A DNA stretch of 45,971 bases from NCBI RefSeq assembly GCF_016793705.1, contig NZ_JAEULO010000024.1, positions 1-45,971 of the forward strand. Direction: 5' to 3'. Shown piece by piece: positions 1 through 45,971 of this stretch. Both the position numbers and the translations under genes were made by a program. The notes below the pieces were generated by a model. It searched no databases. It saw nothing but the letters and a program-made list of their open reading frames with translations, and was not told the origin of the DNA. Origin of the DNA: Tabrizicola sp. Lineage in GTDB: Bacteria > Pseudomonadota > Alphaproteobacteria > Rhodobacterales > Rhodobacteraceae. Positions within the stretch are counted from its first letter, which is position 1; each line of letters begins with the position of its first letter.

Positions 1-104
1 CTGCGCTTCCGACTGTGAGGTCGAGAAGCGGGACAATCGTCCCAGCCGTCATAGTGTGAGTTCAAGCGCGTCTTAATTTTGTGAATATAATCAATATGTT
101 AATT

Positions 105-152
105 TGGAGAAGGTTGGATATCAGGCCCACTCCCTCCGCCAGCTTCCCTTGA
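105..152 (+). repeat. Left copy of tRNA-Ser 3'-end-like direct repeat
   Basis: This stretch begins TGGAGAAGGTT and contains CCCAC, TCCCTCC and GCCAG in the order of the 3' half of a T-arm, an acceptor strand and GCCA of a tRNA-Ser. It aligns in the same orientation with 15904-15950, with roughly 80% identity by eye over about 42 positions. No complete tRNA precedes it. It sits in an AT-rich leader (about 60-120) just outside the first oxygenase gene, so it may be one decayed edge of an integrated segment. The tRNA origin is inference. Confidence 0.5.
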
Positions 153-247
153 CCCTCTAGAATGCCAGAAAATCAGGGATTCTCCCTTGCTTGGGCACTA
201 GAATGAATACTGGACTCGGACACCGCGGCCCCTCTCCGGCAGGTGTC

Positions 248-1282
248 TCATGGTCCAGGATCCTCCCTCCTCGATGAACTTCTTGACATTGCAGAGCTGG
301 CTTTCTTGCGCTTGAAGCGCTCGGTCATCCTTGCGTGCGCTTCGGATGTCCCGTCGTGCCAGGTGCCAAACCACTTGTCCAAGGGCAACGCTCCGTCGGC
401 ATAATTCACCTCGAAGTACTTGTGGTGGAGGTAATGCGCATAGGCGTGGGTGTCGATGGCAGTCTCTTTCCCGGTCTCGATCTTGTCGAAGCCGACATGG
501 CCGATCACGGCCCCGGTCCCCCCGATCTGCAGGTGGTAGAGAACCAGAAGTGGATGTGACGGAAGCAAAAGGTGGATCAGCGTATCTGACCAGTAAAGCA
601 GATGCTCGACCGGATGCATCGAAAGAGAGGACCAGGGCGAGGGGTTGACCGAATTGTGGTGGACGGAATGGACCATGCGGTACAGCGCGGGGAGGTGGAT
701 CAAGCGGTGGATCGCGAAGAAATGCACCTCGTGAACGAGGGGGAGCGCGAGTGCGAAGACTGTCAGCCAGACGGGATGGTCGCCAAACGCTGCCCAAGGC
801 CCGATCCCGTTCGCCCAAGCCCAGAGAATCAGCACTTCATACGCGGTCCAGATCGGCAGGCCCGACATGAAGGTGCGAAGGGTATTGTCCAGGTTCTGGC
901 TCTTGAACCAGAAGACATCGGATTTGCGGTCAGCCGGGAAACTGCCGTTGTACTTGAACCGCAAGTCCTGCCGACGATGGACATAGAGCCGCAGTTCGAG
1001 CGCGCCGAACATCAAGAGCACGACCGCCGAATTGCGGATGAACAGGAAGGCGATCCAGCCAGGCGCCAGGTTTTGCATCGTCTCCCGCGAAGGTGTGGCC
1101 CAGGCCCAGAGTGCGACGGCAAGGGCGAAGAAGACCGCGTTCCACGGCAGGAAATACCCCGGCAGCCATTTCAGCACCCGTGCGGCGTTCCACGGCCAAT
1201 CCAGCAGCGGGCCTACCTGAAGGGGTTCGTGTGGTGCCCATTGGCCGCGTTTGTCCCTGGTTCCAAAGCGATGCTCGTCCAT
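248..1282 (-). CDS. Sterol desaturase / fatty acid hydroxylase family membrane oxygenase (copy A)
   Basis: Protein of 344 residues, an integral-membrane member of the fatty acid hydroxylase superfamily, whose members use a histidine-coordinated di-iron centre and O2 to hydroxylate or desaturate a substrate. The three histidine boxes are intact: HRLIH (about 192-196), HSVHH (205-209) and HYLHH (283-287), plus HEVHF just before the first. Several hydrophobic segments lie around residues 40-65, 75-100 and 170-190. It is the diverged twin of the gene at 2494-3519, sharing the N-terminal FGTRDKRG block. I chose the ATG at 1282 to match the twin. A GTG at 1294 overlaps the stop of the upstream LacI gene (GTGA), so translational coupling is likely. 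The C-terminal tail is rich in Ser and Arg. The substrate is unknown; the context suggests a polyol rather than a lipid. Confidence 0.88.
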   Translation of the reverse strand: MDEHRFGTRDKRGQWAPHEPLQVGPLLDWPWNAARVLKWLPGYFLPWNAVFFALAVALWAWATPSRETMQNLAPGWIAFLFIRNSAVVLLMFGALELRLYVHRRQDLRFKYNGSFPADRKSDVFWFKSQNLDNTLRTFMSGLPIWTAYEVLILWAWANGIGPWAAFGDHPVWLTVFALALPLVHEVHFFAIHRLIHLPALYRMVHSVHHNSVNPSPWSSLSMHPVEHLLYWSDTLIHLLLPSHPLLVLYHLQIGGTGAVIGHVGFDKIETGKETAIDTHAYAHYLHHKYFEVNYADGALPLDKWFGTWHDGTSEAHARMTERFKRKKASSAMSRSSSRREDPGP

Positions 1283-1290
1283 TTCTGCTC

Positions 1291-2319
1291 TCACACATTT
1301 TCGGGGGTGTAGATCTCGAACCCCAGGGTGACGTTCAGGGCACCAACCTCCGTTCCTGCCTTCTTGGCCCGGACCATGGTCGCTACCGCCTCGCGGGCGA
1401 AGGTTTCCATGGGGTGCGAGATGACGAAGTTCAGTGTGCCGTCGATCAAGGCTGCGCGGGTGGCGTCGAACAGTTCGTACCCGACGGCGACGAAGTCATT
1501 GCGGCGCTGGTGGGCTCGCAAGGCGGCGAGCGCCCCTGTGATGCCGCCACCCGAAATGAACAGGCCGCAGAGGTCCGGGTGTTCGGCCAGCATTTCTTCC
1601 GTGATCTCACGAGCGACGTTGGACGATTCATAGGTGGCCCTGGGCTCCAGCAGCGTGAACGCGCTGTTATGCTCACGCATGTAGGACCGAAAGCCGCTTT
1701 CGTTCAGTTCCTGGTTGCGGTAGCGGTGGTTGCCCACAAGAATGCCGATCTTGCCCGGCTCACGGACCATTCGGTCGAACGCCCAGGCGGCAGTGCGTCC
1801 GACTTTCCAGTTGTCCAGCCCGACGAAGCAAACGTTGCCGCGCGCCGAGAGGGGCGCGATCAGCCCGGTGACAGGGGTGCCAGAGGCCAGAACCGAATCG
1901 ATGGCGTCCGATATCATCGGGTGTTCGGCCGCGACCAGCGCAACCGAATCGCAGTTGGTGCCCAGAGCAATCAGCCGCGTTGCAATCGTCTCGGGCGAAA
2001 GGTCATCGAGAAACTCCAGCTTGAGGTCGACCTTTCCGTCGGGCGACTGTTCGGCGGCACGCCGAAGGGCATCGCCGAGATTGCGGTAGAAGGTACGGTT
2101 TCCCTGGTGCAGGAGCACCCCGATCCGATAGGATCCTCGGCTGGATTTCACTGAATTTTCAATGGTCCGGATGCCATAGAAGCCGATTTCCTCTGCGGCC
2201 TGAAGCACCCTTTCCCGCGTCGCCTGACGCACCGAATCCGCTTCCGAGATCACCCGGTTGACGGTTGCGACGGAGACGCCGGCGGCGGCGGCCAAGTCTG
2301 GAATCGTAGGTCGCTTCAC
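1291..2319 (-). CDS. LacI-family transcriptional regulator of the oxygenase/ABC island
   Basis: Regulator of 342 residues. An N-terminal LacI helix-turn-helix (about 4-50, with the SVATVNRVI recognition segment) precedes a periplasmic-binding-protein-like ligand domain (about 60-340). The start is the GTG at 2319: a perfect AGGAGG (complement of 2327-2332) lies 7 nt upstream, whereas upstream in-frame ATGs lack such a site and would add residues before the HTH. The gene is divergent from the 2494 oxygenase and co-transcribed with oxygenase A. A perfect 20-bp palindrome lies between the two start points, so it probably represses both directions until a sugar or polyol ligand binds. The ligand is not identifiable from sequence; inositol-like compounds are the contextual guess. 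Confidence 0.9.
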   Translation of the reverse strand: MKRPTIPDLAAAAGVSVATVNRVISEADSVRQATRERVLQAAEEIGFYGIRTIENSVKSSRGSYRIGVLLHQGNRTFYRNLGDALRRAAEQSPDGKVDLKLEFLDDLSPETIATRLIALGTNCDSVALVAAEHPMISDAIDSVLASGTPVTGLIAPLSARGNVCFVGLDNWKVGRTAAWAFDRMVREPGKIGILVGNHRYRNQELNESGFRSYMREHNSAFTLLEPRATYESSNVAREITEEMLAEHPDLCGLFISGGGITGALAALRAHQRRNDFVAVGYELFDATRAALIDGTLNFVISHPMETFAREAVATMVRAKKAGTEVGALNVTLGFEIYTPENV

Positions 2320-2405
2320 GCCCAATCCTCCTGTCATTTCGTATCTTCGGCAAACCAGATAGATACTAAATGATATGAAATTCTCCCAGATCCCCAAAAT
2401 AGATT

Positions 2406-2425
2406 GATTTGATCCGGATCAAATC
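2406..2425. promoter_or_regulatory. Perfect 20-bp palindromic operator candidate
   Basis: GATTTGATCCGGATCAAATC is a perfect palindrome with the CG centre typical of LacI-family operators. It lies 87 bp upstream of the regulator start (2319) and 68 bp upstream of the oxygenase B start (2494), where one site could control both divergent promoters. The surrounding DNA (2340-2405) is AT-rich, as expected of promoters. That the adjacent LacI protein binds it is inference. Confidence 0.75.
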
Positions 2426-2493
2426 GTCAAGAAGCCGTTCAACAACGGTGGTGCAAAATGTCGCACCCCCGGCGCCGAGGGGAGGCCGGTTCA

Positions 2494-3519
2494 ATGGACG
2501 ACATGCAATTTGGAACCCGCGACAAGCGCGGCAACTGGGCGCCGAATGAGCCGCTGGAAATTGCACCCTTCTGGCTGGGCAAGTGGAACAAGATGGGGCG
2601 GTGGATCATCGCCTACCTCTGGCCGCACAACACGATCTTCATGGCGGTGACTGTCGCCTACTGGTACTTCGTGCTGCCAGACTGGGACGTCATGAGGACT
2701 TTCTCCTGGGGCTGGATCCTGTGGATCCATGTTGTGAACAGCGCAGGCGTCTTCCTGTTCTTCGGTTCGGTCGAGCTGATCTACTACGTCAAGCGCAAGC
2801 AGGGGACGCGGTTCAAGTACAACCACAAGTTCCCGTCCGAGAACCCGTCGGACATCTTCTGGTTCAAGAGCCAGAACATCGACAACTTCCTGCGCAGCTT
2901 CCTCATTACGCTGCCGATCTGGACGCTGATCGAGGTGTTCACGCTCTGGTGCTTCGCCAACGGCTTCTCGAACGCGATTGATCCGTCCGAGCACTGGCTC
3001 TGGCTCGCGGTCCTGATCCTCTTGGCGCCCGCGATCCATGAAGTGCATTTCTACTGCGGCCATTGGCTGATCCATCAACCGCCGCTCTACAAGTGGATCC
3101 ATTCGATCCACCACAACTCGATCAACCCGAGCCCCTGGTCCTCGCTCAGCATGCATCCGGTCGAAGGGGCGTTCTTCATCTCCGAGATGATGTGGCACCT
3201 GCTGCTGCCCTCGGCGCCCTTCGTCGCGATGTTCCAGCTGACCAGCACCGCCTATGGCGCGATCGTCGGCCACATCGGCTTCGACAAGCTGGAACTGACC
3301 GAAGGCCAGGCGATGGATAGCCACGCCTACACCCATTACCTGCACCACAAGTACTTCGAGGTGAACTACGGCGGCGACGGGCTCATCCCGCTCGATAAGT
3401 GGTTTGGCACCTGGCACGACGGCACGAAAGAGGCCGACGAGCAGATGAAGGAACGTTTCCGCAAGAAGAAGGAACGTCTGGCCCGCAAGGCCGGCAACGG
3501 GGCGACCCCGGCCGAATAG
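2494..3519 (+). CDS. Sterol desaturase / fatty acid hydroxylase family membrane oxygenase (copy B)
   Basis: Protein of 341 residues, paralogous to copy A over its whole length. Histidine boxes are HWLIH (190-194), HSIHH (203-207) and HYLHH (281-285), preceded by HEVHF; these are the expected ligands of a membrane di-iron centre. Hydrophobic segments lie at about 36-60, 75-98, 135-150 and 168-185. The start is the ATG at 2494, preceded by GGGGAGG with 8 nt spacing; an upstream ATG at 2458 would add an unlikely Arg-rich leader. It is the first gene of the long rightward operon, directly ahead of a sugar-binding protein. The pairing with a Rieske ferredoxin at 11811 suggests that this is the terminal oxygenase of a catabolic step. 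Desaturase activity on sterols is not implied. Confidence 0.9.
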   Translation: MDDMQFGTRDKRGNWAPNEPLEIAPFWLGKWNKMGRWIIAYLWPHNTIFMAVTVAYWYFVLPDWDVMRTFSWGWILWIHVVNSAGVFLFFGSVELIYYVKRKQGTRFKYNHKFPSENPSDIFWFKSQNIDNFLRSFLITLPIWTLIEVFTLWCFANGFSNAIDPSEHWLWLAVLILLAPAIHEVHFYCGHWLIHQPPLYKWIHSIHHNSINPSPWSSLSMHPVEGAFFISEMMWHLLLPSAPFVAMFQLTSTAYGAIVGHIGFDKLELTEGQAMDSHAYTHYLHHKYFEVNYGGDGLIPLDKWFGTWHDGTKEADEQMKERFRKKKERLARKAGNGATPAE

Positions 3520-3580
3520 GTCCCGGGCAAGCCGATCGAACGGCCGCGGGAAGCGGTCATCATCTGGGAGGAGACCCAAA

Positions 3581-4549
3581 ATGAAGCTTGGAAAGATTCT
3601 CGCCGCGACGGCGATGCTGACCCTGGTGGCCGGGATGGCCAGCGCCGAAGGTGCAAAGATCTTCGTCATCGGCGGCAAGCCCGACGACCCGTTCTGGTCG
3701 CGCGTCAAGCTTGGCGCCGAACATGCTGGCAAAGTCGCAGAAGCCCAAGGGGGCTCGGTCACCTGGCTTGGTCCGCAGAACTACGACAACCTCGGTCCCG
3801 ACGCTGCCGAACTGATCCGTCAGGCGATCGACCAGGGCGCGGACGCCATCGTCGGCCCCGACTGGGTTCCGGAAGCGATGGACCCGGCCTTCGAAGCTGT
3901 CGTCGCCGCGGGCATTCCGCTGGTCATCTACAACGCCGGTGGTCTTGAGGCGGCGGACCGTCTGGGCGCGATGAACTATGTCGGCGCGGTCGACTACAAA
4001 TCGGGCTATGCCGGCGGCGAGTACCTCGGCAAGGCGGGTCACAAGAACGGCGCTTGCGTGAACACTCTGCCGGGCGCGGCCAACATTGAAGCCTTCTGCA
4101 ACGGCTTCAATGACGGCCTGGCTGCGGCTGGCGGCACCGGTTCGGTCCTGCAATTGCCCGCAACTGCCTTCGGCGATGCGACGGCCGTTGCCCAGGCCGT
4201 CCGCGCGCACCTGCTGGAAAACCCGACGATCGACGCGATGTTCGCCATCGGCGACCAGGATACGAACGCGACGATCAGCGGCATCCAGCAGGCGGGCAAG
4301 ACCGGCGCGGTCCATGTCTGCGGGATGAACTTCAACGACTCGATCCTCGCGAACATCCAGGCTGGCAGCCAGGCCTGCGCCATCGACCAGCAGGGCTATC
4401 AGCAGGGCTTCTTCGCCGTGTCGATCCTGAACAACTTCGTCAACTACGGCGTGACCATCCCGACCCGGGAAATCCTGACCGGACCGGGCGTCATCGATGC
4501 CTCGAACGTCGAGCTGGTGATCGAAGGCGTGAAACTCGGCGCCCGCTAA
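3581..4549 (+). CDS. Sugar ABC transporter periplasmic substrate-binding protein (first copy)
   Basis: Protein of 322 residues with a clear Sec signal peptide (MKLGKILAAT..., cleavage after ASA near residue 22) and a type 1 periplasmic-binding fold of the RbsB/Peripla_BP_4 family. The motif IDASNV occurs near the C-terminus and is shared with the second binding protein at 6761. It should capture a sugar or polyol in the periplasm for the permeases that follow. The start has GGAGGAG 8 nt upstream. It sits 61 nt after oxygenase B and is followed by a strong stem-loop before the permease gene, an arrangement that usually raises binding-protein output. Ribose, fructose and inositol transporters all use this family, so specificity cannot be assigned. 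Confidence 0.92.
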   Translation: MKLGKILAATAMLTLVAGMASAEGAKIFVIGGKPDDPFWSRVKLGAEHAGKVAEAQGGSVTWLGPQNYDNLGPDAAELIRQAIDQGADAIVGPDWVPEAMDPAFEAVVAAGIPLVIYNAGGLEAADRLGAMNYVGAVDYKSGYAGGEYLGKAGHKNGACVNTLPGAANIEAFCNGFNDGLAAAGGTGSVLQLPATAFGDATAVAQAVRAHLLENPTIDAMFAIGDQDTNATISGIQQAGKTGAVHVCGMNFNDSILANIQAGSQACAIDQQGYQQGFFAVSILNNFVNYGVTIPTREILTGPGVIDASNVELVIEGVKLGAR

Positions 4550-4562
4550 GGCGAACCCAAAA

Positions 4563-4590
4563 TGCCCGCCGGCCAGACCGTCGGCGGGCA
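4563..4590 (+). terminator. Intercistronic stem-loop after first binding protein
   Basis: A perfect 9-bp stem (TGCCCGCCG paired with CGGCGGGCA) around a 10-nt loop, 13 nt after the binding-protein stop. No T-run follows, so it is more likely an mRNA-stabilising or attenuating element than a full terminator. Confidence 0.6.
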
Positions 4591-4650
4591 GACCTTTGCT
4601 GGCAGCTGCACATTGCTCGCCAAAGCCCCCTAGCAACAGGAACCACGCAG

Positions 4651-5670
4651 ATGACACAGAACAGGGAGGGTCGCTCGTCCGGGATGTCGTTTGGCAGTCT
4701 TGCCAGACGGCCCGAGGCTGGTTCGCTCGTCGGGCTCGTTCTTGTCTACACATTCTTCGCCATCATGGGCGGTGCCGTCTTCGTCGGCGCACCGGGCTGG
4801 TCCAGCTGGCTGAATATCGCGGCAGAGGTCGGCATCGTTGCCTTGCCTGTCGGCCTTCTGATGATCGCGGGCGAGCTTGACATCTCGGTCGGGTCGGTCA
4901 TCCCGGCCTCGCAGATGACGGCCGCCATCATCTCGGGCCATTTTGGCCTGCCGATCTTGCTGGGAATTGGCTGCGGCCTGGGCGTCGGGCTTCTGGTCGG
5001 CTACATCAACGGTCTTCTGGTCACCCGGACCACGATTCCGTCGCTCATCATCACCATCGGCACGATGTTCGGCGTCATGGGCCTGACGCTGGGTTTCGCC
5101 GTGCTGATCGCCGGATCGACCAGCGTGTTCCTGGTGCCCACCCCGCTGACCAAGCTTGTCCTGGGCACGTTCCTGGGCGGGATGTTCAACGTCTCGATCT
5201 TCTGGTGGATCGCCTTCGCGATCGTCATCTACTTCCTCTTGCATTTCTCGCCGCTCGGGAACTGGATCTTCGCCCTTGGCGGCGACCGTGACAGCGCCCG
5301 CAACGCGGGCATCCCGACCAGGGGTCTGACCATCTGGCTTTACATGCTGTCGGGCTTTGCCGCAGCCTTCGTCGGCATCCTGCAGCTGATGACCTATCAG
5401 AACGCGCAGGTCGCCACCGGCCAGTCCTTCATCTTCAACTCGATCATGTGCGTCGTGATCGGCGGGGTCATCCTGACCGGCGGATCCGGCTCGGTCATCG
5501 GCATCGTCATCGGCACCGCGACCTTCGCAATCGTGAACCAGGGCATCTTCTTCTCGGGCCTCGATCCGAACATCGGCTCGATCATCATCGGCGCGCTTCT
5601 GCTTGCGGCGGTCCTGTCGAACGACGGCTTCCGCGCGCTCGCCCTCAAGTACTCGACGAAGAAAGGCTGA
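4651..5670 (+). CDS. RbsC-type sugar ABC transporter permease (first)
   Basis: Inner-membrane permease of 339 residues from the BPD_transp_2 (RbsC/LivH) family, with about eight to ten hydrophobic segments. The family signature GELDISVGS lies near residues 71-79, following the RRPEAGS N-terminal motif that all three permeases of this cluster share. It forms the membrane channel for a sugar imported with a periplasmic binding protein. The start at 4651 has AGGA about 9 nt upstream; an internal ATG at 4684 is possible. The next permease starts 7 nt downstream, so the two are surely co-translated and could form a heterodimer. No fused ATPase domain is present. Confidence 0.92.
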   Translation: MTQNREGRSSGMSFGSLARRPEAGSLVGLVLVYTFFAIMGGAVFVGAPGWSSWLNIAAEVGIVALPVGLLMIAGELDISVGSVIPASQMTAAIISGHFGLPILLGIGCGLGVGLLVGYINGLLVTRTTIPSLIITIGTMFGVMGLTLGFAVLIAGSTSVFLVPTPLTKLVLGTFLGGMFNVSIFWWIAFAIVIYFLLHFSPLGNWIFALGGDRDSARNAGIPTRGLTIWLYMLSGFAAAFVGILQLMTYQNAQVATGQSFIFNSIMCVVIGGVILTGGSGSVIGIVIGTATFAIVNQGIFFSGLDPNIGSIIIGALLLAAVLSNDGFRALALKYSTKKG

Positions 5671-5677
5671 GCCGCGC

Positions 5678-6682
5678 ATGTTGAGCACATTCGCCCCCTT
5701 CCTGCGCCGCCCCGAGGCTGCCTCGATCATCAGCCTTGTCGGGATCGTCGCCTTCTACGTCATCATCGGCGGCGTGGACCTTCGCACGCTCTTCGGAGCA
5801 GCCAGCTGGGTGAACTTCGCCGCCAACCTTGGCATCGTGGCAATCCCGGTCGGCATCCTGATGATCGGGGGCCAGATCGACATTTCCATCGGGGCGATGA
5901 TCCCCGCCGGGTCGATGACCATCGCCATCCTGTCCGGCTACTACGGCCTGCCGATCGAAGTCGGGATCATCGGGACGCTCGCGCTTGGCGCTGTGGTCGG
6001 CCTGGTGAACGGCCTCTTGACGGTGCGCACGACCGTGCCCTCGCTGATCGTGACGCTGGGGACGCTGGTCGTCATGCAGGGCGTCGTGCTTGCGGGCGCC
6101 AATCTTCTGACAGGGGCGGCCAGCGTCAAGCTTGAGGCTCCTGCCTGGGCAAAAGCCGCCTTCGGCAGCCTGATCGGCCCCAGCCACCAGGTCATCATCT
6201 TCTGGTGGATCGTCATTGCCCTGATCTTCGCCTTTGCCATTCACAAGACGCGCTTTGGCAACTGGGTCTACGCGATGGGCGGCGATCTGGTTTCGGCGCG
6301 GAACGCAGGTGTGCCGACCGCGCGGCTGACCATCATCCTGTTCATGCTGTCGGCAATCAGCGCGGCCTTCGTCGGGATGTGCGGCGCGATCCAGTTTAAC
6401 TCCGCCCAGGTGTCGGGCGGTATGGGCTACATCTTCAACACCATCGTCAGCATCGTTGTCGGCGGTGTGCTGCTGACCGGCGGCTTCGGGTCGGTGATCG
6501 GGATCTTCATCGGCACGATCACCTTCGCGATTGTCAGCCAAGGCATCTACTTCACCGATATCGACCGCAACTGGTCGAACCTGATCATCGGCGTGACGCT
6601 GCTTCTCGCCGTCGCGATGAACGAAAGCTTCCGGAAATTCGCGCTGCGGGCCGGGCCGAAGAAGAAGGCCGCCAGCAGCTGA
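5678..6682 (+). CDS. RbsC-type sugar ABC transporter permease (second)
   Basis: Permease of 334 residues, paralogous to the preceding gene, with the signature GGQIDISIG in place of GELDISVG and a similar hydrophobic profile. The ATG at 5678 is the natural start: it begins MLSTFAPFLRRPEAAS, aligning with the RRPEA motif of the other two permeases, whereas the frame also extends upstream into the previous gene. A short basic tail (GPKKKAASS) ends the protein. Two adjacent, non-identical RbsC subunits suggest a heterodimeric pore; a homodimeric pore for each is the alternative. Confidence 0.92.
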   Translation: MLSTFAPFLRRPEAASIISLVGIVAFYVIIGGVDLRTLFGAASWVNFAANLGIVAIPVGILMIGGQIDISIGAMIPAGSMTIAILSGYYGLPIEVGIIGTLALGAVVGLVNGLLTVRTTVPSLIVTLGTLVVMQGVVLAGANLLTGAASVKLEAPAWAKAAFGSLIGPSHQVIIFWWIVIALIFAFAIHKTRFGNWVYAMGGDLVSARNAGVPTARLTIILFMLSAISAAFVGMCGAIQFNSAQVSGGMGYIFNTIVSIVVGGVLLTGGFGSVIGIFIGTITFAIVSQGIYFTDIDRNWSNLIIGVTLLLAVAMNESFRKFALRAGPKKKAASS

Positions 6683-6687
6683 GAGAT

Positions 6688-6719
6688 CGCCCAAAAGGGC
6701 GTTAACCGGTCGAAAGACC
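6688..6719 (+). promoter_or_regulatory. Pair of small stem-loops before second binding protein
   Basis: Two adjacent hairpins: CGCCC-AAAA-GGGCG (6688-6701) and GGTC-GAAA-GACC (6708-6719). The second has a GNRA tetraloop. They lie in the 78-nt gap before the second binding-protein gene and could serve as mRNA processing or stability elements. They are too short for a convincing terminator. Confidence 0.45.
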
Positions 6720-6760
6720 AGAGCATGCGCCGATGGTAGCGCAAGGGGGAGGAAGACACG

Positions 6761-7717
6761 ATGAACTTCAAGGCAAAGGCATTCGCCGCGGCAGCTGCCG
6801 TCGCTCTGCTGTCCACCGGGGCCATGGCGCAGGATATCGCCGTGATCGCGGGCTCGGTCGAAGACGCGTTCATGGACAAGATCAAGAAGGGCGTCGATGA
6901 CGCAACCGCCATGGTCACCGCCAATGGCGGAACCGTCCAGTACCTGCGCACGCAGAACTACGAGAACTTCGGCCCGGACCTGGTGACCCTTATCAACCAG
7001 GCGGTCGCGCAGGGCGTTGACGGCATCGCGATCCCGGTCTGGGTTCCGGATGCGCAGATTCCGGCGCTGCAGGCGGCCCGCGAAGCCGGTATCGTGATCA
7101 TGCAGTACAACTCTGGCCTGCCGGTCATGGGCGATGTCGGCGCGATCAACTACTTCGGATCGGATGAGTACGCTGCCGGATTCGGCGGCGGCAAGTATCT
7201 GGCCGAGAAGGGCGCCAAGCACATCCTCTGCCACATCCAGGTTCCTGGCGCGATCAACCTGACCGAGCGTTGCCGCGGCGTGACCGACGGCGCGACCGAG
7301 GCGGGCGCGAAAGTGACCGTTCTGGAAACCCCACCGAACCTTGACGGCGACGTGACCGGTACTGCCGAGGCCTTCAAGGCCGCCTTCCTCGGCGACAACA
7401 CCATCGACGCGATGGTCTCCTGCGCCGACTTCGGTGCGGCGGCAGGTGCGAACGCTGTCGAGCAGACGGGCGCCAAGATCATGGTTTCGGCCTTCGACTT
7501 CAGCCCGGCTTCGCTTGACCGCATCAAGGCTGGCACGCAGACCATGGCCATCGACCAGCAGCCCTACCTGCAGGGCTTCCTGGCGACATCAATGCTGTTT
7601 GCCCACCTGAAGTACGGCACCAACATCTCGACCAACCCGGTCCTGACCGGCCCGGCGATCATCGACGCCTCGAACGTCGAGGCTGTCATGGCCGGTGCCG
7701 CGCTCGGCGCCCGCTAA
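6761..7717 (+). CDS. Sugar ABC transporter periplasmic substrate-binding protein (second copy)
   Basis: Protein of 318 residues with a signal peptide (MNFKAKAFAA..., cleavage after AMA near residue 23) and the same type 1 binding-protein fold as the gene at 3581. The C-terminal GPAIIDASNV block is closely similar, but much of the ligand-facing sequence differs, suggesting a related yet distinct ligand. The ribosome-binding site is GGGGGAGG, 8 nt before the ATG. It follows the second permease and precedes the third. Two binding proteins in one operon imply either two substrates fed into shared membrane parts or recent duplication of a transporter module. Confidence 0.92.
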   Translation: MNFKAKAFAAAAAVALLSTGAMAQDIAVIAGSVEDAFMDKIKKGVDDATAMVTANGGTVQYLRTQNYENFGPDLVTLINQAVAQGVDGIAIPVWVPDAQIPALQAAREAGIVIMQYNSGLPVMGDVGAINYFGSDEYAAGFGGGKYLAEKGAKHILCHIQVPGAINLTERCRGVTDGATEAGAKVTVLETPPNLDGDVTGTAEAFKAAFLGDNTIDAMVSCADFGAAAGANAVEQTGAKIMVSAFDFSPASLDRIKAGTQTMAIDQQPYLQGFLATSMLFAHLKYGTNISTNPVLTGPAIIDASNVEAVMAGAALGAR

Positions 7718-7731
7718 CCCTTGCCACCGCT

Positions 7732-7755
7732 CCCGGCCGGGCTCATCCGGCCGGG
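7732..7755 (+). terminator. Intercistronic stem-loop after second binding protein
   Basis: A perfect 9-bp GC stem (CCCGGCCGG paired with CCGGCCGGG) with a 6-nt loop, 14 nt after the stop codon. It has the same position relative to its gene as the stem-loop after the first binding protein. No T-run follows. Confidence 0.6.
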
Positions 7756-7819
7756 GCGATCTTCTGGTGCAGGCCCAAATAGCCAAGCACCCCAAAGAAA
7801 TCTCGGGGGAGATGGACCG

Positions 7820-8899
7820 ATGACAGATAGCAAGACAACAGTACCTGGTGCATCGGCAGGCGGAGGCTTCTCTCTGCAGAACATCTTTCGCCGCCCGGAA
7901 GCGGGCGCAGCCGCGGGTTTCCTTATCATCCTGATCTTCTTCGGATATTTCGGCGTCCAGAACAACTTTCTGACGGCGCTCGGGACATCGACCTGGCTCA
8001 ACTTCGCCTCCAAGGTCGGCATCATCGCCATTCCGGTAGGCTTCCTGATGATTGCCGGTGAGATGGACATCTCGGTCGGCGCGCTGATCCCGGCGGGCGG
8101 CATCGTGCTGGCCATGGCAAGCGAGCTTTACGGGCTGAACATCTGGCTTTCGCTACTTCTCAGCCTCGGGATTGCGGGGGCCATTGGTTACGTCAACGGC
8201 ATGCTGGTCACGCGGACCAGGGTGCCCTCGCTGATCGTGACTCTCGCCACCCTCTTCGTCGTGGCGGGTCTGAACATCTTCGTCTCGAAGAAACTGGCCG
8301 GAACCACGCAGCACAGCGTTCAGGACGCGGGCCCCGTGTCCGAGTTCCTGCTGGGCGACTACCATACGCTGCAGTTCGGTGCGGACGATGCGCCCTTCAT
8401 CATCTTCCAAAGCCTGCAAAGCTCGTTCTTCATCTGGATCGTCTTTGCAATCATCTGCTTCTTCGTCCTGCACCTGTCGCCCTGGGGCAACTGGATCGCG
8501 GCGATGGGCGGCGACCAGCAAAGCGCCCGCAACGCAGGGATCCCGACGAACCGGCTGAAGATCGCACTCTTCATGCTGTCGGCAATGGCGTCGGCGCTGG
8601 TCGGGATGACCGAGGCCGTCCTGGCCAACACCGCCAGCACGACGACCCAGTTCGGCATGATCTTCAACTCGATCATCTGCGTCGTGGTGGGTGGCGTCCT
8701 TCTGACCGGAGGATTTGGAACGGTGACGGGCATCGTCTTCGGGACCCTGACCTTCGGCATCGTCTTCCAGGGGATCAACTTCACCACCTTCGACAAGGAC
8801 CTGAACCTTCTGTTCATCGGCGCGCTTCTGCTGATCGCAGTCCTGATGAACGAAACCTTCCGTAAAATGGCGACCAACTGGTCGTCCTCCAAGAAATGA
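7820..8899 (+). CDS. RbsC-type sugar ABC transporter permease (third)
   Basis: Permease of 359 residues, the third RbsC paralogue of the cluster, with GEMDISVGA near residue 84 and the RRPEAGA motif after a longer Gly/Ser/Ala-rich cytoplasmic N-terminus. An insertion relative to the other two, around residues 165-200, may be a periplasmic loop. The start at 7820 has GGGGGAGA 7 nt upstream; the frame stays open 99 nt further upstream without a good start. The stop overlaps or abuts the ATPase gene. It probably pairs as a homodimer with the second binding protein. Confidence 0.92.
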   Translation: MTDSKTTVPGASAGGGFSLQNIFRRPEAGAAAGFLIILIFFGYFGVQNNFLTALGTSTWLNFASKVGIIAIPVGFLMIAGEMDISVGALIPAGGIVLAMASELYGLNIWLSLLLSLGIAGAIGYVNGMLVTRTRVPSLIVTLATLFVVAGLNIFVSKKLAGTTQHSVQDAGPVSEFLLGDYHTLQFGADDAPFIIFQSLQSSFFIWIVFAIICFFVLHLSPWGNWIAAMGGDQQSARNAGIPTNRLKIALFMLSAMASALVGMTEAVLANTASTTTQFGMIFNSIICVVVGGVLLTGGFGTVTGIVFGTLTFGIVFQGINFTTFDKDLNLLFIGALLLIAVLMNETFRKMATNWSSSKK

Positions 8900-8907
8900 G
8901 GCCCGAC

Positions 8908-9732
8908 ATGTCAGCCAATGCCCCCATTCTTGCCCTTCGCAACGTCAACAAGAGCTTCGGCCCGATCGACGTGCTGCACGACATCAACCTGGAAGTCCGC
9001 GCTGGCGAGGTGTTGTGCCTCCTCGGCGACAACGGTGCAGGCAAGTCGACACTGATCCGCATCCTGTCCGGCGTCCACCAGCCCACGACCGGCGCCATCG
9101 AGATGGATGGCGGTCAGGTCAGCTTTCCCAACCCGCGCGCCGCGGCCGACAAGGGGATCGCGACCGTTCACCAGTTCGGCGGCACCTTCCCGCTGATGTC
9201 CATCGGTCGGTCGTTCTTTGTTGGCGTGGAGCCGACGAAAGGCTGGGGGCCGTTCAAGGTCTATGACCGGAAGAAGGCCAACGCCATCGCCGTGAAGGCC
9301 GTGCAGGACTTCGGCATCACCCGGATCGACGATGGCGACCGTCTGGTCGGCGGCCTCTCGGGCGGCGAGCGCCAGTCGCTCGCCATCGCCCGCGCCGTCC
9401 ACTTCGGCGCCCGCGTGCTGATCCTCGACGAACCGACTGCGGCGCTCGGCGTGAAACAGGCGGCGCACGTCCTGCGCATCGTGAACGAGGCAAAGCGGCG
9501 GGGTCTGGCGGTGATCTTCATCACCCACCAGGTCATGCACGCCATGGCTGTGGGCGACCACTTCGCCGTGCTGATCCGCGGCGCGGTCGCTGCCGATTTC
9601 AAGAAGGGCGAAAAATCCCGCGAGCAGATCACCGACCTGATGGCCGGTGGCGAAACCATGGCCGACCTGGAGAAATCCATCGACGGCTACATGAGCACCC
9701 ATGGCGGACACCCGCCGCCGCCCGCGCACTGA
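8908..9732 (+). CDS. Sugar ABC transporter ATP-binding protein, single domain
   Basis: ATPase of 274 residues with one complete nucleotide-binding domain: Walker A GDNGAGKST (about 40-48), signature LSGGERQ (150-156), Walker B VLILDEP (170-176) and the switch histidine in FITHQ. Most RbsA-type ATPases are about 500 residues with two domains; this is the half-length form, as in FrcA fructose transporters. The start at 8908 has GAGG 6 nt upstream; an ATG at 8896 overlaps the permease stop (ATGA) and is an alternative. It is the only ATPase in the operon and so presumably powers all three permeases. Confidence 0.92.
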   Translation: MSANAPILALRNVNKSFGPIDVLHDINLEVRAGEVLCLLGDNGAGKSTLIRILSGVHQPTTGAIEMDGGQVSFPNPRAAADKGIATVHQFGGTFPLMSIGRSFFVGVEPTKGWGPFKVYDRKKANAIAVKAVQDFGITRIDDGDRLVGGLSGGERQSLAIARAVHFGARVLILDEPTAALGVKQAAHVLRIVNEAKRRGLAVIFITHQVMHAMAVGDHFAVLIRGAVAADFKKGEKSREQITDLMAGGETMADLEKSIDGYMSTHGGHPPPPAH

Positions 9733-9740
9733 GCCTCCCT

Positions 9741-9804
9741 GGAAGGCCGCCTTCTCCCCTGTGGCCTTCCCTTGTCCGGGCCAGATTGCCCTCTGGCCCG
9801 GACA
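9741..9804 (+). terminator. Tandem stem-loops between transporter and catabolic genes
   Basis: Two successive hairpins: GGAAGGCC / GGCCTTCC (9741-9770), then a perfect 13-bp stem (9773-9785 paired with 9792-9804) with a 6-nt loop. They fill the only sizeable gap between the transporter and enzyme genes. There is no T-run, so partial attenuation or RNA processing fits better than complete termination. Confidence 0.6.
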
Positions 9805-9839
9805 GCAAACCAACCGATACCGAACCCGAGGCGGGACAA

Positions 9840-10844
9840 ATGACACAGAGAATTGCTGTAATCGGCGCAGGCCTGATGGGGGCCGACCACGCCCGTATCG
9901 TGGCCGAGGATCTGCCGGGCGCAACCCTGCAGGTGGTCTGCGACATGGATCAGGCCCGTGCACGAGATGTTGCCGATGCGCTTGGCGCAGCGGATGTAGG
10001 CAATGACCCCGAAGCGGTCATCGCGCGTGCCGATGTCGATGCCGTCATCATCGCGAGCCCGGACTTCACCCATGCACCGCTCAGCCTCGCCTGCATCCGC
10101 GCGGGCAAGCCGGTGCTTTGCGAAAAGCCCTTGTCGCAGAAGCCCGCCGAATGCATCGCCGTGATGGATGCCGAAATGGCCGCTGGCCGCCGCTTTGTGC
10201 AGGTCGGCTTCATGCGCCGTTTCGATCAGTCCTATGTCGAGATGAAGGCCGCGCTGACCGGCGGCAAGCTGGGCCGCGCGCTGATGATGCACAACTTCCA
10301 CCGCAATGTGGAAACCCCGGCGTCCGACTTCACTGGCGCCATGGCGATCACCAATTCGGCCCCGCATGAATTCGACGTGGTCCGCCATGTCCTCGGCTGC
10401 GAATATGCTTCGATCTCGGCCTATCAACCCAGGCGGTCGGATGCCCGCGTCGCTCCGGTGGTCATGGTGCTTGAAACCACCGACAACCAACTCGTCACCA
10501 TCGAGATCAACAACAACGCCGCCTACGGCTATGACGTCCGCGCCGAGCTGGTGGGCGAGGCCGGGTCGATTGCCATGACCAACGTGGCCTACACCCGCAC
10601 TGACATGAAGCTGTCCTCTGCCACGGTCTATGACGCCGATTGGCGTGGTCGCTATCACGAGGCCTATGTCCGCCAGAACCGGGCGTTCATGCACTTTGTC
10701 AACACTGGCGAATTCACCGCGATCGGCTCCAGCGCCTGGGATGGCTATGCCGCTGCCAAGGTTGCTGAAACCGGCGCCAAGGCCCTGGTCGCCGGAACCA
10801 AACTCGCGGTCGAGATGATCGACAAACCGGAGTTCTACAAATGA
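9840..10844 (+). CDS. Gfo/Idh/MocA family dehydrogenase, inositol 2-dehydrogenase-like
   Basis: Oxidoreductase of 334 residues. An N-terminal Rossmann fold has GAGLMG (about 9-14), followed by the family motif CEKPLS (Lys about 96) and the C-terminal Gfo/Idh/MocA domain. HEFDVVRH (about 176-183) supplies the Asp and His expected of an inositol dehydrogenase catalytic triad. It should oxidise a ring or chain hydroxyl with NAD(P)+. The start at 9840 follows GAGGCGGGACAA. The stop overlaps the next start by 4 nt (ATGA), so it is translationally coupled to the TIM-barrel protein. It is the first of three such dehydrogenases here. MocA-like function is as plausible as IolG-like function. Confidence 0.88.
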   Translation: MTQRIAVIGAGLMGADHARIVAEDLPGATLQVVCDMDQARARDVADALGAADVGNDPEAVIARADVDAVIIASPDFTHAPLSLACIRAGKPVLCEKPLSQKPAECIAVMDAEMAAGRRFVQVGFMRRFDQSYVEMKAALTGGKLGRALMMHNFHRNVETPASDFTGAMAITNSAPHEFDVVRHVLGCEYASISAYQPRRSDARVAPVVMVLETTDNQLVTIEINNNAAYGYDVRAELVGEAGSIAMTNVAYTRTDMKLSSATVYDADWRGRYHEAYVRQNRAFMHFVNTGEFTAIGSSAWDGYAAAKVAETGAKALVAGTKLAVEMIDKPEFYK

Positions 10845-11800
10845 AACTGGGGTTCGTATCCGACAGCCTTGGCGGAATGCCCTTCGACACCATGCTTGAC
10901 CACGCCGCCCGCATGGGCGTGTCCGGCGTCGAGGTGAACACCTGCGGCTGGTCCACCGCCCCGCATTTCGACCTTGCGGCGATGACCCGCGACGCGGGCG
11001 CCCGAAAGGCGTTCCTGAAGGCCTTCGCCGACCGAGGGCTGGAGGTGATCGCACTGAACGCCAACGGCAACCCGCTGCACCCGACCGACCCGAAGCAGGG
11101 ACAGGGACTGAAGGACACCATCCGCGTCGCCGGCGATCTGGGCATCAAGACCATCGTCACCATGTCCGGCCTGCCCGCCGGGCGCGACGGCGACCTGATG
11201 CCGAACTGGGTCGTTTCGTCCTGGCCGCCCGAAACGCAGGAAATCCTGCACTACCAGTGGCAGGAAAAGCTGATCCCGTTCTGGACCGAAATCGCCAGCC
11301 TCTGCCACGAGCATGGCGTGGAGAAGATCGCGCTGGAACTGCACGGCAACCAGGTCGTCTATAACGTCCCCAGCCTCTTCAAGCTGCGCGAAGCGGTCGG
11401 CCCGGTCATCGGCGCCAACCTAGACCCCAGCCACCTGATGTGGATGGGCGCCGACCCGCTCGTCGCCGCTGAACGTCTTGGCTCGGCCGTCTATCACGTC
11501 CATGCCAAGGACACCTTCCTGAACGCCCCCGTCCAGGCCACCACCTCGCTTCTGGAAAACGGCAGCCTGATGGACATCCCGGCCCGGTCCTGGTCCTACA
11601 TCACCCTGGGCTTCGGCCATGGCGAAGAATGGTGGCGGCAATTCTGCTACCGCTTGAAGATGGGCGGCTACGACGGCTGGCTGTCGATCGAGCATGAAGA
11701 CGTGCTTCTCAACTCGCTGGAAGGGCTGGAGAAATCCGTGGCGCTTCTGCAGGGCGTGATGCCGAAGGCCCCCGCCGACTACAAACCACAAGCAATCTGA
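10841..11800 (+). CDS. Sugar phosphate isomerase/epimerase-like TIM barrel protein
   Basis: Protein of 319 residues from the xylose isomerase-like / AP endonuclease 2 fold, the family of IolE, IolI and many sugar epimerases. Likely divalent-metal ligands are Glu in ALELH (about 166), Asp and His in NLDPSH (195, 198), His in YHVHAKD (about 221) and Glu in LSIEHED (284). It overlaps the preceding dehydrogenase by 4 nt, suggesting that it acts on the keto product of that enzyme by isomerisation, epimerisation or dehydration. It is longer than IolI and near IolE in size, but without clear identity to either. Confidence 0.85.
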   Translation: MKLGFVSDSLGGMPFDTMLDHAARMGVSGVEVNTCGWSTAPHFDLAAMTRDAGARKAFLKAFADRGLEVIALNANGNPLHPTDPKQGQGLKDTIRVAGDLGIKTIVTMSGLPAGRDGDLMPNWVVSSWPPETQEILHYQWQEKLIPFWTEIASLCHEHGVEKIALELHGNQVVYNVPSLFKLREAVGPVIGANLDPSHLMWMGADPLVAAERLGSAVYHVHAKDTFLNAPVQATTSLLENGSLMDIPARSWSYITLGFGHGEEWWRQFCYRLKMGGYDGWLSIEHEDVLLNSLEGLEKSVALLQGVMPKAPADYKPQAI

Positions 11801-11810
11801 GAGACGAGTC

Positions 11811-12119
11811 ATGGCCTGGATCGACGCCTGTTCCACCGACGACATTCCCAGCGAAGACGTGATCCGCTTCGATCACGGATCCCGCACCTTCATCATCGTC
11901 CGCGATCACGAGGACGGCTACTGGTGCGCCGACGGACTTTGCACGCATGAGGATATCCACCTCTGCGATGGAATGGTCGTCGAATGCACCATCGAATGCC
12001 CAAAGCATTCCTCGATCTTCAACGTCACCAATGGCGAGGTCGAAACCCCGCCCGCCTGCAACAACCTGCGCACCTACCCGACCAAGGTCGAGGGCGGGCG
12101 CGTCCTGATCGAGATCTGA
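11811..12119 (+). CDS. MocE-type Rieske 2Fe-2S ferredoxin
   Basis: Soluble protein of 102 residues with a complete Rieske cluster motif: Cys44-Thr-His46 and Cys63-Pro-Lys-His66, about 16 residues between the pairs. It belongs to the small Rieske ferredoxins that pass electrons to oxygenases; MocE of rhizopine catabolism is the named relative. There is no separate oxygenase alpha subunit nearby, so the likely electron acceptors are the two membrane di-iron proteins at 248 and 2494. No ferredoxin reductase gene (MocF-like) is visible in the window, so that partner must be encoded elsewhere. It sits tightly between two TIM-barrel isomerase genes. Confidence 0.9.
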   Translation: MAWIDACSTDDIPSEDVIRFDHGSRTFIIVRDHEDGYWCADGLCTHEDIHLCDGMVVECTIECPKHSSIFNVTNGEVETPPACNNLRTYPTKVEGGRVLIEI

Positions 12120-12120
12120 C

Positions 12121-12894
12121 ATGGCCTTCCAACTTGCGGCCTGCGCCGAAATGCTGTGGCGGGACCGGCCGATCTCGTGGCGGGCCAGCCGCCTGAAGGA
12201 GATGGGTTTCGGCGTCGGCCTCTGGAACTGGCCGGACTGGGACATCGCAGCGCTGGAACGGACAGGGGCCACCTTTACCATCATGAACGGCTATCTTCAG
12301 GGCCGCCTGACCGATGCGGAAGGCGCGGACGCGCTGGTGAAGTCGGCCCGTGAGACCGCGCAGGTCGGCAAGCGCCTTGGCGTCCACCGGCTGAACCTGC
12401 ACGGCACGGCTCTCGGCGATTTCGGCCTGCCAATTCCGCATCTGACCACGTTCTCTCCGGGAATGGAGCTGCGTGCCCGCGATACGCTGCATCGGATATG
12501 CGATCTGGCCGAGCAGGAAGGGGTAACGTTCACGCTGGAGAACCTGAACTTGCGCGAACATCCGGGCTGCCCTTTCAACTCGACCGCGTCGGTGCTCTCG
12601 CTGGTTTCTGCGGTGAACCGGCCGCAACTTCGCATCAACCTCGACCTCTACCACACCCAAATTGGCGAGGGCGACGTGATCCGTTGGGCAGAGGCCTGTC
12701 TGCCGTGGATCGGCGAGGTTCAGGTCGCCGACAACCCGGGCCGCTGCGAACCCGGCACGGGCGAGATGAACTGGCCGATGATCGCCCGGGCGCTGGACGC
12801 GATGGGCTACGCCGGACCTGTCGGAATGGAAGCCTTCGCCAAAGGCGACGAAGTGGCCGCGCTGGACGCCTTCCGCGCTGCCTTCACACTTTAA
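12121..12894 (+). CDS. Hydroxypyruvate isomerase-like TIM barrel protein
   Basis: Protein of 257 residues matching the hydroxypyruvate isomerase (Hyi/OtnI) family in length and motifs: TLENLN with Glu140, NLDLYHTQIGEGD with Asp175 and His178, QVADNPGR and GMEAF with Glu237. Glu140 and Glu237 correspond to the paired catalytic glutamates of the family. The enzyme should interconvert a small aldose/ketose or 2-oxo acid such as hydroxypyruvate and tartronate semialdehyde, or act on 2-oxo-tetronate. The gene starts 1 nt after the ferredoxin stop. No glyoxylate carboligase or tartronate semialdehyde reductase neighbour is present, so the real substrate may differ. Confidence 0.85.
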   Translation: MAFQLAACAEMLWRDRPISWRASRLKEMGFGVGLWNWPDWDIAALERTGATFTIMNGYLQGRLTDAEGADALVKSARETAQVGKRLGVHRLNLHGTALGDFGLPIPHLTTFSPGMELRARDTLHRICDLAEQEGVTFTLENLNLREHPGCPFNSTASVLSLVSAVNRPQLRINLDLYHTQIGEGDVIRWAEACLPWIGEVQVADNPGRCEPGTGEMNWPMIARALDAMGYAGPVGMEAFAKGDEVAALDAFRAAFTL

Positions 12895-12906
12895 GGGAAG
12901 ACCGAA

Positions 12907-13731
12907 ATGGGCATGTATCACAACCGGCCGCACGTTCAGGACCTGCGCGCGATGAAGAAGCGCGGCGAGAAGATCTCGATGCTCTATGTCTCGACCCATG
13001 ACGAGGCTGCGGCGGCTGCGGCGGCAGGCATCCACATGCTGTCGATCGAAGGCAAGGTCTTCGACGCCCAGATGCGTGAGGCGGCGGGCGACTGTTTCGT
13101 CCAGGTGGGCCTGCCCTATGGCGGCTGGGGCTCGTTCCAGGGCCGACCGCTCGCAACTGCGGAAGACTACCTGCGCGCGGCCTTTCACTATGCCGCTCTT
13201 GGTGGCGACGCCTACTATTGCTCGGCCTCCTACGACATCCAGAAGACGCTGGCCGACAACCACATTCCGGTCGTCGGCCACATCGGTCTGATCCCAAGTT
13301 ACATCAGCTGGACCGGCTGGCGTGCGGTCGGCAAATCGGCCTCCGAGGCCGAGGCGCTTTGGAAGCACACGCAGATGCTGGAAAAGATCGGCGTCTTCGG
13401 CGCCGAGCTTGAGGTGGTGCCCGACCGGGTGGCCAAGTACCTGTCCGAGAACTCCTCCGTGCTGATGCTGGGGATGGGCGCGGGCAAATATGCCGACGCA
13501 CAGTATCTCTTTACCGAGGATGTCTGCGGCTATGGCGTCAACCACAAGCCGCGCCATGGCAAGGTCTATGCCGAACTTGGCCCCAAGCTGAAAGCGATCC
13601 AGGACGAGCGCATCGCCGCCTTCAAGGCCTTCAAGGCCGATGTGGACAAGGGTGGCTATCCGGGTCCCGAACACACCGTTCCGATCAAGGACGAGGAATT
13701 CGACGCCTTCCTGAAGTCCGTGAAAGGCTGA
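12907..13731 (+). CDS. PanB-like (ketopantoate hydroxymethyltransferase family) protein, divergent
   Basis: Protein of 274 residues recognisable as a PanB homologue: KRGEKISML, GHIGLIP (His125), ELEVVP (Glu169, matching the PanB catalytic base), GMGAGKYADAQ and the C-terminal YPGPEH. PanB moves a hydroxymethyl group from methylene-tetrahydrofolate to a 2-oxo acid. Here several active-site positions differ. By eye the first Mg-binding Asp is Glu48, the second is Gly68, the Lys/Glu pair of VKIEGG becomes Tyr/Ser (YYCSAS), and about 20 residues between the metal ligands are missing. It is therefore unlikely to make pantothenate. Embedded in a sugar/polyol operon, it may do an aldol or retro-aldol step, perhaps with one-carbon release. 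Confidence 0.82.
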   Translation: MGMYHNRPHVQDLRAMKKRGEKISMLYVSTHDEAAAAAAAGIHMLSIEGKVFDAQMREAAGDCFVQVGLPYGGWGSFQGRPLATAEDYLRAAFHYAALGGDAYYCSASYDIQKTLADNHIPVVGHIGLIPSYISWTGWRAVGKSASEAEALWKHTQMLEKIGVFGAELEVVPDRVAKYLSENSSVLMLGMGAGKYADAQYLFTEDVCGYGVNHKPRHGKVYAELGPKLKAIQDERIAAFKAFKADVDKGGYPGPEHTVPIKDEEFDAFLKSVKG

Positions 13732-13735
13732 TCCG

Positions 13736-14764
13736 ATGCTGAGGATCGGGGTCGTCGGATACGGCACGGGCGGACAGCATTTCCACACACCCTTCATCGC
13801 GGCAGCCGAAGGTTGCACGCTGGCCGGTATCGTGGCGCGTGCCCCGGAAACGGTGGCCAAAGCACACGCCGATTGGCCCGATACCCCGATCTTCCCGAGT
13901 CTTGCGGCGATGATCGAGGCCCGCGTTTGCGACGCCGTCACCATCACCACTCCTCCGCAAACCCGGCGCGAGCTGGTGCTGGAGGCAATCGCGGCCGGAA
14001 TGCATGTCATCGCCGACAAGCCCTTCGCGCCGAACTACGACGGCGCGATGGAGCTTGACCGCGCCGCCAAGGCCAAGGGCATTACCCTCGGCGTCTACCA
14101 GAACCGCCGCTTCGACTCCGACCTGCAGACGCTGAAGAAGATCATCGACGACGGGCGCCTGGGAAAGATCTGGCGCATCGAAAGCCGGATGGACCAGGAT
14201 GGCGCGCATACCGTGGAACAGGGCCCCACCGGCGGCCTTCTTCGCGATCTCGGCAGCCATGTGGTCGACCAGATGGTGTACCTCCTCGGCCCGGTCGCAG
14301 TGGTCGACGCGCAAATGGACTACGCCCAGATGCCGGGCGGGCTGACCGATGTCAGCTTCACCATCACGCTTCGCCATGAAAACGGTGCGCACAGCCATCT
14401 GTCAGCCTCCAAGCTGAACCACATCGATGCGCGCGAATTGCGTGCCTATGGCGACAAGGGCGCCTACGTGTCCTCGACCATTGACGTGCAGGCGCAGGAC
14501 ATCTTCGCCGGCAAGCGCCCGGTGCACGACCTATCCGCATGGGGGTATGAGCCCGAGGCGAACTGGGGCACGCTGTTCACCTCGGTGGGCCGTGAAACCA
14601 TCCCGTCGGAGCAGGGTCGCTACCACGATTACTACGAGGCTTTCGCAAGGGCCGTCCGTGAACGCACCCCGCCGCCCGTCACCGCCGAAACCGGCGCCCG
14701 CACGCTCGCCATCCTCGACGCCGCGCGGCAAAGCGCGACCGAGGGGCGATCCATCGCTCTCTAG
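13736..14764 (+). CDS. Gfo/Idh/MocA family oxidoreductase, scyllo-inositol dehydrogenase (IolW/YdgJ)-like
   Basis: Oxidoreductase of 342 residues starting MLRIGVVGYGTGG, a Rossmann glycine motif. It carries DKPFAP (Lys about 91) instead of the usual EKP, and GGLLRDLGSHVVDQ, which resembles the IolW/YdgJ-type scyllo-inositol dehydrogenases. The product should be an NAD(P)-dependent dehydrogenase for a cyclic or open-chain sugar. It begins 4 nt after the PanB-like gene and is followed 27 nt later by the third dehydrogenase. The subgroup assignment rests on these motifs only. Confidence 0.85.
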   Translation: MLRIGVVGYGTGGQHFHTPFIAAAEGCTLAGIVARAPETVAKAHADWPDTPIFPSLAAMIEARVCDAVTITTPPQTRRELVLEAIAAGMHVIADKPFAPNYDGAMELDRAAKAKGITLGVYQNRRFDSDLQTLKKIIDDGRLGKIWRIESRMDQDGAHTVEQGPTGGLLRDLGSHVVDQMVYLLGPVAVVDAQMDYAQMPGGLTDVSFTITLRHENGAHSHLSASKLNHIDARELRAYGDKGAYVSSTIDVQAQDIFAGKRPVHDLSAWGYEPEANWGTLFTSVGRETIPSEQGRYHDYYEAFARAVRERTPPPVTAETGARTLAILDAARQSATEGRSIAL

Positions 14765-14791
14765 ATCTCCTTACGAAAAGGCTTCTTGTCC

Positions 14792-15787
14792 ATGCTCAAA
14801 GTCGGACTTCTCGGCGCAGGCCGCATTGCAGGCGTCCATGCCACCGCCATCACCTCCAATCCCGGCTCGACCCTCGTCGCCGTGTCGGACATCAACGCGG
14901 ACGCTGCCGCGAAGCTTGCTGCCCAGTATGGGGCAAAGGCACGGTCGACGGACGCGATCCTGAACGATCCGGCCATCGACGCGGTCCTGATCGCCACCTC
15001 GACAGACACCCATTCCGACCTGATCGAACGGGCAACCGGGGCCGGAAAGGCCGTCCTGTGCGAAAAGCCGGTCGACCTGTCGCTGGCCCGCGCGCAAGCC
15101 TGCCAGAAGGTTGCGGCCAAGAACGGCAAGCCGGTCATGATCGGATTCAACCGTCGCTTCGACCCGAACTTCGCGGCCCTGAAAGCTGCGCTGGACAAGG
15201 GCGAGATCGGCAGGCCGGAGCTTCTGTCGATCACTTCCTTTGACCCCGCTCCGCCGCCGGTCGCCTACATCAAGGTGTCGGGTGGCCTATTCCGCGACAT
15301 GATGATCCATGACTTCGACATGGCGAATTTCCTGATGGGCGCGGCGCCGGTCTCTGTCAGCGCCGTCGGCACATCCATTGTCGATCCAGCCATCGGCGCG
15401 GCAGGCGATGTGGATACTGCTGTCGTGACCCTCTCCTATGCCGACGGCCGCATCGCCGTGATCAAGAACTCGCGCCGGGCGGTCTACGGCTATGATCAGC
15501 GGGTCGAGCTTCTTGGGTCCGAAGGGCTCTTGCAGGCGCAAAACATGCTGGAAAACACCGTGGTCAAGTCTACCGCGGCGGGCGTTACAGGGGCTAAGCC
15601 GACCTATTTCTTCCTGGAACGCTACATGGCGGCCTATGCTGCCGAATGGGCGGCCTTTGTGGCGGCGGTGACTGAAGGAACTCCTGTACCCGTGACTTTG
15701 GGCGATGGCGTGGCGGCACTTGCCATGGCTGAAGCCGCGACCCGTTCAGCGAAAGCGGGCCAGCCCGTGAGCCTCTCCGATGTCTGA
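14792..15787 (+). CDS. iolG: Inositol 2-dehydrogenase-like Gfo/Idh/MocA protein
   Basis: Protein of 331 residues with GLLGAGRIAGVH at the N-terminus, CEKPVDLS (Lys92), GFNRRFDPNF and GGLFRDMMIHDFDMA, the set typical of alphaproteobacterial inositol 2-dehydrogenases (IolG/IdhA), which oxidise myo-inositol to scyllo-inosose with NAD+. The start is the ATG at 14792 with AAGG 9 nt upstream; a TTG two codons earlier is unlikely. Its 3' end overlaps by 8 nt a degenerate iolC start, the gene that would normally follow in an inositol operon. Of the three dehydrogenases here this is the most convincing IolG, although the substrate could be an inositol derivative. Confidence 0.85.
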   Translation: MLKVGLLGAGRIAGVHATAITSNPGSTLVAVSDINADAAAKLAAQYGAKARSTDAILNDPAIDAVLIATSTDTHSDLIERATGAGKAVLCEKPVDLSLARAQACQKVAAKNGKPVMIGFNRRFDPNFAALKAALDKGEIGRPELLSITSFDPAPPPVAYIKVSGGLFRDMMIHDFDMANFLMGAAPVSVSAVGTSIVDPAIGAAGDVDTAVVTLSYADGRIAVIKNSRRAVYGYDQRVELLGSEGLLQAQNMLENTVVKSTAAGVTGAKPTYFFLERYMAAYAAEWAAFVAAVTEGTPVPVTLGDGVAALAMAEAATRSAKAGQPVSLSDV

Positions 15788-15917
15788 GCCCCTGGATGTC
15801 ATCACGATCTGCCGCTCCTCGCTCGATCTTTGCGGCGATCGGCTTGAGGACACGCGACCACGATTCTGGTATCCTGGTGCCGCCCTGACCAAAAGCAAGG
15901 CAGTGGAGAAGGTTTGA
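15780..15917 (+). pseudogene. Remnant of iolC (5-dehydro-2-deoxygluconokinase) 5' end
   Basis: A 45-codon frame overlapping the iolG end begins MSEPLDVITICRSSLDLCG. This matches the start of IolC-type PfkB kinases, whose usual form is xLDVITIGRSSVDLYG. The next residues, DRLEDT, resemble the following GGRLEDM block with a few residues lost, after which similarity fades and the frame stops at 15917. The remaining roughly 300 codons of a kinase are absent. The break falls where the right-hand tRNA-Ser-like repeat begins, so the kinase was probably truncated by a rearrangement at this boundary. Confidence 0.7.
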
Positions 15918-15950
15918 CGCCAGTCCCATCCTCTCCGCCAGATCCCCTGA
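15904..15950 (+). repeat. Right copy of tRNA-Ser 3'-end-like direct repeat
   Basis: It contains TGGAGAAGGTT followed by TCCCATCCTCTCCGCCAG, which matches the 3' T-stem strand, acceptor strand and GCCA of a tRNA-Ser. It aligns in the same orientation with 105-152. No 5' tRNA half is present. It overlaps the last codons of the iolC remnant. The pair brackets the whole oxygenase/transporter/dehydrogenase block. Confidence 0.5.
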
Positions 15951-15993
15951 AGGTTCCCGCGGGCGGCGGCGACCGGAAGGACGCCAAGAAGGC

Positions 15994-16034
15994 CTGAGGC
16001 CCTCTCCCGGCGCGATGTCCGGGTCGGGCCTCAG
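15994..16034. terminator. Stem-loop between convergent units
   Basis: A 9-bp perfect stem, CTGAGGCCC paired with GGGCCTCAG, around a 23-nt GC-rich loop that can itself fold. It lies between the end of the rightward island and the stop of the leftward ArsR gene, so it could end transcription from both sides. No T-run is visible. Confidence 0.5.
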
Positions 16035-16052
16035 ATCGAACCCGGTGGCCGC

Positions 16053-16367
16053 CTAGTGCCGCTTGCAGAACGTGTCGCGCAGGGTGGTGACGACGGCGGC
16101 CACCTCCTCGCGCGCCAGGCTGTAGATGACGCTCTTGCCCTCGCGCCGGGTCTGCACGATCCCCTCGGCCCGCAGCCGCATCAGCTGTTGCGAGACGCTG
16201 ACCGGGCTGGACCCCAGCGCCTCGGCCAGCTGGCTGACGCTCAGCTCGCCATCAACGAGACAGCAGAGGATCTGCAACCGCCCCTCGTGCGACAGCGACT
16301 TCAGAAGCGCCACCGCCTTCGAGGCCTGTTCCGGCGTGCCGCCGAATCCTTCCAGAATCTCCGCCAT
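16053..16367 (-). CDS. ArsR-family repressor, SqrR/BigR-like persulfide sensor
   Basis: Winged-helix protein of 104 residues (108 from the GTG at 16379). The HTH segment SVSQLAEALGSSPVSVSQQL is followed by the beta-wing RREGKSVIYSL. Two cysteine positions fit the SqrR/BigR subgroup: the pair in ILCCL (Cys35/36) and one near the end in TFCKRH (Cys101). In that subgroup they form a polysulfide bridge that releases DNA. Classical metal-site ArsR motifs (CVC) are absent. The ATG at 16367 has GAGG 6 nt upstream; the GTG at 16379 overlaps the previous stop. It is last in the operon with a sulfide:quinone oxidoreductase-like gene, supporting a sulfide or persulfide signal. Confidence 0.88.
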   Translation of the reverse strand: MAEILEGFGGTPEQASKAVALLKSLSHEGRLQILCCLVDGELSVSQLAEALGSSPVSVSQQLMRLRAEGIVQTRREGKSVIYSLAREEVAAVVTTLRDTFCKRH

Positions 16368-16375
16368 CTCCGCCC

Positions 16376-16579
16376 TCACTCGAACGCGCAGCCCTTCTTA
16401 ACACCCAGCGCCCGGAACACCATCGCCGCCGGGCAGAAGCCGGTGAAGGACGATTGCAACAGGTTCAGCCCGATGAAGACGGTGAACCAGACGAAGAGCG
16501 GCGAGACATAGACCGTCAGCACGACGCTGAGCAGCACCATCACCCCTGCGAACCGCAGCACGGCACGATCAATCGACAT
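16376..16579 (-). CDS. Small DUF2892 membrane protein
   Basis: Protein of 67 residues with two hydrophobic segments (about 8-27 and 29-45) and the family ending GFCPAAMVFRALGVKKGC, whose two Cys (about 49 and 64) are typical of DUF2892, the membrane part also found fused to rhodaneses such as YgaP. It is often encoded with sulfur-transfer or sulfide-oxidising genes. It lies 4 nt after the flavoprotein gene, and its stop overlaps the GTG start option of the ArsR gene. Its biochemical role is unknown. Confidence 0.85.
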   Translation of the reverse strand: MSIDRAVLRFAGVMVLLSVVLTVYVSPLFVWFTVFIGLNLLQSSFTGFCPAAMVFRALGVKKGCAFE

Positions 16580-16583
16580 TTCC

Positions 16584-17870
16584 TTATCCTTTCGTGGTTT
16601 GCTTGAGTTTGTCGATCCCCAGCGCCTTCAGCGCGAGGTGTTCGTAGAAGGGTTCCGACTGGCCCTTCCTCAGTTTGCGCAGGAAGTATTTCTCGAACCC
16701 CGCTTTCGCCAGGTGGACCCATTTGCCCGACGACGACCAGTTGACGTTGCGCGGCGGGATCTGCGGCTGGGCCACGAAGGCGATGCCCCCGTCGCCGAAA
16801 TCCGCCAGGCAAACGGCGTTCCAGCTGCCCACGCTGTCGGGTGCCTTGCCGCGCACGATGTTGCCGATGTTGTGTGCCGTGGCCGTGACCATGCTTTCGA
16901 TCATGAACCCGGTCTTCGGCACGCCGCAGGGCACCGGCGTCGGCCCCATCGGGGGGATCGCCACGCAGACGCCGACCGCGAAGATGTTCGGGAATTTTGG
17001 GTTCTGCTGGTGCTTGTCGACGATGGTGAAGCCGCGCGGATTGCTCAAGCCCTCAATCCCGGAGACCGGCTTGATCCCCCGGAAGGCGGGCAGCATCATC
17101 GAGAAGGCGAAGGGCAGATCCTTCTCCGCTTTCGCCACACCGTCCTCGCCCACCTCCTCCACGAACATATGGCCGTCCTCCACCCGCTTCACGCGGGTAT
17201 TGGTCATCCATTTGATATGCTTCTCGCGCATCTGGGATTCCAGCAGGCCCTTGGTGTCGCCTACGCCGTCGAGGCCAAGGTGGCCGATATAGGGCTCCGG
17301 CGTGACAAAGGTCATCGGCACCCGGTCGCGCACCTTCGCACGCCGCAGGGCCGTCTCCAGGATGAACAGGAACTCATAGGCCGGGCCGAAACAGCTCGCC
17401 CCCTGTGCCGCCCCGATCACCACCGGGCCGGGGTTCGCCACCAGCTTCTCGAACACGCTCTTCGCCGCCTCGGCATGGTCGATATGACAGATCGACTGGG
17501 TGAACCCGCCATGCGGGCCGAAGCCCTCGATCTCGTCGAAGGCCAGCTCCGGCCCCGTGGCGATCACCAGATAATCGTAAGTCACCGACTTCCCGTCCAC
17601 CAGCGCGATCCGGTTCTCCTCCGGCACCAGCTTCTCCGCCGCGACGGGCACGAACCCGATCCCCTTCTTCGCCATCGTGGGCGCCAGGTCCACCGTGATA
17701 TCCACCCGGTCGCGCCAGCCCACCGCGATCCAGGGGTTCGAGGGCACGAAGTGATAGGTCGGGTCCTTGGTGACGACCGTCACCTTGTCCTCGGGACGCA
17801 ACTGGTCCTTCAACTCGTAAGCCATGATGGCGCCGCCCAATCCGGCCCCCAGAACAACGACATGTGCCAT
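16584..17870 (-). CDS. Sulfide:quinone oxidoreductase-like FAD protein
   Basis: Flavoprotein of 428 residues with the FAD dinucleotide motif VVLGAGLGGA (about 4-13) and YDYLVIATGPEL. Cysteines at 128 (SICH), 160 (GASCFGP) and 354 (NAVCLAD) fall almost exactly where sulfide:quinone oxidoreductases carry their three redox cysteines (127/159/353 in the Rhodobacter capsulatus enzyme). The C-terminal region contains amphipathic segments that could bind the membrane. It should oxidise sulfide to polysulfide and pass electrons to quinone. It is flanked by an RND pump and DUF2892/ArsR genes. Other NADH dehydrogenase 2-like activities cannot be excluded from sequence alone. Confidence 0.88.
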   Translation of the reverse strand: MAHVVVLGAGLGGAIMAYELKDQLRPEDKVTVVTKDPTYHFVPSNPWIAVGWRDRVDITVDLAPTMAKKGIGFVPVAAEKLVPEENRIALVDGKSVTYDYLVIATGPELAFDEIEGFGPHGGFTQSICHIDHAEAAKSVFEKLVANPGPVVIGAAQGASCFGPAYEFLFILETALRRAKVRDRVPMTFVTPEPYIGHLGLDGVGDTKGLLESQMREKHIKWMTNTRVKRVEDGHMFVEEVGEDGVAKAEKDLPFAFSMMLPAFRGIKPVSGIEGLSNPRGFTIVDKHQQNPKFPNIFAVGVCVAIPPMGPTPVPCGVPKTGFMIESMVTATAHNIGNIVRGKAPDSVGSWNAVCLADFGDGGIAFVAQPQIPPRNVNWSSSGKWVHLAKAGFEKYFLRKLRKGQSEPFYEHLALKALGIDKLKQTTKG

Positions 17871-17888
17871 TTCAGTCTCCTCCTCTGA

Positions 17889-20800
17889 TCAGGCAGTGGC
17901 TTCCGGCCCGGTCCGGAACACGCGGTAGATCGCCGGGATGACAAGGACGGTCAGCAGCGTCGAACTCAGCAGACCGAAGAGCAGGGAAATCGCGAGACCT
18001 TGGAAGATCGGGTCCGCCAGGATCACCACCGCGCCGATCATCGCCGCGATGGCGGTCAGGAGGATCGGCTTGAACCGGATCGCACCCGCCTCGATCAGCA
18101 GGTCCACCGTCACCCCGCCGCCATGCCGGATGAAGTCCACCAGCAGGATCGAGTTCCGCACGATGATCCCCGCCAGCGCGATGAACCCGATCATCGAGGT
18201 CGCCGAGAACGGCGCGCCGAACAGCCAGTGCCCCGCCATGATCCCCAGGAACGTCAGCGGGATCGGCGTCAGGATCACCAAGGGCAGCCTGAACGACCCG
18301 AACTGCGCCACGACCAGGATGTAGATGCCCAAGAGAGCCACCCCGAAGGCCGCCCCCATGTCGCGGAAGGTGACGAAGGTCACTTCCCACTCGCCATCCC
18401 ACAGCAGAGTGACCCGGCTCTCATCCTCCGGCTGCCCATGCAGCGAAATCTCCGGCTTGGTGCCTTCCGGCCAGTCCATCGCCTCGATCCGCTCGGCCAC
18501 CGCCAGCATCCCATACAAGGGAGCCTCGAAATCCCCCGCCAGTTCCGCTGTCACCATCTCGGCATCCCGGCCGTTGTGCCGGAAGACCGGAAAGCTCGCC
18601 GCCTCCTCACCCACCGTCACCACGTCGCCCAGCTCCACCACCCCCCGCGCGCCCGGCAAGGCATTGGCCGGAATGGGCGTCGTCAGGAAGCGCTCGTCCA
18701 GCACCCGGTCCGCCTTGTCGCGCCCCACCACCAGCGGGATCGGCAAGCGCCCCTCGCCCCGGTGCGAATAGCCGACCACCTGCCCCCCGTTCAGCGCCGC
18801 CAGCGTGTCGAATACATCCGCTTCCTGCACCGAGTAGAACTCCAGATCGTCGGTCGAAATGGTCGCCCGCAACCGCCGCGCCTGCACCCCGAAACTGTCG
18901 TCCACGTCCACGATGAACGGCACCGCCTGGAACGCAGCCCTGATCATCCCCGCCGCTTCCCGCCGGGTCTTGGCATCCGGCCCGTAGACCTCGGCCAAGA
19001 GCGTCGAGATCACCGGCGGGCCGGGCGGCGGCTCCACCACCTTCAGGCTCGTCCCCTCCGGCACCGAAAGCCCCGCCAGCCGCTGCCGCAGGTCCAGCGC
19101 GATGTCATGGCTCTCCCGGTCCCGGTCCGCCTTGCCCACCAGGTTGATCGCCACCTCCCCCAGCTGCGGCTCGCTGCGGATATAGTAATGCCGCACCAAC
19201 CCGTTGAAATTGAACGGCGCCGGCGTCCCCGCATAGGTCTGGACCGACGTGACCTCCGGCAGCCCCAGCACCACATCCGCCACATCCCGTGCCACCCGGT
19301 CCGTCGCCTCGACCGAGGACCCCTCGGACAAGTCGATCACCACCGACAGCTCCGACTTGTTGTCGAAGGGCAAGAGCTTCACCGTCACGTCGCGGGTATA
19401 GAGCAGCCCCAGCGACCCGAACGACAGCGCCGCCGTCACCAGCAGGAACCCCAGCGCCCGGCCTTTCGTCGCCAGCACCGGCCGCGCCACCGTCGCATAG
19501 GCCCGCCCCAGCGCGCCGCCATGATGCCCGCCGTGCCCGTGCCCCTCGCCCGCCGCCCGGCCCGCGATCTTCACCATCAGCCAGGGGGTGATGATCACCG
19601 CCACGAAGAAGGAGAAGATCATCGCCGCCGAAGCATTGGCCGGAATGGGAGACATATAGGGCCCCATCAGCCCGCTCACGAACAGCATCGGCAACAGCGC
19701 CGCCACCACCGTCAGCGTCGCCACGATGGTCGGGTTGCCGACCTCCGCCACCGCCTCGATGGCCGCCTGCACCCGCGATTTCGTCCGGTCCAGCCCCCAG
19801 TGGCGGTCGATGTTCTCGATCACCACGATGGCGTCATCGACCAGGATGCCGATGGAAAAGATCAGCGCGAACAAGGACACCCGGTTCAGCGTGTAACCCA
19901 TCACCCAGGCCGCAAACAGCGTCAGCAGGATCGTCACCGGAATGACGATCGCCACCACCCCCGCCTCGCGCCAGCCGATCGCGAGCCAGACCAGAGCGAT
20001 GATCGACACCGTTGCCAGCCCCAGATGGAACAGCAGTTCGTTCGCCTTCTCATTCGCCGTCTCGCCATAGTCGCGCGTGACCGTCACCGTCACACCTTCG
20101 GGGATCAGCTTCGGTTCCAGCGCATGAACCCGGTGCAGCACGGCCTCCGCCACCACCACCGCATTGGCCCCCGCCCGCTTGGCAATCGCCAGCGTCACCG
20201 CCGGGCCAGCGGCCCCGCCCTTGGCCCGATGCGAGACGATAGTGTCCTTCGTATTCTCCACGTAGCGCACGGCGGCGACGTCCGAGACATAGATCGGCCG
20301 CCCGTCCCGCGTGGTGAGCAAGAGGTTCGCCACCTCGGCGGGCGCGGTCAGCGTCTCCCCCGCCGCCAGGTCGACCATCTGGCCCCCGTCGCGCAGCTTG
20401 CCGGTGTTCAGCACCCGGTTCGCCTGCGCCACCTTCCCCGCCAGTTGCTGCAAGGTCACGCCATACAAGGCCAGCCGGTCCGGGTCCGGCTCGATCCGGA
20501 TCGCATCCTGCGCATCGCCGACCAGATAGGTCAGCCCGACATCCTCGGTCTTCGCCACCTCGGTCTGCAAGGTCCGCGCGATCCGCGTCAGGTCATTCGC
20601 GCTCACCCCCTCGCCCGACAGGGTCAGCGTCAGGATCGCCACATCGTCGATCCCCCGGCCCACGATCAGCGGCTCCGGGATGCCCACCGGAATCCGGTCG
20701 ATATTGGCCCGCACCTTGTCATGCACCCGCAGGATCGCATCCTCGACCCGCGTGCCGACCTCGAACCGCGCCGTGACCATCGCCGCATCGTCGCGGGTAT

Positions 20801-21074
20801 TGGAGTAGACATGCTCGACGTCGTTGATCCCCTTGACGATGACCTCAAGCGGTTCCGTCACCAGCTTGACCGCATCCTCGGCCTTCAGCCCCGGCGCCTG
20901 GACGTGGATATCCACCATCGGCACCGAGATCTGCGGCTCCTCCTCGCGCGGCAGGCTGATCAGCGCGACCAGCCCCGCCGCCAGCGCGGCAAGGATGAAC
21001 AAGGGCGTCAGCGCCGAGCCGATGAAGGCCCGCGTCAGCCCCCCGGCAATGCCCAGCGGGTGCCTGTCACTCAT
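17889..21074 (-). CDS. RND family efflux pump, inner-membrane subunit
   Basis: Protein of 1061 residues, the normal length for an AcrB/HAE-type RND transporter: N-terminal membrane helix, first large periplasmic domain, a membrane block (about 340-540), second periplasmic domain (about 560-860) and a last membrane block. The TM4 motif GILVDDAIVVIEN contains the paired aspartates of the proton relay, so it is a proton-driven exporter. The start ATG at 21074 overlaps the adaptor gene's end by 8 nt. It is co-transcribed with a periplasmic adaptor upstream and a sulfide:quinone oxidoreductase-like gene downstream; no outer-membrane channel gene is nearby. Possible cargo includes sulfur compounds, but nothing in the sequence shows this. 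Confidence 0.93.
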   Translation of the reverse strand: MSDRHPLGIAGGLTRAFIGSALTPLFILAALAAGLVALISLPREEEPQISVPMVDIHVQAPGLKAEDAVKLVTEPLEVIVKGINDVEHVYSNTRDDAAMVTARFEVGTRVEDAILRVHDKVRANIDRIPVGIPEPLIVGRGIDDVAILTLTLSGEGVSANDLTRIARTLQTEVAKTEDVGLTYLVGDAQDAIRIEPDPDRLALYGVTLQQLAGKVAQANRVLNTGKLRDGGQMVDLAAGETLTAPAEVANLLLTTRDGRPIYVSDVAAVRYVENTKDTIVSHRAKGGAAGPAVTLAIAKRAGANAVVVAEAVLHRVHALEPKLIPEGVTVTVTRDYGETANEKANELLFHLGLATVSIIALVWLAIGWREAGVVAIVIPVTILLTLFAAWVMGYTLNRVSLFALIFSIGILVDDAIVVIENIDRHWGLDRTKSRVQAAIEAVAEVGNPTIVATLTVVAALLPMLFVSGLMGPYMSPIPANASAAMIFSFFVAVIITPWLMVKIAGRAAGEGHGHGGHHGGALGRAYATVARPVLATKGRALGFLLVTAALSFGSLGLLYTRDVTVKLLPFDNKSELSVVIDLSEGSSVEATDRVARDVADVVLGLPEVTSVQTYAGTPAPFNFNGLVRHYYIRSEPQLGEVAINLVGKADRDRESHDIALDLRQRLAGLSVPEGTSLKVVEPPPGPPVISTLLAEVYGPDAKTRREAAGMIRAAFQAVPFIVDVDDSFGVQARRLRATISTDDLEFYSVQEADVFDTLAALNGGQVVGYSHRGEGRLPIPLVVGRDKADRVLDERFLTTPIPANALPGARGVVELGDVVTVGEEAASFPVFRHNGRDAEMVTAELAGDFEAPLYGMLAVAERIEAMDWPEGTKPEISLHGQPEDESRVTLLWDGEWEVTFVTFRDMGAAFGVALLGIYILVVAQFGSFRLPLVILTPIPLTFLGIMAGHWLFGAPFSATSMIGFIALAGIIVRNSILLVDFIRHGGGVTVDLLIEAGAIRFKPILLTAIAAMIGAVVILADPIFQGLAISLLFGLLSSTLLTVLVIPAIYRVFRTGPEATA

Positions 21075-22059
21075 GGCCCACCTCGGCAGCGGGAACCACC
21101 ACATCCCCGGCCGACAGGCCCGAGATCACCTCGACCATCTCGACCCCGTCCACCAGTTGCACCGCACCCGGCACGATGGACCGCAGCCCCGCGCCATCCG
21201 CCCCCTGCACGCCGATGAAATCCAGCCCCCCGCGCGTCACGAGGTCAGCCTTCGGCACCAAGAGCGCCTCGCGCTCGCCGACCGGCAGCCGCACCAGCAT
21301 CCGCGCGCCGACGAAGGTATCCGGCAGGTCCGCGATCTCCACATCCGCGACCACCCGGCCGCCCTCGATCAGCGGATAGACCCGGGCAAGCTTGCCCTGA
21401 AGGTTCCCCTCCACACCCGAAACCTCAATCGCATCGCCGGTCTTCAAGGCGCCCGCATGACGCTCCGGCACCGCGATGCGCAGATAGGTCCCGCCGCCGC
21501 CGATGACAGCGATCCCCTCGCCCGGCATCACCACCGCGCCCTTCGCCACCGGCACGTCCAGCACCCGTCCCGCGACCGGGGCCAGCACCACGCCTTCCTT
21601 GGCCTGCTGGCTGATCACATCCGCCTGCGCCGCCAGCGCCGCGATCTGGCCGGTCAGCACATCCACCTGCGTCCGCAACGCATCGACCCGCTGCGTCGTG
21701 GTGACACCGTTCTTCAACAGCTCCTCACCGCGCTTCAGGTCGGCCCCGGCATTGGCCAACTGAGCCGCCAGCGCCTCCTTCTGCGCCGCAAGGGCCGCAA
21801 GCTGGAAATCCAGCTTGTCATCGACGATCCGCGCCAGCTCCTGCCCCGCCTGAACCTCGTCGCCCTCCGCCACCGACAGCGCGACCAGCACCCCGCCGAT
21901 CCGCGCCCGCGCCGGGCTGCGATCCCGCGCCTCGACCGTGCCGTAGACCGCCTTCCACTCCGTCACCGTGACCGGGGCCAAGGTGACAGGCTCGGCACCG
22001 ACCGGCAGCGCGGCCAGTCCCAGAACGGCGGACAGAAGCAAGGCGGAAGTACGGGTCAT
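21067..22059 (-). CDS. RND efflux periplasmic adaptor (membrane fusion protein)
   Basis: Protein of 330 residues with a signal peptide (MTRTSALLLS..., cleavage after GAE/VGA near 22), a split lipoyl domain (ARIGGVLVALSVAEGDEVQAGQ and APVAGRVLDVPVAKGAVV), an Ala/Gln-rich coiled-coil hairpin between them (about 80-150) and a beta-barrel domain. It links the RND pump to an outer-membrane channel. It is first in the operon, with the promoter in the AT-rich segment 22060-22125. Confidence 0.92.
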   Translation of the reverse strand: MTRTSALLLSAVLGLAALPVGAEPVTLAPVTVTEWKAVYGTVEARDRSPARARIGGVLVALSVAEGDEVQAGQELARIVDDKLDFQLAALAAQKEALAAQLANAGADLKRGEELLKNGVTTTQRVDALRTQVDVLTGQIAALAAQADVISQQAKEGVVLAPVAGRVLDVPVAKGAVVMPGEGIAVIGGGGTYLRIAVPERHAGALKTGDAIEVSGVEGNLQGKLARVYPLIEGGRVVADVEIADLPDTFVGARMLVRLPVGEREALLVPKADLVTRGGLDFIGVQGADGAGLRSIVPGAVQLVDGVEMVEVISGLSAGDVVVPAAEVGHE

Positions 22060-22085
22060 GCGGATTGGTCTCCGGGTTTGACCTA

Positions 22086-22120
22086 TACATATTTAAAGCT
22101 TCATAGCTATGCAATATGTA
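22086..22120. promoter_or_regulatory. AT-rich inverted repeat in efflux/sulfide operon promoter
   Basis: TACATATT (22086-22093) and AATATGTA (22113-22120) form a perfect 8-bp inverted repeat, with a further palindrome CATAGCTATG (22102-22111) between the arms. The stretch is strikingly AT-rich compared with its surroundings and lies 27-61 bp upstream of the adaptor start. It is the obvious place for the operon's ArsR-type repressor to bind; binding is inferred. Confidence 0.55.
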
Positions 22121-22153
22121 AATCCGAATTGTCGCATCCCACCAACGGCAAAC

Positions 22154-22180
22154 GGCGCGCCTGACCCCGTCAGACGCGCC
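22154..22180 (-). terminator. Stem-loop after aminotransferase gene
   Basis: A 12-bp stem with one mismatch (GGCGCG...CTGAC paired with GTCAG...CGCGCC) and a CCC loop, located 88 nt beyond the aminotransferase stop and upstream of the efflux operon promoter. No clear T-run is present, so this is a probable but atypical terminator. Confidence 0.5.
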
Positions 22181-22267
22181 GCCCCGCAAGTGTTAAGATT
22201 TCCTGAACGCCCGCAGGCAAGCCTCTGATTCCTCAGGGTTTACCCGGATTGTCCACCGTGGACAGGC

Positions 22268-23662
22268 TCACGCCTCGACCCACAATCCCTCGTCCTGGAC
22301 GATCTTGTAGGCCTCGTCCAGCGACGTCTTCGCACGGCTGACCAGGACGTCGATCTCGGCCGGAGTGATCACCAGCGGCGGAGCGATGATCATCCGGTCC
22401 CCCACATGCCGCATGATCAGGTTGTTGGCGAAGCAGCGCTCCCGGGTCTTGAAGCCGACCGTCCCCGCCTCGCTGGCAAAGGCCGCCCGCTTCGCCTTGT
22501 TCGGGGTCAGCGCGATCGACCCCATCAGCCCCACGAGCTTCGCCTCACCCACCATCGCATGCTCGGCCAGCTTCTCCCAGCGTTCCTTCAGATAGGGATG
22601 CGCCACGTCGCGGACATGCTCGACGATCTTCTCGTCCTGCATGATCCGCAAGTTCTCCAACGCGACCGCACAGGCCACCGGATGTCCGGAATAGGTGTAG
22701 CCGTGGAAGAACTCGCCCCCACCACCGACGACCTCCGCCACCTCGTCGCAGACGATGCTGCCGCCAATCGGCGCGTAACCCGAGGACAGCCCCTTCGCGA
22801 TGGTCATGATATGCGGCCTGATCCCGAAGGTCTCCGACCCGAACCAGTTCCCCGTCCGCCCGAAGCCGGTGATCACCTCGTCGGCGATCAGCAGGATCCC
22901 GTACTTGTCGCAGATCCGCTGGATTTCCGGCCAGTAGGTCTTCGGCGGGATGATCACGCCCCCCGCCCCCTGCACCGGCTCGCCGATGAAGGCCGCCACG
23001 TTGTCGGGCCCGACCTGCAGGATCTTCTCCTCCAGCTCCCGCGCGCGCAGCAGGCCGAACTCGTCCTCCGGCATGTCCCCGCCCTCGCCCCACCAGTAGG
23101 GCTGGCCGATATGCTCGATCCCGTCGATCATGCCGCCATGCGAATGGATCGGCTTCATCCCCCCCAGCGAACCGCCACCCATCGTGGACCCATGATACCC
23201 GTTCCACCGCGCGATGATCGTCCGGCGCCAGGGCTTGCCCATCACGTCCCAATAGCGCCGCACCAGGCGGATGTTGGTATCGTTCGCCTCCGACCCCGAC
23301 CCCGCGAAGAACACATGGTTCAGATCGCCCGGCGCCAGCTTGGCGATCTCCGCCGCCAAGGCGATGGCCGGGACATGGGTGGTCTGGAAGAAGGTGTTGT
23401 AATAGGCCAGCTCCTCCATCTGCCGCGCCGCGACCTGGGCGAGTTCCTTGCGCCCGTAGCCGATGTTCACGCACCAGAGCCCGGCCATCCCGTCGATGAT
23501 CCGGTTGCCCTCGCTGTCGGTCAGCCAGACGCCCTCGCCCCGGGTGATCACCCGCGCGCCCTTGGCCGCAAGCGCCGCCTTGTCGGTGAAGGGATGGAAG
23601 TGATGCGCCGCGTCCAGGCGCTGCAACTCGGCGGTCGGCAGGTGGTTGGTGATCATGTTCAT
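22268..23662 (-). CDS. Class III omega-aminotransferase (putrescine/beta-alanine:pyruvate type)
   Basis: PLP enzyme of 464 residues with GSGSEANDTN (about 121-130, phosphate binding), the WNGYHGST block, DEVITGFGR (Asp261) and the Schiff-base Lys290 in IAKGLSSGYAPIGG. Overall it resembles pyruvate-dependent omega-aminotransferases such as SpuC, which move the terminal amino group of putrescine or similar amines to pyruvate. The start at 23662 has GAGGG 6 nt upstream. Its promoter carries TGATCA-type palindromes also present before the neighbouring GntR gene, so control by that regulator is likely. The amine substrate is uncertain; taurine and beta-alanine are alternatives. Confidence 0.88.
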   Translation of the reverse strand: MNMITNHLPTAELQRLDAAHHFHPFTDKAALAAKGARVITRGEGVWLTDSEGNRIIDGMAGLWCVNIGYGRKELAQVAARQMEELAYYNTFFQTTHVPAIALAAEIAKLAPGDLNHVFFAGSGSEANDTNIRLVRRYWDVMGKPWRRTIIARWNGYHGSTMGGGSLGGMKPIHSHGGMIDGIEHIGQPYWWGEGGDMPEDEFGLLRARELEEKILQVGPDNVAAFIGEPVQGAGGVIIPPKTYWPEIQRICDKYGILLIADEVITGFGRTGNWFGSETFGIRPHIMTIAKGLSSGYAPIGGSIVCDEVAEVVGGGGEFFHGYTYSGHPVACAVALENLRIMQDEKIVEHVRDVAHPYLKERWEKLAEHAMVGEAKLVGLMGSIALTPNKAKRAAFASEAGTVGFKTRERCFANNLIMRHVGDRMIIAPPLVITPAEIDVLVSRAKTSLDEAYKIVQDEGLWVEA

Positions 23663-23714
23663 GGGGAACCCTCGCGGAATCGGCAGGGCCCTCATGCCCC
23701 GCTTTCCAGAAAGG

Positions 23715-23757
23715 ATATGATCAAACGCGGCGGCGTTCAAGGAATTTGATCAAATTC
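23715..23757. promoter_or_regulatory. Operator candidates upstream of the aminotransferase
   Basis: A perfect 16-bp palindrome GAATTTGATCAAATTC lies at 23742-23757, and a weaker copy, ATATGATCAAAC, at 23715-23726, 29 bp away centre to centre. The TTGATCAA core recurs at 24594-24601 before the GntR gene. These are probable GntR-family binding sites over the aminotransferase promoter. Confidence 0.65.
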
Positions 23758-23773
23758 TTCCGGGCACCCCTGC

Positions 23774-23801
23774 CCCTTTCACATTTGCCCAAGTATCCCC
23801 G
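23774..23801. repeat. Intergenic repeat downstream of the GntR gene (copy 1)
   Basis: A 28-nt element, CCCTTTCACATTTGC followed by a YCAARTATCCYCG block, found again at 42482-42509 with 25 of 28 positions identical. Both copies lie downstream of leftward genes, next to stem-loops. Here the companion is CGAGAC-AAAA-GTCTCG (23838-23853), between the element and the GntR stop. The arrangement suggests a shared 3'-end element. Confidence 0.6.
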
Positions 23802-23881
23802 CCGGAGGCATCCCGAGGAGGAGGCGCAGCCCGACGACGAGACAAAAGTCTCGCGCCGCAAGGCGCTCGATTTTGCAACCG

Positions 23882-24538
23882 TCAGTGCCCCTCGGCCAAG
23901 GCCTGCCGCACATGGTCCAGACCCTGCTGGATGTCGCGCCGGATCGCCTCGGCCAGCGCGCCGGCATCGCCCGCCCGCATCGCCGCAAGCGCCTCGCGGT
24001 GCAGGTCCGGCGCGACCTCGCGGCCATAGCGGTCGATGACCGCCCGAAGGCTCGGTCCCGCCCGCAGCCACAGGGACCGCGCGAGGTCTAGGAGCACGGG
24101 GGCCTCAGCCGCCTCGTACAGCGCAAAATGGAAGGCATGGTTCGCCGCCAGGTAATCCGGCAGCTTCCCTGCGTCGATGGCCCGGTTCACTGCCCCGTCG
24201 ATCGCCTCCAGCCGGTCGATCTGCGCCGGTGTCAGGCGCGGCGCTGCCAGTTCCGCCAGCTTCGGCTCGATGGCCAGCCGGGCAAAGGCCACCTGCTCCA
24301 GCATCTCGGCCGACAGCTCAGGCACCGCCACCCGCCGGTTGCCCTGCGGCAGAAGCGCACCCTCGGCCGTCAGCCGCCGGATCGCCTCGCGCACCGGGGT
24401 CATGCCCGCGCCAAGGTCCGCGATCAGCCCCTGGATCGTGACCGGAGCGCCCGGGGCCAGATGCCCGAAGAGGATCATGTCGCGCAGCCGCGCGTAGGTG
24501 ACCTCGTGGCTGGGTATCTTCCGGCTGTCCGCGTCCAT
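23882..24538 (-). CDS. GntR-family regulator with FCD ligand domain
   Basis: Regulator of 218 residues. A winged helix (about 9-70, with VTIQGLIADLGAGMTPVREAIRRL) is followed by an all-helical FCD domain (about 80-205). The FCD histidines that usually bind a metal can be seen in NHAFHFALY and DLHREAL. The start at 24538 has AAAGGG 7 nt upstream; the frame is open further 5' but passes the operator. It lies next to the aminotransferase on the same strand, with its own TTGATCAA site upstream, consistent with autoregulation and control of the aminotransferase. The effector is probably a carboxylate or amine-derived acid. Confidence 0.88.
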   Translation of the reverse strand: MDADSRKIPSHEVTYARLRDMILFGHLAPGAPVTIQGLIADLGAGMTPVREAIRRLTAEGALLPQGNRRVAVPELSAEMLEQVAFARLAIEPKLAELAAPRLTPAQIDRLEAIDGAVNRAIDAGKLPDYLAANHAFHFALYEAAEAPVLLDLARSLWLRAGPSLRAVIDRYGREVAPDLHREALAAMRAGDAGALAEAIRRDIQQGLDHVRQALAEGH

Positions 24539-24593
24539 CGGGGGCCCTTTCCGCTTCGCCCCTTTATGACGGCATCGGCCCGGCAATCAAGAG

Positions 24594-24601
24594 TTGATCA
24601 A
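24594..24601. promoter_or_regulatory. TTGATCAA operator candidate before the GntR gene
   Basis: TTGATCAA, an 8-bp palindrome, sits 56 bp upstream of the GntR start in the 81-bp gap after the xylosidase stop. It is the same core as in the aminotransferase promoter palindrome at 23742-23757, suggesting autoregulation. Confidence 0.55.
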
Positions 24602-24619
24602 ATCCGCCCGCCCAAATCC

Positions 24620-26194
24620 TCAATCCGCTTTGGGCGCATAGCGGAAGCGGGTCACATCCGCCGTCCAGCCCTGCCCGGTCAGGTCATGCGCGACCACCCC
24701 GACGAAGGCCCCGGTAAAGCTCGCATGTTCGCCCCGCCCGCCTTCGTCCGACACCACCGAGGCATCCAGCTCCGGCCCCACCGCCACCCCGTTCACGCGG
24801 AACCGCTGCACGGCGCGGTCCACCGTCACCCCCAGCGTGACCTTGCCTTCCGCCACCGGGAACCGCCCGTGGAAGGTCAGCGCCTCGCCCGGCCAGTCGC
24901 CGAGGCAGGAGACCAGCACCACAACCCGCTCGCCCGCCTCACGCGTCACCAGCGCCGCATGGAACTTGTGCCGGTTGTAGTACGTGATCAGCCCCGCCGC
25001 CCGCTGCCAGTTCGGCGGATCGGCCACGAGGTCGCACTCCGCCGCATAGGCTGGTTCATCCTGCCGCCGGGCGACCAGCGCCTGTTCGAACCAGGACCCC
25101 AGACTTTCCCGCCCGATCAGCCGCAGGGCGCTGCCGGTCAGGGCGAAGATGCGCTCGGGATAGGGCGTCCGCAGCCACTGGAAATCGACCGGCAAGTCCG
25201 GTCCAGTGAAGCCATAATCCACCGCGTCGGCGGCCCTCCGCTCGATGGGCAGGTCCACGGTGGCCGGAGGCAGCACGCCCCCGTCCTTCAGCCACAGCCA
25301 ATCGTCCCGCCACACGACCTCCGCCAACCCCGTTTCGCGCCCCGTCGCGCAGAACGGCCCGCGCGGCCCCTGCTGCGGCCGCCCGCAGAGGAATGAATGC
25401 CAGTGCCGCCCGTCATGGCCTTCGACATACTGCCCATGCCCCATCCGCTGAATGGGGTTCTCCGGGTCGAACCGCGCGGTGATCAGGTGTTTCTGCGGAT
25501 GCGTCTCATAGGGCCCCCGGATGTCCCGCGACCGCGCCAGCGTCACCGCATGGTCATAGCCTGTGCCGCCTTCGGCAGTCGTCAGGTAATACCAGTCCCC
25601 ACGCCGGAACAGATGCGGCGCCTCGGTCAGGCCGAGGTCCGTGCCGGTGTAGATCGTCGTGACCTCGCCCAGAAGCCCCCTCTCCGGGTGCCATTCCTGC
25701 ACCTCGATCCCGTCGAAGGCGTCATGCGCGGGGTTCAGCCCCGTCCCCTTGCCGCGATGGTTCCAGCGCATGTTGAGGAACCACTTGCGTCCGTCCCGGT
25801 CATGGAAGAGCGATGGGTCGAAGCCCGAGGAATTGACGTAAACGGGGTCCGACCAGTCGCCCTCCACCGTGGCGCAGGTGACGATGTAGTTGTGCGCGTC
25901 CTTGAAGGCCCCATCCAGCCGCTTCACGTCGGTATAGACCAGCCAGAACCGCCCGTCGGCATGGGACAGGCAGGGCGCCCAGATGCCGCAGCTGTCGGGG
26001 TTGCCGCGCATGTCGAGTTGACTGGCCCGCCGCAGGGGCCGCGCCACCAGCCGCCAGTTCACCAGGTCGCGCGAGTGGTGGATCTGCACGCCGGGATACC
26101 ATTCGAAGGTCGAGGTGGCGATGTAATAGTCCTCGCCCACCCGGCAGAAGGACGGGTCGGCGTTGAAGCCGCGGATCACGGGGTTTTCCAGCAT
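24620..26194 (-). CDS. Glycoside hydrolase family 43 beta-xylosidase
   Basis: Enzyme of 524 residues, close to the usual 530-550 of GH43 beta-xylosidases with a C-terminal beta-sandwich domain (about 320-524). The catalytic triad is visible: Asp13 (FNADPSF), Asp126 (GFDPSLF) and Glu191 (LTEAPHL). No signal peptide is present, so it acts in the cytoplasm on imported xylo-oligosaccharides or other beta-xylosides. The start has AGGAGG 6 nt upstream. It is the last gene of the leftward glycoside operon, separated from the dehydrogenase by two stem-loops. Arabinofuranosidase side activity is common in the family. Confidence 0.92.
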   Translation of the reverse strand: MLENPVIRGFNADPSFCRVGEDYYIATSTFEWYPGVQIHHSRDLVNWRLVARPLRRASQLDMRGNPDSCGIWAPCLSHADGRFWLVYTDVKRLDGAFKDAHNYIVTCATVEGDWSDPVYVNSSGFDPSLFHDRDGRKWFLNMRWNHRGKGTGLNPAHDAFDGIEVQEWHPERGLLGEVTTIYTGTDLGLTEAPHLFRRGDWYYLTTAEGGTGYDHAVTLARSRDIRGPYETHPQKHLITARFDPENPIQRMGHGQYVEGHDGRHWHSFLCGRPQQGPRGPFCATGRETGLAEVVWRDDWLWLKDGGVLPPATVDLPIERRAADAVDYGFTGPDLPVDFQWLRTPYPERIFALTGSALRLIGRESLGSWFEQALVARRQDEPAYAAECDLVADPPNWQRAAGLITYYNRHKFHAALVTREAGERVVVLVSCLGDWPGEALTFHGRFPVAEGKVTLGVTVDRAVQRFRVNGVAVGPELDASVVSDEGGRGEHASFTGAFVGVVAHDLTGQGWTADVTRFRYAPKAD

Positions 26195-26227
26195 CTTCAG
26201 CCTCCTGCACGGCCCTCCCGCATGGGT

Positions 26228-26288
26228 CGGGCGGAGGGCCCCCTCACGCCCTCCGCCCGCAAGGCCCGCCCGGCGGGAGAGGCCGGGC
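26228..26288 (-). promoter_or_regulatory. Two stem-loops between dehydrogenase and xylosidase genes
   Basis: An 11-bp perfect stem (26228-26238 with 26249-26259, 10-nt loop) and a 7-bp stem (GCCCGGC with GCCGGGC, 26268-26288) occupy the 105-nt gap. They may attenuate or stabilise the mRNA before the last operon gene. Confidence 0.5.
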
Positions 26289-26299
26289 AGGCCGGTTCG

Positions 26300-27433
26300 T
26301 CAGCGCAGAAGCGCCCGCGCCTCCTCGGGCGACAAGGCGGCAGGCCGGGTGCAGGTCGTGGTCAGCGTCACGAACTGCCCGGTTTCGCCCGATTTCAGGC
26401 AGGCGGTCATCACCTCCACCCCGTGCAGCGCGCGCTCCAACGAGCAGCGCGGATCGCGCCCCTCCTGCAAGGCCGCGACCATGTCGGCCAGCCCCGCGGT
26501 CCGGTAGTTCGCCAAGGGACCGCGATCCGGATGCTCCTGGTTTGGCACGCCGAACGGGTGGTCCCAGGCGTCCAGCTCGGTCAGGCTGCCGTCCTTGCCA
26601 CCGATCTCCACCGTGCCGCCGAAGAAGTTCGGATCGGGGACGTAAAGCGTGCCCTCCGTGCCATACAGTTCGAAATGGTTGCGTTTGTGATGCCAGACAT
26701 CCCAGCTGGTCGACAGGGTGATCGTCGCCCCGCTGTGGAATTCCAAGAGCGCGTGGATGTTGGTCGGCGTCTTCACCGGCACCGTCTCGCCCTCGCGCGG
26801 CCCGTTCGAGATCACCCGCTCCGCCTGCGCCGAAGAGGTCAGCGCCCCCACGCGGGCGACCGGGCCGAGGAAGTTGATCAGGTCGGCGACGTAATACGGC
26901 CCCAGGTCCAGCATCGGCCCGGCACCGGGCAGGAAGAAGAAGTCGGGGTTCGGATGCCAGTGCTCCATCCCGTGGTTGAGCACCGCCGCGGAACCGGCGG
27001 TGATCGTGCCCACCCGCCCCTCGTCCAGCACGGCCCGGGCCTGCTGGTGCGCGCCGCCCAGGAAGGTGTCGGGCGCGCAGCCCACCGCCAGGCCCTTCGC
27101 GCGGGCCAGGTCGCGCAGCGTCACCCCCTCCTCCAGCGTCAGGACCAGCGGCTTTTCCGAATAGGCGTGCTTGCCCGCCTCCAGGATGCGCTTCGTCACC
27201 GCGTAATGCGCGTCGGGGATGGTGAGGTTGATCACCACATCCACCTCCCGGTTGGCGAGCAGGTCGTCGACCGACTGCGCCTTCACGTTGAACTCCTCGG
27301 CCCGCGCCTTTGCGGCCTCCATGTTCACATCGGCGACTGCCCGCACCTCCAGCCCCTTGAACAGCGGCGCCAGCCGCAGGTAGCTGGTCGAGATATTGCC
27401 GCAGCCGATGATACCGATACCCAGGTTTGCCAT
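26300..27433 (-). CDS. Gfo/Idh/MocA family oxidoreductase of the glycoside operon
   Basis: Oxidoreductase of 377 residues with GIGIIGCGNIS (Rossmann glycine motif), SEKPLVLT (Lys94) and the longer C-terminal domain of sugar dehydrogenases, including MLDLGPYYVADLINFLG. It would use NAD(P) to oxidise or reduce a sugar. The TIM-barrel gene ends 12 nt upstream and the GH2 gene is two genes upstream, so it probably handles the released sugar or an intact glycoside. A 3-keto-sugar role is conceivable. No export signal is seen. Confidence 0.87.
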   Translation of the reverse strand: MANLGIGIIGCGNISTSYLRLAPLFKGLEVRAVADVNMEAAKARAEEFNVKAQSVDDLLANREVDVVINLTIPDAHYAVTKRILEAGKHAYSEKPLVLTLEEGVTLRDLARAKGLAVGCAPDTFLGGAHQQARAVLDEGRVGTITAGSAAVLNHGMEHWHPNPDFFFLPGAGPMLDLGPYYVADLINFLGPVARVGALTSSAQAERVISNGPREGETVPVKTPTNIHALLEFHSGATITLSTSWDVWHHKRNHFELYGTEGTLYVPDPNFFGGTVEIGGKDGSLTELDAWDHPFGVPNQEHPDRGPLANYRTAGLADMVAALQEGRDPRCSLERALHGVEVMTACLKSGETGQFVTLTTTCTRPAALSPEEARALLR

Positions 27434-27444
27434 TTTTCTTGTCC

Positions 27445-28194
27445 TCAGAAGGATTTGGCCGAGGCGATGGAGCGGGCCGCGAACCGCGCGTCGTCCTTCG
27501 GGTTGTCATGTTCCATGACGAAGTGTTTGACCCCGATCTTCCGCAGCGCGGCCATGATCGTGTTCCAGTCCACCGTGCCGTGCCCCACGTCCGCCCAGCC
27601 GTCCTCGTCCTTGTTCTGACCGGCGTTGGCGATGTCCTTCACATGGGCCGCAGTGATCCGGTCCTTGTATCTGTCGATCCAGACCAGCGGGTCGGCCCCG
27701 CCCCGGATCACCCAGGCGACGTCCATCTCCCATTCGAGCCCCAGCCCACCCTCGAAGATGCGGTCCTGCGGCATCGAGCCATCGGCCAGCGGCTTGAACT
27801 CGAAGTCGTGGTTGTGCCAGCCGAAGCCGTAGCCCGCCGCCTTGTAGGGCGCCCCCGCCTTCTGCAACCGTTCCCCGAAGGCCGTCCAACCGGCCACGTC
27901 CGCGGGCCGGTCTTCGGGCAGGACATAGGGGCAGTACAGCCGCTCCATCTTCAACGCCCTGGCGATGCCAAGCACCTTGTCGACCTCGGTCTCCAGCTGC
28001 TGCAGGCCGAAGTGTCCAGTCGGCATGGTCAGCCCGGTGGCCTTGAGCCCCTCCTGGGTCGCCGCCACCGCCGCATCGTCGGCATAAAGCGCGCCATAGC
28101 CTTCGACGGCGGTATAGCCCGCCTGCGCGACCATTTCGAAGGTCTTCGACATCGGCCCGAAGTTGCGCGAGGAATAAAGCTGATAGCTGAACAT
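27445..28194 (-). CDS. Sugar phosphate isomerase/epimerase-like TIM barrel protein
   Basis: Protein of 249 residues from the xylose isomerase-like TIM barrel family. The putative metal ligands are in WHNHDFEF (Glu about 133), EMDVAW (Asp about 158), AHVKD (His about 187) and MEHD (Glu about 227). It begins 14 nt after the beta-mannosidase stop and precedes the dehydrogenase by 11 nt. Close pairing with a Gfo/Idh/MocA enzyme is typical of sugar oxidation/isomerisation modules and of 3-keto-glycoside cleavage systems. The substrate is unassigned. Confidence 0.85.
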   Translation of the reverse strand: MFSYQLYSSRNFGPMSKTFEMVAQAGYTAVEGYGALYADDAAVAATQEGLKATGLTMPTGHFGLQQLETEVDKVLGIARALKMERLYCPYVLPEDRPADVAGWTAFGERLQKAGAPYKAAGYGFGWHNHDFEFKPLADGSMPQDRIFEGGLGLEWEMDVAWVIRGGADPLVWIDRYKDRITAAHVKDIANAGQNKDEDGWADVGHGTVDWNTIMAALRKIGVKHFVMEHDNPKDDARFAARSIASAKSF

Positions 28195-28208
28195 GGGATT
28201 ACCTTTCG

Positions 28209-30581
28209 TCAGCCGCCATAGGTGGCGGAATGGAGATCGCGGAGGGTGAAGACGGGCACCGTCGAGGGGTCCTCGGGGGTGAAGGTGATCGTGGCCGGGT
28301 GGCCGGGGAACAGCGTGACGGCGTTGGTGGAGAAGCGTCCCGGAACTTCAGATTCCACTGCAACAAAGGGGGAGAGTGCGTTGACCTGCAATGTCAATTT
28401 CCAGACATCGTTCTCGCGCTGGATGTCTGCCGTCAGGCCTGACGGCAGCAGGTCATAGGCCTTCCATGGCTTCGGCGCATGGACGTCCCCGCCTTGCGCA
28501 TCGCCCGACCAGACGAAGGCCAGCACCTCATCCGCCCGCAATGCGCCCGGGGCCACCGTGAGCACCGGCACCGCCGCATCAGTCGGCACCGTGACCACCG
28601 CCTCCGCCAGCTTTCGCACCGTCCCATCCATCGCAGCTGCCCGCGCCATGACGGTGATCGTCACCGCCTCGGCCCGGTCATTCACCGCCCGAAGCTCAAT
28701 GCCCCCGTCCACCGGCACCGCCACGACCGTCACCGGCGCATAGAACCGAGCGGCCATGTGGTGCAGCAGCTTCCAGTTCCCGCCGTGATCCAGGCTCGAC
28801 CAGGAGCACACCGGCCAGGTATCGTTCAGCTGCCAGTAGAGCACCCCCATGCAATGCGGCTTCAGGCTCCGCCAATGGGTGACGGCAGTCTTGATCGCCA
28901 GCCCCTGCTGCACCTGGCTCAGGTAGACGAAATTCGGGAAATCCACCGGGAAGCGGAAAGTGCGGAACATTGTCTCGGCGATCCGCGCGTTCCCGCCGGG
29001 GTTCTTCTGATGGCTCTCCATCACCGGGCTGGCGATGTTCCAGTCCTTGCGCTCGGCAAACCGCTTGATCGCCGAGAGCGAGGGATAGGACTGGAAGCCG
29101 AACTCCGAACAGAACCGGGGGCTTACGTCCCGATAATGATCGAAGTCCCGCCCCTCGTGCCACACGCTCCAGAAATGCATGTCGCCACTGGAGTCGTCAT
29201 GCCAGGCATCCCCGAACGCCAGCGGCCCCGGCGAGGGCGACGACGGCCACCAGTTCGCCCCCGGCAACACAGCCAGCAGCGCCGCCTCCACCGCGCGGTT
29301 CAGCCGGTCGTAGTTCACCAGATAGCGGTCCCGGTCCTTGCGGGACTCGGGAAACCAGGTCAGCGCGCCGATCAACTCGTTGTCACCGCACCAGAGCGCG
29401 ATGCAGGCATGGTGGCTGATCCGCCCCACCACATCCCGAACCTCGGCATCGACCTCCGCCAGGAACTCCGGGGTGGAGGGATAGAGATGGCAGGCGAACA
29501 TGAAGTCCTGCCAGACCATCAGGCCCAACTCGTCGCAGAGGTCATAGAACCAGTCCGGCTCATAGCGCCCGCCGCCCCAGATGCGGATCATGTTCATGTT
29601 CGCATCAACGGCGGATTGCAGAAGGCCCCGCACCGCATCCGGCGTGATCCGCCCGAACAGCGCATCCGCCGGTATCCAGTTTGCCCCCTTGGCAAAGACC
29701 GCCCGCCCGTTCACCCGCATTCCGAAGGAGCGCCCCGCTGCGTCCGGTTCGCTGACCAGCGCCATGTCCCGCAGCCCGATCCTCCTGACTGCTGTCGACC
29801 CGCCGCCCGTCAGGACCAGTTCGTGCAACGCCTGCGCGCCCTGGCCCGCGGGCCACCACAGCACCGGGTCACGGATGACCAGCGCCAGGTCGGCCATGCC
29901 GCCAACCACAGGCGCAGTTTGCCATACTCCGCAGAGACTTGCCGTCACCTCCTCAGACGTCGCATGAACCCGCAGCCGCACCTCGACCTGCCCCGGAGAA
30001 TGCACCTGATCCACCAGCACATCCCCGATCCGAGGACCCGCCGCCTCCAGCCGGATCGCTCCGGAAACTCCGAAGACCCCCAGCGCGATGTTCCAGTCCC
30101 AGCCGAAGTCGCACTGCTGTTTCCGCAGCATGTTCGCGTGCGGGATCGGCCCGTTGACCTGCTGGTAGGGGATCGGGAAGGGCATCCGCGCCGCCCGAGC
30201 CGCCGCCTCGCGGACCGGAGAGCGGAACAGGATCTCGACCGCATTCTCGCCCGCCGTCAGCGCGGACGACACATCCACACGCCAGCGCCGGTGCTGGTTC
30301 GCCGCCGACAGGACCAGAACTCCGTTCAGCCGCACCTCGGCCACCGTGTCCAGCCCCTCGACCACCAGCTCTGCCGCCGACCCGTCGTGCCGGAACACCC
30401 GCCGCGCCACCCAATCCCGCTCGGCCACCCAGCGGCAATCATACTCGCTCCGCCCCCAATACGGCTCCGGGATCACCCACGCCTTCGCCAGCGCGGTGAT
30501 CCCGTCCCCGGGCAGGTCCATGGCAACGTTATGGGCGCCGCTTTCATCCGAAAGCGTCCAGCGCCCCGCCAGGTCGAGCAT
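28209..30581 (-). CDS. Glycoside hydrolase family 2 beta-mannosidase
   Basis: Protein of 790 residues with the GH2 layout: N-terminal sugar-binding jelly roll (about 1-170), immunoglobulin-like domain (about 185-275) and TIM barrel (about 280-600), then C-terminal beta domains. The acid/base Glu402 lies in LWCGDNE (usually GNNE in beta-mannosidases) and the nucleophile Glu493 in CSEFGFQSYPS, a mannosidase-type context. No signal peptide, so it is cytoplasmic. It should remove beta-mannose from imported manno-oligosaccharides or glycans. It starts 3 nt after the transporter ATPase stop, so import and hydrolysis are coupled. Confidence 0.9.
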   Translation of the reverse strand: MLDLAGRWTLSDESGAHNVAMDLPGDGITALAKAWVIPEPYWGRSEYDCRWVAERDWVARRVFRHDGSAAELVVEGLDTVAEVRLNGVLVLSAANQHRRWRVDVSSALTAGENAVEILFRSPVREAAARAARMPFPIPYQQVNGPIPHANMLRKQQCDFGWDWNIALGVFGVSGAIRLEAAGPRIGDVLVDQVHSPGQVEVRLRVHATSEEVTASLCGVWQTAPVVGGMADLALVIRDPVLWWPAGQGAQALHELVLTGGGSTAVRRIGLRDMALVSEPDAAGRSFGMRVNGRAVFAKGANWIPADALFGRITPDAVRGLLQSAVDANMNMIRIWGGGRYEPDWFYDLCDELGLMVWQDFMFACHLYPSTPEFLAEVDAEVRDVVGRISHHACIALWCGDNELIGALTWFPESRKDRDRYLVNYDRLNRAVEAALLAVLPGANWWPSSPSPGPLAFGDAWHDDSSGDMHFWSVWHEGRDFDHYRDVSPRFCSEFGFQSYPSLSAIKRFAERKDWNIASPVMESHQKNPGGNARIAETMFRTFRFPVDFPNFVYLSQVQQGLAIKTAVTHWRSLKPHCMGVLYWQLNDTWPVCSWSSLDHGGNWKLLHHMAARFYAPVTVVAVPVDGGIELRAVNDRAEAVTITVMARAAAMDGTVRKLAEAVVTVPTDAAVPVLTVAPGALRADEVLAFVWSGDAQGGDVHAPKPWKAYDLLPSGLTADIQRENDVWKLTLQVNALSPFVAVESEVPGRFSTNAVTLFPGHPATITFTPEDPSTVPVFTLRDLHSATYGG

Positions 30582-30584
30582 CCC

Positions 30585-31664
30585 TCAGATCCTCTGTTCC
30601 GTCTTCGCGTCGAAGAGCGACGCCTTGGGGATATCCAGCCCCAGATGCACCTTCGTGCCCGGCGGCAACCGCCCCTCGACCGGCACCCGCACGCTCAGGT
30701 TCGCCCCTTCCGCCTTCAGCCACAAAAGACTGTCGGCCCCCAGATGCTCGTCGATCTCCACCTCCGCCGGGATCGACGGGCCGGACAGGGGCGAGGTCGA
30801 GACGGTGATATGCTCGGGCCTGACCCCCAGGATCGCCTGGTCGCGCTCCAGCACCGCGCCCCCGTCATAGCCCGCCAGGTCGATCTTCGTCGCCCCGAAC
30901 TGGAAGGCCCTGCCCCCCTCCACCGTCCTGCCCTTCAGGAAATTCATCGAGGGGCTGCCGATGAAGCCCGCCACGAACAGGTTCGACGGGCGGTTGTAGA
31001 TTTCCAAAGGCTCTGCAAGTTGCTGGATCACGCCGCCCTTCATCACCGCAATGCGGTCCGCCAGCGTCAGCGCCTCGATCTGGTCGTGGGTCACATAGAC
31101 CATCGTGTTGCCCAGCTGGTTGTGCAGGCGCTTGATCTCCACCCGCAATTCGCTGCGCAGCTTGGCGTCGAGGTTCGACAGCGGCTCGTCGAACAGGAAC
31201 ACATCCACGTCCCGCACCAAAGCCCGCCCGATCGCCACCCGCTGCCGCTGCCCGCCCGACAAGGCCGCCGGCTTCCGGTCCAGAAGCGGCTGGATCTGCA
31301 AGATCTCCGCCGCCCGCGCGATCCGCTTGTCGATCTCGGCCTGTGGCACCTTCGCGTTCTTCAGCCCGAAGGAAAGGTTCCCCCGCACCGTCATCTGCGG
31401 GTAAAGCGCATAGGACTGGAAGACCATGCCGATCCCCCGCTCCGACGGCTCGGCCCAGGTCACGTTCTTGCCCTTGATCCAGATCTGCCCGTCGGTGATG
31501 TCGAGAAGCCCCGCGAGGCAATTCAGCAGCGTCGACTTCCCGCAGCCCGACGGCCCCAGAAGCACCACGAACTCCCCCTCCGCCACGTCGAGGTTCATGT
31601 TCTTCAGGACCGAGATCGACCCGAAGTTCAGCGTCAGATCCTTGACTTCAATCGAGTTTCCCAT
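30585..31664 (-). CDS. ugpC: UgpC/MsmK-type ABC transporter ATP-binding protein
   Basis: ATPase of 359 residues with Walker A GPSGCGKST (about 37-45), signature LSGGQRQR (about 135-142), Walker B VFLFDEP and D-loop SNLDAKLR, plus the C-terminal TOBE/MalK-type regulatory domain (about 240-359). It energises the adjacent CUT1 permease pair for oligosaccharide uptake. It lies 3 nt after the second permease and 3 nt before the beta-mannosidase. The symbol denotes the family; glycerol-3-phosphate is not the expected substrate here. Confidence 0.92.
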   Translation of the reverse strand: MGNSIEVKDLTLNFGSISVLKNMNLDVAEGEFVVLLGPSGCGKSTLLNCLAGLLDITDGQIWIKGKNVTWAEPSERGIGMVFQSYALYPQMTVRGNLSFGLKNAKVPQAEIDKRIARAAEILQIQPLLDRKPAALSGGQRQRVAIGRALVRDVDVFLFDEPLSNLDAKLRSELRVEIKRLHNQLGNTMVYVTHDQIEALTLADRIAVMKGGVIQQLAEPLEIYNRPSNLFVAGFIGSPSMNFLKGRTVEGGRAFQFGATKIDLAGYDGGAVLERDQAILGVRPEHITVSTSPLSGPSIPAEVEIDEHLGADSLLWLKAEGANLSVRVPVEGRLPPGTKVHLGLDIPKASLFDAKTEQRI

Positions 31665-31667
31665 GCA

Positions 31668-32582
31668 TCAGCCTTTCACGGCACCGGCGGCGATACCGCG
31701 GACGAAGAGTTTCCCCGAGACGAAATAGACCACCAGAGGCACCAGCCCGGTCAGCAGCGTCGCGGCCATGTTGACGTTGTATTCCTTCACCCCCTGCACC
31801 GAGTTGACGATGTTGTTCAACTGCACCGTCATCGGGTAGAGGTCGGGCTTGGTGAAGACCACGCCAAAGAGGAAGTCGTTCCAGATGCCGGTGACTTGCA
31901 GGATCAGCGCGACGACGAAGATCGGCAGGCTCATCGGCAGCATGATGCGGAAGTAGATGCCCCAGAACCCCGCGCCATCCACCCTCGCGGCCTTGAAGAG
32001 TTCCTCCGGGATCGCGCTGAAATAGTTGCGGAAGAGCAGCGTCAGGATCGGCATCCCGAAGATCGTATGCACGATGACAAGACCCCAGAGCGTACCGTAG
32101 ATCCCCGCCTCGCGCAGCAGGATGACGATGGGATAAAGCATGATCTGGTAGGGGATGAACGACCCGAAGATCAGGATGGTGAAGAAGATGTCCGACCCCT
32201 TGAAGCGCCAGTTGATCAGCGCGTAGCCGTTCACGCTGGCGATGGCGATCGACAACACCACCGAGGGCACGGTGATGATGACCGAATTCCAGAAGCCCCG
32301 CGAAAGCCCGTCGCAGTTAAGCCCGGTGCAAGCCTCCTTCCAGGCCTTGACCCAGGGCTGGAAGGTGAACTCGACCGGGGGCGAGAAGATGTTGCCCAGC
32401 CGCACCTCGGGCATCCCCTTCAGGCTGGTCATCACCATCACCCAGAGCGGCAGGAGGTAATAGAGGCAGACCACGATCAGCGTGCCGTACAGCATGATGT
32501 TGCGGGGAGAGAGCGTCTTGCGCGGCTTGGCGCCGCGGGGCCCGGCCATCGCGGCGGATCGGGTCATGGAAGCGTCAGCCAT
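31668..32582 (-). CDS. Carbohydrate ABC transporter permease (MalG/UgpE type)
   Basis: Permease of 304 residues with six hydrophobic segments and the cytoplasmic EAA loop EELFKAARVDGAGFWGIYF (about 210-228) that docks on the ATPase. The N-terminal 25 residues are basic and cytoplasmic. The start overlaps the preceding permease's stop by 8 nt, so the two are translated together as the heterodimeric channel of a CUT1 importer. Confidence 0.92.
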   Translation of the reverse strand: MADASMTRSAAMAGPRGAKPRKTLSPRNIMLYGTLIVVCLYYLLPLWVMVMTSLKGMPEVRLGNIFSPPVEFTFQPWVKAWKEACTGLNCDGLSRGFWNSVIITVPSVVLSIAIASVNGYALINWRFKGSDIFFTILIFGSFIPYQIMLYPIVILLREAGIYGTLWGLVIVHTIFGMPILTLLFRNYFSAIPEELFKAARVDGAGFWGIYFRIMLPMSLPIFVVALILQVTGIWNDFLFGVVFTKPDLYPMTVQLNNIVNSVQGVKEYNVNMAATLLTGLVPLVVYFVSGKLFVRGIAAGAVKG

Positions 32583-33471
32583 GCTTCTTGCCTCCGAATT
32601 CCAGATAGGCCCAGGGGATCAGCACGATCAGCACAGAAAGCAGCATCATCGTGGAGGCCGCGAACCCCTGCCCCAGGTTCTGCGCCTGGAACATGTAGTC
32701 ATAGACATACATCGCCGGGACCTGGGAGGCGTTACCCCCTGGCCCGCCGGAGGTCATCGCCACCACCAGGTCGTAAAGCCGGATGATGCCGCTGGCGACG
32801 ATCACCAGCGTGGTGATGAAGACCGCCCGCATCATCGGGATGATCACAACCACATAGGTCTTCCAGGTCGGGATCCCGTCGACCCGGGCGGCTTTCCAGA
32901 TATCCTCGTCGATGCCGCGCAACCCCGCCAGCATCAGGCACATCACGAAGCCGGTGCCCTGCCACAGCCCCGCGATCAGAAGTCCGTACAGCACCGTCTG
33001 CGGGTTGTTCAGCGGGTCGAAGGTAAAGCTCTCCCAGCCCCAGTCCCGCACCACGCCCTGAATGCCGAACTGCGGGTTCAGGATCCATTGCCAGACCAGC
33101 CCGGTCACGATGAAGGACAGCGCGAAAGGATAGAGCATGATGGTGCGGAACGTGTCCTCGTGCCGGATCTTCTGATCCATCAGCACCGCCAGGATGAAGC
33201 CCATCACCACGGTGAAGACCAGCGACATGACCCCGTAGAACATCAGGTTCTGGATCGAGATCGTCCAGCGGCTGGTGGCCCACAGCCGCTCGTACTGGTC
33301 GAAGCCGACGAAATTCGCCTTGGGCAGCAGCTTGGAGTTGGTGAAGGAATAGACGACGGTCCAGATCGTGCCGCCCAGGAAGACCACCAGCGCCGTCGCG
33401 ATCATCGGGATCGCCGCGATCTTCGCACTGATGTTGCGGGTCCACCGCGCCCGCCCGCGCGCTTCTGCCAT
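32575..33471 (-). CDS. Carbohydrate ABC transporter permease (MalF/UgpA type)
   Basis: Permease of 298 residues with six predicted membrane segments and the EAA loop EDIWKAARVDGIPTWKTYV (about 187-205). It is the partner of the overlapping MalG-type gene downstream. It is separated from the binding-protein gene by 73 nt holding a stem-loop with a T-run, which should make its expression lower than that of the binding protein. Confidence 0.92.
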   Translation of the reverse strand: MAEARGRARWTRNISAKIAAIPMIATALVVFLGGTIWTVVYSFTNSKLLPKANFVGFDQYERLWATSRWTISIQNLMFYGVMSLVFTVVMGFILAVLMDQKIRHEDTFRTIMLYPFALSFIVTGLVWQWILNPQFGIQGVVRDWGWESFTFDPLNNPQTVLYGLLIAGLWQGTGFVMCLMLAGLRGIDEDIWKAARVDGIPTWKTYVVVIIPMMRAVFITTLVIVASGIIRLYDLVVAMTSGGPGGNASQVPAMYVYDYMFQAQNLGQGFAASTMMLLSVLIVLIPWAYLEFGGKKHG

Positions 33472-33501
33472 CGGTTCCTGCCCCCGGTTTCAGGTAGAAA
33501 A

Positions 33502-33527
33502 GGGGCCGTCCGTCGCCGGACAGCCCC
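33502..33527 (-). terminator. Attenuator-like terminator after the binding-protein gene
   Basis: On the minus strand an 11-bp stem with one mismatch (GGGGC.GTCCG paired with CGGAC.GCCCC), a 4-nt loop and then TTTTCT. It resembles an intrinsic terminator just after the binding-protein stop. Because the permease genes continue 31 nt later, it probably acts as partial attenuation. Confidence 0.7.
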
Positions 33528-33544
33528 CGGTGGTCAAGCCGGTC

Positions 33545-34768
33545 TCAGAGGCCCGACTTCAGGATTTCCACCCATTTCGCCTGGGCTTCCTCGGCCGGCA
33601 TGTCCGACTTCCAGAACTCCACCATCAGGTCTTCGGCCTGCTTCTGCACGTCCGGGTTCCAGTTCATGTCGCCCGAGGGGACGATGTTGCCGCCGGCCAG
33701 GATTTCCAGACCCTTCTTCATGCAGTCGTTGGCCGCCGACAGGTCGATGTCGCCACGGATCGGCAGCGAGCCCTTCTTCAGGTTGAAGGCCACCTGGACT
33801 TCCGGGCTGACCAGCAGCGCGGCCAGACGCTTCTGGGCAGCTTCCTTCTCGGGATCGTCCAGTTTCGGGAAGTAGAAGGCGTCACCACCGGTCGAGATGT
33901 ACTCGTTCAGGCCCAGGCCCGGCAGGCAGGTATAGTCCTTGCCGGCCACTTCGTTCGCCACCTGGAATTCACCCTGTGCCCAGTCACCCATGATCTGCCC
34001 GGCGGCTTCATCGGTGATCACCAGATTGGTCGCCTGGTTCCAGTCCTGAACCGTCGACTTCGCCGCCAGTTTCCGGGCATCCGCCGCCGCCTGGAAGACC
34101 TTGGCATATTCCGGACCGGCCGCGACATCCATGTTCTTGTCGACGTTCACCGCCTTCCAGGCGTCAAGCCCGGCCACGGCGATCTGCATCGCGCCGAAAG
34201 CCAGGTTCGACTGCCAGGGCTGGTTGCCCAAGGCCAGCGGGATCTTGCCCGCCGCTTCCACCTGCGGGGCGGTCGCCACGAACTCGTTCCAGTCCTTCGG
34301 AACCGGAATCCCGATGTCCTCATAGACCTTGTTCGACAGCCACAGCCATTCCGGCGAGTGGATGTTCACCGGCGCGCAATAGATCTTGCCGTCGACGGTG
34401 CAGGCATCCAGCAGGCTTGGCGGATAGACGATCTCTTTCCAGTTGTTCGCCTCGGCCACGTCGGTCAGGTCCAGCATCAGCCCGGCCTCGACCAGTTCCA
34501 GCGCCTGCTGGCCGTGGTTGAACTGGGTCGCACCCATCGGGTCGCCCCCGGTGATCCGGCTGATCATGATCGGACGCGCCGTGCCGCCCCCGCCCGCGAT
34601 GGCGCCGTCGATCCATTTGTCGCCCGAAGCGTCGAAGGCCTTGGCCAGCTCCGCCACCGCCGCCGCCTCGCCGCCGCTCGTCCACCAATGCGTGACTTCA
34701 AGCTCTGTCGCCATGGCGGGCATCGCCACCGAAGCACAAAGCGCCGCCGTCAGTTTCGTCAGCTTCAT
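33545..34768 (-). CDS. CUT1 ABC transporter sugar-binding protein
   Basis: Protein of 407 residues with a signal peptide (MKLTKLTAAL..., cleavage after AMA near 20) and the type 2 extracellular solute-binding fold (SBP_bac_1). ELEVTHWWTSGGEA at the mature N-terminus resembles glucose/mannose-type binding proteins. It is first in the leftward operon, with GGAGG 5 nt before the ATG. Two LacI-type palindromes lie 15-52 bp upstream of its start, the position expected for repression. With a GH2 mannosidase and GH43 xylosidase downstream, oligosaccharides are likely ligands. Confidence 0.92.
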   Translation of the reverse strand: MKLTKLTAALCASVAMPAMATELEVTHWWTSGGEAAAVAELAKAFDASGDKWIDGAIAGGGGTARPIMISRITGGDPMGATQFNHGQQALELVEAGLMLDLTDVAEANNWKEIVYPPSLLDACTVDGKIYCAPVNIHSPEWLWLSNKVYEDIGIPVPKDWNEFVATAPQVEAAGKIPLALGNQPWQSNLAFGAMQIAVAGLDAWKAVNVDKNMDVAAGPEYAKVFQAAADARKLAAKSTVQDWNQATNLVITDEAAGQIMGDWAQGEFQVANEVAGKDYTCLPGLGLNEYISTGGDAFYFPKLDDPEKEAAQKRLAALLVSPEVQVAFNLKKGSLPIRGDIDLSAANDCMKKGLEILAGGNIVPSGDMNWNPDVQKQAEDLMVEFWKSDMPAEEAQAKWVEILKSGL

Positions 34769-34782
34769 CCGTTCCTCCCGGT

Positions 34783-34820
34783 TTTCTATAACGTTATAGA
34801 AACAGCCTATAACGTTATAG
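34783..34820. promoter_or_regulatory. Tandem palindromic operators, 21 bp apart
   Basis: TTTCTATAACGTTATAGAAA (34783-34802) is a perfect 20-bp palindrome and CTATAACGTTATAG (34807-34820) a perfect 14-bp copy of the same core. Their centres are 21 bp apart, two helical turns, so dimers would bind on one face of the DNA. They lie 15-52 bp upstream of the binding-protein start. The divergent LacI protein at 35090 is the likely ligand-controlled binder. The 321-bp gap 34769-35089 holds little else. Confidence 0.78.
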
Positions 34821-35012
34821 ATTTACCGATCAACCGATCTTTTCGCTTGTCGCCGCCCCGCGCAGAAGTTTTCATGGGCCGATGATCCGCGCCTTTCGGG
34901 CCGGAAAACCGGGCCAGACCAGACCGATGCCGCAGCGCCAAATCTTCGCCAACCTGCCCCGCCGACTGGCAATTCCCCCCTGCCCGGTTCGGGTGGTTTC
35001 TGCGCCCGCGAA

Positions 35013-35024
35013 GATAGCGCTACC
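35013..35024. promoter_or_regulatory. Second operator type near the LacI gene
   Basis: GATAGCGCTACC is a near-perfect palindrome (one mismatched pair) around TAGCGCTA, a core common to LacI-family operators. It lies 65 bp upstream of the LacI start codon and differs from the TATAACGTTATA sites, so it may be bound by another LacI member or be a weak autoregulatory site. Confidence 0.4.
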
Positions 35025-35089
35025 ATCCGAATCAGCTGCCGGGATTCCGCCCCTCCCCGGCTCATCCCGCGCGAAAGAGGAGGGCGACC

Positions 35090-36145
35090 ATGCCGCCGCC
35101 CGCTGATCGCGTCCCGCTCCCGACCACCGATTCGGAGCCCGAGCGCCCCACGCTCAAGACCATCGCCGTCGCGACAGGCCTGGCCGTCGCCACCGTCTCG
35201 CGCGCCCTGAAGGACGCCCCCGATATCGGCGAGGAAACCAAGCGCCGCGTGCGCGAAACCGCCGCCCGCCTCGGCTACCGCCCGAACCGCGCGGGCGTCC
35301 GCCTGCGCACCGGCAAGACCAATGTCATCGCGCTGGTGCTGTCGACCGAAACCGATGTGATGAACCACACCTCGCGGTTGATCTACTCGATCGCCAACGC
35401 GCTGCGCGGCACGGCCTACCATCTGGTCGTCATGCCCTTCTTCCCCGACCAGGACCCGATGGAGCCGATCCGCTACATCGTCGAGACGGGCAGCGCCGAC
35501 GGCATCATCCTGAACCAGACCAAGGAAGACGACCCCCGCATCCGCTACATGCATGACCACGGCTTCCCCTTCGCCGCGCATGGCCGGACCGCGATGGGCA
35601 TCGACCACATCTACTTCGACTTCGACAACGAGGCTTTCGGCCGCCTCGGCGTCCGCGCCATGTCCGAGCGCGGGCGCAGGCGACTGTTCCTCGTCGCCCC
35701 GCCGCAGGCGCATATGTATGCCCGCCACATGATCCACGGCTTCTCTGATGAAGCGGCGCGGCGCGGCCTGTCGTTCGAGCTGGCCGAGACCATCAACTCC
35801 GACAGCGGCGGCGATGCGGTGGATGCCGCGGTTCACGCCCGCTTCCTGCAACCGGACCCGCCCGACGGCATCCTCGTCGGTTCGACCACCGCCGGAATGG
35901 CGGCGATTGCCGGGGCAGAACGCGTCGGCCGTGTGCTGGGCCTCGATTTCGACGTGGTGGGCAAGGAAGCCATCGCCCTGCTGCGCCGGTTCCGCCGCGA
36001 TATCATCATCGTGCGTGAAGATGTGGGCCATGCCGGTGATTTCCTGGCGAAGGCCCTGGTTGCGGCGGTCGAGAAGCGCGACTGGACCGAACGCCAGCGG
36101 CTGGAAATCCCGGTTCAGGTGGAAACCGGCCTCGGCGCCGGATAA
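35090..36145 (+). CDS. LacI-family regulator of the glycoside locus
   Basis: Regulator of 351 residues with a 20-residue extension before the HTH (about 21-68, with LKTIAVATGLAVATVSRAL) and a periplasmic-binding-like ligand domain (about 80-345). The start at 35090 has AGGAGG 6 nt upstream. It is divergent from the CUT1 operon and leads a rightward three-gene operon with a TIM-barrel protein and a dehydrogenase. The tandem palindromes in the shared control region are its likely sites; the inducer is probably a sugar released from the imported glycoside. Confidence 0.9.
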   Translation: MPPPADRVPLPTTDSEPERPTLKTIAVATGLAVATVSRALKDAPDIGEETKRRVRETAARLGYRPNRAGVRLRTGKTNVIALVLSTETDVMNHTSRLIYSIANALRGTAYHLVVMPFFPDQDPMEPIRYIVETGSADGIILNQTKEDDPRIRYMHDHGFPFAAHGRTAMGIDHIYFDFDNEAFGRLGVRAMSERGRRRLFLVAPPQAHMYARHMIHGFSDEAARRGLSFELAETINSDSGGDAVDAAVHARFLQPDPPDGILVGSTTAGMAAIAGAERVGRVLGLDFDVVGKEAIALLRRFRRDIIIVREDVGHAGDFLAKALVAAVEKRDWTERQRLEIPVQVETGLGAG

Positions 36146-36157
36146 AGGAGACCAAGC

Positions 36158-37213
36158 ATGAAGACGATCAAGGGCCCGGCCCTGTTTCTCGCGCAGTTCG
36201 CAGGCGACACGGCGCCATTCAACTCATGGGCGTCAATCACCCAATGGGCCGCCGATTGCGGTTATCTGGGCGTGCAGGTCCCCTCCTGGGACGGGCGGCT
36301 GTTCGATCTGGAAAAGGCAGCCACGTCAAAGACCTGGTGCGACGAGTTCAAGGGAATTGCGAAGGAGGCAGGGCTTCAGGTGACAGAGCTGTCCACCCAT
36401 CTGCAAGGCCAGCTCGTCGCCGTTCACCCCGCCTATGACACCGCCTTCGACGGCTTCGCCGCCCCGTCCGTGCGCGGCAACCCCAAGGCGCGGCAGGAAT
36501 GGGCGGTGGACCAGGTGAAGAAGGCGCTGACCGCCTCGAAGAACCTCGGCCTTTCCGCCCATGCCACCTTCTCCGGCGCCTTGGCCTGGCCCTACCTCTA
36601 CCCCTGGCCACAGCGCCCGGCGGGACTGGTCGAGGAAGCCTTCGAAGAGCTCGCCCGCCGCTGGCTGCCGATCCTGAACCATGCCGAGGATTGCGGCATC
36701 GACGTCGCCTACGAGATCCACCCCGGCGAGGATCTGCACGACGGCATCAGCTATGAGATGTTCCTGGATCGCGTGAAGGGACATCCCCGCGCCAACATGC
36801 TCTACGATCCCTCGCACTACATCCTACAACATCTTGATTACCTTGAGCATATCGACATCTACCACGATCGCATCCGCATGTTCCACGTCAAGGATGCAGA
36901 GCTGAACCCGACCGGCCGCCAGGGCGTCTACGGCGGCTTCCAGAGCTGGGTCGACCGCGCGGGCCGCTTCCGTTCCCCCGGCGACGGGCAGGTGGATTTC
37001 GGCGGCATCTTCTCCAAGCTCACCCAATACGGTTTCGATGGCTGGGCGGTGGTGGAATGGGAATGCTGTCTGAAACACCCCGAGGACGGCGCCCGCGAAG
37101 GCGCGGCCTTCGTTGACGCCCATATCATCCGCGTGACCGAGAAGGCCTTTGACGATTTCGCGGATGCGGGTACTGATGTTGCCGCTAACAGACGCATGCT
37201 TGGACTGGAGTGA
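36158..37213 (+). CDS. Xylose isomerase-like TIM barrel protein
   Basis: Protein of 351 residues, larger than typical epimerases of this fold. The likely metal ligands sit in YEIHPGE (Glu about 187), LYDPSH (Asp about 220), FHVKDAE (His about 247) and VEWE (Glu about 304). The start has AGGAG 8 nt upstream. It lies 12 nt after the LacI gene and 4 nt before the dehydrogenase gene. Pairing with a Gfo/Idh/MocA enzyme mirrors the pair at 26300-28194, suggesting two parallel sugar-conversion modules in one locus. Confidence 0.85.
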   Translation: MKTIKGPALFLAQFAGDTAPFNSWASITQWAADCGYLGVQVPSWDGRLFDLEKAATSKTWCDEFKGIAKEAGLQVTELSTHLQGQLVAVHPAYDTAFDGFAAPSVRGNPKARQEWAVDQVKKALTASKNLGLSAHATFSGALAWPYLYPWPQRPAGLVEEAFEELARRWLPILNHAEDCGIDVAYEIHPGEDLHDGISYEMFLDRVKGHPRANMLYDPSHYILQHLDYLEHIDIYHDRIRMFHVKDAELNPTGRQGVYGGFQSWVDRAGRFRSPGDGQVDFGGIFSKLTQYGFDGWAVVEWECCLKHPEDGAREGAAFVDAHIIRVTEKAFDDFADAGTDVAANRRMLGLE

Positions 37214-37217
37214 CCCA

Positions 37218-38375
37218 ATGATCGACGCCGCCCATACCGCCCGCCCCGAACGCCTTCGCCTCGGCATGGTCGGCGGCGGACGCGATGCCTTCATCGGCGC
37301 CGTCCACCGCATCGCCGCGCGGATTGATGATCAATATGAACTGGTTGCAGGCGCTTTCTCCTCCAACCCGGAAAAGGCCCTCGCCTCGGCACAGGACCTT
37401 GGCGTCCCCCGCGCCTATACCTCCTTCGCCGAGATGGCTGCCAGGGAATCCCGCCGCAAGGACGGCATCGACGCCGTCGCCATCGTCACCCCCAACCACA
37501 TGCACGCCCCCGTCGCGATGCAGTTCCTGAAGCGCGGCATCCATGTGATCTGCGACAAACCCCTGACCGCGACGCTCCCAGAGGCGAAGAAGCTCGCGAA
37601 AGCCGCCGAGGCCTCCGGCGTGGTCTTCGCGCTGACCCACAACTACACCGGCTACCCGATGGTCCGGCAGGCCAAGGCGATGATCGCTGCGGGCGACCTC
37701 GGCGAGATCCGCCTCGTCAACGTCGAATACGTGCAGGACTGGCTGACCGAAGCGGTGGACAACAAGCAGGCCGAATGGCGCACAGACCCCGCCCGCTCCG
37801 GTGTTGGCGGCTCGACCGGCGACATCGGCACCCATGCCTTCAATCTGGCGAACTTTGTCTCCGGCCTCACGCTCGACACGCTCGCCGCCGACCTCTCGTC
37901 GTTCGTCCCCGGTCGCCGGGTGGACGACAACGGTCATGTGCTCATGCGCTACCAGGGTGGTGCCAAGGGGATGCTCTGGTGCAGCCAGGTCGCGCCGGGC
38001 AACGAGAACGGCCTCCGCCTGCGCATCTACGGCAGCAAGGGCGGGCTGGAATGGGCGCAGGAAGACCCGAACTATCTCTGGTTCACCCCCTTCGGGCAGG
38101 AGAAACGCAAGATCACCCGCGGCGGCGCCGGATCAGGCCCCGAAGCCTCCCGCGTCACCCGCGTGCCCCCCGGCCACCCGGAGGGCTACCTGGAAGGCTT
38201 CGCCAACATCTACACCGAGGCCGCCCGCGCCATCCGCGCCGCCAAGGCCGGTGAGCCGGTGCCCGCAGGCACCACTTTCCCCGGCCTGAAAGAGGGGCTC
38301 GAAGGTGTGGCCTTCGTCGACGCCTGCGCGCGGTCGTCCGCCCGCAACGGCGCCTGGGTCAGCCTGAACCTCTGA
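37218..38375 (+). CDS. Gfo/Idh/MocA family oxidoreductase
   Basis: Oxidoreductase of 385 residues with LGMVGGGRDAFIGAVH at the N-terminus, CDKPLT (Lys about 116) and the C-terminal substrate domain with GGSTGDIGTHAFNLANFV. The start at 37218 lies 4 nt after the preceding stop; upstream in-frame codons overlap that gene. The protein is longer than inositol dehydrogenases and resembles glycoside/sugar 3-dehydrogenase-like members in size. It should oxidise a sugar with NAD(P)+ together with the TIM-barrel partner. It ends at a stem-loop shared with the convergent trgB gene. Confidence 0.87.
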   Translation: MIDAAHTARPERLRLGMVGGGRDAFIGAVHRIAARIDDQYELVAGAFSSNPEKALASAQDLGVPRAYTSFAEMAARESRRKDGIDAVAIVTPNHMHAPVAMQFLKRGIHVICDKPLTATLPEAKKLAKAAEASGVVFALTHNYTGYPMVRQAKAMIAAGDLGEIRLVNVEYVQDWLTEAVDNKQAEWRTDPARSGVGGSTGDIGTHAFNLANFVSGLTLDTLAADLSSFVPGRRVDDNGHVLMRYQGGAKGMLWCSQVAPGNENGLRLRIYGSKGGLEWAQEDPNYLWFTPFGQEKRKITRGGAGSGPEASRVTRVPPGHPEGYLEGFANIYTEAARAIRAAKAGEPVPAGTTFPGLKEGLEGVAFVDACARSSARNGAWVSLNL

Positions 38376-38379
38376 CGGA

Positions 38380-38398
38380 CGGTGGGTGAAACCCACCG
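38380..38398. terminator. Bidirectional stem-loop between convergent genes
   Basis: A perfect 8-bp stem CGGTGGGT / ACCCACCG with a 3-nt loop, in the 27-nt gap between the rightward dehydrogenase stop and the leftward trgB stop. It lacks T-runs but is well placed to stop both transcripts. Confidence 0.6.
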
Positions 38399-38402
38399 CC
38401 CC

Positions 38403-39272
38403 CTACCCCCGCAACCGCCGCCGTTCCCGCTGCAACCACAGAACCGTAAGCAACAACGGCGCATTGCCGATCTCCCCCGCCGCCATCACCTCGACCAACC
38501 GGTCGAAGGACAGGAGATGCCCCTTGATATCCTCCGCCTCCTCCGCCGCGCCGAAGACCCCCGCCACCCCGTCCGGCAGGTCGCAGAGCGCGACGTAGGA
38601 ATACAGATACTCCGTCACCGCCCCCGGCGTCGGATAATATTCCGCCACCTTCTCCAGCGCGCCCAGCACCAGCCCCGCCTCCTCCACCGCCTCGCGCCGC
38701 GCGGCCGCTTCCGGCGTCTCGCCCGGGTCTATCCGCCCCGCGATCGCCTCCAGTTGCCAAGGCAAGGGATCGCCCCGCCCCAGCGGCCCCATCCGCATCT
38801 GTTCGATCAGCAACACCCGGTCGCGCAGCGGATCATAGGGCAGCACCGTCACCGCATCGCCCACCACGAAGACCTCGCGCGCCAGCCAGGGGCTCATCCC
38901 CCCGTCGAAGCGCCGGTGCCGCAGCCGGTGCACATCCAGCCCGAAGAACCCCGCATGCGACGGCTCGACCCGGCCCGTCTCCACCTCGCCGCTGCCGACC
39001 CTCAGTCCTCGCCCCGCAGCCCCGGCCGCGCGCACCCGGCTCGCCGCCTCCACCCGCAGGGACGGCAGGCGGCGCGCGACCGCTTCCGCCGGAATCCGGC
39101 CCCAAGCCCGCATCACCAGCCCGGCCAGCGCCAACTCCTCCGGCCCCGGCCGGTCCGGCGCCGCCCCGATCACCGCCAGATAGAATCCCGCGCGCGCTTC
39201 GGCCTCGGGCCCCCGGGCATCGCCCAGCACCGCGTCCCGCAGCTCGGGGGCCATGGCATCCGCCAGGGACAT
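38403..39272 (-). CDS. trgB: NUDIX hydrolase, TrgB-like (ADP-ribose pyrophosphatase type)
   Basis: Protein of 289 residues. The C-terminal NUDIX domain has the full box GX5EX7REXXEEXG (Gly179 to Gly200, GRIDPGETPEAAARREAVEEAG), as in ADP-ribose pyrophosphatases. The N-terminal 115 residues are Ala/Arg-rich and less conserved. In Rhodobacter sphaeroides trgA and trgB form a tellurite resistance locus, and the small gene ahead matches TrgA. It starts 1 nt after the trgA stop. Hydrolysis of ADP-ribose-like nucleotides is the probable chemistry; the link to tellurite is from the named relatives only. Confidence 0.85.
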   Translation of the reverse strand: MSLADAMAPELRDAVLGDARGPEAEARAGFYLAVIGAAPDRPGPEELALAGLVMRAWGRIPAEAVARRLPSLRVEAASRVRAAGAAGRGLRVGSGEVETGRVEPSHAGFFGLDVHRLRHRRFDGGMSPWLAREVFVVGDAVTVLPYDPLRDRVLLIEQMRMGPLGRGDPLPWQLEAIAGRIDPGETPEAAARREAVEEAGLVLGALEKVAEYYPTPGAVTEYLYSYVALCDLPDGVAGVFGAAEEAEDIKGHLLSFDRLVEVMAAGEIGNAPLLLTVLWLQRERRRLRG

Positions 39273-39273
39273 G

Positions 39274-39726
39274 CTACTTCCAGCGCCGACCGGCGTTCTC
39301 GGTCAGAAGCCCGCCCAGCACGCCACCGAACAGAATCGTCCCGAACACCCCCACCGACAACAGCGCACCCGAGCGCCGCGCCATCGTCTGGAATATGTCC
39401 AGCAGCGCCTCCAGCGCGCCGTCATAGCGCATCTTGACCGAGTTATCGAGCATTTCGGCCAGCGCGAGCAGGAACAGCGCCGCGACGGCCAGCACGATCG
39501 CGGTCCTGACCCCGGCGCCGGCCGCCTCGACATAGCCCTTGCCGACCGCCGGTCCCATGACTTTCCAGCCGGTGATCGCGCCCACCAGCGCCGCAACCTC
39601 GCGGATCGGGCCGGCAGCAGAGGCGTCGGGCATGTTCATTGCGTAGAAATTCGCCAGCACCCAGCCCACGACCGCAAAACTCGCTGCGGCCATCAGCTTG
39701 GCACCGGTCGGCATGGGTGTCGGCAT
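39274..39726 (-). CDS. trgA: TrgA-family membrane protein
   Basis: Small membrane protein of 150 residues with about three to four hydrophobic segments (about 8-26, 38-53, 71-90 and 118-140), matching TrgA of Rhodobacter sphaeroides, which together with TrgB raises tellurite resistance. GAGGGG 6 nt upstream supports the ATG at 39726. It lies 10 nt after the cyclopropane synthase gene on the same strand, so it is probably the third gene of the photolyase operon. Molecular function is unknown. Confidence 0.85.
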   Translation of the reverse strand: MPTPMPTGAKLMAAASFAVVGWVLANFYAMNMPDASAAGPIREVAALVGAITGWKVMGPAVGKGYVEAAGAGVRTAIVLAVAALFLLALAEMLDNSVKMRYDGALEALLDIFQTMARRSGALLSVGVFGTILFGGVLGGLLTENAGRRWK

Positions 39727-39736
39727 TCGAAGCCCC

Positions 39737-40951
39737 TCAGCTGGGACGCGTCACCGTGATCTGCGTCACGTCGCAGTTTCCACCCTGGAATGCGCCCGCG
39801 CAAGAGGCGAGGTAGAAATCCCACATCCGCTTGAAACGGTCGTCGAAGCCCAGCGACTTCACCTCGGCCCAGCGGGCGGTGAAGGTCTCGTGCCAGCGCC
39901 TGAGCGTCAGGCTGTAGCTCTCGCCGAACTCGATGGTTCCCTTGACCCGCAGCCCCGCCTTCACCACCTCGGCCCGCAGCACCGAGGGCGCGGGCAGCAT
40001 CCCCCCCGGAAAGATGTGCTTCTGGATGAAATCCACTCCCCGCCGGTAAAGCTGCCAGCGCGCGTCCGCGACCGTGATGATCTGCAAGGTGGCATTCCGC
40101 CCCGGCTTCAGCCGCTCGCGCACCGCGTCGAAATAGACCGGCCAGTAGCGTTCGCCCACCGCCTCGAACATCTCGATGCTGGCGATCCCGTCGTAGCTGC
40201 CCCGCTCGTCGCGATAATCCTGCAACCGGATCTCCACCCGATCCGCCAGCCCCGCCCGCGCGATCCGCTCCACCGCGAAATCGTGCTGCGCCTGGCTGAT
40301 GGTCAGCGCCGTCACCCGAAGCCCTCGCTCCTGCGCCGCGAATTCGGCGAACCCCCCCCAGCCGCAGCCGATCTCCAGCACATGCTCGCCCGCCCGGGCC
40401 CCCATCTGGTCGATCATGCTGGCGTATTTGCGCCGCTGCGCCGATTCCAGGCTTTCCTGCGGATTCTGGAAGATCGCCGAGGAATAGGTCATCGTCTCGT
40501 CCAGCCACAGCCGGTAGAACTCGTTGCCCAGGTCGTAGTGATGGGCGATGTTCTTCTTCGCCTGCCGCTTCGAGTTCGACTGCATCCAGAACCGCAGCCG
40601 CTCATAGGCCCGGACCAACCTCAGGCCGGGAAAGCCGTCGCCGACCAGCGTGTTCACCGGCAGCTGGATCAGGTCGAGAAAGGCTTGCAGGTCGGGCGTC
40701 GTCCACCAGCCGTCCAGATAGGCATCGCAGAAGCCCAGGTCGCCCTCGCGCAAAAGCCGCGCGAAAAGGTCCGGATGCTGCACCGTGATCTCTGCCGCGA
40801 TGCCCGGAGCCCTGCCCTCGGCGCGGAACCTGCGGCCATCGGGCATCACGAAGTCAAGCCGCCCCTCGCCCAGCCGTCCGGCGATCTCGAAGACCGTGGG
40901 AAACCAGCGCGGCAGGTCGGCCTGTCCCTTCACCGTCGTCAGCACGTCCAT
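39737..40951 (-). CDS. cfa: Cyclopropane-fatty-acyl-phospholipid synthase
   Basis: Protein of 404 residues. After an N-terminal domain (about 1-125), the SAM-dependent methyltransferase core has VLEIGCGWGGF (191-201) and the family block YSSAIF (156-161). The enzyme adds a methylene from S-adenosylmethionine across the double bond of membrane phospholipid acyl chains. The start at 40951 follows a G-rich site (GGGGGGTGGG); the frame is open far upstream but enters the photolyase gene antisense-like region. In Rhodobacter sphaeroides cfaA and a photolyase belong to the RpoE singlet-oxygen response, which fits the gene order and the promoter at 42450-42475. Confidence 0.92.
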   Translation of the reverse strand: MDVLTTVKGQADLPRWFPTVFEIAGRLGEGRLDFVMPDGRRFRAEGRAPGIAAEITVQHPDLFARLLREGDLGFCDAYLDGWWTTPDLQAFLDLIQLPVNTLVGDGFPGLRLVRAYERLRFWMQSNSKRQAKKNIAHHYDLGNEFYRLWLDETMTYSSAIFQNPQESLESAQRRKYASMIDQMGARAGEHVLEIGCGWGGFAEFAAQERGLRVTALTISQAQHDFAVERIARAGLADRVEIRLQDYRDERGSYDGIASIEMFEAVGERYWPVYFDAVRERLKPGRNATLQIITVADARWQLYRRGVDFIQKHIFPGGMLPAPSVLRAEVVKAGLRVKGTIEFGESYSLTLRRWHETFTARWAEVKSLGFDDRFKRMWDFYLASCAGAFQGGNCDVTQITVTRPS

Positions 40952-41010
40952 CGGCCCACCCCCCTGGGTCTCTGTCGCTCGCGACAGTTTCACCAAAGTC
41001 GGGCCGTCGC

Positions 41011-42423
41011 TCAAGCCTTTCCTGCGCCATACGCCGCAAGGGCTCGCGCCCGCCCCTCGGCAAGGTCGACAACCGGCGCGGGATAGGCCTGCCCCGGTGC
41101 AAACCCCCAAGACCGCGGCACGGCCTCGAAGAAGGCCATCGCCTCCGGTCCCGGCGCCTGCGACAGCTCCGCGACGAAGCGGCGGCGATAGCGTCCCTCC
41201 GCGTCGAACTTCTCCGCCTGCCCCGCCGGGTTGAAGATGCGGAAATAGGGCGCCGCATCCGGCCCGGACCCCGCCACCCATTGCCAGCCCATCGCATTCG
41301 CCGCCGGGTCCCAGTCGGTCAGGCAGTCCGCGAACCAGTCCAGACCGACCTTCCAATGCGTCATGAGATGCTTTGTCAGATAGCTCGCCGCCACCATCCG
41401 CGCCCGGTTGTGCATCGTCCCCGTGACATACATCTCCCGCATCGCCGCATCGACCAGCGGCTCGCCCGTCATCCCCCGCCGCCAGCGCTCCGCCTCCGGG
41501 TTGTCGCTGCGCCAGGGGAAGGCATCCCATTCCGCCCGCCAGTTGCCGCTGACGATCCTCGGCGTGTGATGCATCAGGTGAGAGCTGAACTCGCGCCAGG
41601 CCAGCTCGCGCAGGAAGCTCTCCGCCCCCGCCCGCCCCTCGGCCCGCGCCCGCAGGCCCGCATGCCAGACCTCGCGGATGCCGATCTCGCCATAGGTCAG
41701 GTTCTCCGACAGGCGTGAGGTTCCCGCGACCCCCGGAAAATCCCGCATCTCACTGTACCGATCGACCGGCCCTTCGAGGAAATCCCCCAGCTTCTCCCGC
41801 GCCGCGGCCTCGCCCACCGACTGATAGCAGGCCACCACCGCCGCGCCCCGGTTCATCGCCGCCCCCAGCCGCCAGTCCGCCAGCCGCTCGCCCACAGGCC
41901 AACGCTCCACCCCCCGCGACCGCGTCGGAGCCGCCGCCGGAGCCGCCACCGCCATCCCCCGCATCGCCTTCCAATAGGGCGTGAACACCCGGTAGAACCC
42001 GCCCTGCCCGGTCTCCACCTCCCAGGGCTCGTGCAGAAGATGTCCCGAGAAACTCCGCGCCTCGATCCCCTCGCCCTTCAGCGCCGCCTTGACCTCGGTA
42101 TCCCGCGCCACGCTCGCGGGGTCATACAGCCGCGACCACCAGACCCCGCCCGCCCCCGTCTCGGCCACCAGACCCCGCAGCACCGCCAGCGCCGGCCCTC
42201 GCCGCAAGACCAGCCGCAGGCCAACCCCTTCCAGCGCCTTGCCGAAGGCCTCGACCGACAACCCCAGCCGCCATTTCGGCGCCGCGCCCAAAGCCTCGGT
42301 CTCCGGGTCCAGAACGAAGACCGGCAGCACCGGACGCCCCGACGCCACCGCAGCCGCCAGCATCGGCTGGTCCGAGAGCCGCAAGTCGCGACGAAACCAC
42401 AGGATCAACGGTCCGTCGGTCAT
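41011..42423 (-). CDS. phrB: Deoxyribodipyrimidine photolyase (cryptochrome/photolyase family)
   Basis: Protein of 470 residues with the N-terminal antenna domain opening ILWFRRDLRLSDQP and a C-terminal FAD-binding domain containing FLRELAWREFSSHLMHH, MRELYVTG-like (MREMYVTGTMHNRARM) and DWDPAANAMGWQWVAGSG. It uses blue light and FADH- to split cyclobutane pyrimidine dimers. I chose the ATG at 42423, with AAGG 8 nt upstream; an ATG at 42441 would lie almost at the transcription start predicted from the RpoE-like promoter. The conserved tryptophan-rich FAD segment looks complete. First gene of a four-gene leftward operon. Confidence 0.93.
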   Translation of the reverse strand: MTDGPLILWFRRDLRLSDQPMLAAAVASGRPVLPVFVLDPETEALGAAPKWRLGLSVEAFGKALEGVGLRLVLRRGPALAVLRGLVAETGAGGVWWSRLYDPASVARDTEVKAALKGEGIEARSFSGHLLHEPWEVETGQGGFYRVFTPYWKAMRGMAVAAPAAAPTRSRGVERWPVGERLADWRLGAAMNRGAAVVACYQSVGEAAAREKLGDFLEGPVDRYSEMRDFPGVAGTSRLSENLTYGEIGIREVWHAGLRARAEGRAGAESFLRELAWREFSSHLMHHTPRIVSGNWRAEWDAFPWRSDNPEAERWRRGMTGEPLVDAAMREMYVTGTMHNRARMVAASYLTKHLMTHWKVGLDWFADCLTDWDPAANAMGWQWVAGSGPDAAPYFRIFNPAGQAEKFDAEGRYRRRFVAELSQAPGPEAMAFFEAVPRSWGFAPGQAYPAPVVDLAEGRARALAAYGAGKA

Positions 42424-42449
42424 TCCCCAAGCCTTTCCCATCGGACCGA

Positions 42450-42475
42450 TACGCCACGTCTCCGAGCCCGGATCA
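42450..42475 (-). promoter_or_regulatory. RpoE (ECF sigma)-like promoter of the photolyase operon
   Basis: On the minus strand TGATCC (complement of 42470-42475) is followed after 16 nt by CGTA (complement of 42450-42453). This matches the TGATCC-N16-CGTA pattern of the RpoE/ChrR singlet-oxygen regulon as I recall it from Rhodobacter sphaeroides. Transcription would begin about 18 nt before the photolyase ATG at 42423. Confidence 0.68.
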
Positions 42476-42481
42476 CCCGAT

Positions 42482-42509
42482 CCCTTTCACATTTGCTCAA
42501 ATATCCTCG
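42482..42509. repeat. Intergenic repeat downstream of the class V aminotransferase (copy 2)
   Basis: Second copy of the 28-nt element at 23774-23801 (25 of 28 positions identical, same orientation). It lies between a stem-loop and the photolyase promoter, downstream of a leftward gene, as in copy 1. A small GGGGG/CCCCC hairpin (42509-42525) adjoins it. Confidence 0.6.
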
Positions 42510-42531
42510 GGGGTGGAAAACCCCCAACACC

Positions 42532-42558
42532 GTCCCTGCGCACTCTTCGCGCAGGGAC
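42532..42558 (-). terminator. Stem-loop terminator of the class V aminotransferase gene
   Basis: A perfect 10-bp stem, GTCCCTGCGC paired with GCGCAGGGAC, with a 7-nt loop, 41 nt after the stop at 42600. On the minus strand it is followed by a G/T-rich stretch ending GGTTTTCC rather than a clean T-run. Confidence 0.65.
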
Positions 42559-42599
42559 AAACGCAAAGGCTTGCGCGCCAGCGCTCCGTTAAGCTGCCC

Positions 42600-43826
42600 T
42601 CACAGCACCCGGTCCAGCGCCGCGATCAACCGGCTGACCTCCTCGGCACTGGTATAGTGCACCGCCGACATCCGCAGCACCCCCTTTTCCCGGTCGATCC
42701 CCAGGGCCTCCAGCGGCCGCACGGCATAGAAATCCCCCGCCCAGCAGGCGATCCCGTTGCGGCCCAGCTCCTCCGACACCGGCTCCGCAGCCCGATCCAG
42801 CTCCACCGCAACCGTCGGCGCCCGCCGCCCGGCCTCCCGAGGCCCCAGGAGACGCACGTCATTCCGCTGCCCCAGATAGTCCAGCAAGGGCTGGATCACC
42901 GCCACCTCCTGCGCCCGCATCAGGTCATGCACCCCCCGATTCCGCGCCGCCGCATCCCCGCCGATCCCATGCCGCGCCGCCAGGGCGTCGATGTAATCCG
43001 CCATCCCCGCACAGGCCGCGACCTGCGCATGGTCCGGCCCGGCAGGCGTATGCCGCTTGTACAGCACCCCGTGGTTGAAGAAATGCCCCTGCCCCGGCAG
43101 CTCGAACCCGAACGTCTCGCGCAGAACCATGATCCCCTGGTGCGGCCCGAAGGTCTTGTAGGCCGAGAAGAGATAGACATCGCAACCAAGCACCGGAATG
43201 TCCGGGAAGCCATGCGGCGCATAACTCACCCCGTCCACCACCGTCCGCGCCCCCGCCGCCTTGGCCATCGCGCAGATGGCGGCCACATCGTTGATCTCGG
43301 CGATCACGTTGGAACATTGCGGGAAGCACACCAGCCGCACCTTGCCATCCGCCAGCAGCGCCCCCAGCGCCTCCAGCCCCAGCGACCCGGTGGCAGGGTC
43401 CAGCTTCCACTCGCGGACCTCGATCCCCTCCTCCGCCAGCCGCCGCCAGACGCCCGAGTTCGCCTCGTGGTCCTGGTTCGTCACCACCACCGCGCCGCCC
43501 GTCCCCGCCAGCCACTTCCGCACCGCTTGCGCCAGCACATAGGTGTTGGCGCTGGTCGAGGGCCCGAACGACACCTCCTCGCGGCGGACCCCCATCATCG
43601 CCGCCAGCCGGTCCCGCGCCTCGTCCATCTCCGCCCCCCCGGCCTCGGCCCCCGGATAGGGCCCATAGGGCTGCACCTTGCGGTCGCGGTAGAACCGGGT
43701 CAGCCGGTCCACCACCTGCATGCAAGGATAGCTTCCCCCGGCATTCTCGAAGAAGGCATGCGACGAAAGCACCGGCGATGCGAACGCCGGGAATTGCGAA
43801 CGGACAAAGTCTAGATCAAGCGCCAC
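42600..43826 (-). CDS. Class V aminotransferase / cysteine desulfurase-like PLP protein
   Basis: PLP-dependent protein of 408 residues: FGPSTSANTY (phosphate site), NQDHEANSG, DGVSYAPHG and the Schiff-base Lys in LFSAYKTFGPHQG (about 225). True desulfurases carry a catalytic Cys in the late GHHCA-type loop; here the matching segment reads AGDFYA, so that Cys is replaced and sulfur transfer is unlikely. A selenocysteine lyase-like or kynureninase-like carbon or amine reaction is possible. It stands alone, divergent from the PotD-like gene across a 414-bp gap and ended by a stem-loop. Confidence 0.85.
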   Translation of the reverse strand: MALDLDFVRSQFPAFASPVLSSHAFFENAGGSYPCMQVVDRLTRFYRDRKVQPYGPYPGAEAGGAEMDEARDRLAAMMGVRREEVSFGPSTSANTYVLAQAVRKWLAGTGGAVVVTNQDHEANSGVWRRLAEEGIEVREWKLDPATGSLGLEALGALLADGKVRLVCFPQCSNVIAEINDVAAICAMAKAAGARTVVDGVSYAPHGFPDIPVLGCDVYLFSAYKTFGPHQGIMVLRETFGFELPGQGHFFNHGVLYKRHTPAGPDHAQVAACAGMADYIDALAARHGIGGDAAARNRGVHDLMRAQEVAVIQPLLDYLGQRNDVRLLGPREAGRRAPTVAVELDRAAEPVSEELGRNGIACWAGDFYAVRPLEALGIDREKGVLRMSAVHYTSAEEVSRLIAALDRVL

Positions 43827-44240
43827 CTGACGGCTCCTTGTTGGGGCCGCAGACCGGATGGCCCCGACGCGAGGCGGGAAATCCCGGTCCGCGGCAGGTC
43901 TTCCAGCCAGACCCGCGGATGTCTCTCTGCGGGCCAGAGCCGGGCGCCCTGCATGGGGGTCCCGGCCTCGACCGCCACGCTATCCGCCCCGCCCCGCCGC
44001 CGCAACCCCGTCCGCCATCCCGCCATCGCCCGATTCCGCCGCCCCATCCGCCGCGTCACCGGGATTTGCGCCGCTTTCTTCCGCATCCGCCGCGGATTCC
44101 CGCAATTTCCCCTTGTCCTTTTTTTCCGACCCCACCACCTTTCCGCCATGGACCGGGCCAAGGGGGCCGGTCTTCCACATCGACAAAAGAACACCCGGGG
44201 GCCCTTCGGGACCCGCCGCGTGTCGCGCAGAGGAGCACTC
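43827..44240. other. Long divergent intergenic region
   Basis: 414 bp between two divergent starts, GC-rich and C-rich on the plus strand. A run of seven T (44117-44123) and a small UUCG-capped hairpin (about 44194-44215) near the PotD-like gene are visible. It must carry both promoters, but I see no convincing operator, riboswitch or conserved small gene. The frame of the PotD-like gene stays open through much of it without coding character. Confidence 0.5.
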
Positions 44241-45287
44241 ATGACCCGTCTCTCCCTTTCCGTGTTCAGCGCCGCTTCGGTCCTGGCACTCACTGTAGCC
44301 GCCCATGCGGCCGACCCCGAACTGACCGTGCTCGACTGGGCCGGCTGGGAAATCGACGGCATGCTGCAACCCTATGTCGACAAGAACGGCGAAAAGCCCA
44401 GCTACGTCTTCTTCGCCGACGACGACGAGGCCTTCCAGAAAGTGTCCTCCGGCTTCAAGGCCGACGTCGTCCACCCCTGCGCCGCTGCCGTTCCGCGCTA
44501 CATGGATGCCGGCCTGATCGAACCCTGGGATGTCTCGAAGATCCCGGAATTCGCCAATATCCCCGAACGCCTGACCAAGCCCTTCACCAATGACCAGGGC
44601 GTCTGGTTCGTGCCCACCGACTATGCCTATACCGCCATCGCCTACAACGCCGAGACGGTCCCGGCCGAGGACGTGGCCTCGATCCAGATATTCGCCTCCG
44701 ACAAATATGCCGGCCGCATCGCGCTCCCGGACAACACCGACGACGTCTGGTCGCTCGCCTTCATGGCCACCGGCGTGACCTCCTGGGACAATGTGACCGA
44801 CGAACAGTTCACCGCCGCCGCCGACTGGCTGCGCAAGGTGCACCCGAACGTCCGCGCCTACTGGTCCGACCCCTCGGAACTGTCGCAGCTCATGGCCTCG
44901 GGCGAGGTGCAGGTCGCCTGGTCCTGGAACGACCCGGTGGCGATCCTGACCGCCGAGAACTTCCCCGTCGGCTTCAACCGCGCCCCCGCCGAGGGGGCCG
45001 CGACCTGGTATTGCGGCTTCGTAAACATCAAGGATGGCCCCGGAAGCGAAGACAAGGCCTATGACTTCATGAACTCGCTCCTCGCGCATTCCTCGGCCCA
45101 GCCGCTCCTGGACGCCATCGGCTATGCGCTGGCCAACGATGCCGCCATGGCCGAAATCCCCGCCGAAGCGCTGAAGGCGGCTTACGTCGACCCGGTGACG
45201 ACGCCCCTCTTCGTGCAATCGCCCCCCACCAACGAATTGCGGGAACGGATGATCGAGGAATTCGAGTCGATCAAATCGGGGTTCTGA
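44241..45287 (+). CDS. PotD-like (polyamine-type) periplasmic binding protein
   Basis: Protein of 348 residues with a signal peptide (MTRLSLSVFS..., cleavage after AHA near 23) and the extracellular solute-binding fold of the spermidine/putrescine group: LTVLDWAGWE at the mature start, FKADVVHPCAAAVPRYMDAGLIEPWD and WSWNDPVAIL. AGAGGAG 5-6 nt before the ATG at 44241 fixes the start. It normally works with PotABC-type ATPase and permeases, yet none follow: a strong terminator comes 20 nt after the stop. It is thus an orphan binding protein, perhaps serving a transporter elsewhere. The ligand could be a polyamine or another cationic amine. Confidence 0.87.
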   Translation: MTRLSLSVFSAASVLALTVAAHAADPELTVLDWAGWEIDGMLQPYVDKNGEKPSYVFFADDDEAFQKVSSGFKADVVHPCAAAVPRYMDAGLIEPWDVSKIPEFANIPERLTKPFTNDQGVWFVPTDYAYTAIAYNAETVPAEDVASIQIFASDKYAGRIALPDNTDDVWSLAFMATGVTSWDNVTDEQFTAAADWLRKVHPNVRAYWSDPSELSQLMASGEVQVAWSWNDPVAILTAENFPVGFNRAPAEGAATWYCGFVNIKDGPGSEDKAYDFMNSLLAHSSAQPLLDAIGYALANDAAMAEIPAEALKAAYVDPVTTPLFVQSPPTNELRERMIEEFESIKSGF

Positions 45288-45307
45288 TCCCGGCCATCTG
45301 ACCAAGG

Positions 45308-45335
45308 AACGCCCGAGGGAAACCCCGGGCGTTTT
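45308..45335 (+). terminator. Rho-independent terminator of the PotD-like gene
   Basis: AACGCCC pairs with GGGCGTT and an inner GGG with CCC around AAA, followed by the T-run GTTTT. It begins 20 nt after the stop codon. Confidence 0.85.
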
Positions 45336-45687
45336 GGCTTGAGCTCCGTCTTTCAGTCGCCCTTTCGGTCCTTGCAACGGTTGCAACCGCCGAAACCATC
45401 AAGCGTAGGGCGGTTGCCAACCCACCACTATCCATGGCGGCCAGCAAACGCAGGGTGCGTGATTTCACGCACCATCCCTGATCCCCCCATGCCCCGACAT
45501 CAATCTTGGGGTAGGTGCCAACCCAGCACCCACCCACCACCACCCCCCGACACCCTGACACCACCCGCAAAGCTCGCATACCCCGCTCGAAAGCCCACCA
45601 CCGACCCCTTTCCAACTCCCTAACGCCCAGATCCAACCCCTTGATTTTCCATGCCCCGAAAACCTGTCCACGCGTGGCGCGCCCACC
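45336..45687. other. Non-coding stretch before ssrA
   Basis: About 350 bp without a credible gene. It shows an imperfect inverted repeat (GGTTGCAACCGCC at 45379-45391 against GGCGGTTGCCAACC at 45409-45422), then a C/A-rich low-complexity stretch (about 45520-45620). I see no further structure. Confidence 0.5.
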
Positions 45688-45716
45688 TTGCGCCCCCCGC
45701 CCCTGCCCCCTATATT
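45688..45716 (+). promoter_or_regulatory. Sigma-70-like promoter of ssrA
   Basis: TTGCGC (45688-45693), a 17-bp spacer and TATATT (45711-45716). Transcription would start near 45723-45724, exactly at the first predicted helix of the tmRNA precursor. Confidence 0.65.
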
Positions 45717-45722
45717 GACCGC

Positions 45723-45971
45723 TGTCGGGGGCAACCCCGACTATGGCGATAAACGCACCTGTAATAATCGGCTCGGACCCGGGGGCGGTACCCGGCGGCT
45801 CCACCAACACCCCGTTCGTTGCGGGAAGATGGGGCCGAAATAGGATCGACGAACGACCAAAGAGGCCAGCTTTCGCTCGGTGAGGTACCACCGTTATCGG
45901 TCCATGATCACAGTTGCCAACGACAACCGTGCTCCGGTGGCGCTGGCCGCGTAAGCGGCTCGCAATACCAA
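45723..45971 (+). ncRNA. ssrA: tmRNA (ssrA), circularly permuted two-piece form, truncated by window end
   Basis: The acceptor piece comes first: a GTCGGGG-GCAA-CCCCGAC hairpin (45724-45741), a T-arm (CCGGG / CCCGG, 45779-45795), then CGGCTCC and ACCA ending at 45806. After a 24-nt spacer the coding piece starts GGGGCCG at 45831, which pairs with CGGCTCC including a G-U at the third pair, the alanine identity element. A tag frame follows at 45916. This order is the alphaproteobacterial permuted arrangement. The T-loop reads GGCGGTA rather than TTCGANT. The coding piece runs past the window. The RNA rescues stalled ribosomes with SmpB. Confidence 0.95.
45916..45954 (+). other. tmRNA proteolysis tag reading frame ANDNRAPVALAA
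   Basis: The frame GCC...GCG TAA encodes ANDNRAPVALAA. It starts with Ala as the resume codon and ends ALAA, a ClpXP-type degradation signal. The sequence just before (ACAGTT) fits the resume-codon context. It begins 85 nt into the coding piece. Confidence 0.93.

What the first reader, a model, noticed from the sequence alone, without database searches (positions are those of the whole stretch)
248..15787. Candidate oxygenase-driven polyol catabolic system: twin membrane di-iron oxygenases, a Rieske ferredoxin and three inositol-type dehydrogenases
One locus joins two histidine-box membrane oxygenases, a MocE-like Rieske ferredoxin, three Gfo/Idh/MocA dehydrogenases, two TIM-barrel isomerases, a PanB-like protein and ABC importers under one LacI regulator. 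Rhizopine catabolism (mocA, mocD/E/F) uses an oxygenase plus ferredoxin to demethylate an inositol derivative, so a methylated or otherwise substituted inositol or sugar is a reasonable substrate. Using fatty-acid-hydroxylase-type enzymes on an imported polyol, with a PanB-like partner, is a combination I do not recognise.
Basis: partly seen in the sequence, partly recalled or inferred. Interest (0 to 1): 0.82.

Follow-up and report, generated by a model that had tools for sequence, protein, structure and literature searches.

The report
Methyl-inositol demethylation operon with PanB relative
This stretch of bacterial DNA looks like a kit for importing a methylated plant sugar-alcohol, clipping off its methyl group with membrane iron enzymes and, probably, handing the toxic one-carbon leftover to folate through a repurposed vitamin-B5 enzyme whose real job is not known.

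Summary
In detail: 248-15787 is a LacI-controlled import and catabolic locus with two PF04116 oxygenases, a MocE-type ferredoxin, three Gfo/Idh/MocA dehydrogenases, two TIM-barrel proteins and a PanB-like protein. The new point is the PanB-like gene. Its clade lacks three residues invariant in true PanB (87 of 87) but keeps a His and a Glu (87 of 87). It recurs beside two oxygenase families, and in 14 of 122 loci holding it (115 without repeats) sits with formyl-THF deformylase and/or FolD. The R. etli copy was reported not to work as PanB (PMC3082293, passages). Best reading: the oxygenases O-demethylate a methyl-inositol, the PanB-like enzyme passes the C1 unit to tetrahydrofolate, and the inositol enters the iol pathway. 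No activity is shown, and this genome lacks a clear PurU. A dedicated THF formaldehyde-capture enzyme would fill a recognised gap (PMC7073904).

The parts
248..1294 (-). oxA: second membrane di-iron oxygenase (PF04116), overlaps lacI by 4 bp
   Evidence: Pfam 61.1 bits; included in the alignment whose 10 His columns are invariant; rhizobial LacI-oxygenase-MocE-MocF loci match it at 57-61%
1291..2397 (-). LacI-family regulator (more likely start ATG 20 codons in, about 2337)
   Evidence: PF00356 and PF13407; internal ATG
2406..2425 (.). Perfect 20-bp palindrome GATTTGATCCGGATCAAATC, candidate LacI operator
   Evidence: 1 match in window, 0 in 100 shuffles; 16-bp core found only here in the genome; versions with 2 mismatches in the core at the same place in L052 and L056; most of the 71 intergenic stretches show no such palindrome
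2458..3519 (+). oxB: main membrane di-iron oxygenase (PF04116); likely start codon 13, about 2494
   Evidence: 63.6 bits; H202, H206, H215, H218, H219, H272, H293, H296, H297, H320 invariant in 40 sequences
3581..4549 (+). sugar-type periplasmic binding protein 1
   Evidence: PF13407; nearest solved sequence 4ru1, a CUT2 monosaccharide binder
4651..5670 (+). ABC permease 1
   Evidence: PF02653 135.1 bits
5603..6682 (+). ABC permease 2 (likely start about 5678)
   Evidence: PF02653 133.6 bits
6761..7717 (+). sugar-type periplasmic binding protein 2
   Evidence: PF13407; 4ru1 best
7721..8899 (+). ABC permease 3 (likely start about 7820)
   Evidence: PF02653 138.9 bits
8896..9732 (+). ABC ATPase
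   Evidence: PF00005 105.5 bits
9786..10844 (+). Gfo1: dehydrogenase nearest to inositol 2-/D-chiro-inositol dehydrogenases (likely start about 9840)
   Evidence: NF052679 266.7 bits, below its cut-off of 540; best solved sequences 3ec7 (putative dehydrogenase) and 3mz0 (inositol 2-/D-chiro-inositol dehydrogenase)
10841..11800 (+). IolE-like TIM-barrel protein
   Evidence: PF01261 101.6 bits; TIGR04379 34.7 bits, far below cut-off 290
11811..12119 (+). MocE-family Rieske [2Fe-2S] ferredoxin
   Evidence: TIGR02377 139.9 bits, cut-off 136.15
12121..12894 (+). hydroxypyruvate-isomerase-like TIM barrel (possible inosose isomerase role, inferred)
   Evidence: PF01261 100 bits; TIGR03234 107.7 bits, below cut-off 353.45
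12907..13731 (+). PanB-like protein, proposed one-carbon transfer enzyme
   Evidence: Fails PanB cut-offs; three PanB-invariant residues lost in 87/87 of its clade, His and Glu kept 87/87; AF2 model mean pLDDT 90.2, first 28 PDB fold matches all PanB chains
13736..14764 (+). Gfo2: Gfo/Idh/MocA dehydrogenase, specificity unknown
   Evidence: PF01408, PF02894
14786..15787 (+). Gfo3: IolG, inositol 2-dehydrogenase
   Evidence: TIGR04380 432.9 bits, cut-off 355; 4hkt inositol 2-dehydrogenase E 4.8e-98

Best explanation
The locus is an inducible operon for an O-methylated inositol (for example D-pinitol or ononitol). The ABC system imports it. One or both PF04116 membrane di-iron oxygenases, fed electrons by the MocE ferredoxin and a reductase encoded elsewhere, hydroxylate the methoxy carbon to a hemiacetal or formaldehyde. 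The PanB-like protein, a PanB descendant without the keto-acid/metal residues, moves that C1 unit onto tetrahydrofolate to give 5,10-methylene-THF. FolD then makes formyl-THF, which PurU (in some relatives) or Fhs run backwards (here) converts to formate. The freed inositol is oxidised by IolG/Gfo1, isomerised by a TIM barrel where needed, and enters the iol pathway. Shown: gene content, conservation, residue changes, FolD/PurU/iol linkage in relatives. Inferred: demethylation, the PanB-like reaction, the use of Fhs, the substrate.
For: Same-type operon with PurU-IolC-IolD-IolB after Gfo3 (L258); in L056, also of this type, PurU 23 bp after the PanB-like match, then an IolC match. Desaturase-MocE-PanB-like beside iolG-C-D-E-B on two plasmids. 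PurU and/or FolD in 14 of 122 loci with PanB-like (115 distinct), in eight gene arrangements by my count; of 144 other loci only L236 has one, and it was fetched for its Fhs gene. PanB-like genes lie beside PF00487 or PF04116 oxygenases: of 40 PanB-like hits fetched anew from the genus, 35 have an oxygenase within 8 kb and 36 the ferredoxin within 3 kb. R. etli PanB-like on p42e, beside desaturase-MocE-FAD reductase: reported not to make pantothenate and not to complement panB (passages of PMC3082293). Spontaneous formaldehyde+THF is reported too slow, and PanB was already considered a possible promiscuous catalyst (passages of PMC7073904).
Against: No activity, substrate or phenotype data. 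None of the genus neighbourhoods shows PurU or FolD, and this genome gave no full-length PurU hit; the folate link rests on relatives. 14 of 122 is a minority, and several of the 14 are close relatives. Two genus PanB-likes (L228, L229) and several class-wide ones have no recognised oxygenase nearby. No MocF-type reductase in the operon; the nearest in the genome is 42% identical on contig C57. Deleting panB and ltaE in E. coli did not change formaldehyde-dependent growth (PMC7073904), so PanB itself is not known to do this step. I had no THF-binding residues of PanB to test for retention.
Confidence: 0.6

Rival explanations
1. Same demethylation operon, but the PanB-like protein acts on the carbon skeleton (a retro-aldol or hydrolytic step on a ring-opened or keto-inositol intermediate), with formaldehyde left to general detoxification.
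For: After the PanB chains, fold matches are to PEP-mutase/isocitrate-lyase-type C-C and C-P bond enzymes; PanB-like often sits among IolG and TIM-barrel genes. The 1-in-9 rate of FolD/PurU neighbours is modest.
Against: In L089 and L093 the mapped neighbours are oxygenase, MocE and FolD/PurU, with no Gfo or TIM-barrel match next to PanB-like. The FolD/PurU link is not explained.
Confidence: 0.17
2. The substrate is an O-methyl sugar, methyl glycoside or branched sugar, not an inositol; Gfo and TIM proteins epimerise and oxidise a sugar.
For: Binding proteins are nearest to a monosaccharide CUT2 binder; Gfo2 and the two TIM barrels have no specific assignment.
Against: Gfo3 passes the IolG cut-off, Gfo1 is nearest inositol/D-chiro-inositol dehydrogenases, and a same-type operon holds iolC-D-B.
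Confidence: 0.15
3. The oxygenases modify lipids or the envelope, and their nearness to a sugar operon is incidental.
For: PF04116 is named for fatty-acid hydroxylases.
Against: Of 80 nearest homologues, 75 have a LacI gene and 72 the MocE ferredoxin. Lipid genes were not searched for by name.
Confidence: 0.04

Closest known systems
Rhizopine catabolism, mocDEF + mocABC (Bahar 1998 seen only as a citation, not held; described in passages of PMC10107442)
   Same: Oxygenase plus MocE ferredoxin, Gfo dehydrogenase, link to inositol catabolism, O-methyl inositol-type substrate (oxygenase role and MocA type partly recalled)
   Different: Clusters called mocDEF-like in rhizobia carry a PF00487-type desaturase, the window enzymes are PF04116; no amino-sugar gene matched in the window; the moc units quoted (mocDEF, mocR, mocBA, mocC) name no PanB-like or folate gene; regulator LacI, not MocR
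PanB, ketopantoate hydroxymethyltransferase
   Same: Same fold, one His and one Glu kept
   Different: Three residues invariant in true PanB lost in 87/87; fails PanB models; separate clade at 100/100 on a long branch; true PanB present elsewhere in the genome, C19; R. etli copy reported not to complement panB (PMC3082293)
Fae / Gfa formaldehyde-activating enzymes (as described in passages of PMC8879981)
   Same: Would speed capture of formaldehyde by a C1 carrier
   Different: Fae uses tetrahydromethanopterin, Gfa glutathione; the proposed enzyme uses tetrahydrofolate and a PanB fold
iol myo-inositol operon
   Same: IolG present; IolC-D-B or IolG-C-D-E-B adjoin relatives
   Different: IolD-type hits of this genome lie elsewhere, C64 (68%) and C57 (48%); the operon adds oxygenases, ferredoxin and PanB-like

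Membership tests
MocDEF rhizopine oxygenase | MocE-family ferredoxin | tested here: met
   TIGR02377 139.9 vs cut-off 136.15
MocDEF rhizopine oxygenase | PF00487-type (MocD) oxygenase | tested here: not met
   Window enzymes are PF04116 only; no PF00487 hit on this contig. That MocD itself is of this type is recalled and inferred
MocDEF rhizopine oxygenase | MocF-type ferredoxin reductase in the operon | tested here: not met
   None in 248-15787; nearest in the genome 42% on C57; 16584-17870 scores best to a sulfide:quinone reductase model, below cut-off
PanB (EC 2.1.2.11) | Passes PanB curated models | tested here: not met
   82 vs 207.55 and 107.5 vs 272 bits
PanB (EC 2.1.2.11) | Residues at E. 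coli D84, K112, E114 (metal/keto-acid roles recalled) | tested here: not met
   Absent in 87 of 87 PanB-like, present in 14 of 14 true PanB
PanB (EC 2.1.2.11) | Residues at E. coli H136 and E181 | tested here: met
   87 of 87
PanB (EC 2.1.2.11) | PanB fold | tested here: met
   AF2 pLDDT 90.2; 28 best PDB matches are PanB chains
PanB (EC 2.1.2.11) | Supports pantothenate synthesis | not testable with these tools
   For a relative: R. etli RHE_PE00443 reported not to (PMC3082293)
IolG inositol 2-dehydrogenase (Gfo3) | Passes IolG equivalog model | tested here: met
   TIGR04380 432.9 vs 355
Membrane di-iron oxygenase (FA_hydroxylase superfamily) | Conserved histidine cluster | tested here: met
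   10 His invariant in 40 sequences; no solved fold match, so geometry untested
THF-linked formaldehyde-capture enzyme (proposed) | Formation of methylene-THF | not testable with these tools
   Needs an enzyme assay

The most novel reading that the evidence does not exclude
The PanB-like proteins are an uncharacterised enzyme family of Alphaproteobacteria that transfers formaldehyde, or a hydroxymethyl group from freshly hydroxylated methyl ethers, directly to tetrahydrofolate: a folate counterpart of Fae, partnered with several kinds of oxygenase (PF04116, PF00487, and perhaps Rieske and PhyH types).
Probability: 0.45. Interest if true: 0.9.

Novelty: new variant of a known kind. Interest (0 to 1): 0.74.

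Why it matters
O-methyl-inositols such as pinitol are common in legumes (recalled). My paper searches listed nothing on genes for their bacterial breakdown (held no paper with all terms) and nothing naming a PanB relative in a mocDEF or methyl-inositol context (one search listed 20 of 401). If the PanB-like enzyme loads formaldehyde onto THF, it fills a recognised gap: spontaneous condensation is reported too slow to serve as an effective route (PMC7073904, abstract and passages), and the review passages I saw describe a spontaneous THF route beside enzyme-assisted H4MPT and glutathione routes (PMC8879981). It would also correct the annotation of many proteins now called 3-methyl-2-oxobutanoate hydroxymethyltransferase (for example), give a role to the second, non-complementing panB of R. 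etli p42e (PMC3082293), and offer a part for synthetic C1 assimilation.

Tried and rejected
Rejected: rhizopine as the substrate (no amino-sugar family among the 16 genes; PF00487 absent from the contig). Rejected: the neighbouring reductase at 16584-17870 as MocF. Weak: class III formaldehyde dehydrogenase as the general replacement in PanB-less loci; found in L107 only among the 80 and in L120, the plasmid locus it was taken from. Contexts against a fixed partnership: the oxygenase of L143 has no ferredoxin match, and the Alisedimentitalea PanB-like lies by a sterol desaturase-type gene without an annotated ferredoxin. No help: fold search with oxB (0 PDB matches with E up to 0.001); PDB sequence search with oxB (none); paper searches (several lists capped). 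The Fisher value (11/41 vs 0/39) ignores relatedness and contig cuts, so I do not lean on it. The oxygenase labels in the tree are by nearest match within 8 kb: loci holding both types (L004, L041, L049, L211) are labelled arbitrarily, L127 is the window itself in a short locus and so reads 'none', and the tree program warns of long branches meeting. Rows dropped: PanB-like sequences under 240 aa were left out of the tree (87 of 89 used); 14 true PanBs were taken as outgroup; 40 of the 47 PanB-like rows were fetched anew, 7 being already held; the 40 class-wide regions were taken from the top by score; structure alignments used 37 PanB-like and 40 oxygenase rows chosen by me. The same place was held under two or three locus numbers in five cases.
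Full report
What is there. The window is contig C62:1-45971 of a 3.84-Mb draft genome; oxB's closest named homologues are from Rhodobacterales. From 248 to 15787 lie a lacI-oxA pair on the minus strand and, divergently, oxB, an ABC import system with two binding proteins and three permeases, Gfo1, an IolE-like TIM barrel, a MocE-family ferredoxin, a second TIM barrel, a PanB-like protein, Gfo2 and Gfo3. From gfo1 to gfo3 the gaps are 1 to 21 bp or a 4-bp overlap. Gfo3 passes the IolG model and the ferredoxin passes the MocE model; the PanB-like protein passes Pfam's broad family but fails both PanB models. Between lacI and oxB is a perfect 20-bp palindrome whose 16-bp core occurs nowhere else in the genome, with near-copies (2 mismatches) at the same place in L052 and L056: a candidate operator, though most of the 71 intergenic stretches compared show no such palindrome.

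Conservation. I scanned genome contigs for oxB and kept the best 80 of 142 relatives, then mapped window and reference genes on them by tblastn. A LacI gene is present in 75 of 80, the ferredoxin in 72, PanB-like in 41. The 39 without PanB-like include loci cut by a contig end and a rhizobial group (LacI, oxygenase, MocE, MocF, often a TIM barrel). A second oxygenase is found in 9 of 80. I did not search lipid genes by name.

The PanB-like family. In 32 genomes of the genus, PF02548 rows fall into two groups: 31 of 32 genomes show one true PanB at 349-365 bits (G002, 80% complete, only a partial row of 195.5; G004 an extra row of 238.8), and PanB-like copies at 88-131 bits, none to five per genome. 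The window's genome has a true PanB on C19 and PanB-like genes on C62, C4 and C39, the last matching only in part. In an alignment of 87 PanB-like and 14 true PanB sequences, the positions of E. coli D84, K112 and E114 (numbering and roles recalled) are D, K, E in 14 of 14 true PanBs and in none of 87 PanB-likes; the positions of H136 and E181 are kept in all. A first set of 49 gave 48 of 49 at these positions, one row apparently being a true PanB. Of 23 further class-wide sequences, one keeps D at the D84 position; K112 and E114 are lost and H136/E181 kept in all 23. The tree puts the 87 on one side of a branch at 100/100. The label of the nearest oxygenase family is not one clade: PF00487 needs 7 changes (at least 6 forced by well-supported branches) and all four labels together 14 (least possible 3); some of these come from loci that hold both types. 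The AF2 model (mean pLDDT 90.2) matches PanB structures first, E 1.5e-17, with 28 PanB chains on top.

Tight partnership. Of 40 PanB-like hits in loci fetched anew from the genus (40 of the 47 PanB-like rows; the other 7 were already held), 36 have the ferredoxin within 3 kb and 35 an oxygenase within 8 kb. Three of the five without an oxygenase have the ferredoxin and lie on loci that end nearby; two (L228, L229) have neither. Class-wide (385 genomes), 40 further stretches were fetched from the top of the list. Some PanB-like genes there sit by matches to the PF00487 references at 32-70% identity (L239, L260-264, L266, L277; only L262's was checked against Pfam), some near a Rieske-type oxygenase (L262, L263, weakly L273) or a PhyH-type enzyme (L275, L276, weakly L274, L277); several show no recognised oxygenase, and 18 of the 20 stretches held homologues that match true PanB better.

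One-carbon link. On a Neotabrizicola plasmid the order is MocE-TIM-FAD oxidoreductase-PanB-like-FolD-PurU-IolG. Over all loci held, PurU and/or FolD occur in 14 of 122 loci with PanB-like, 115 after removing repeats, in eight arrangements by my count: MocF-PurU divergent from the operon (L057-059, L063, L064); after IolG-MocF (L065, L071, L075); and L089, L093, L056, L123, L234, L258 each on its own. In L056 the PurU match starts 23 bp from the PanB-like match. Among 144 loci without PanB-like the only hit was L236, which I had fetched because it carries Fhs. Against: no genus neighbourhood shows PurU or FolD, and this genome gave no full-length PurU hit (genome 94.5% complete), though it has Fhs at 903 bits next to FolD-type hits, which could release formate.

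Inositol link. L258 is the window-type operon extended: permease-binding protein-permease-ATPase-Gfo1-IolE-like-ferredoxin-TIM-PanB-like-Gfo2-Gfo3-PurU-IolC-IolD-IolB; PurU, IolC and IolG there pass their models. Aestuarium and Marivivens plasmids carry desaturase-MocE-PanB-like with iolG-C-D-E-B. This makes an inositol product likely. Gfo1's nearest solved relatives include inositol/D-chiro-inositol dehydrogenases, so D-pinitol, a methyl ether of D-chiro-inositol (recalled), is a good first guess; I give that exact substrate about 0.25.

Published evidence. PMC3082293 (abstract and passages) studied RHE_PE00443 on R. etli p42e: a panB mutant stays auxotrophic although this gene is present, and a constitutively expressed copy does not complement (their data not shown); 5 of 12 invariant active-site residues are conserved and the metal-binding domain was not detected. 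One search shows the only PanB match found on p42e (one place) lying downstream of LacI | desaturase-MocE-FAD oxidoreductase; I take it to be the same gene (locus tags not matched by a tool), and it has the same residue changes. PMC3538637 (passages) notes FixV-type LacI genes beside mocDEF in rhizobia and proposes an inositol derivative as the signal; a term search of its main text for panB and ketopantoate gave none. PMC7073904 (abstract and passages) reports that spontaneous formaldehyde-THF condensation would allow only a doubling time over three weeks, and that E. coli PanB was considered a possible promiscuous catalyst and deleted (with LtaE) without change of growth phenotype. That counts against PanB itself, less against a specialised descendant.

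Mechanism and confidence. Shown: gene content, operon spacing, conservation, residue loss and retention, folate and iol neighbours in relatives. Inferred: O-demethylation (by analogy to the rhizopine model), C1 transfer to THF by the PanB-like protein, and the substrate. Demethylation of an inositol ether about 0.75; PanB-like as C1 transfer to folate about 0.55-0.6.

Novelty. The parts belong to known families; the PanB-derived C1 step tied to membrane di-iron demethylases is a new variant and, if the activity is confirmed, a new enzyme function. Ten paper searches listed no description of it; several lists were capped, I judged by listings and a few passages, and most subscription journals are not held.

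Noticed in passing
window 16584-21104 (-); L207 from 4.7 kb on: An RND efflux pump and an SQR-like flavoprotein lie next to the operon; close homologues (86% and 91%) also lie beside the desaturase-MocE-PanB-like operon of another genus member.
   Followed up: partly
L276:5828-6643; L275; L262, L263, L273: PanB-like genes beside PhyH-type or Rieske-type oxygenases, suggesting partnership with further demethylase classes.
   Followed up: partly
L261-L263 and L266, L274, L277: Small genomes (about 1.4-1.6 Mb) keep PanB-like genes, one of them (G197) four copies.
   Followed up: no
L120:12590-13717 and L107: S-(hydroxymethyl)glutathione dehydrogenase downstream of a PanB-less oxygenase-MocE-MocF locus, a possible alternative formaldehyde route.
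   Followed up: partly
G000:C39:102608-103018: The third PanB-like gene of this genome matches only in part and its open frame is 206 aa; described only.
   Followed up: no
L240-L257: An intermediate class of PanB homologues (about 125-163 bits to the PanB-like profile; 41-47% to true PanB), some with PhyH-type genes in the same stretch.
   Followed up: no
window 2458-3519, model m1117278b8a56: The oxygenase model (pLDDT 87.4) has no PDB fold match with E up to 0.001.
   Followed up: partly
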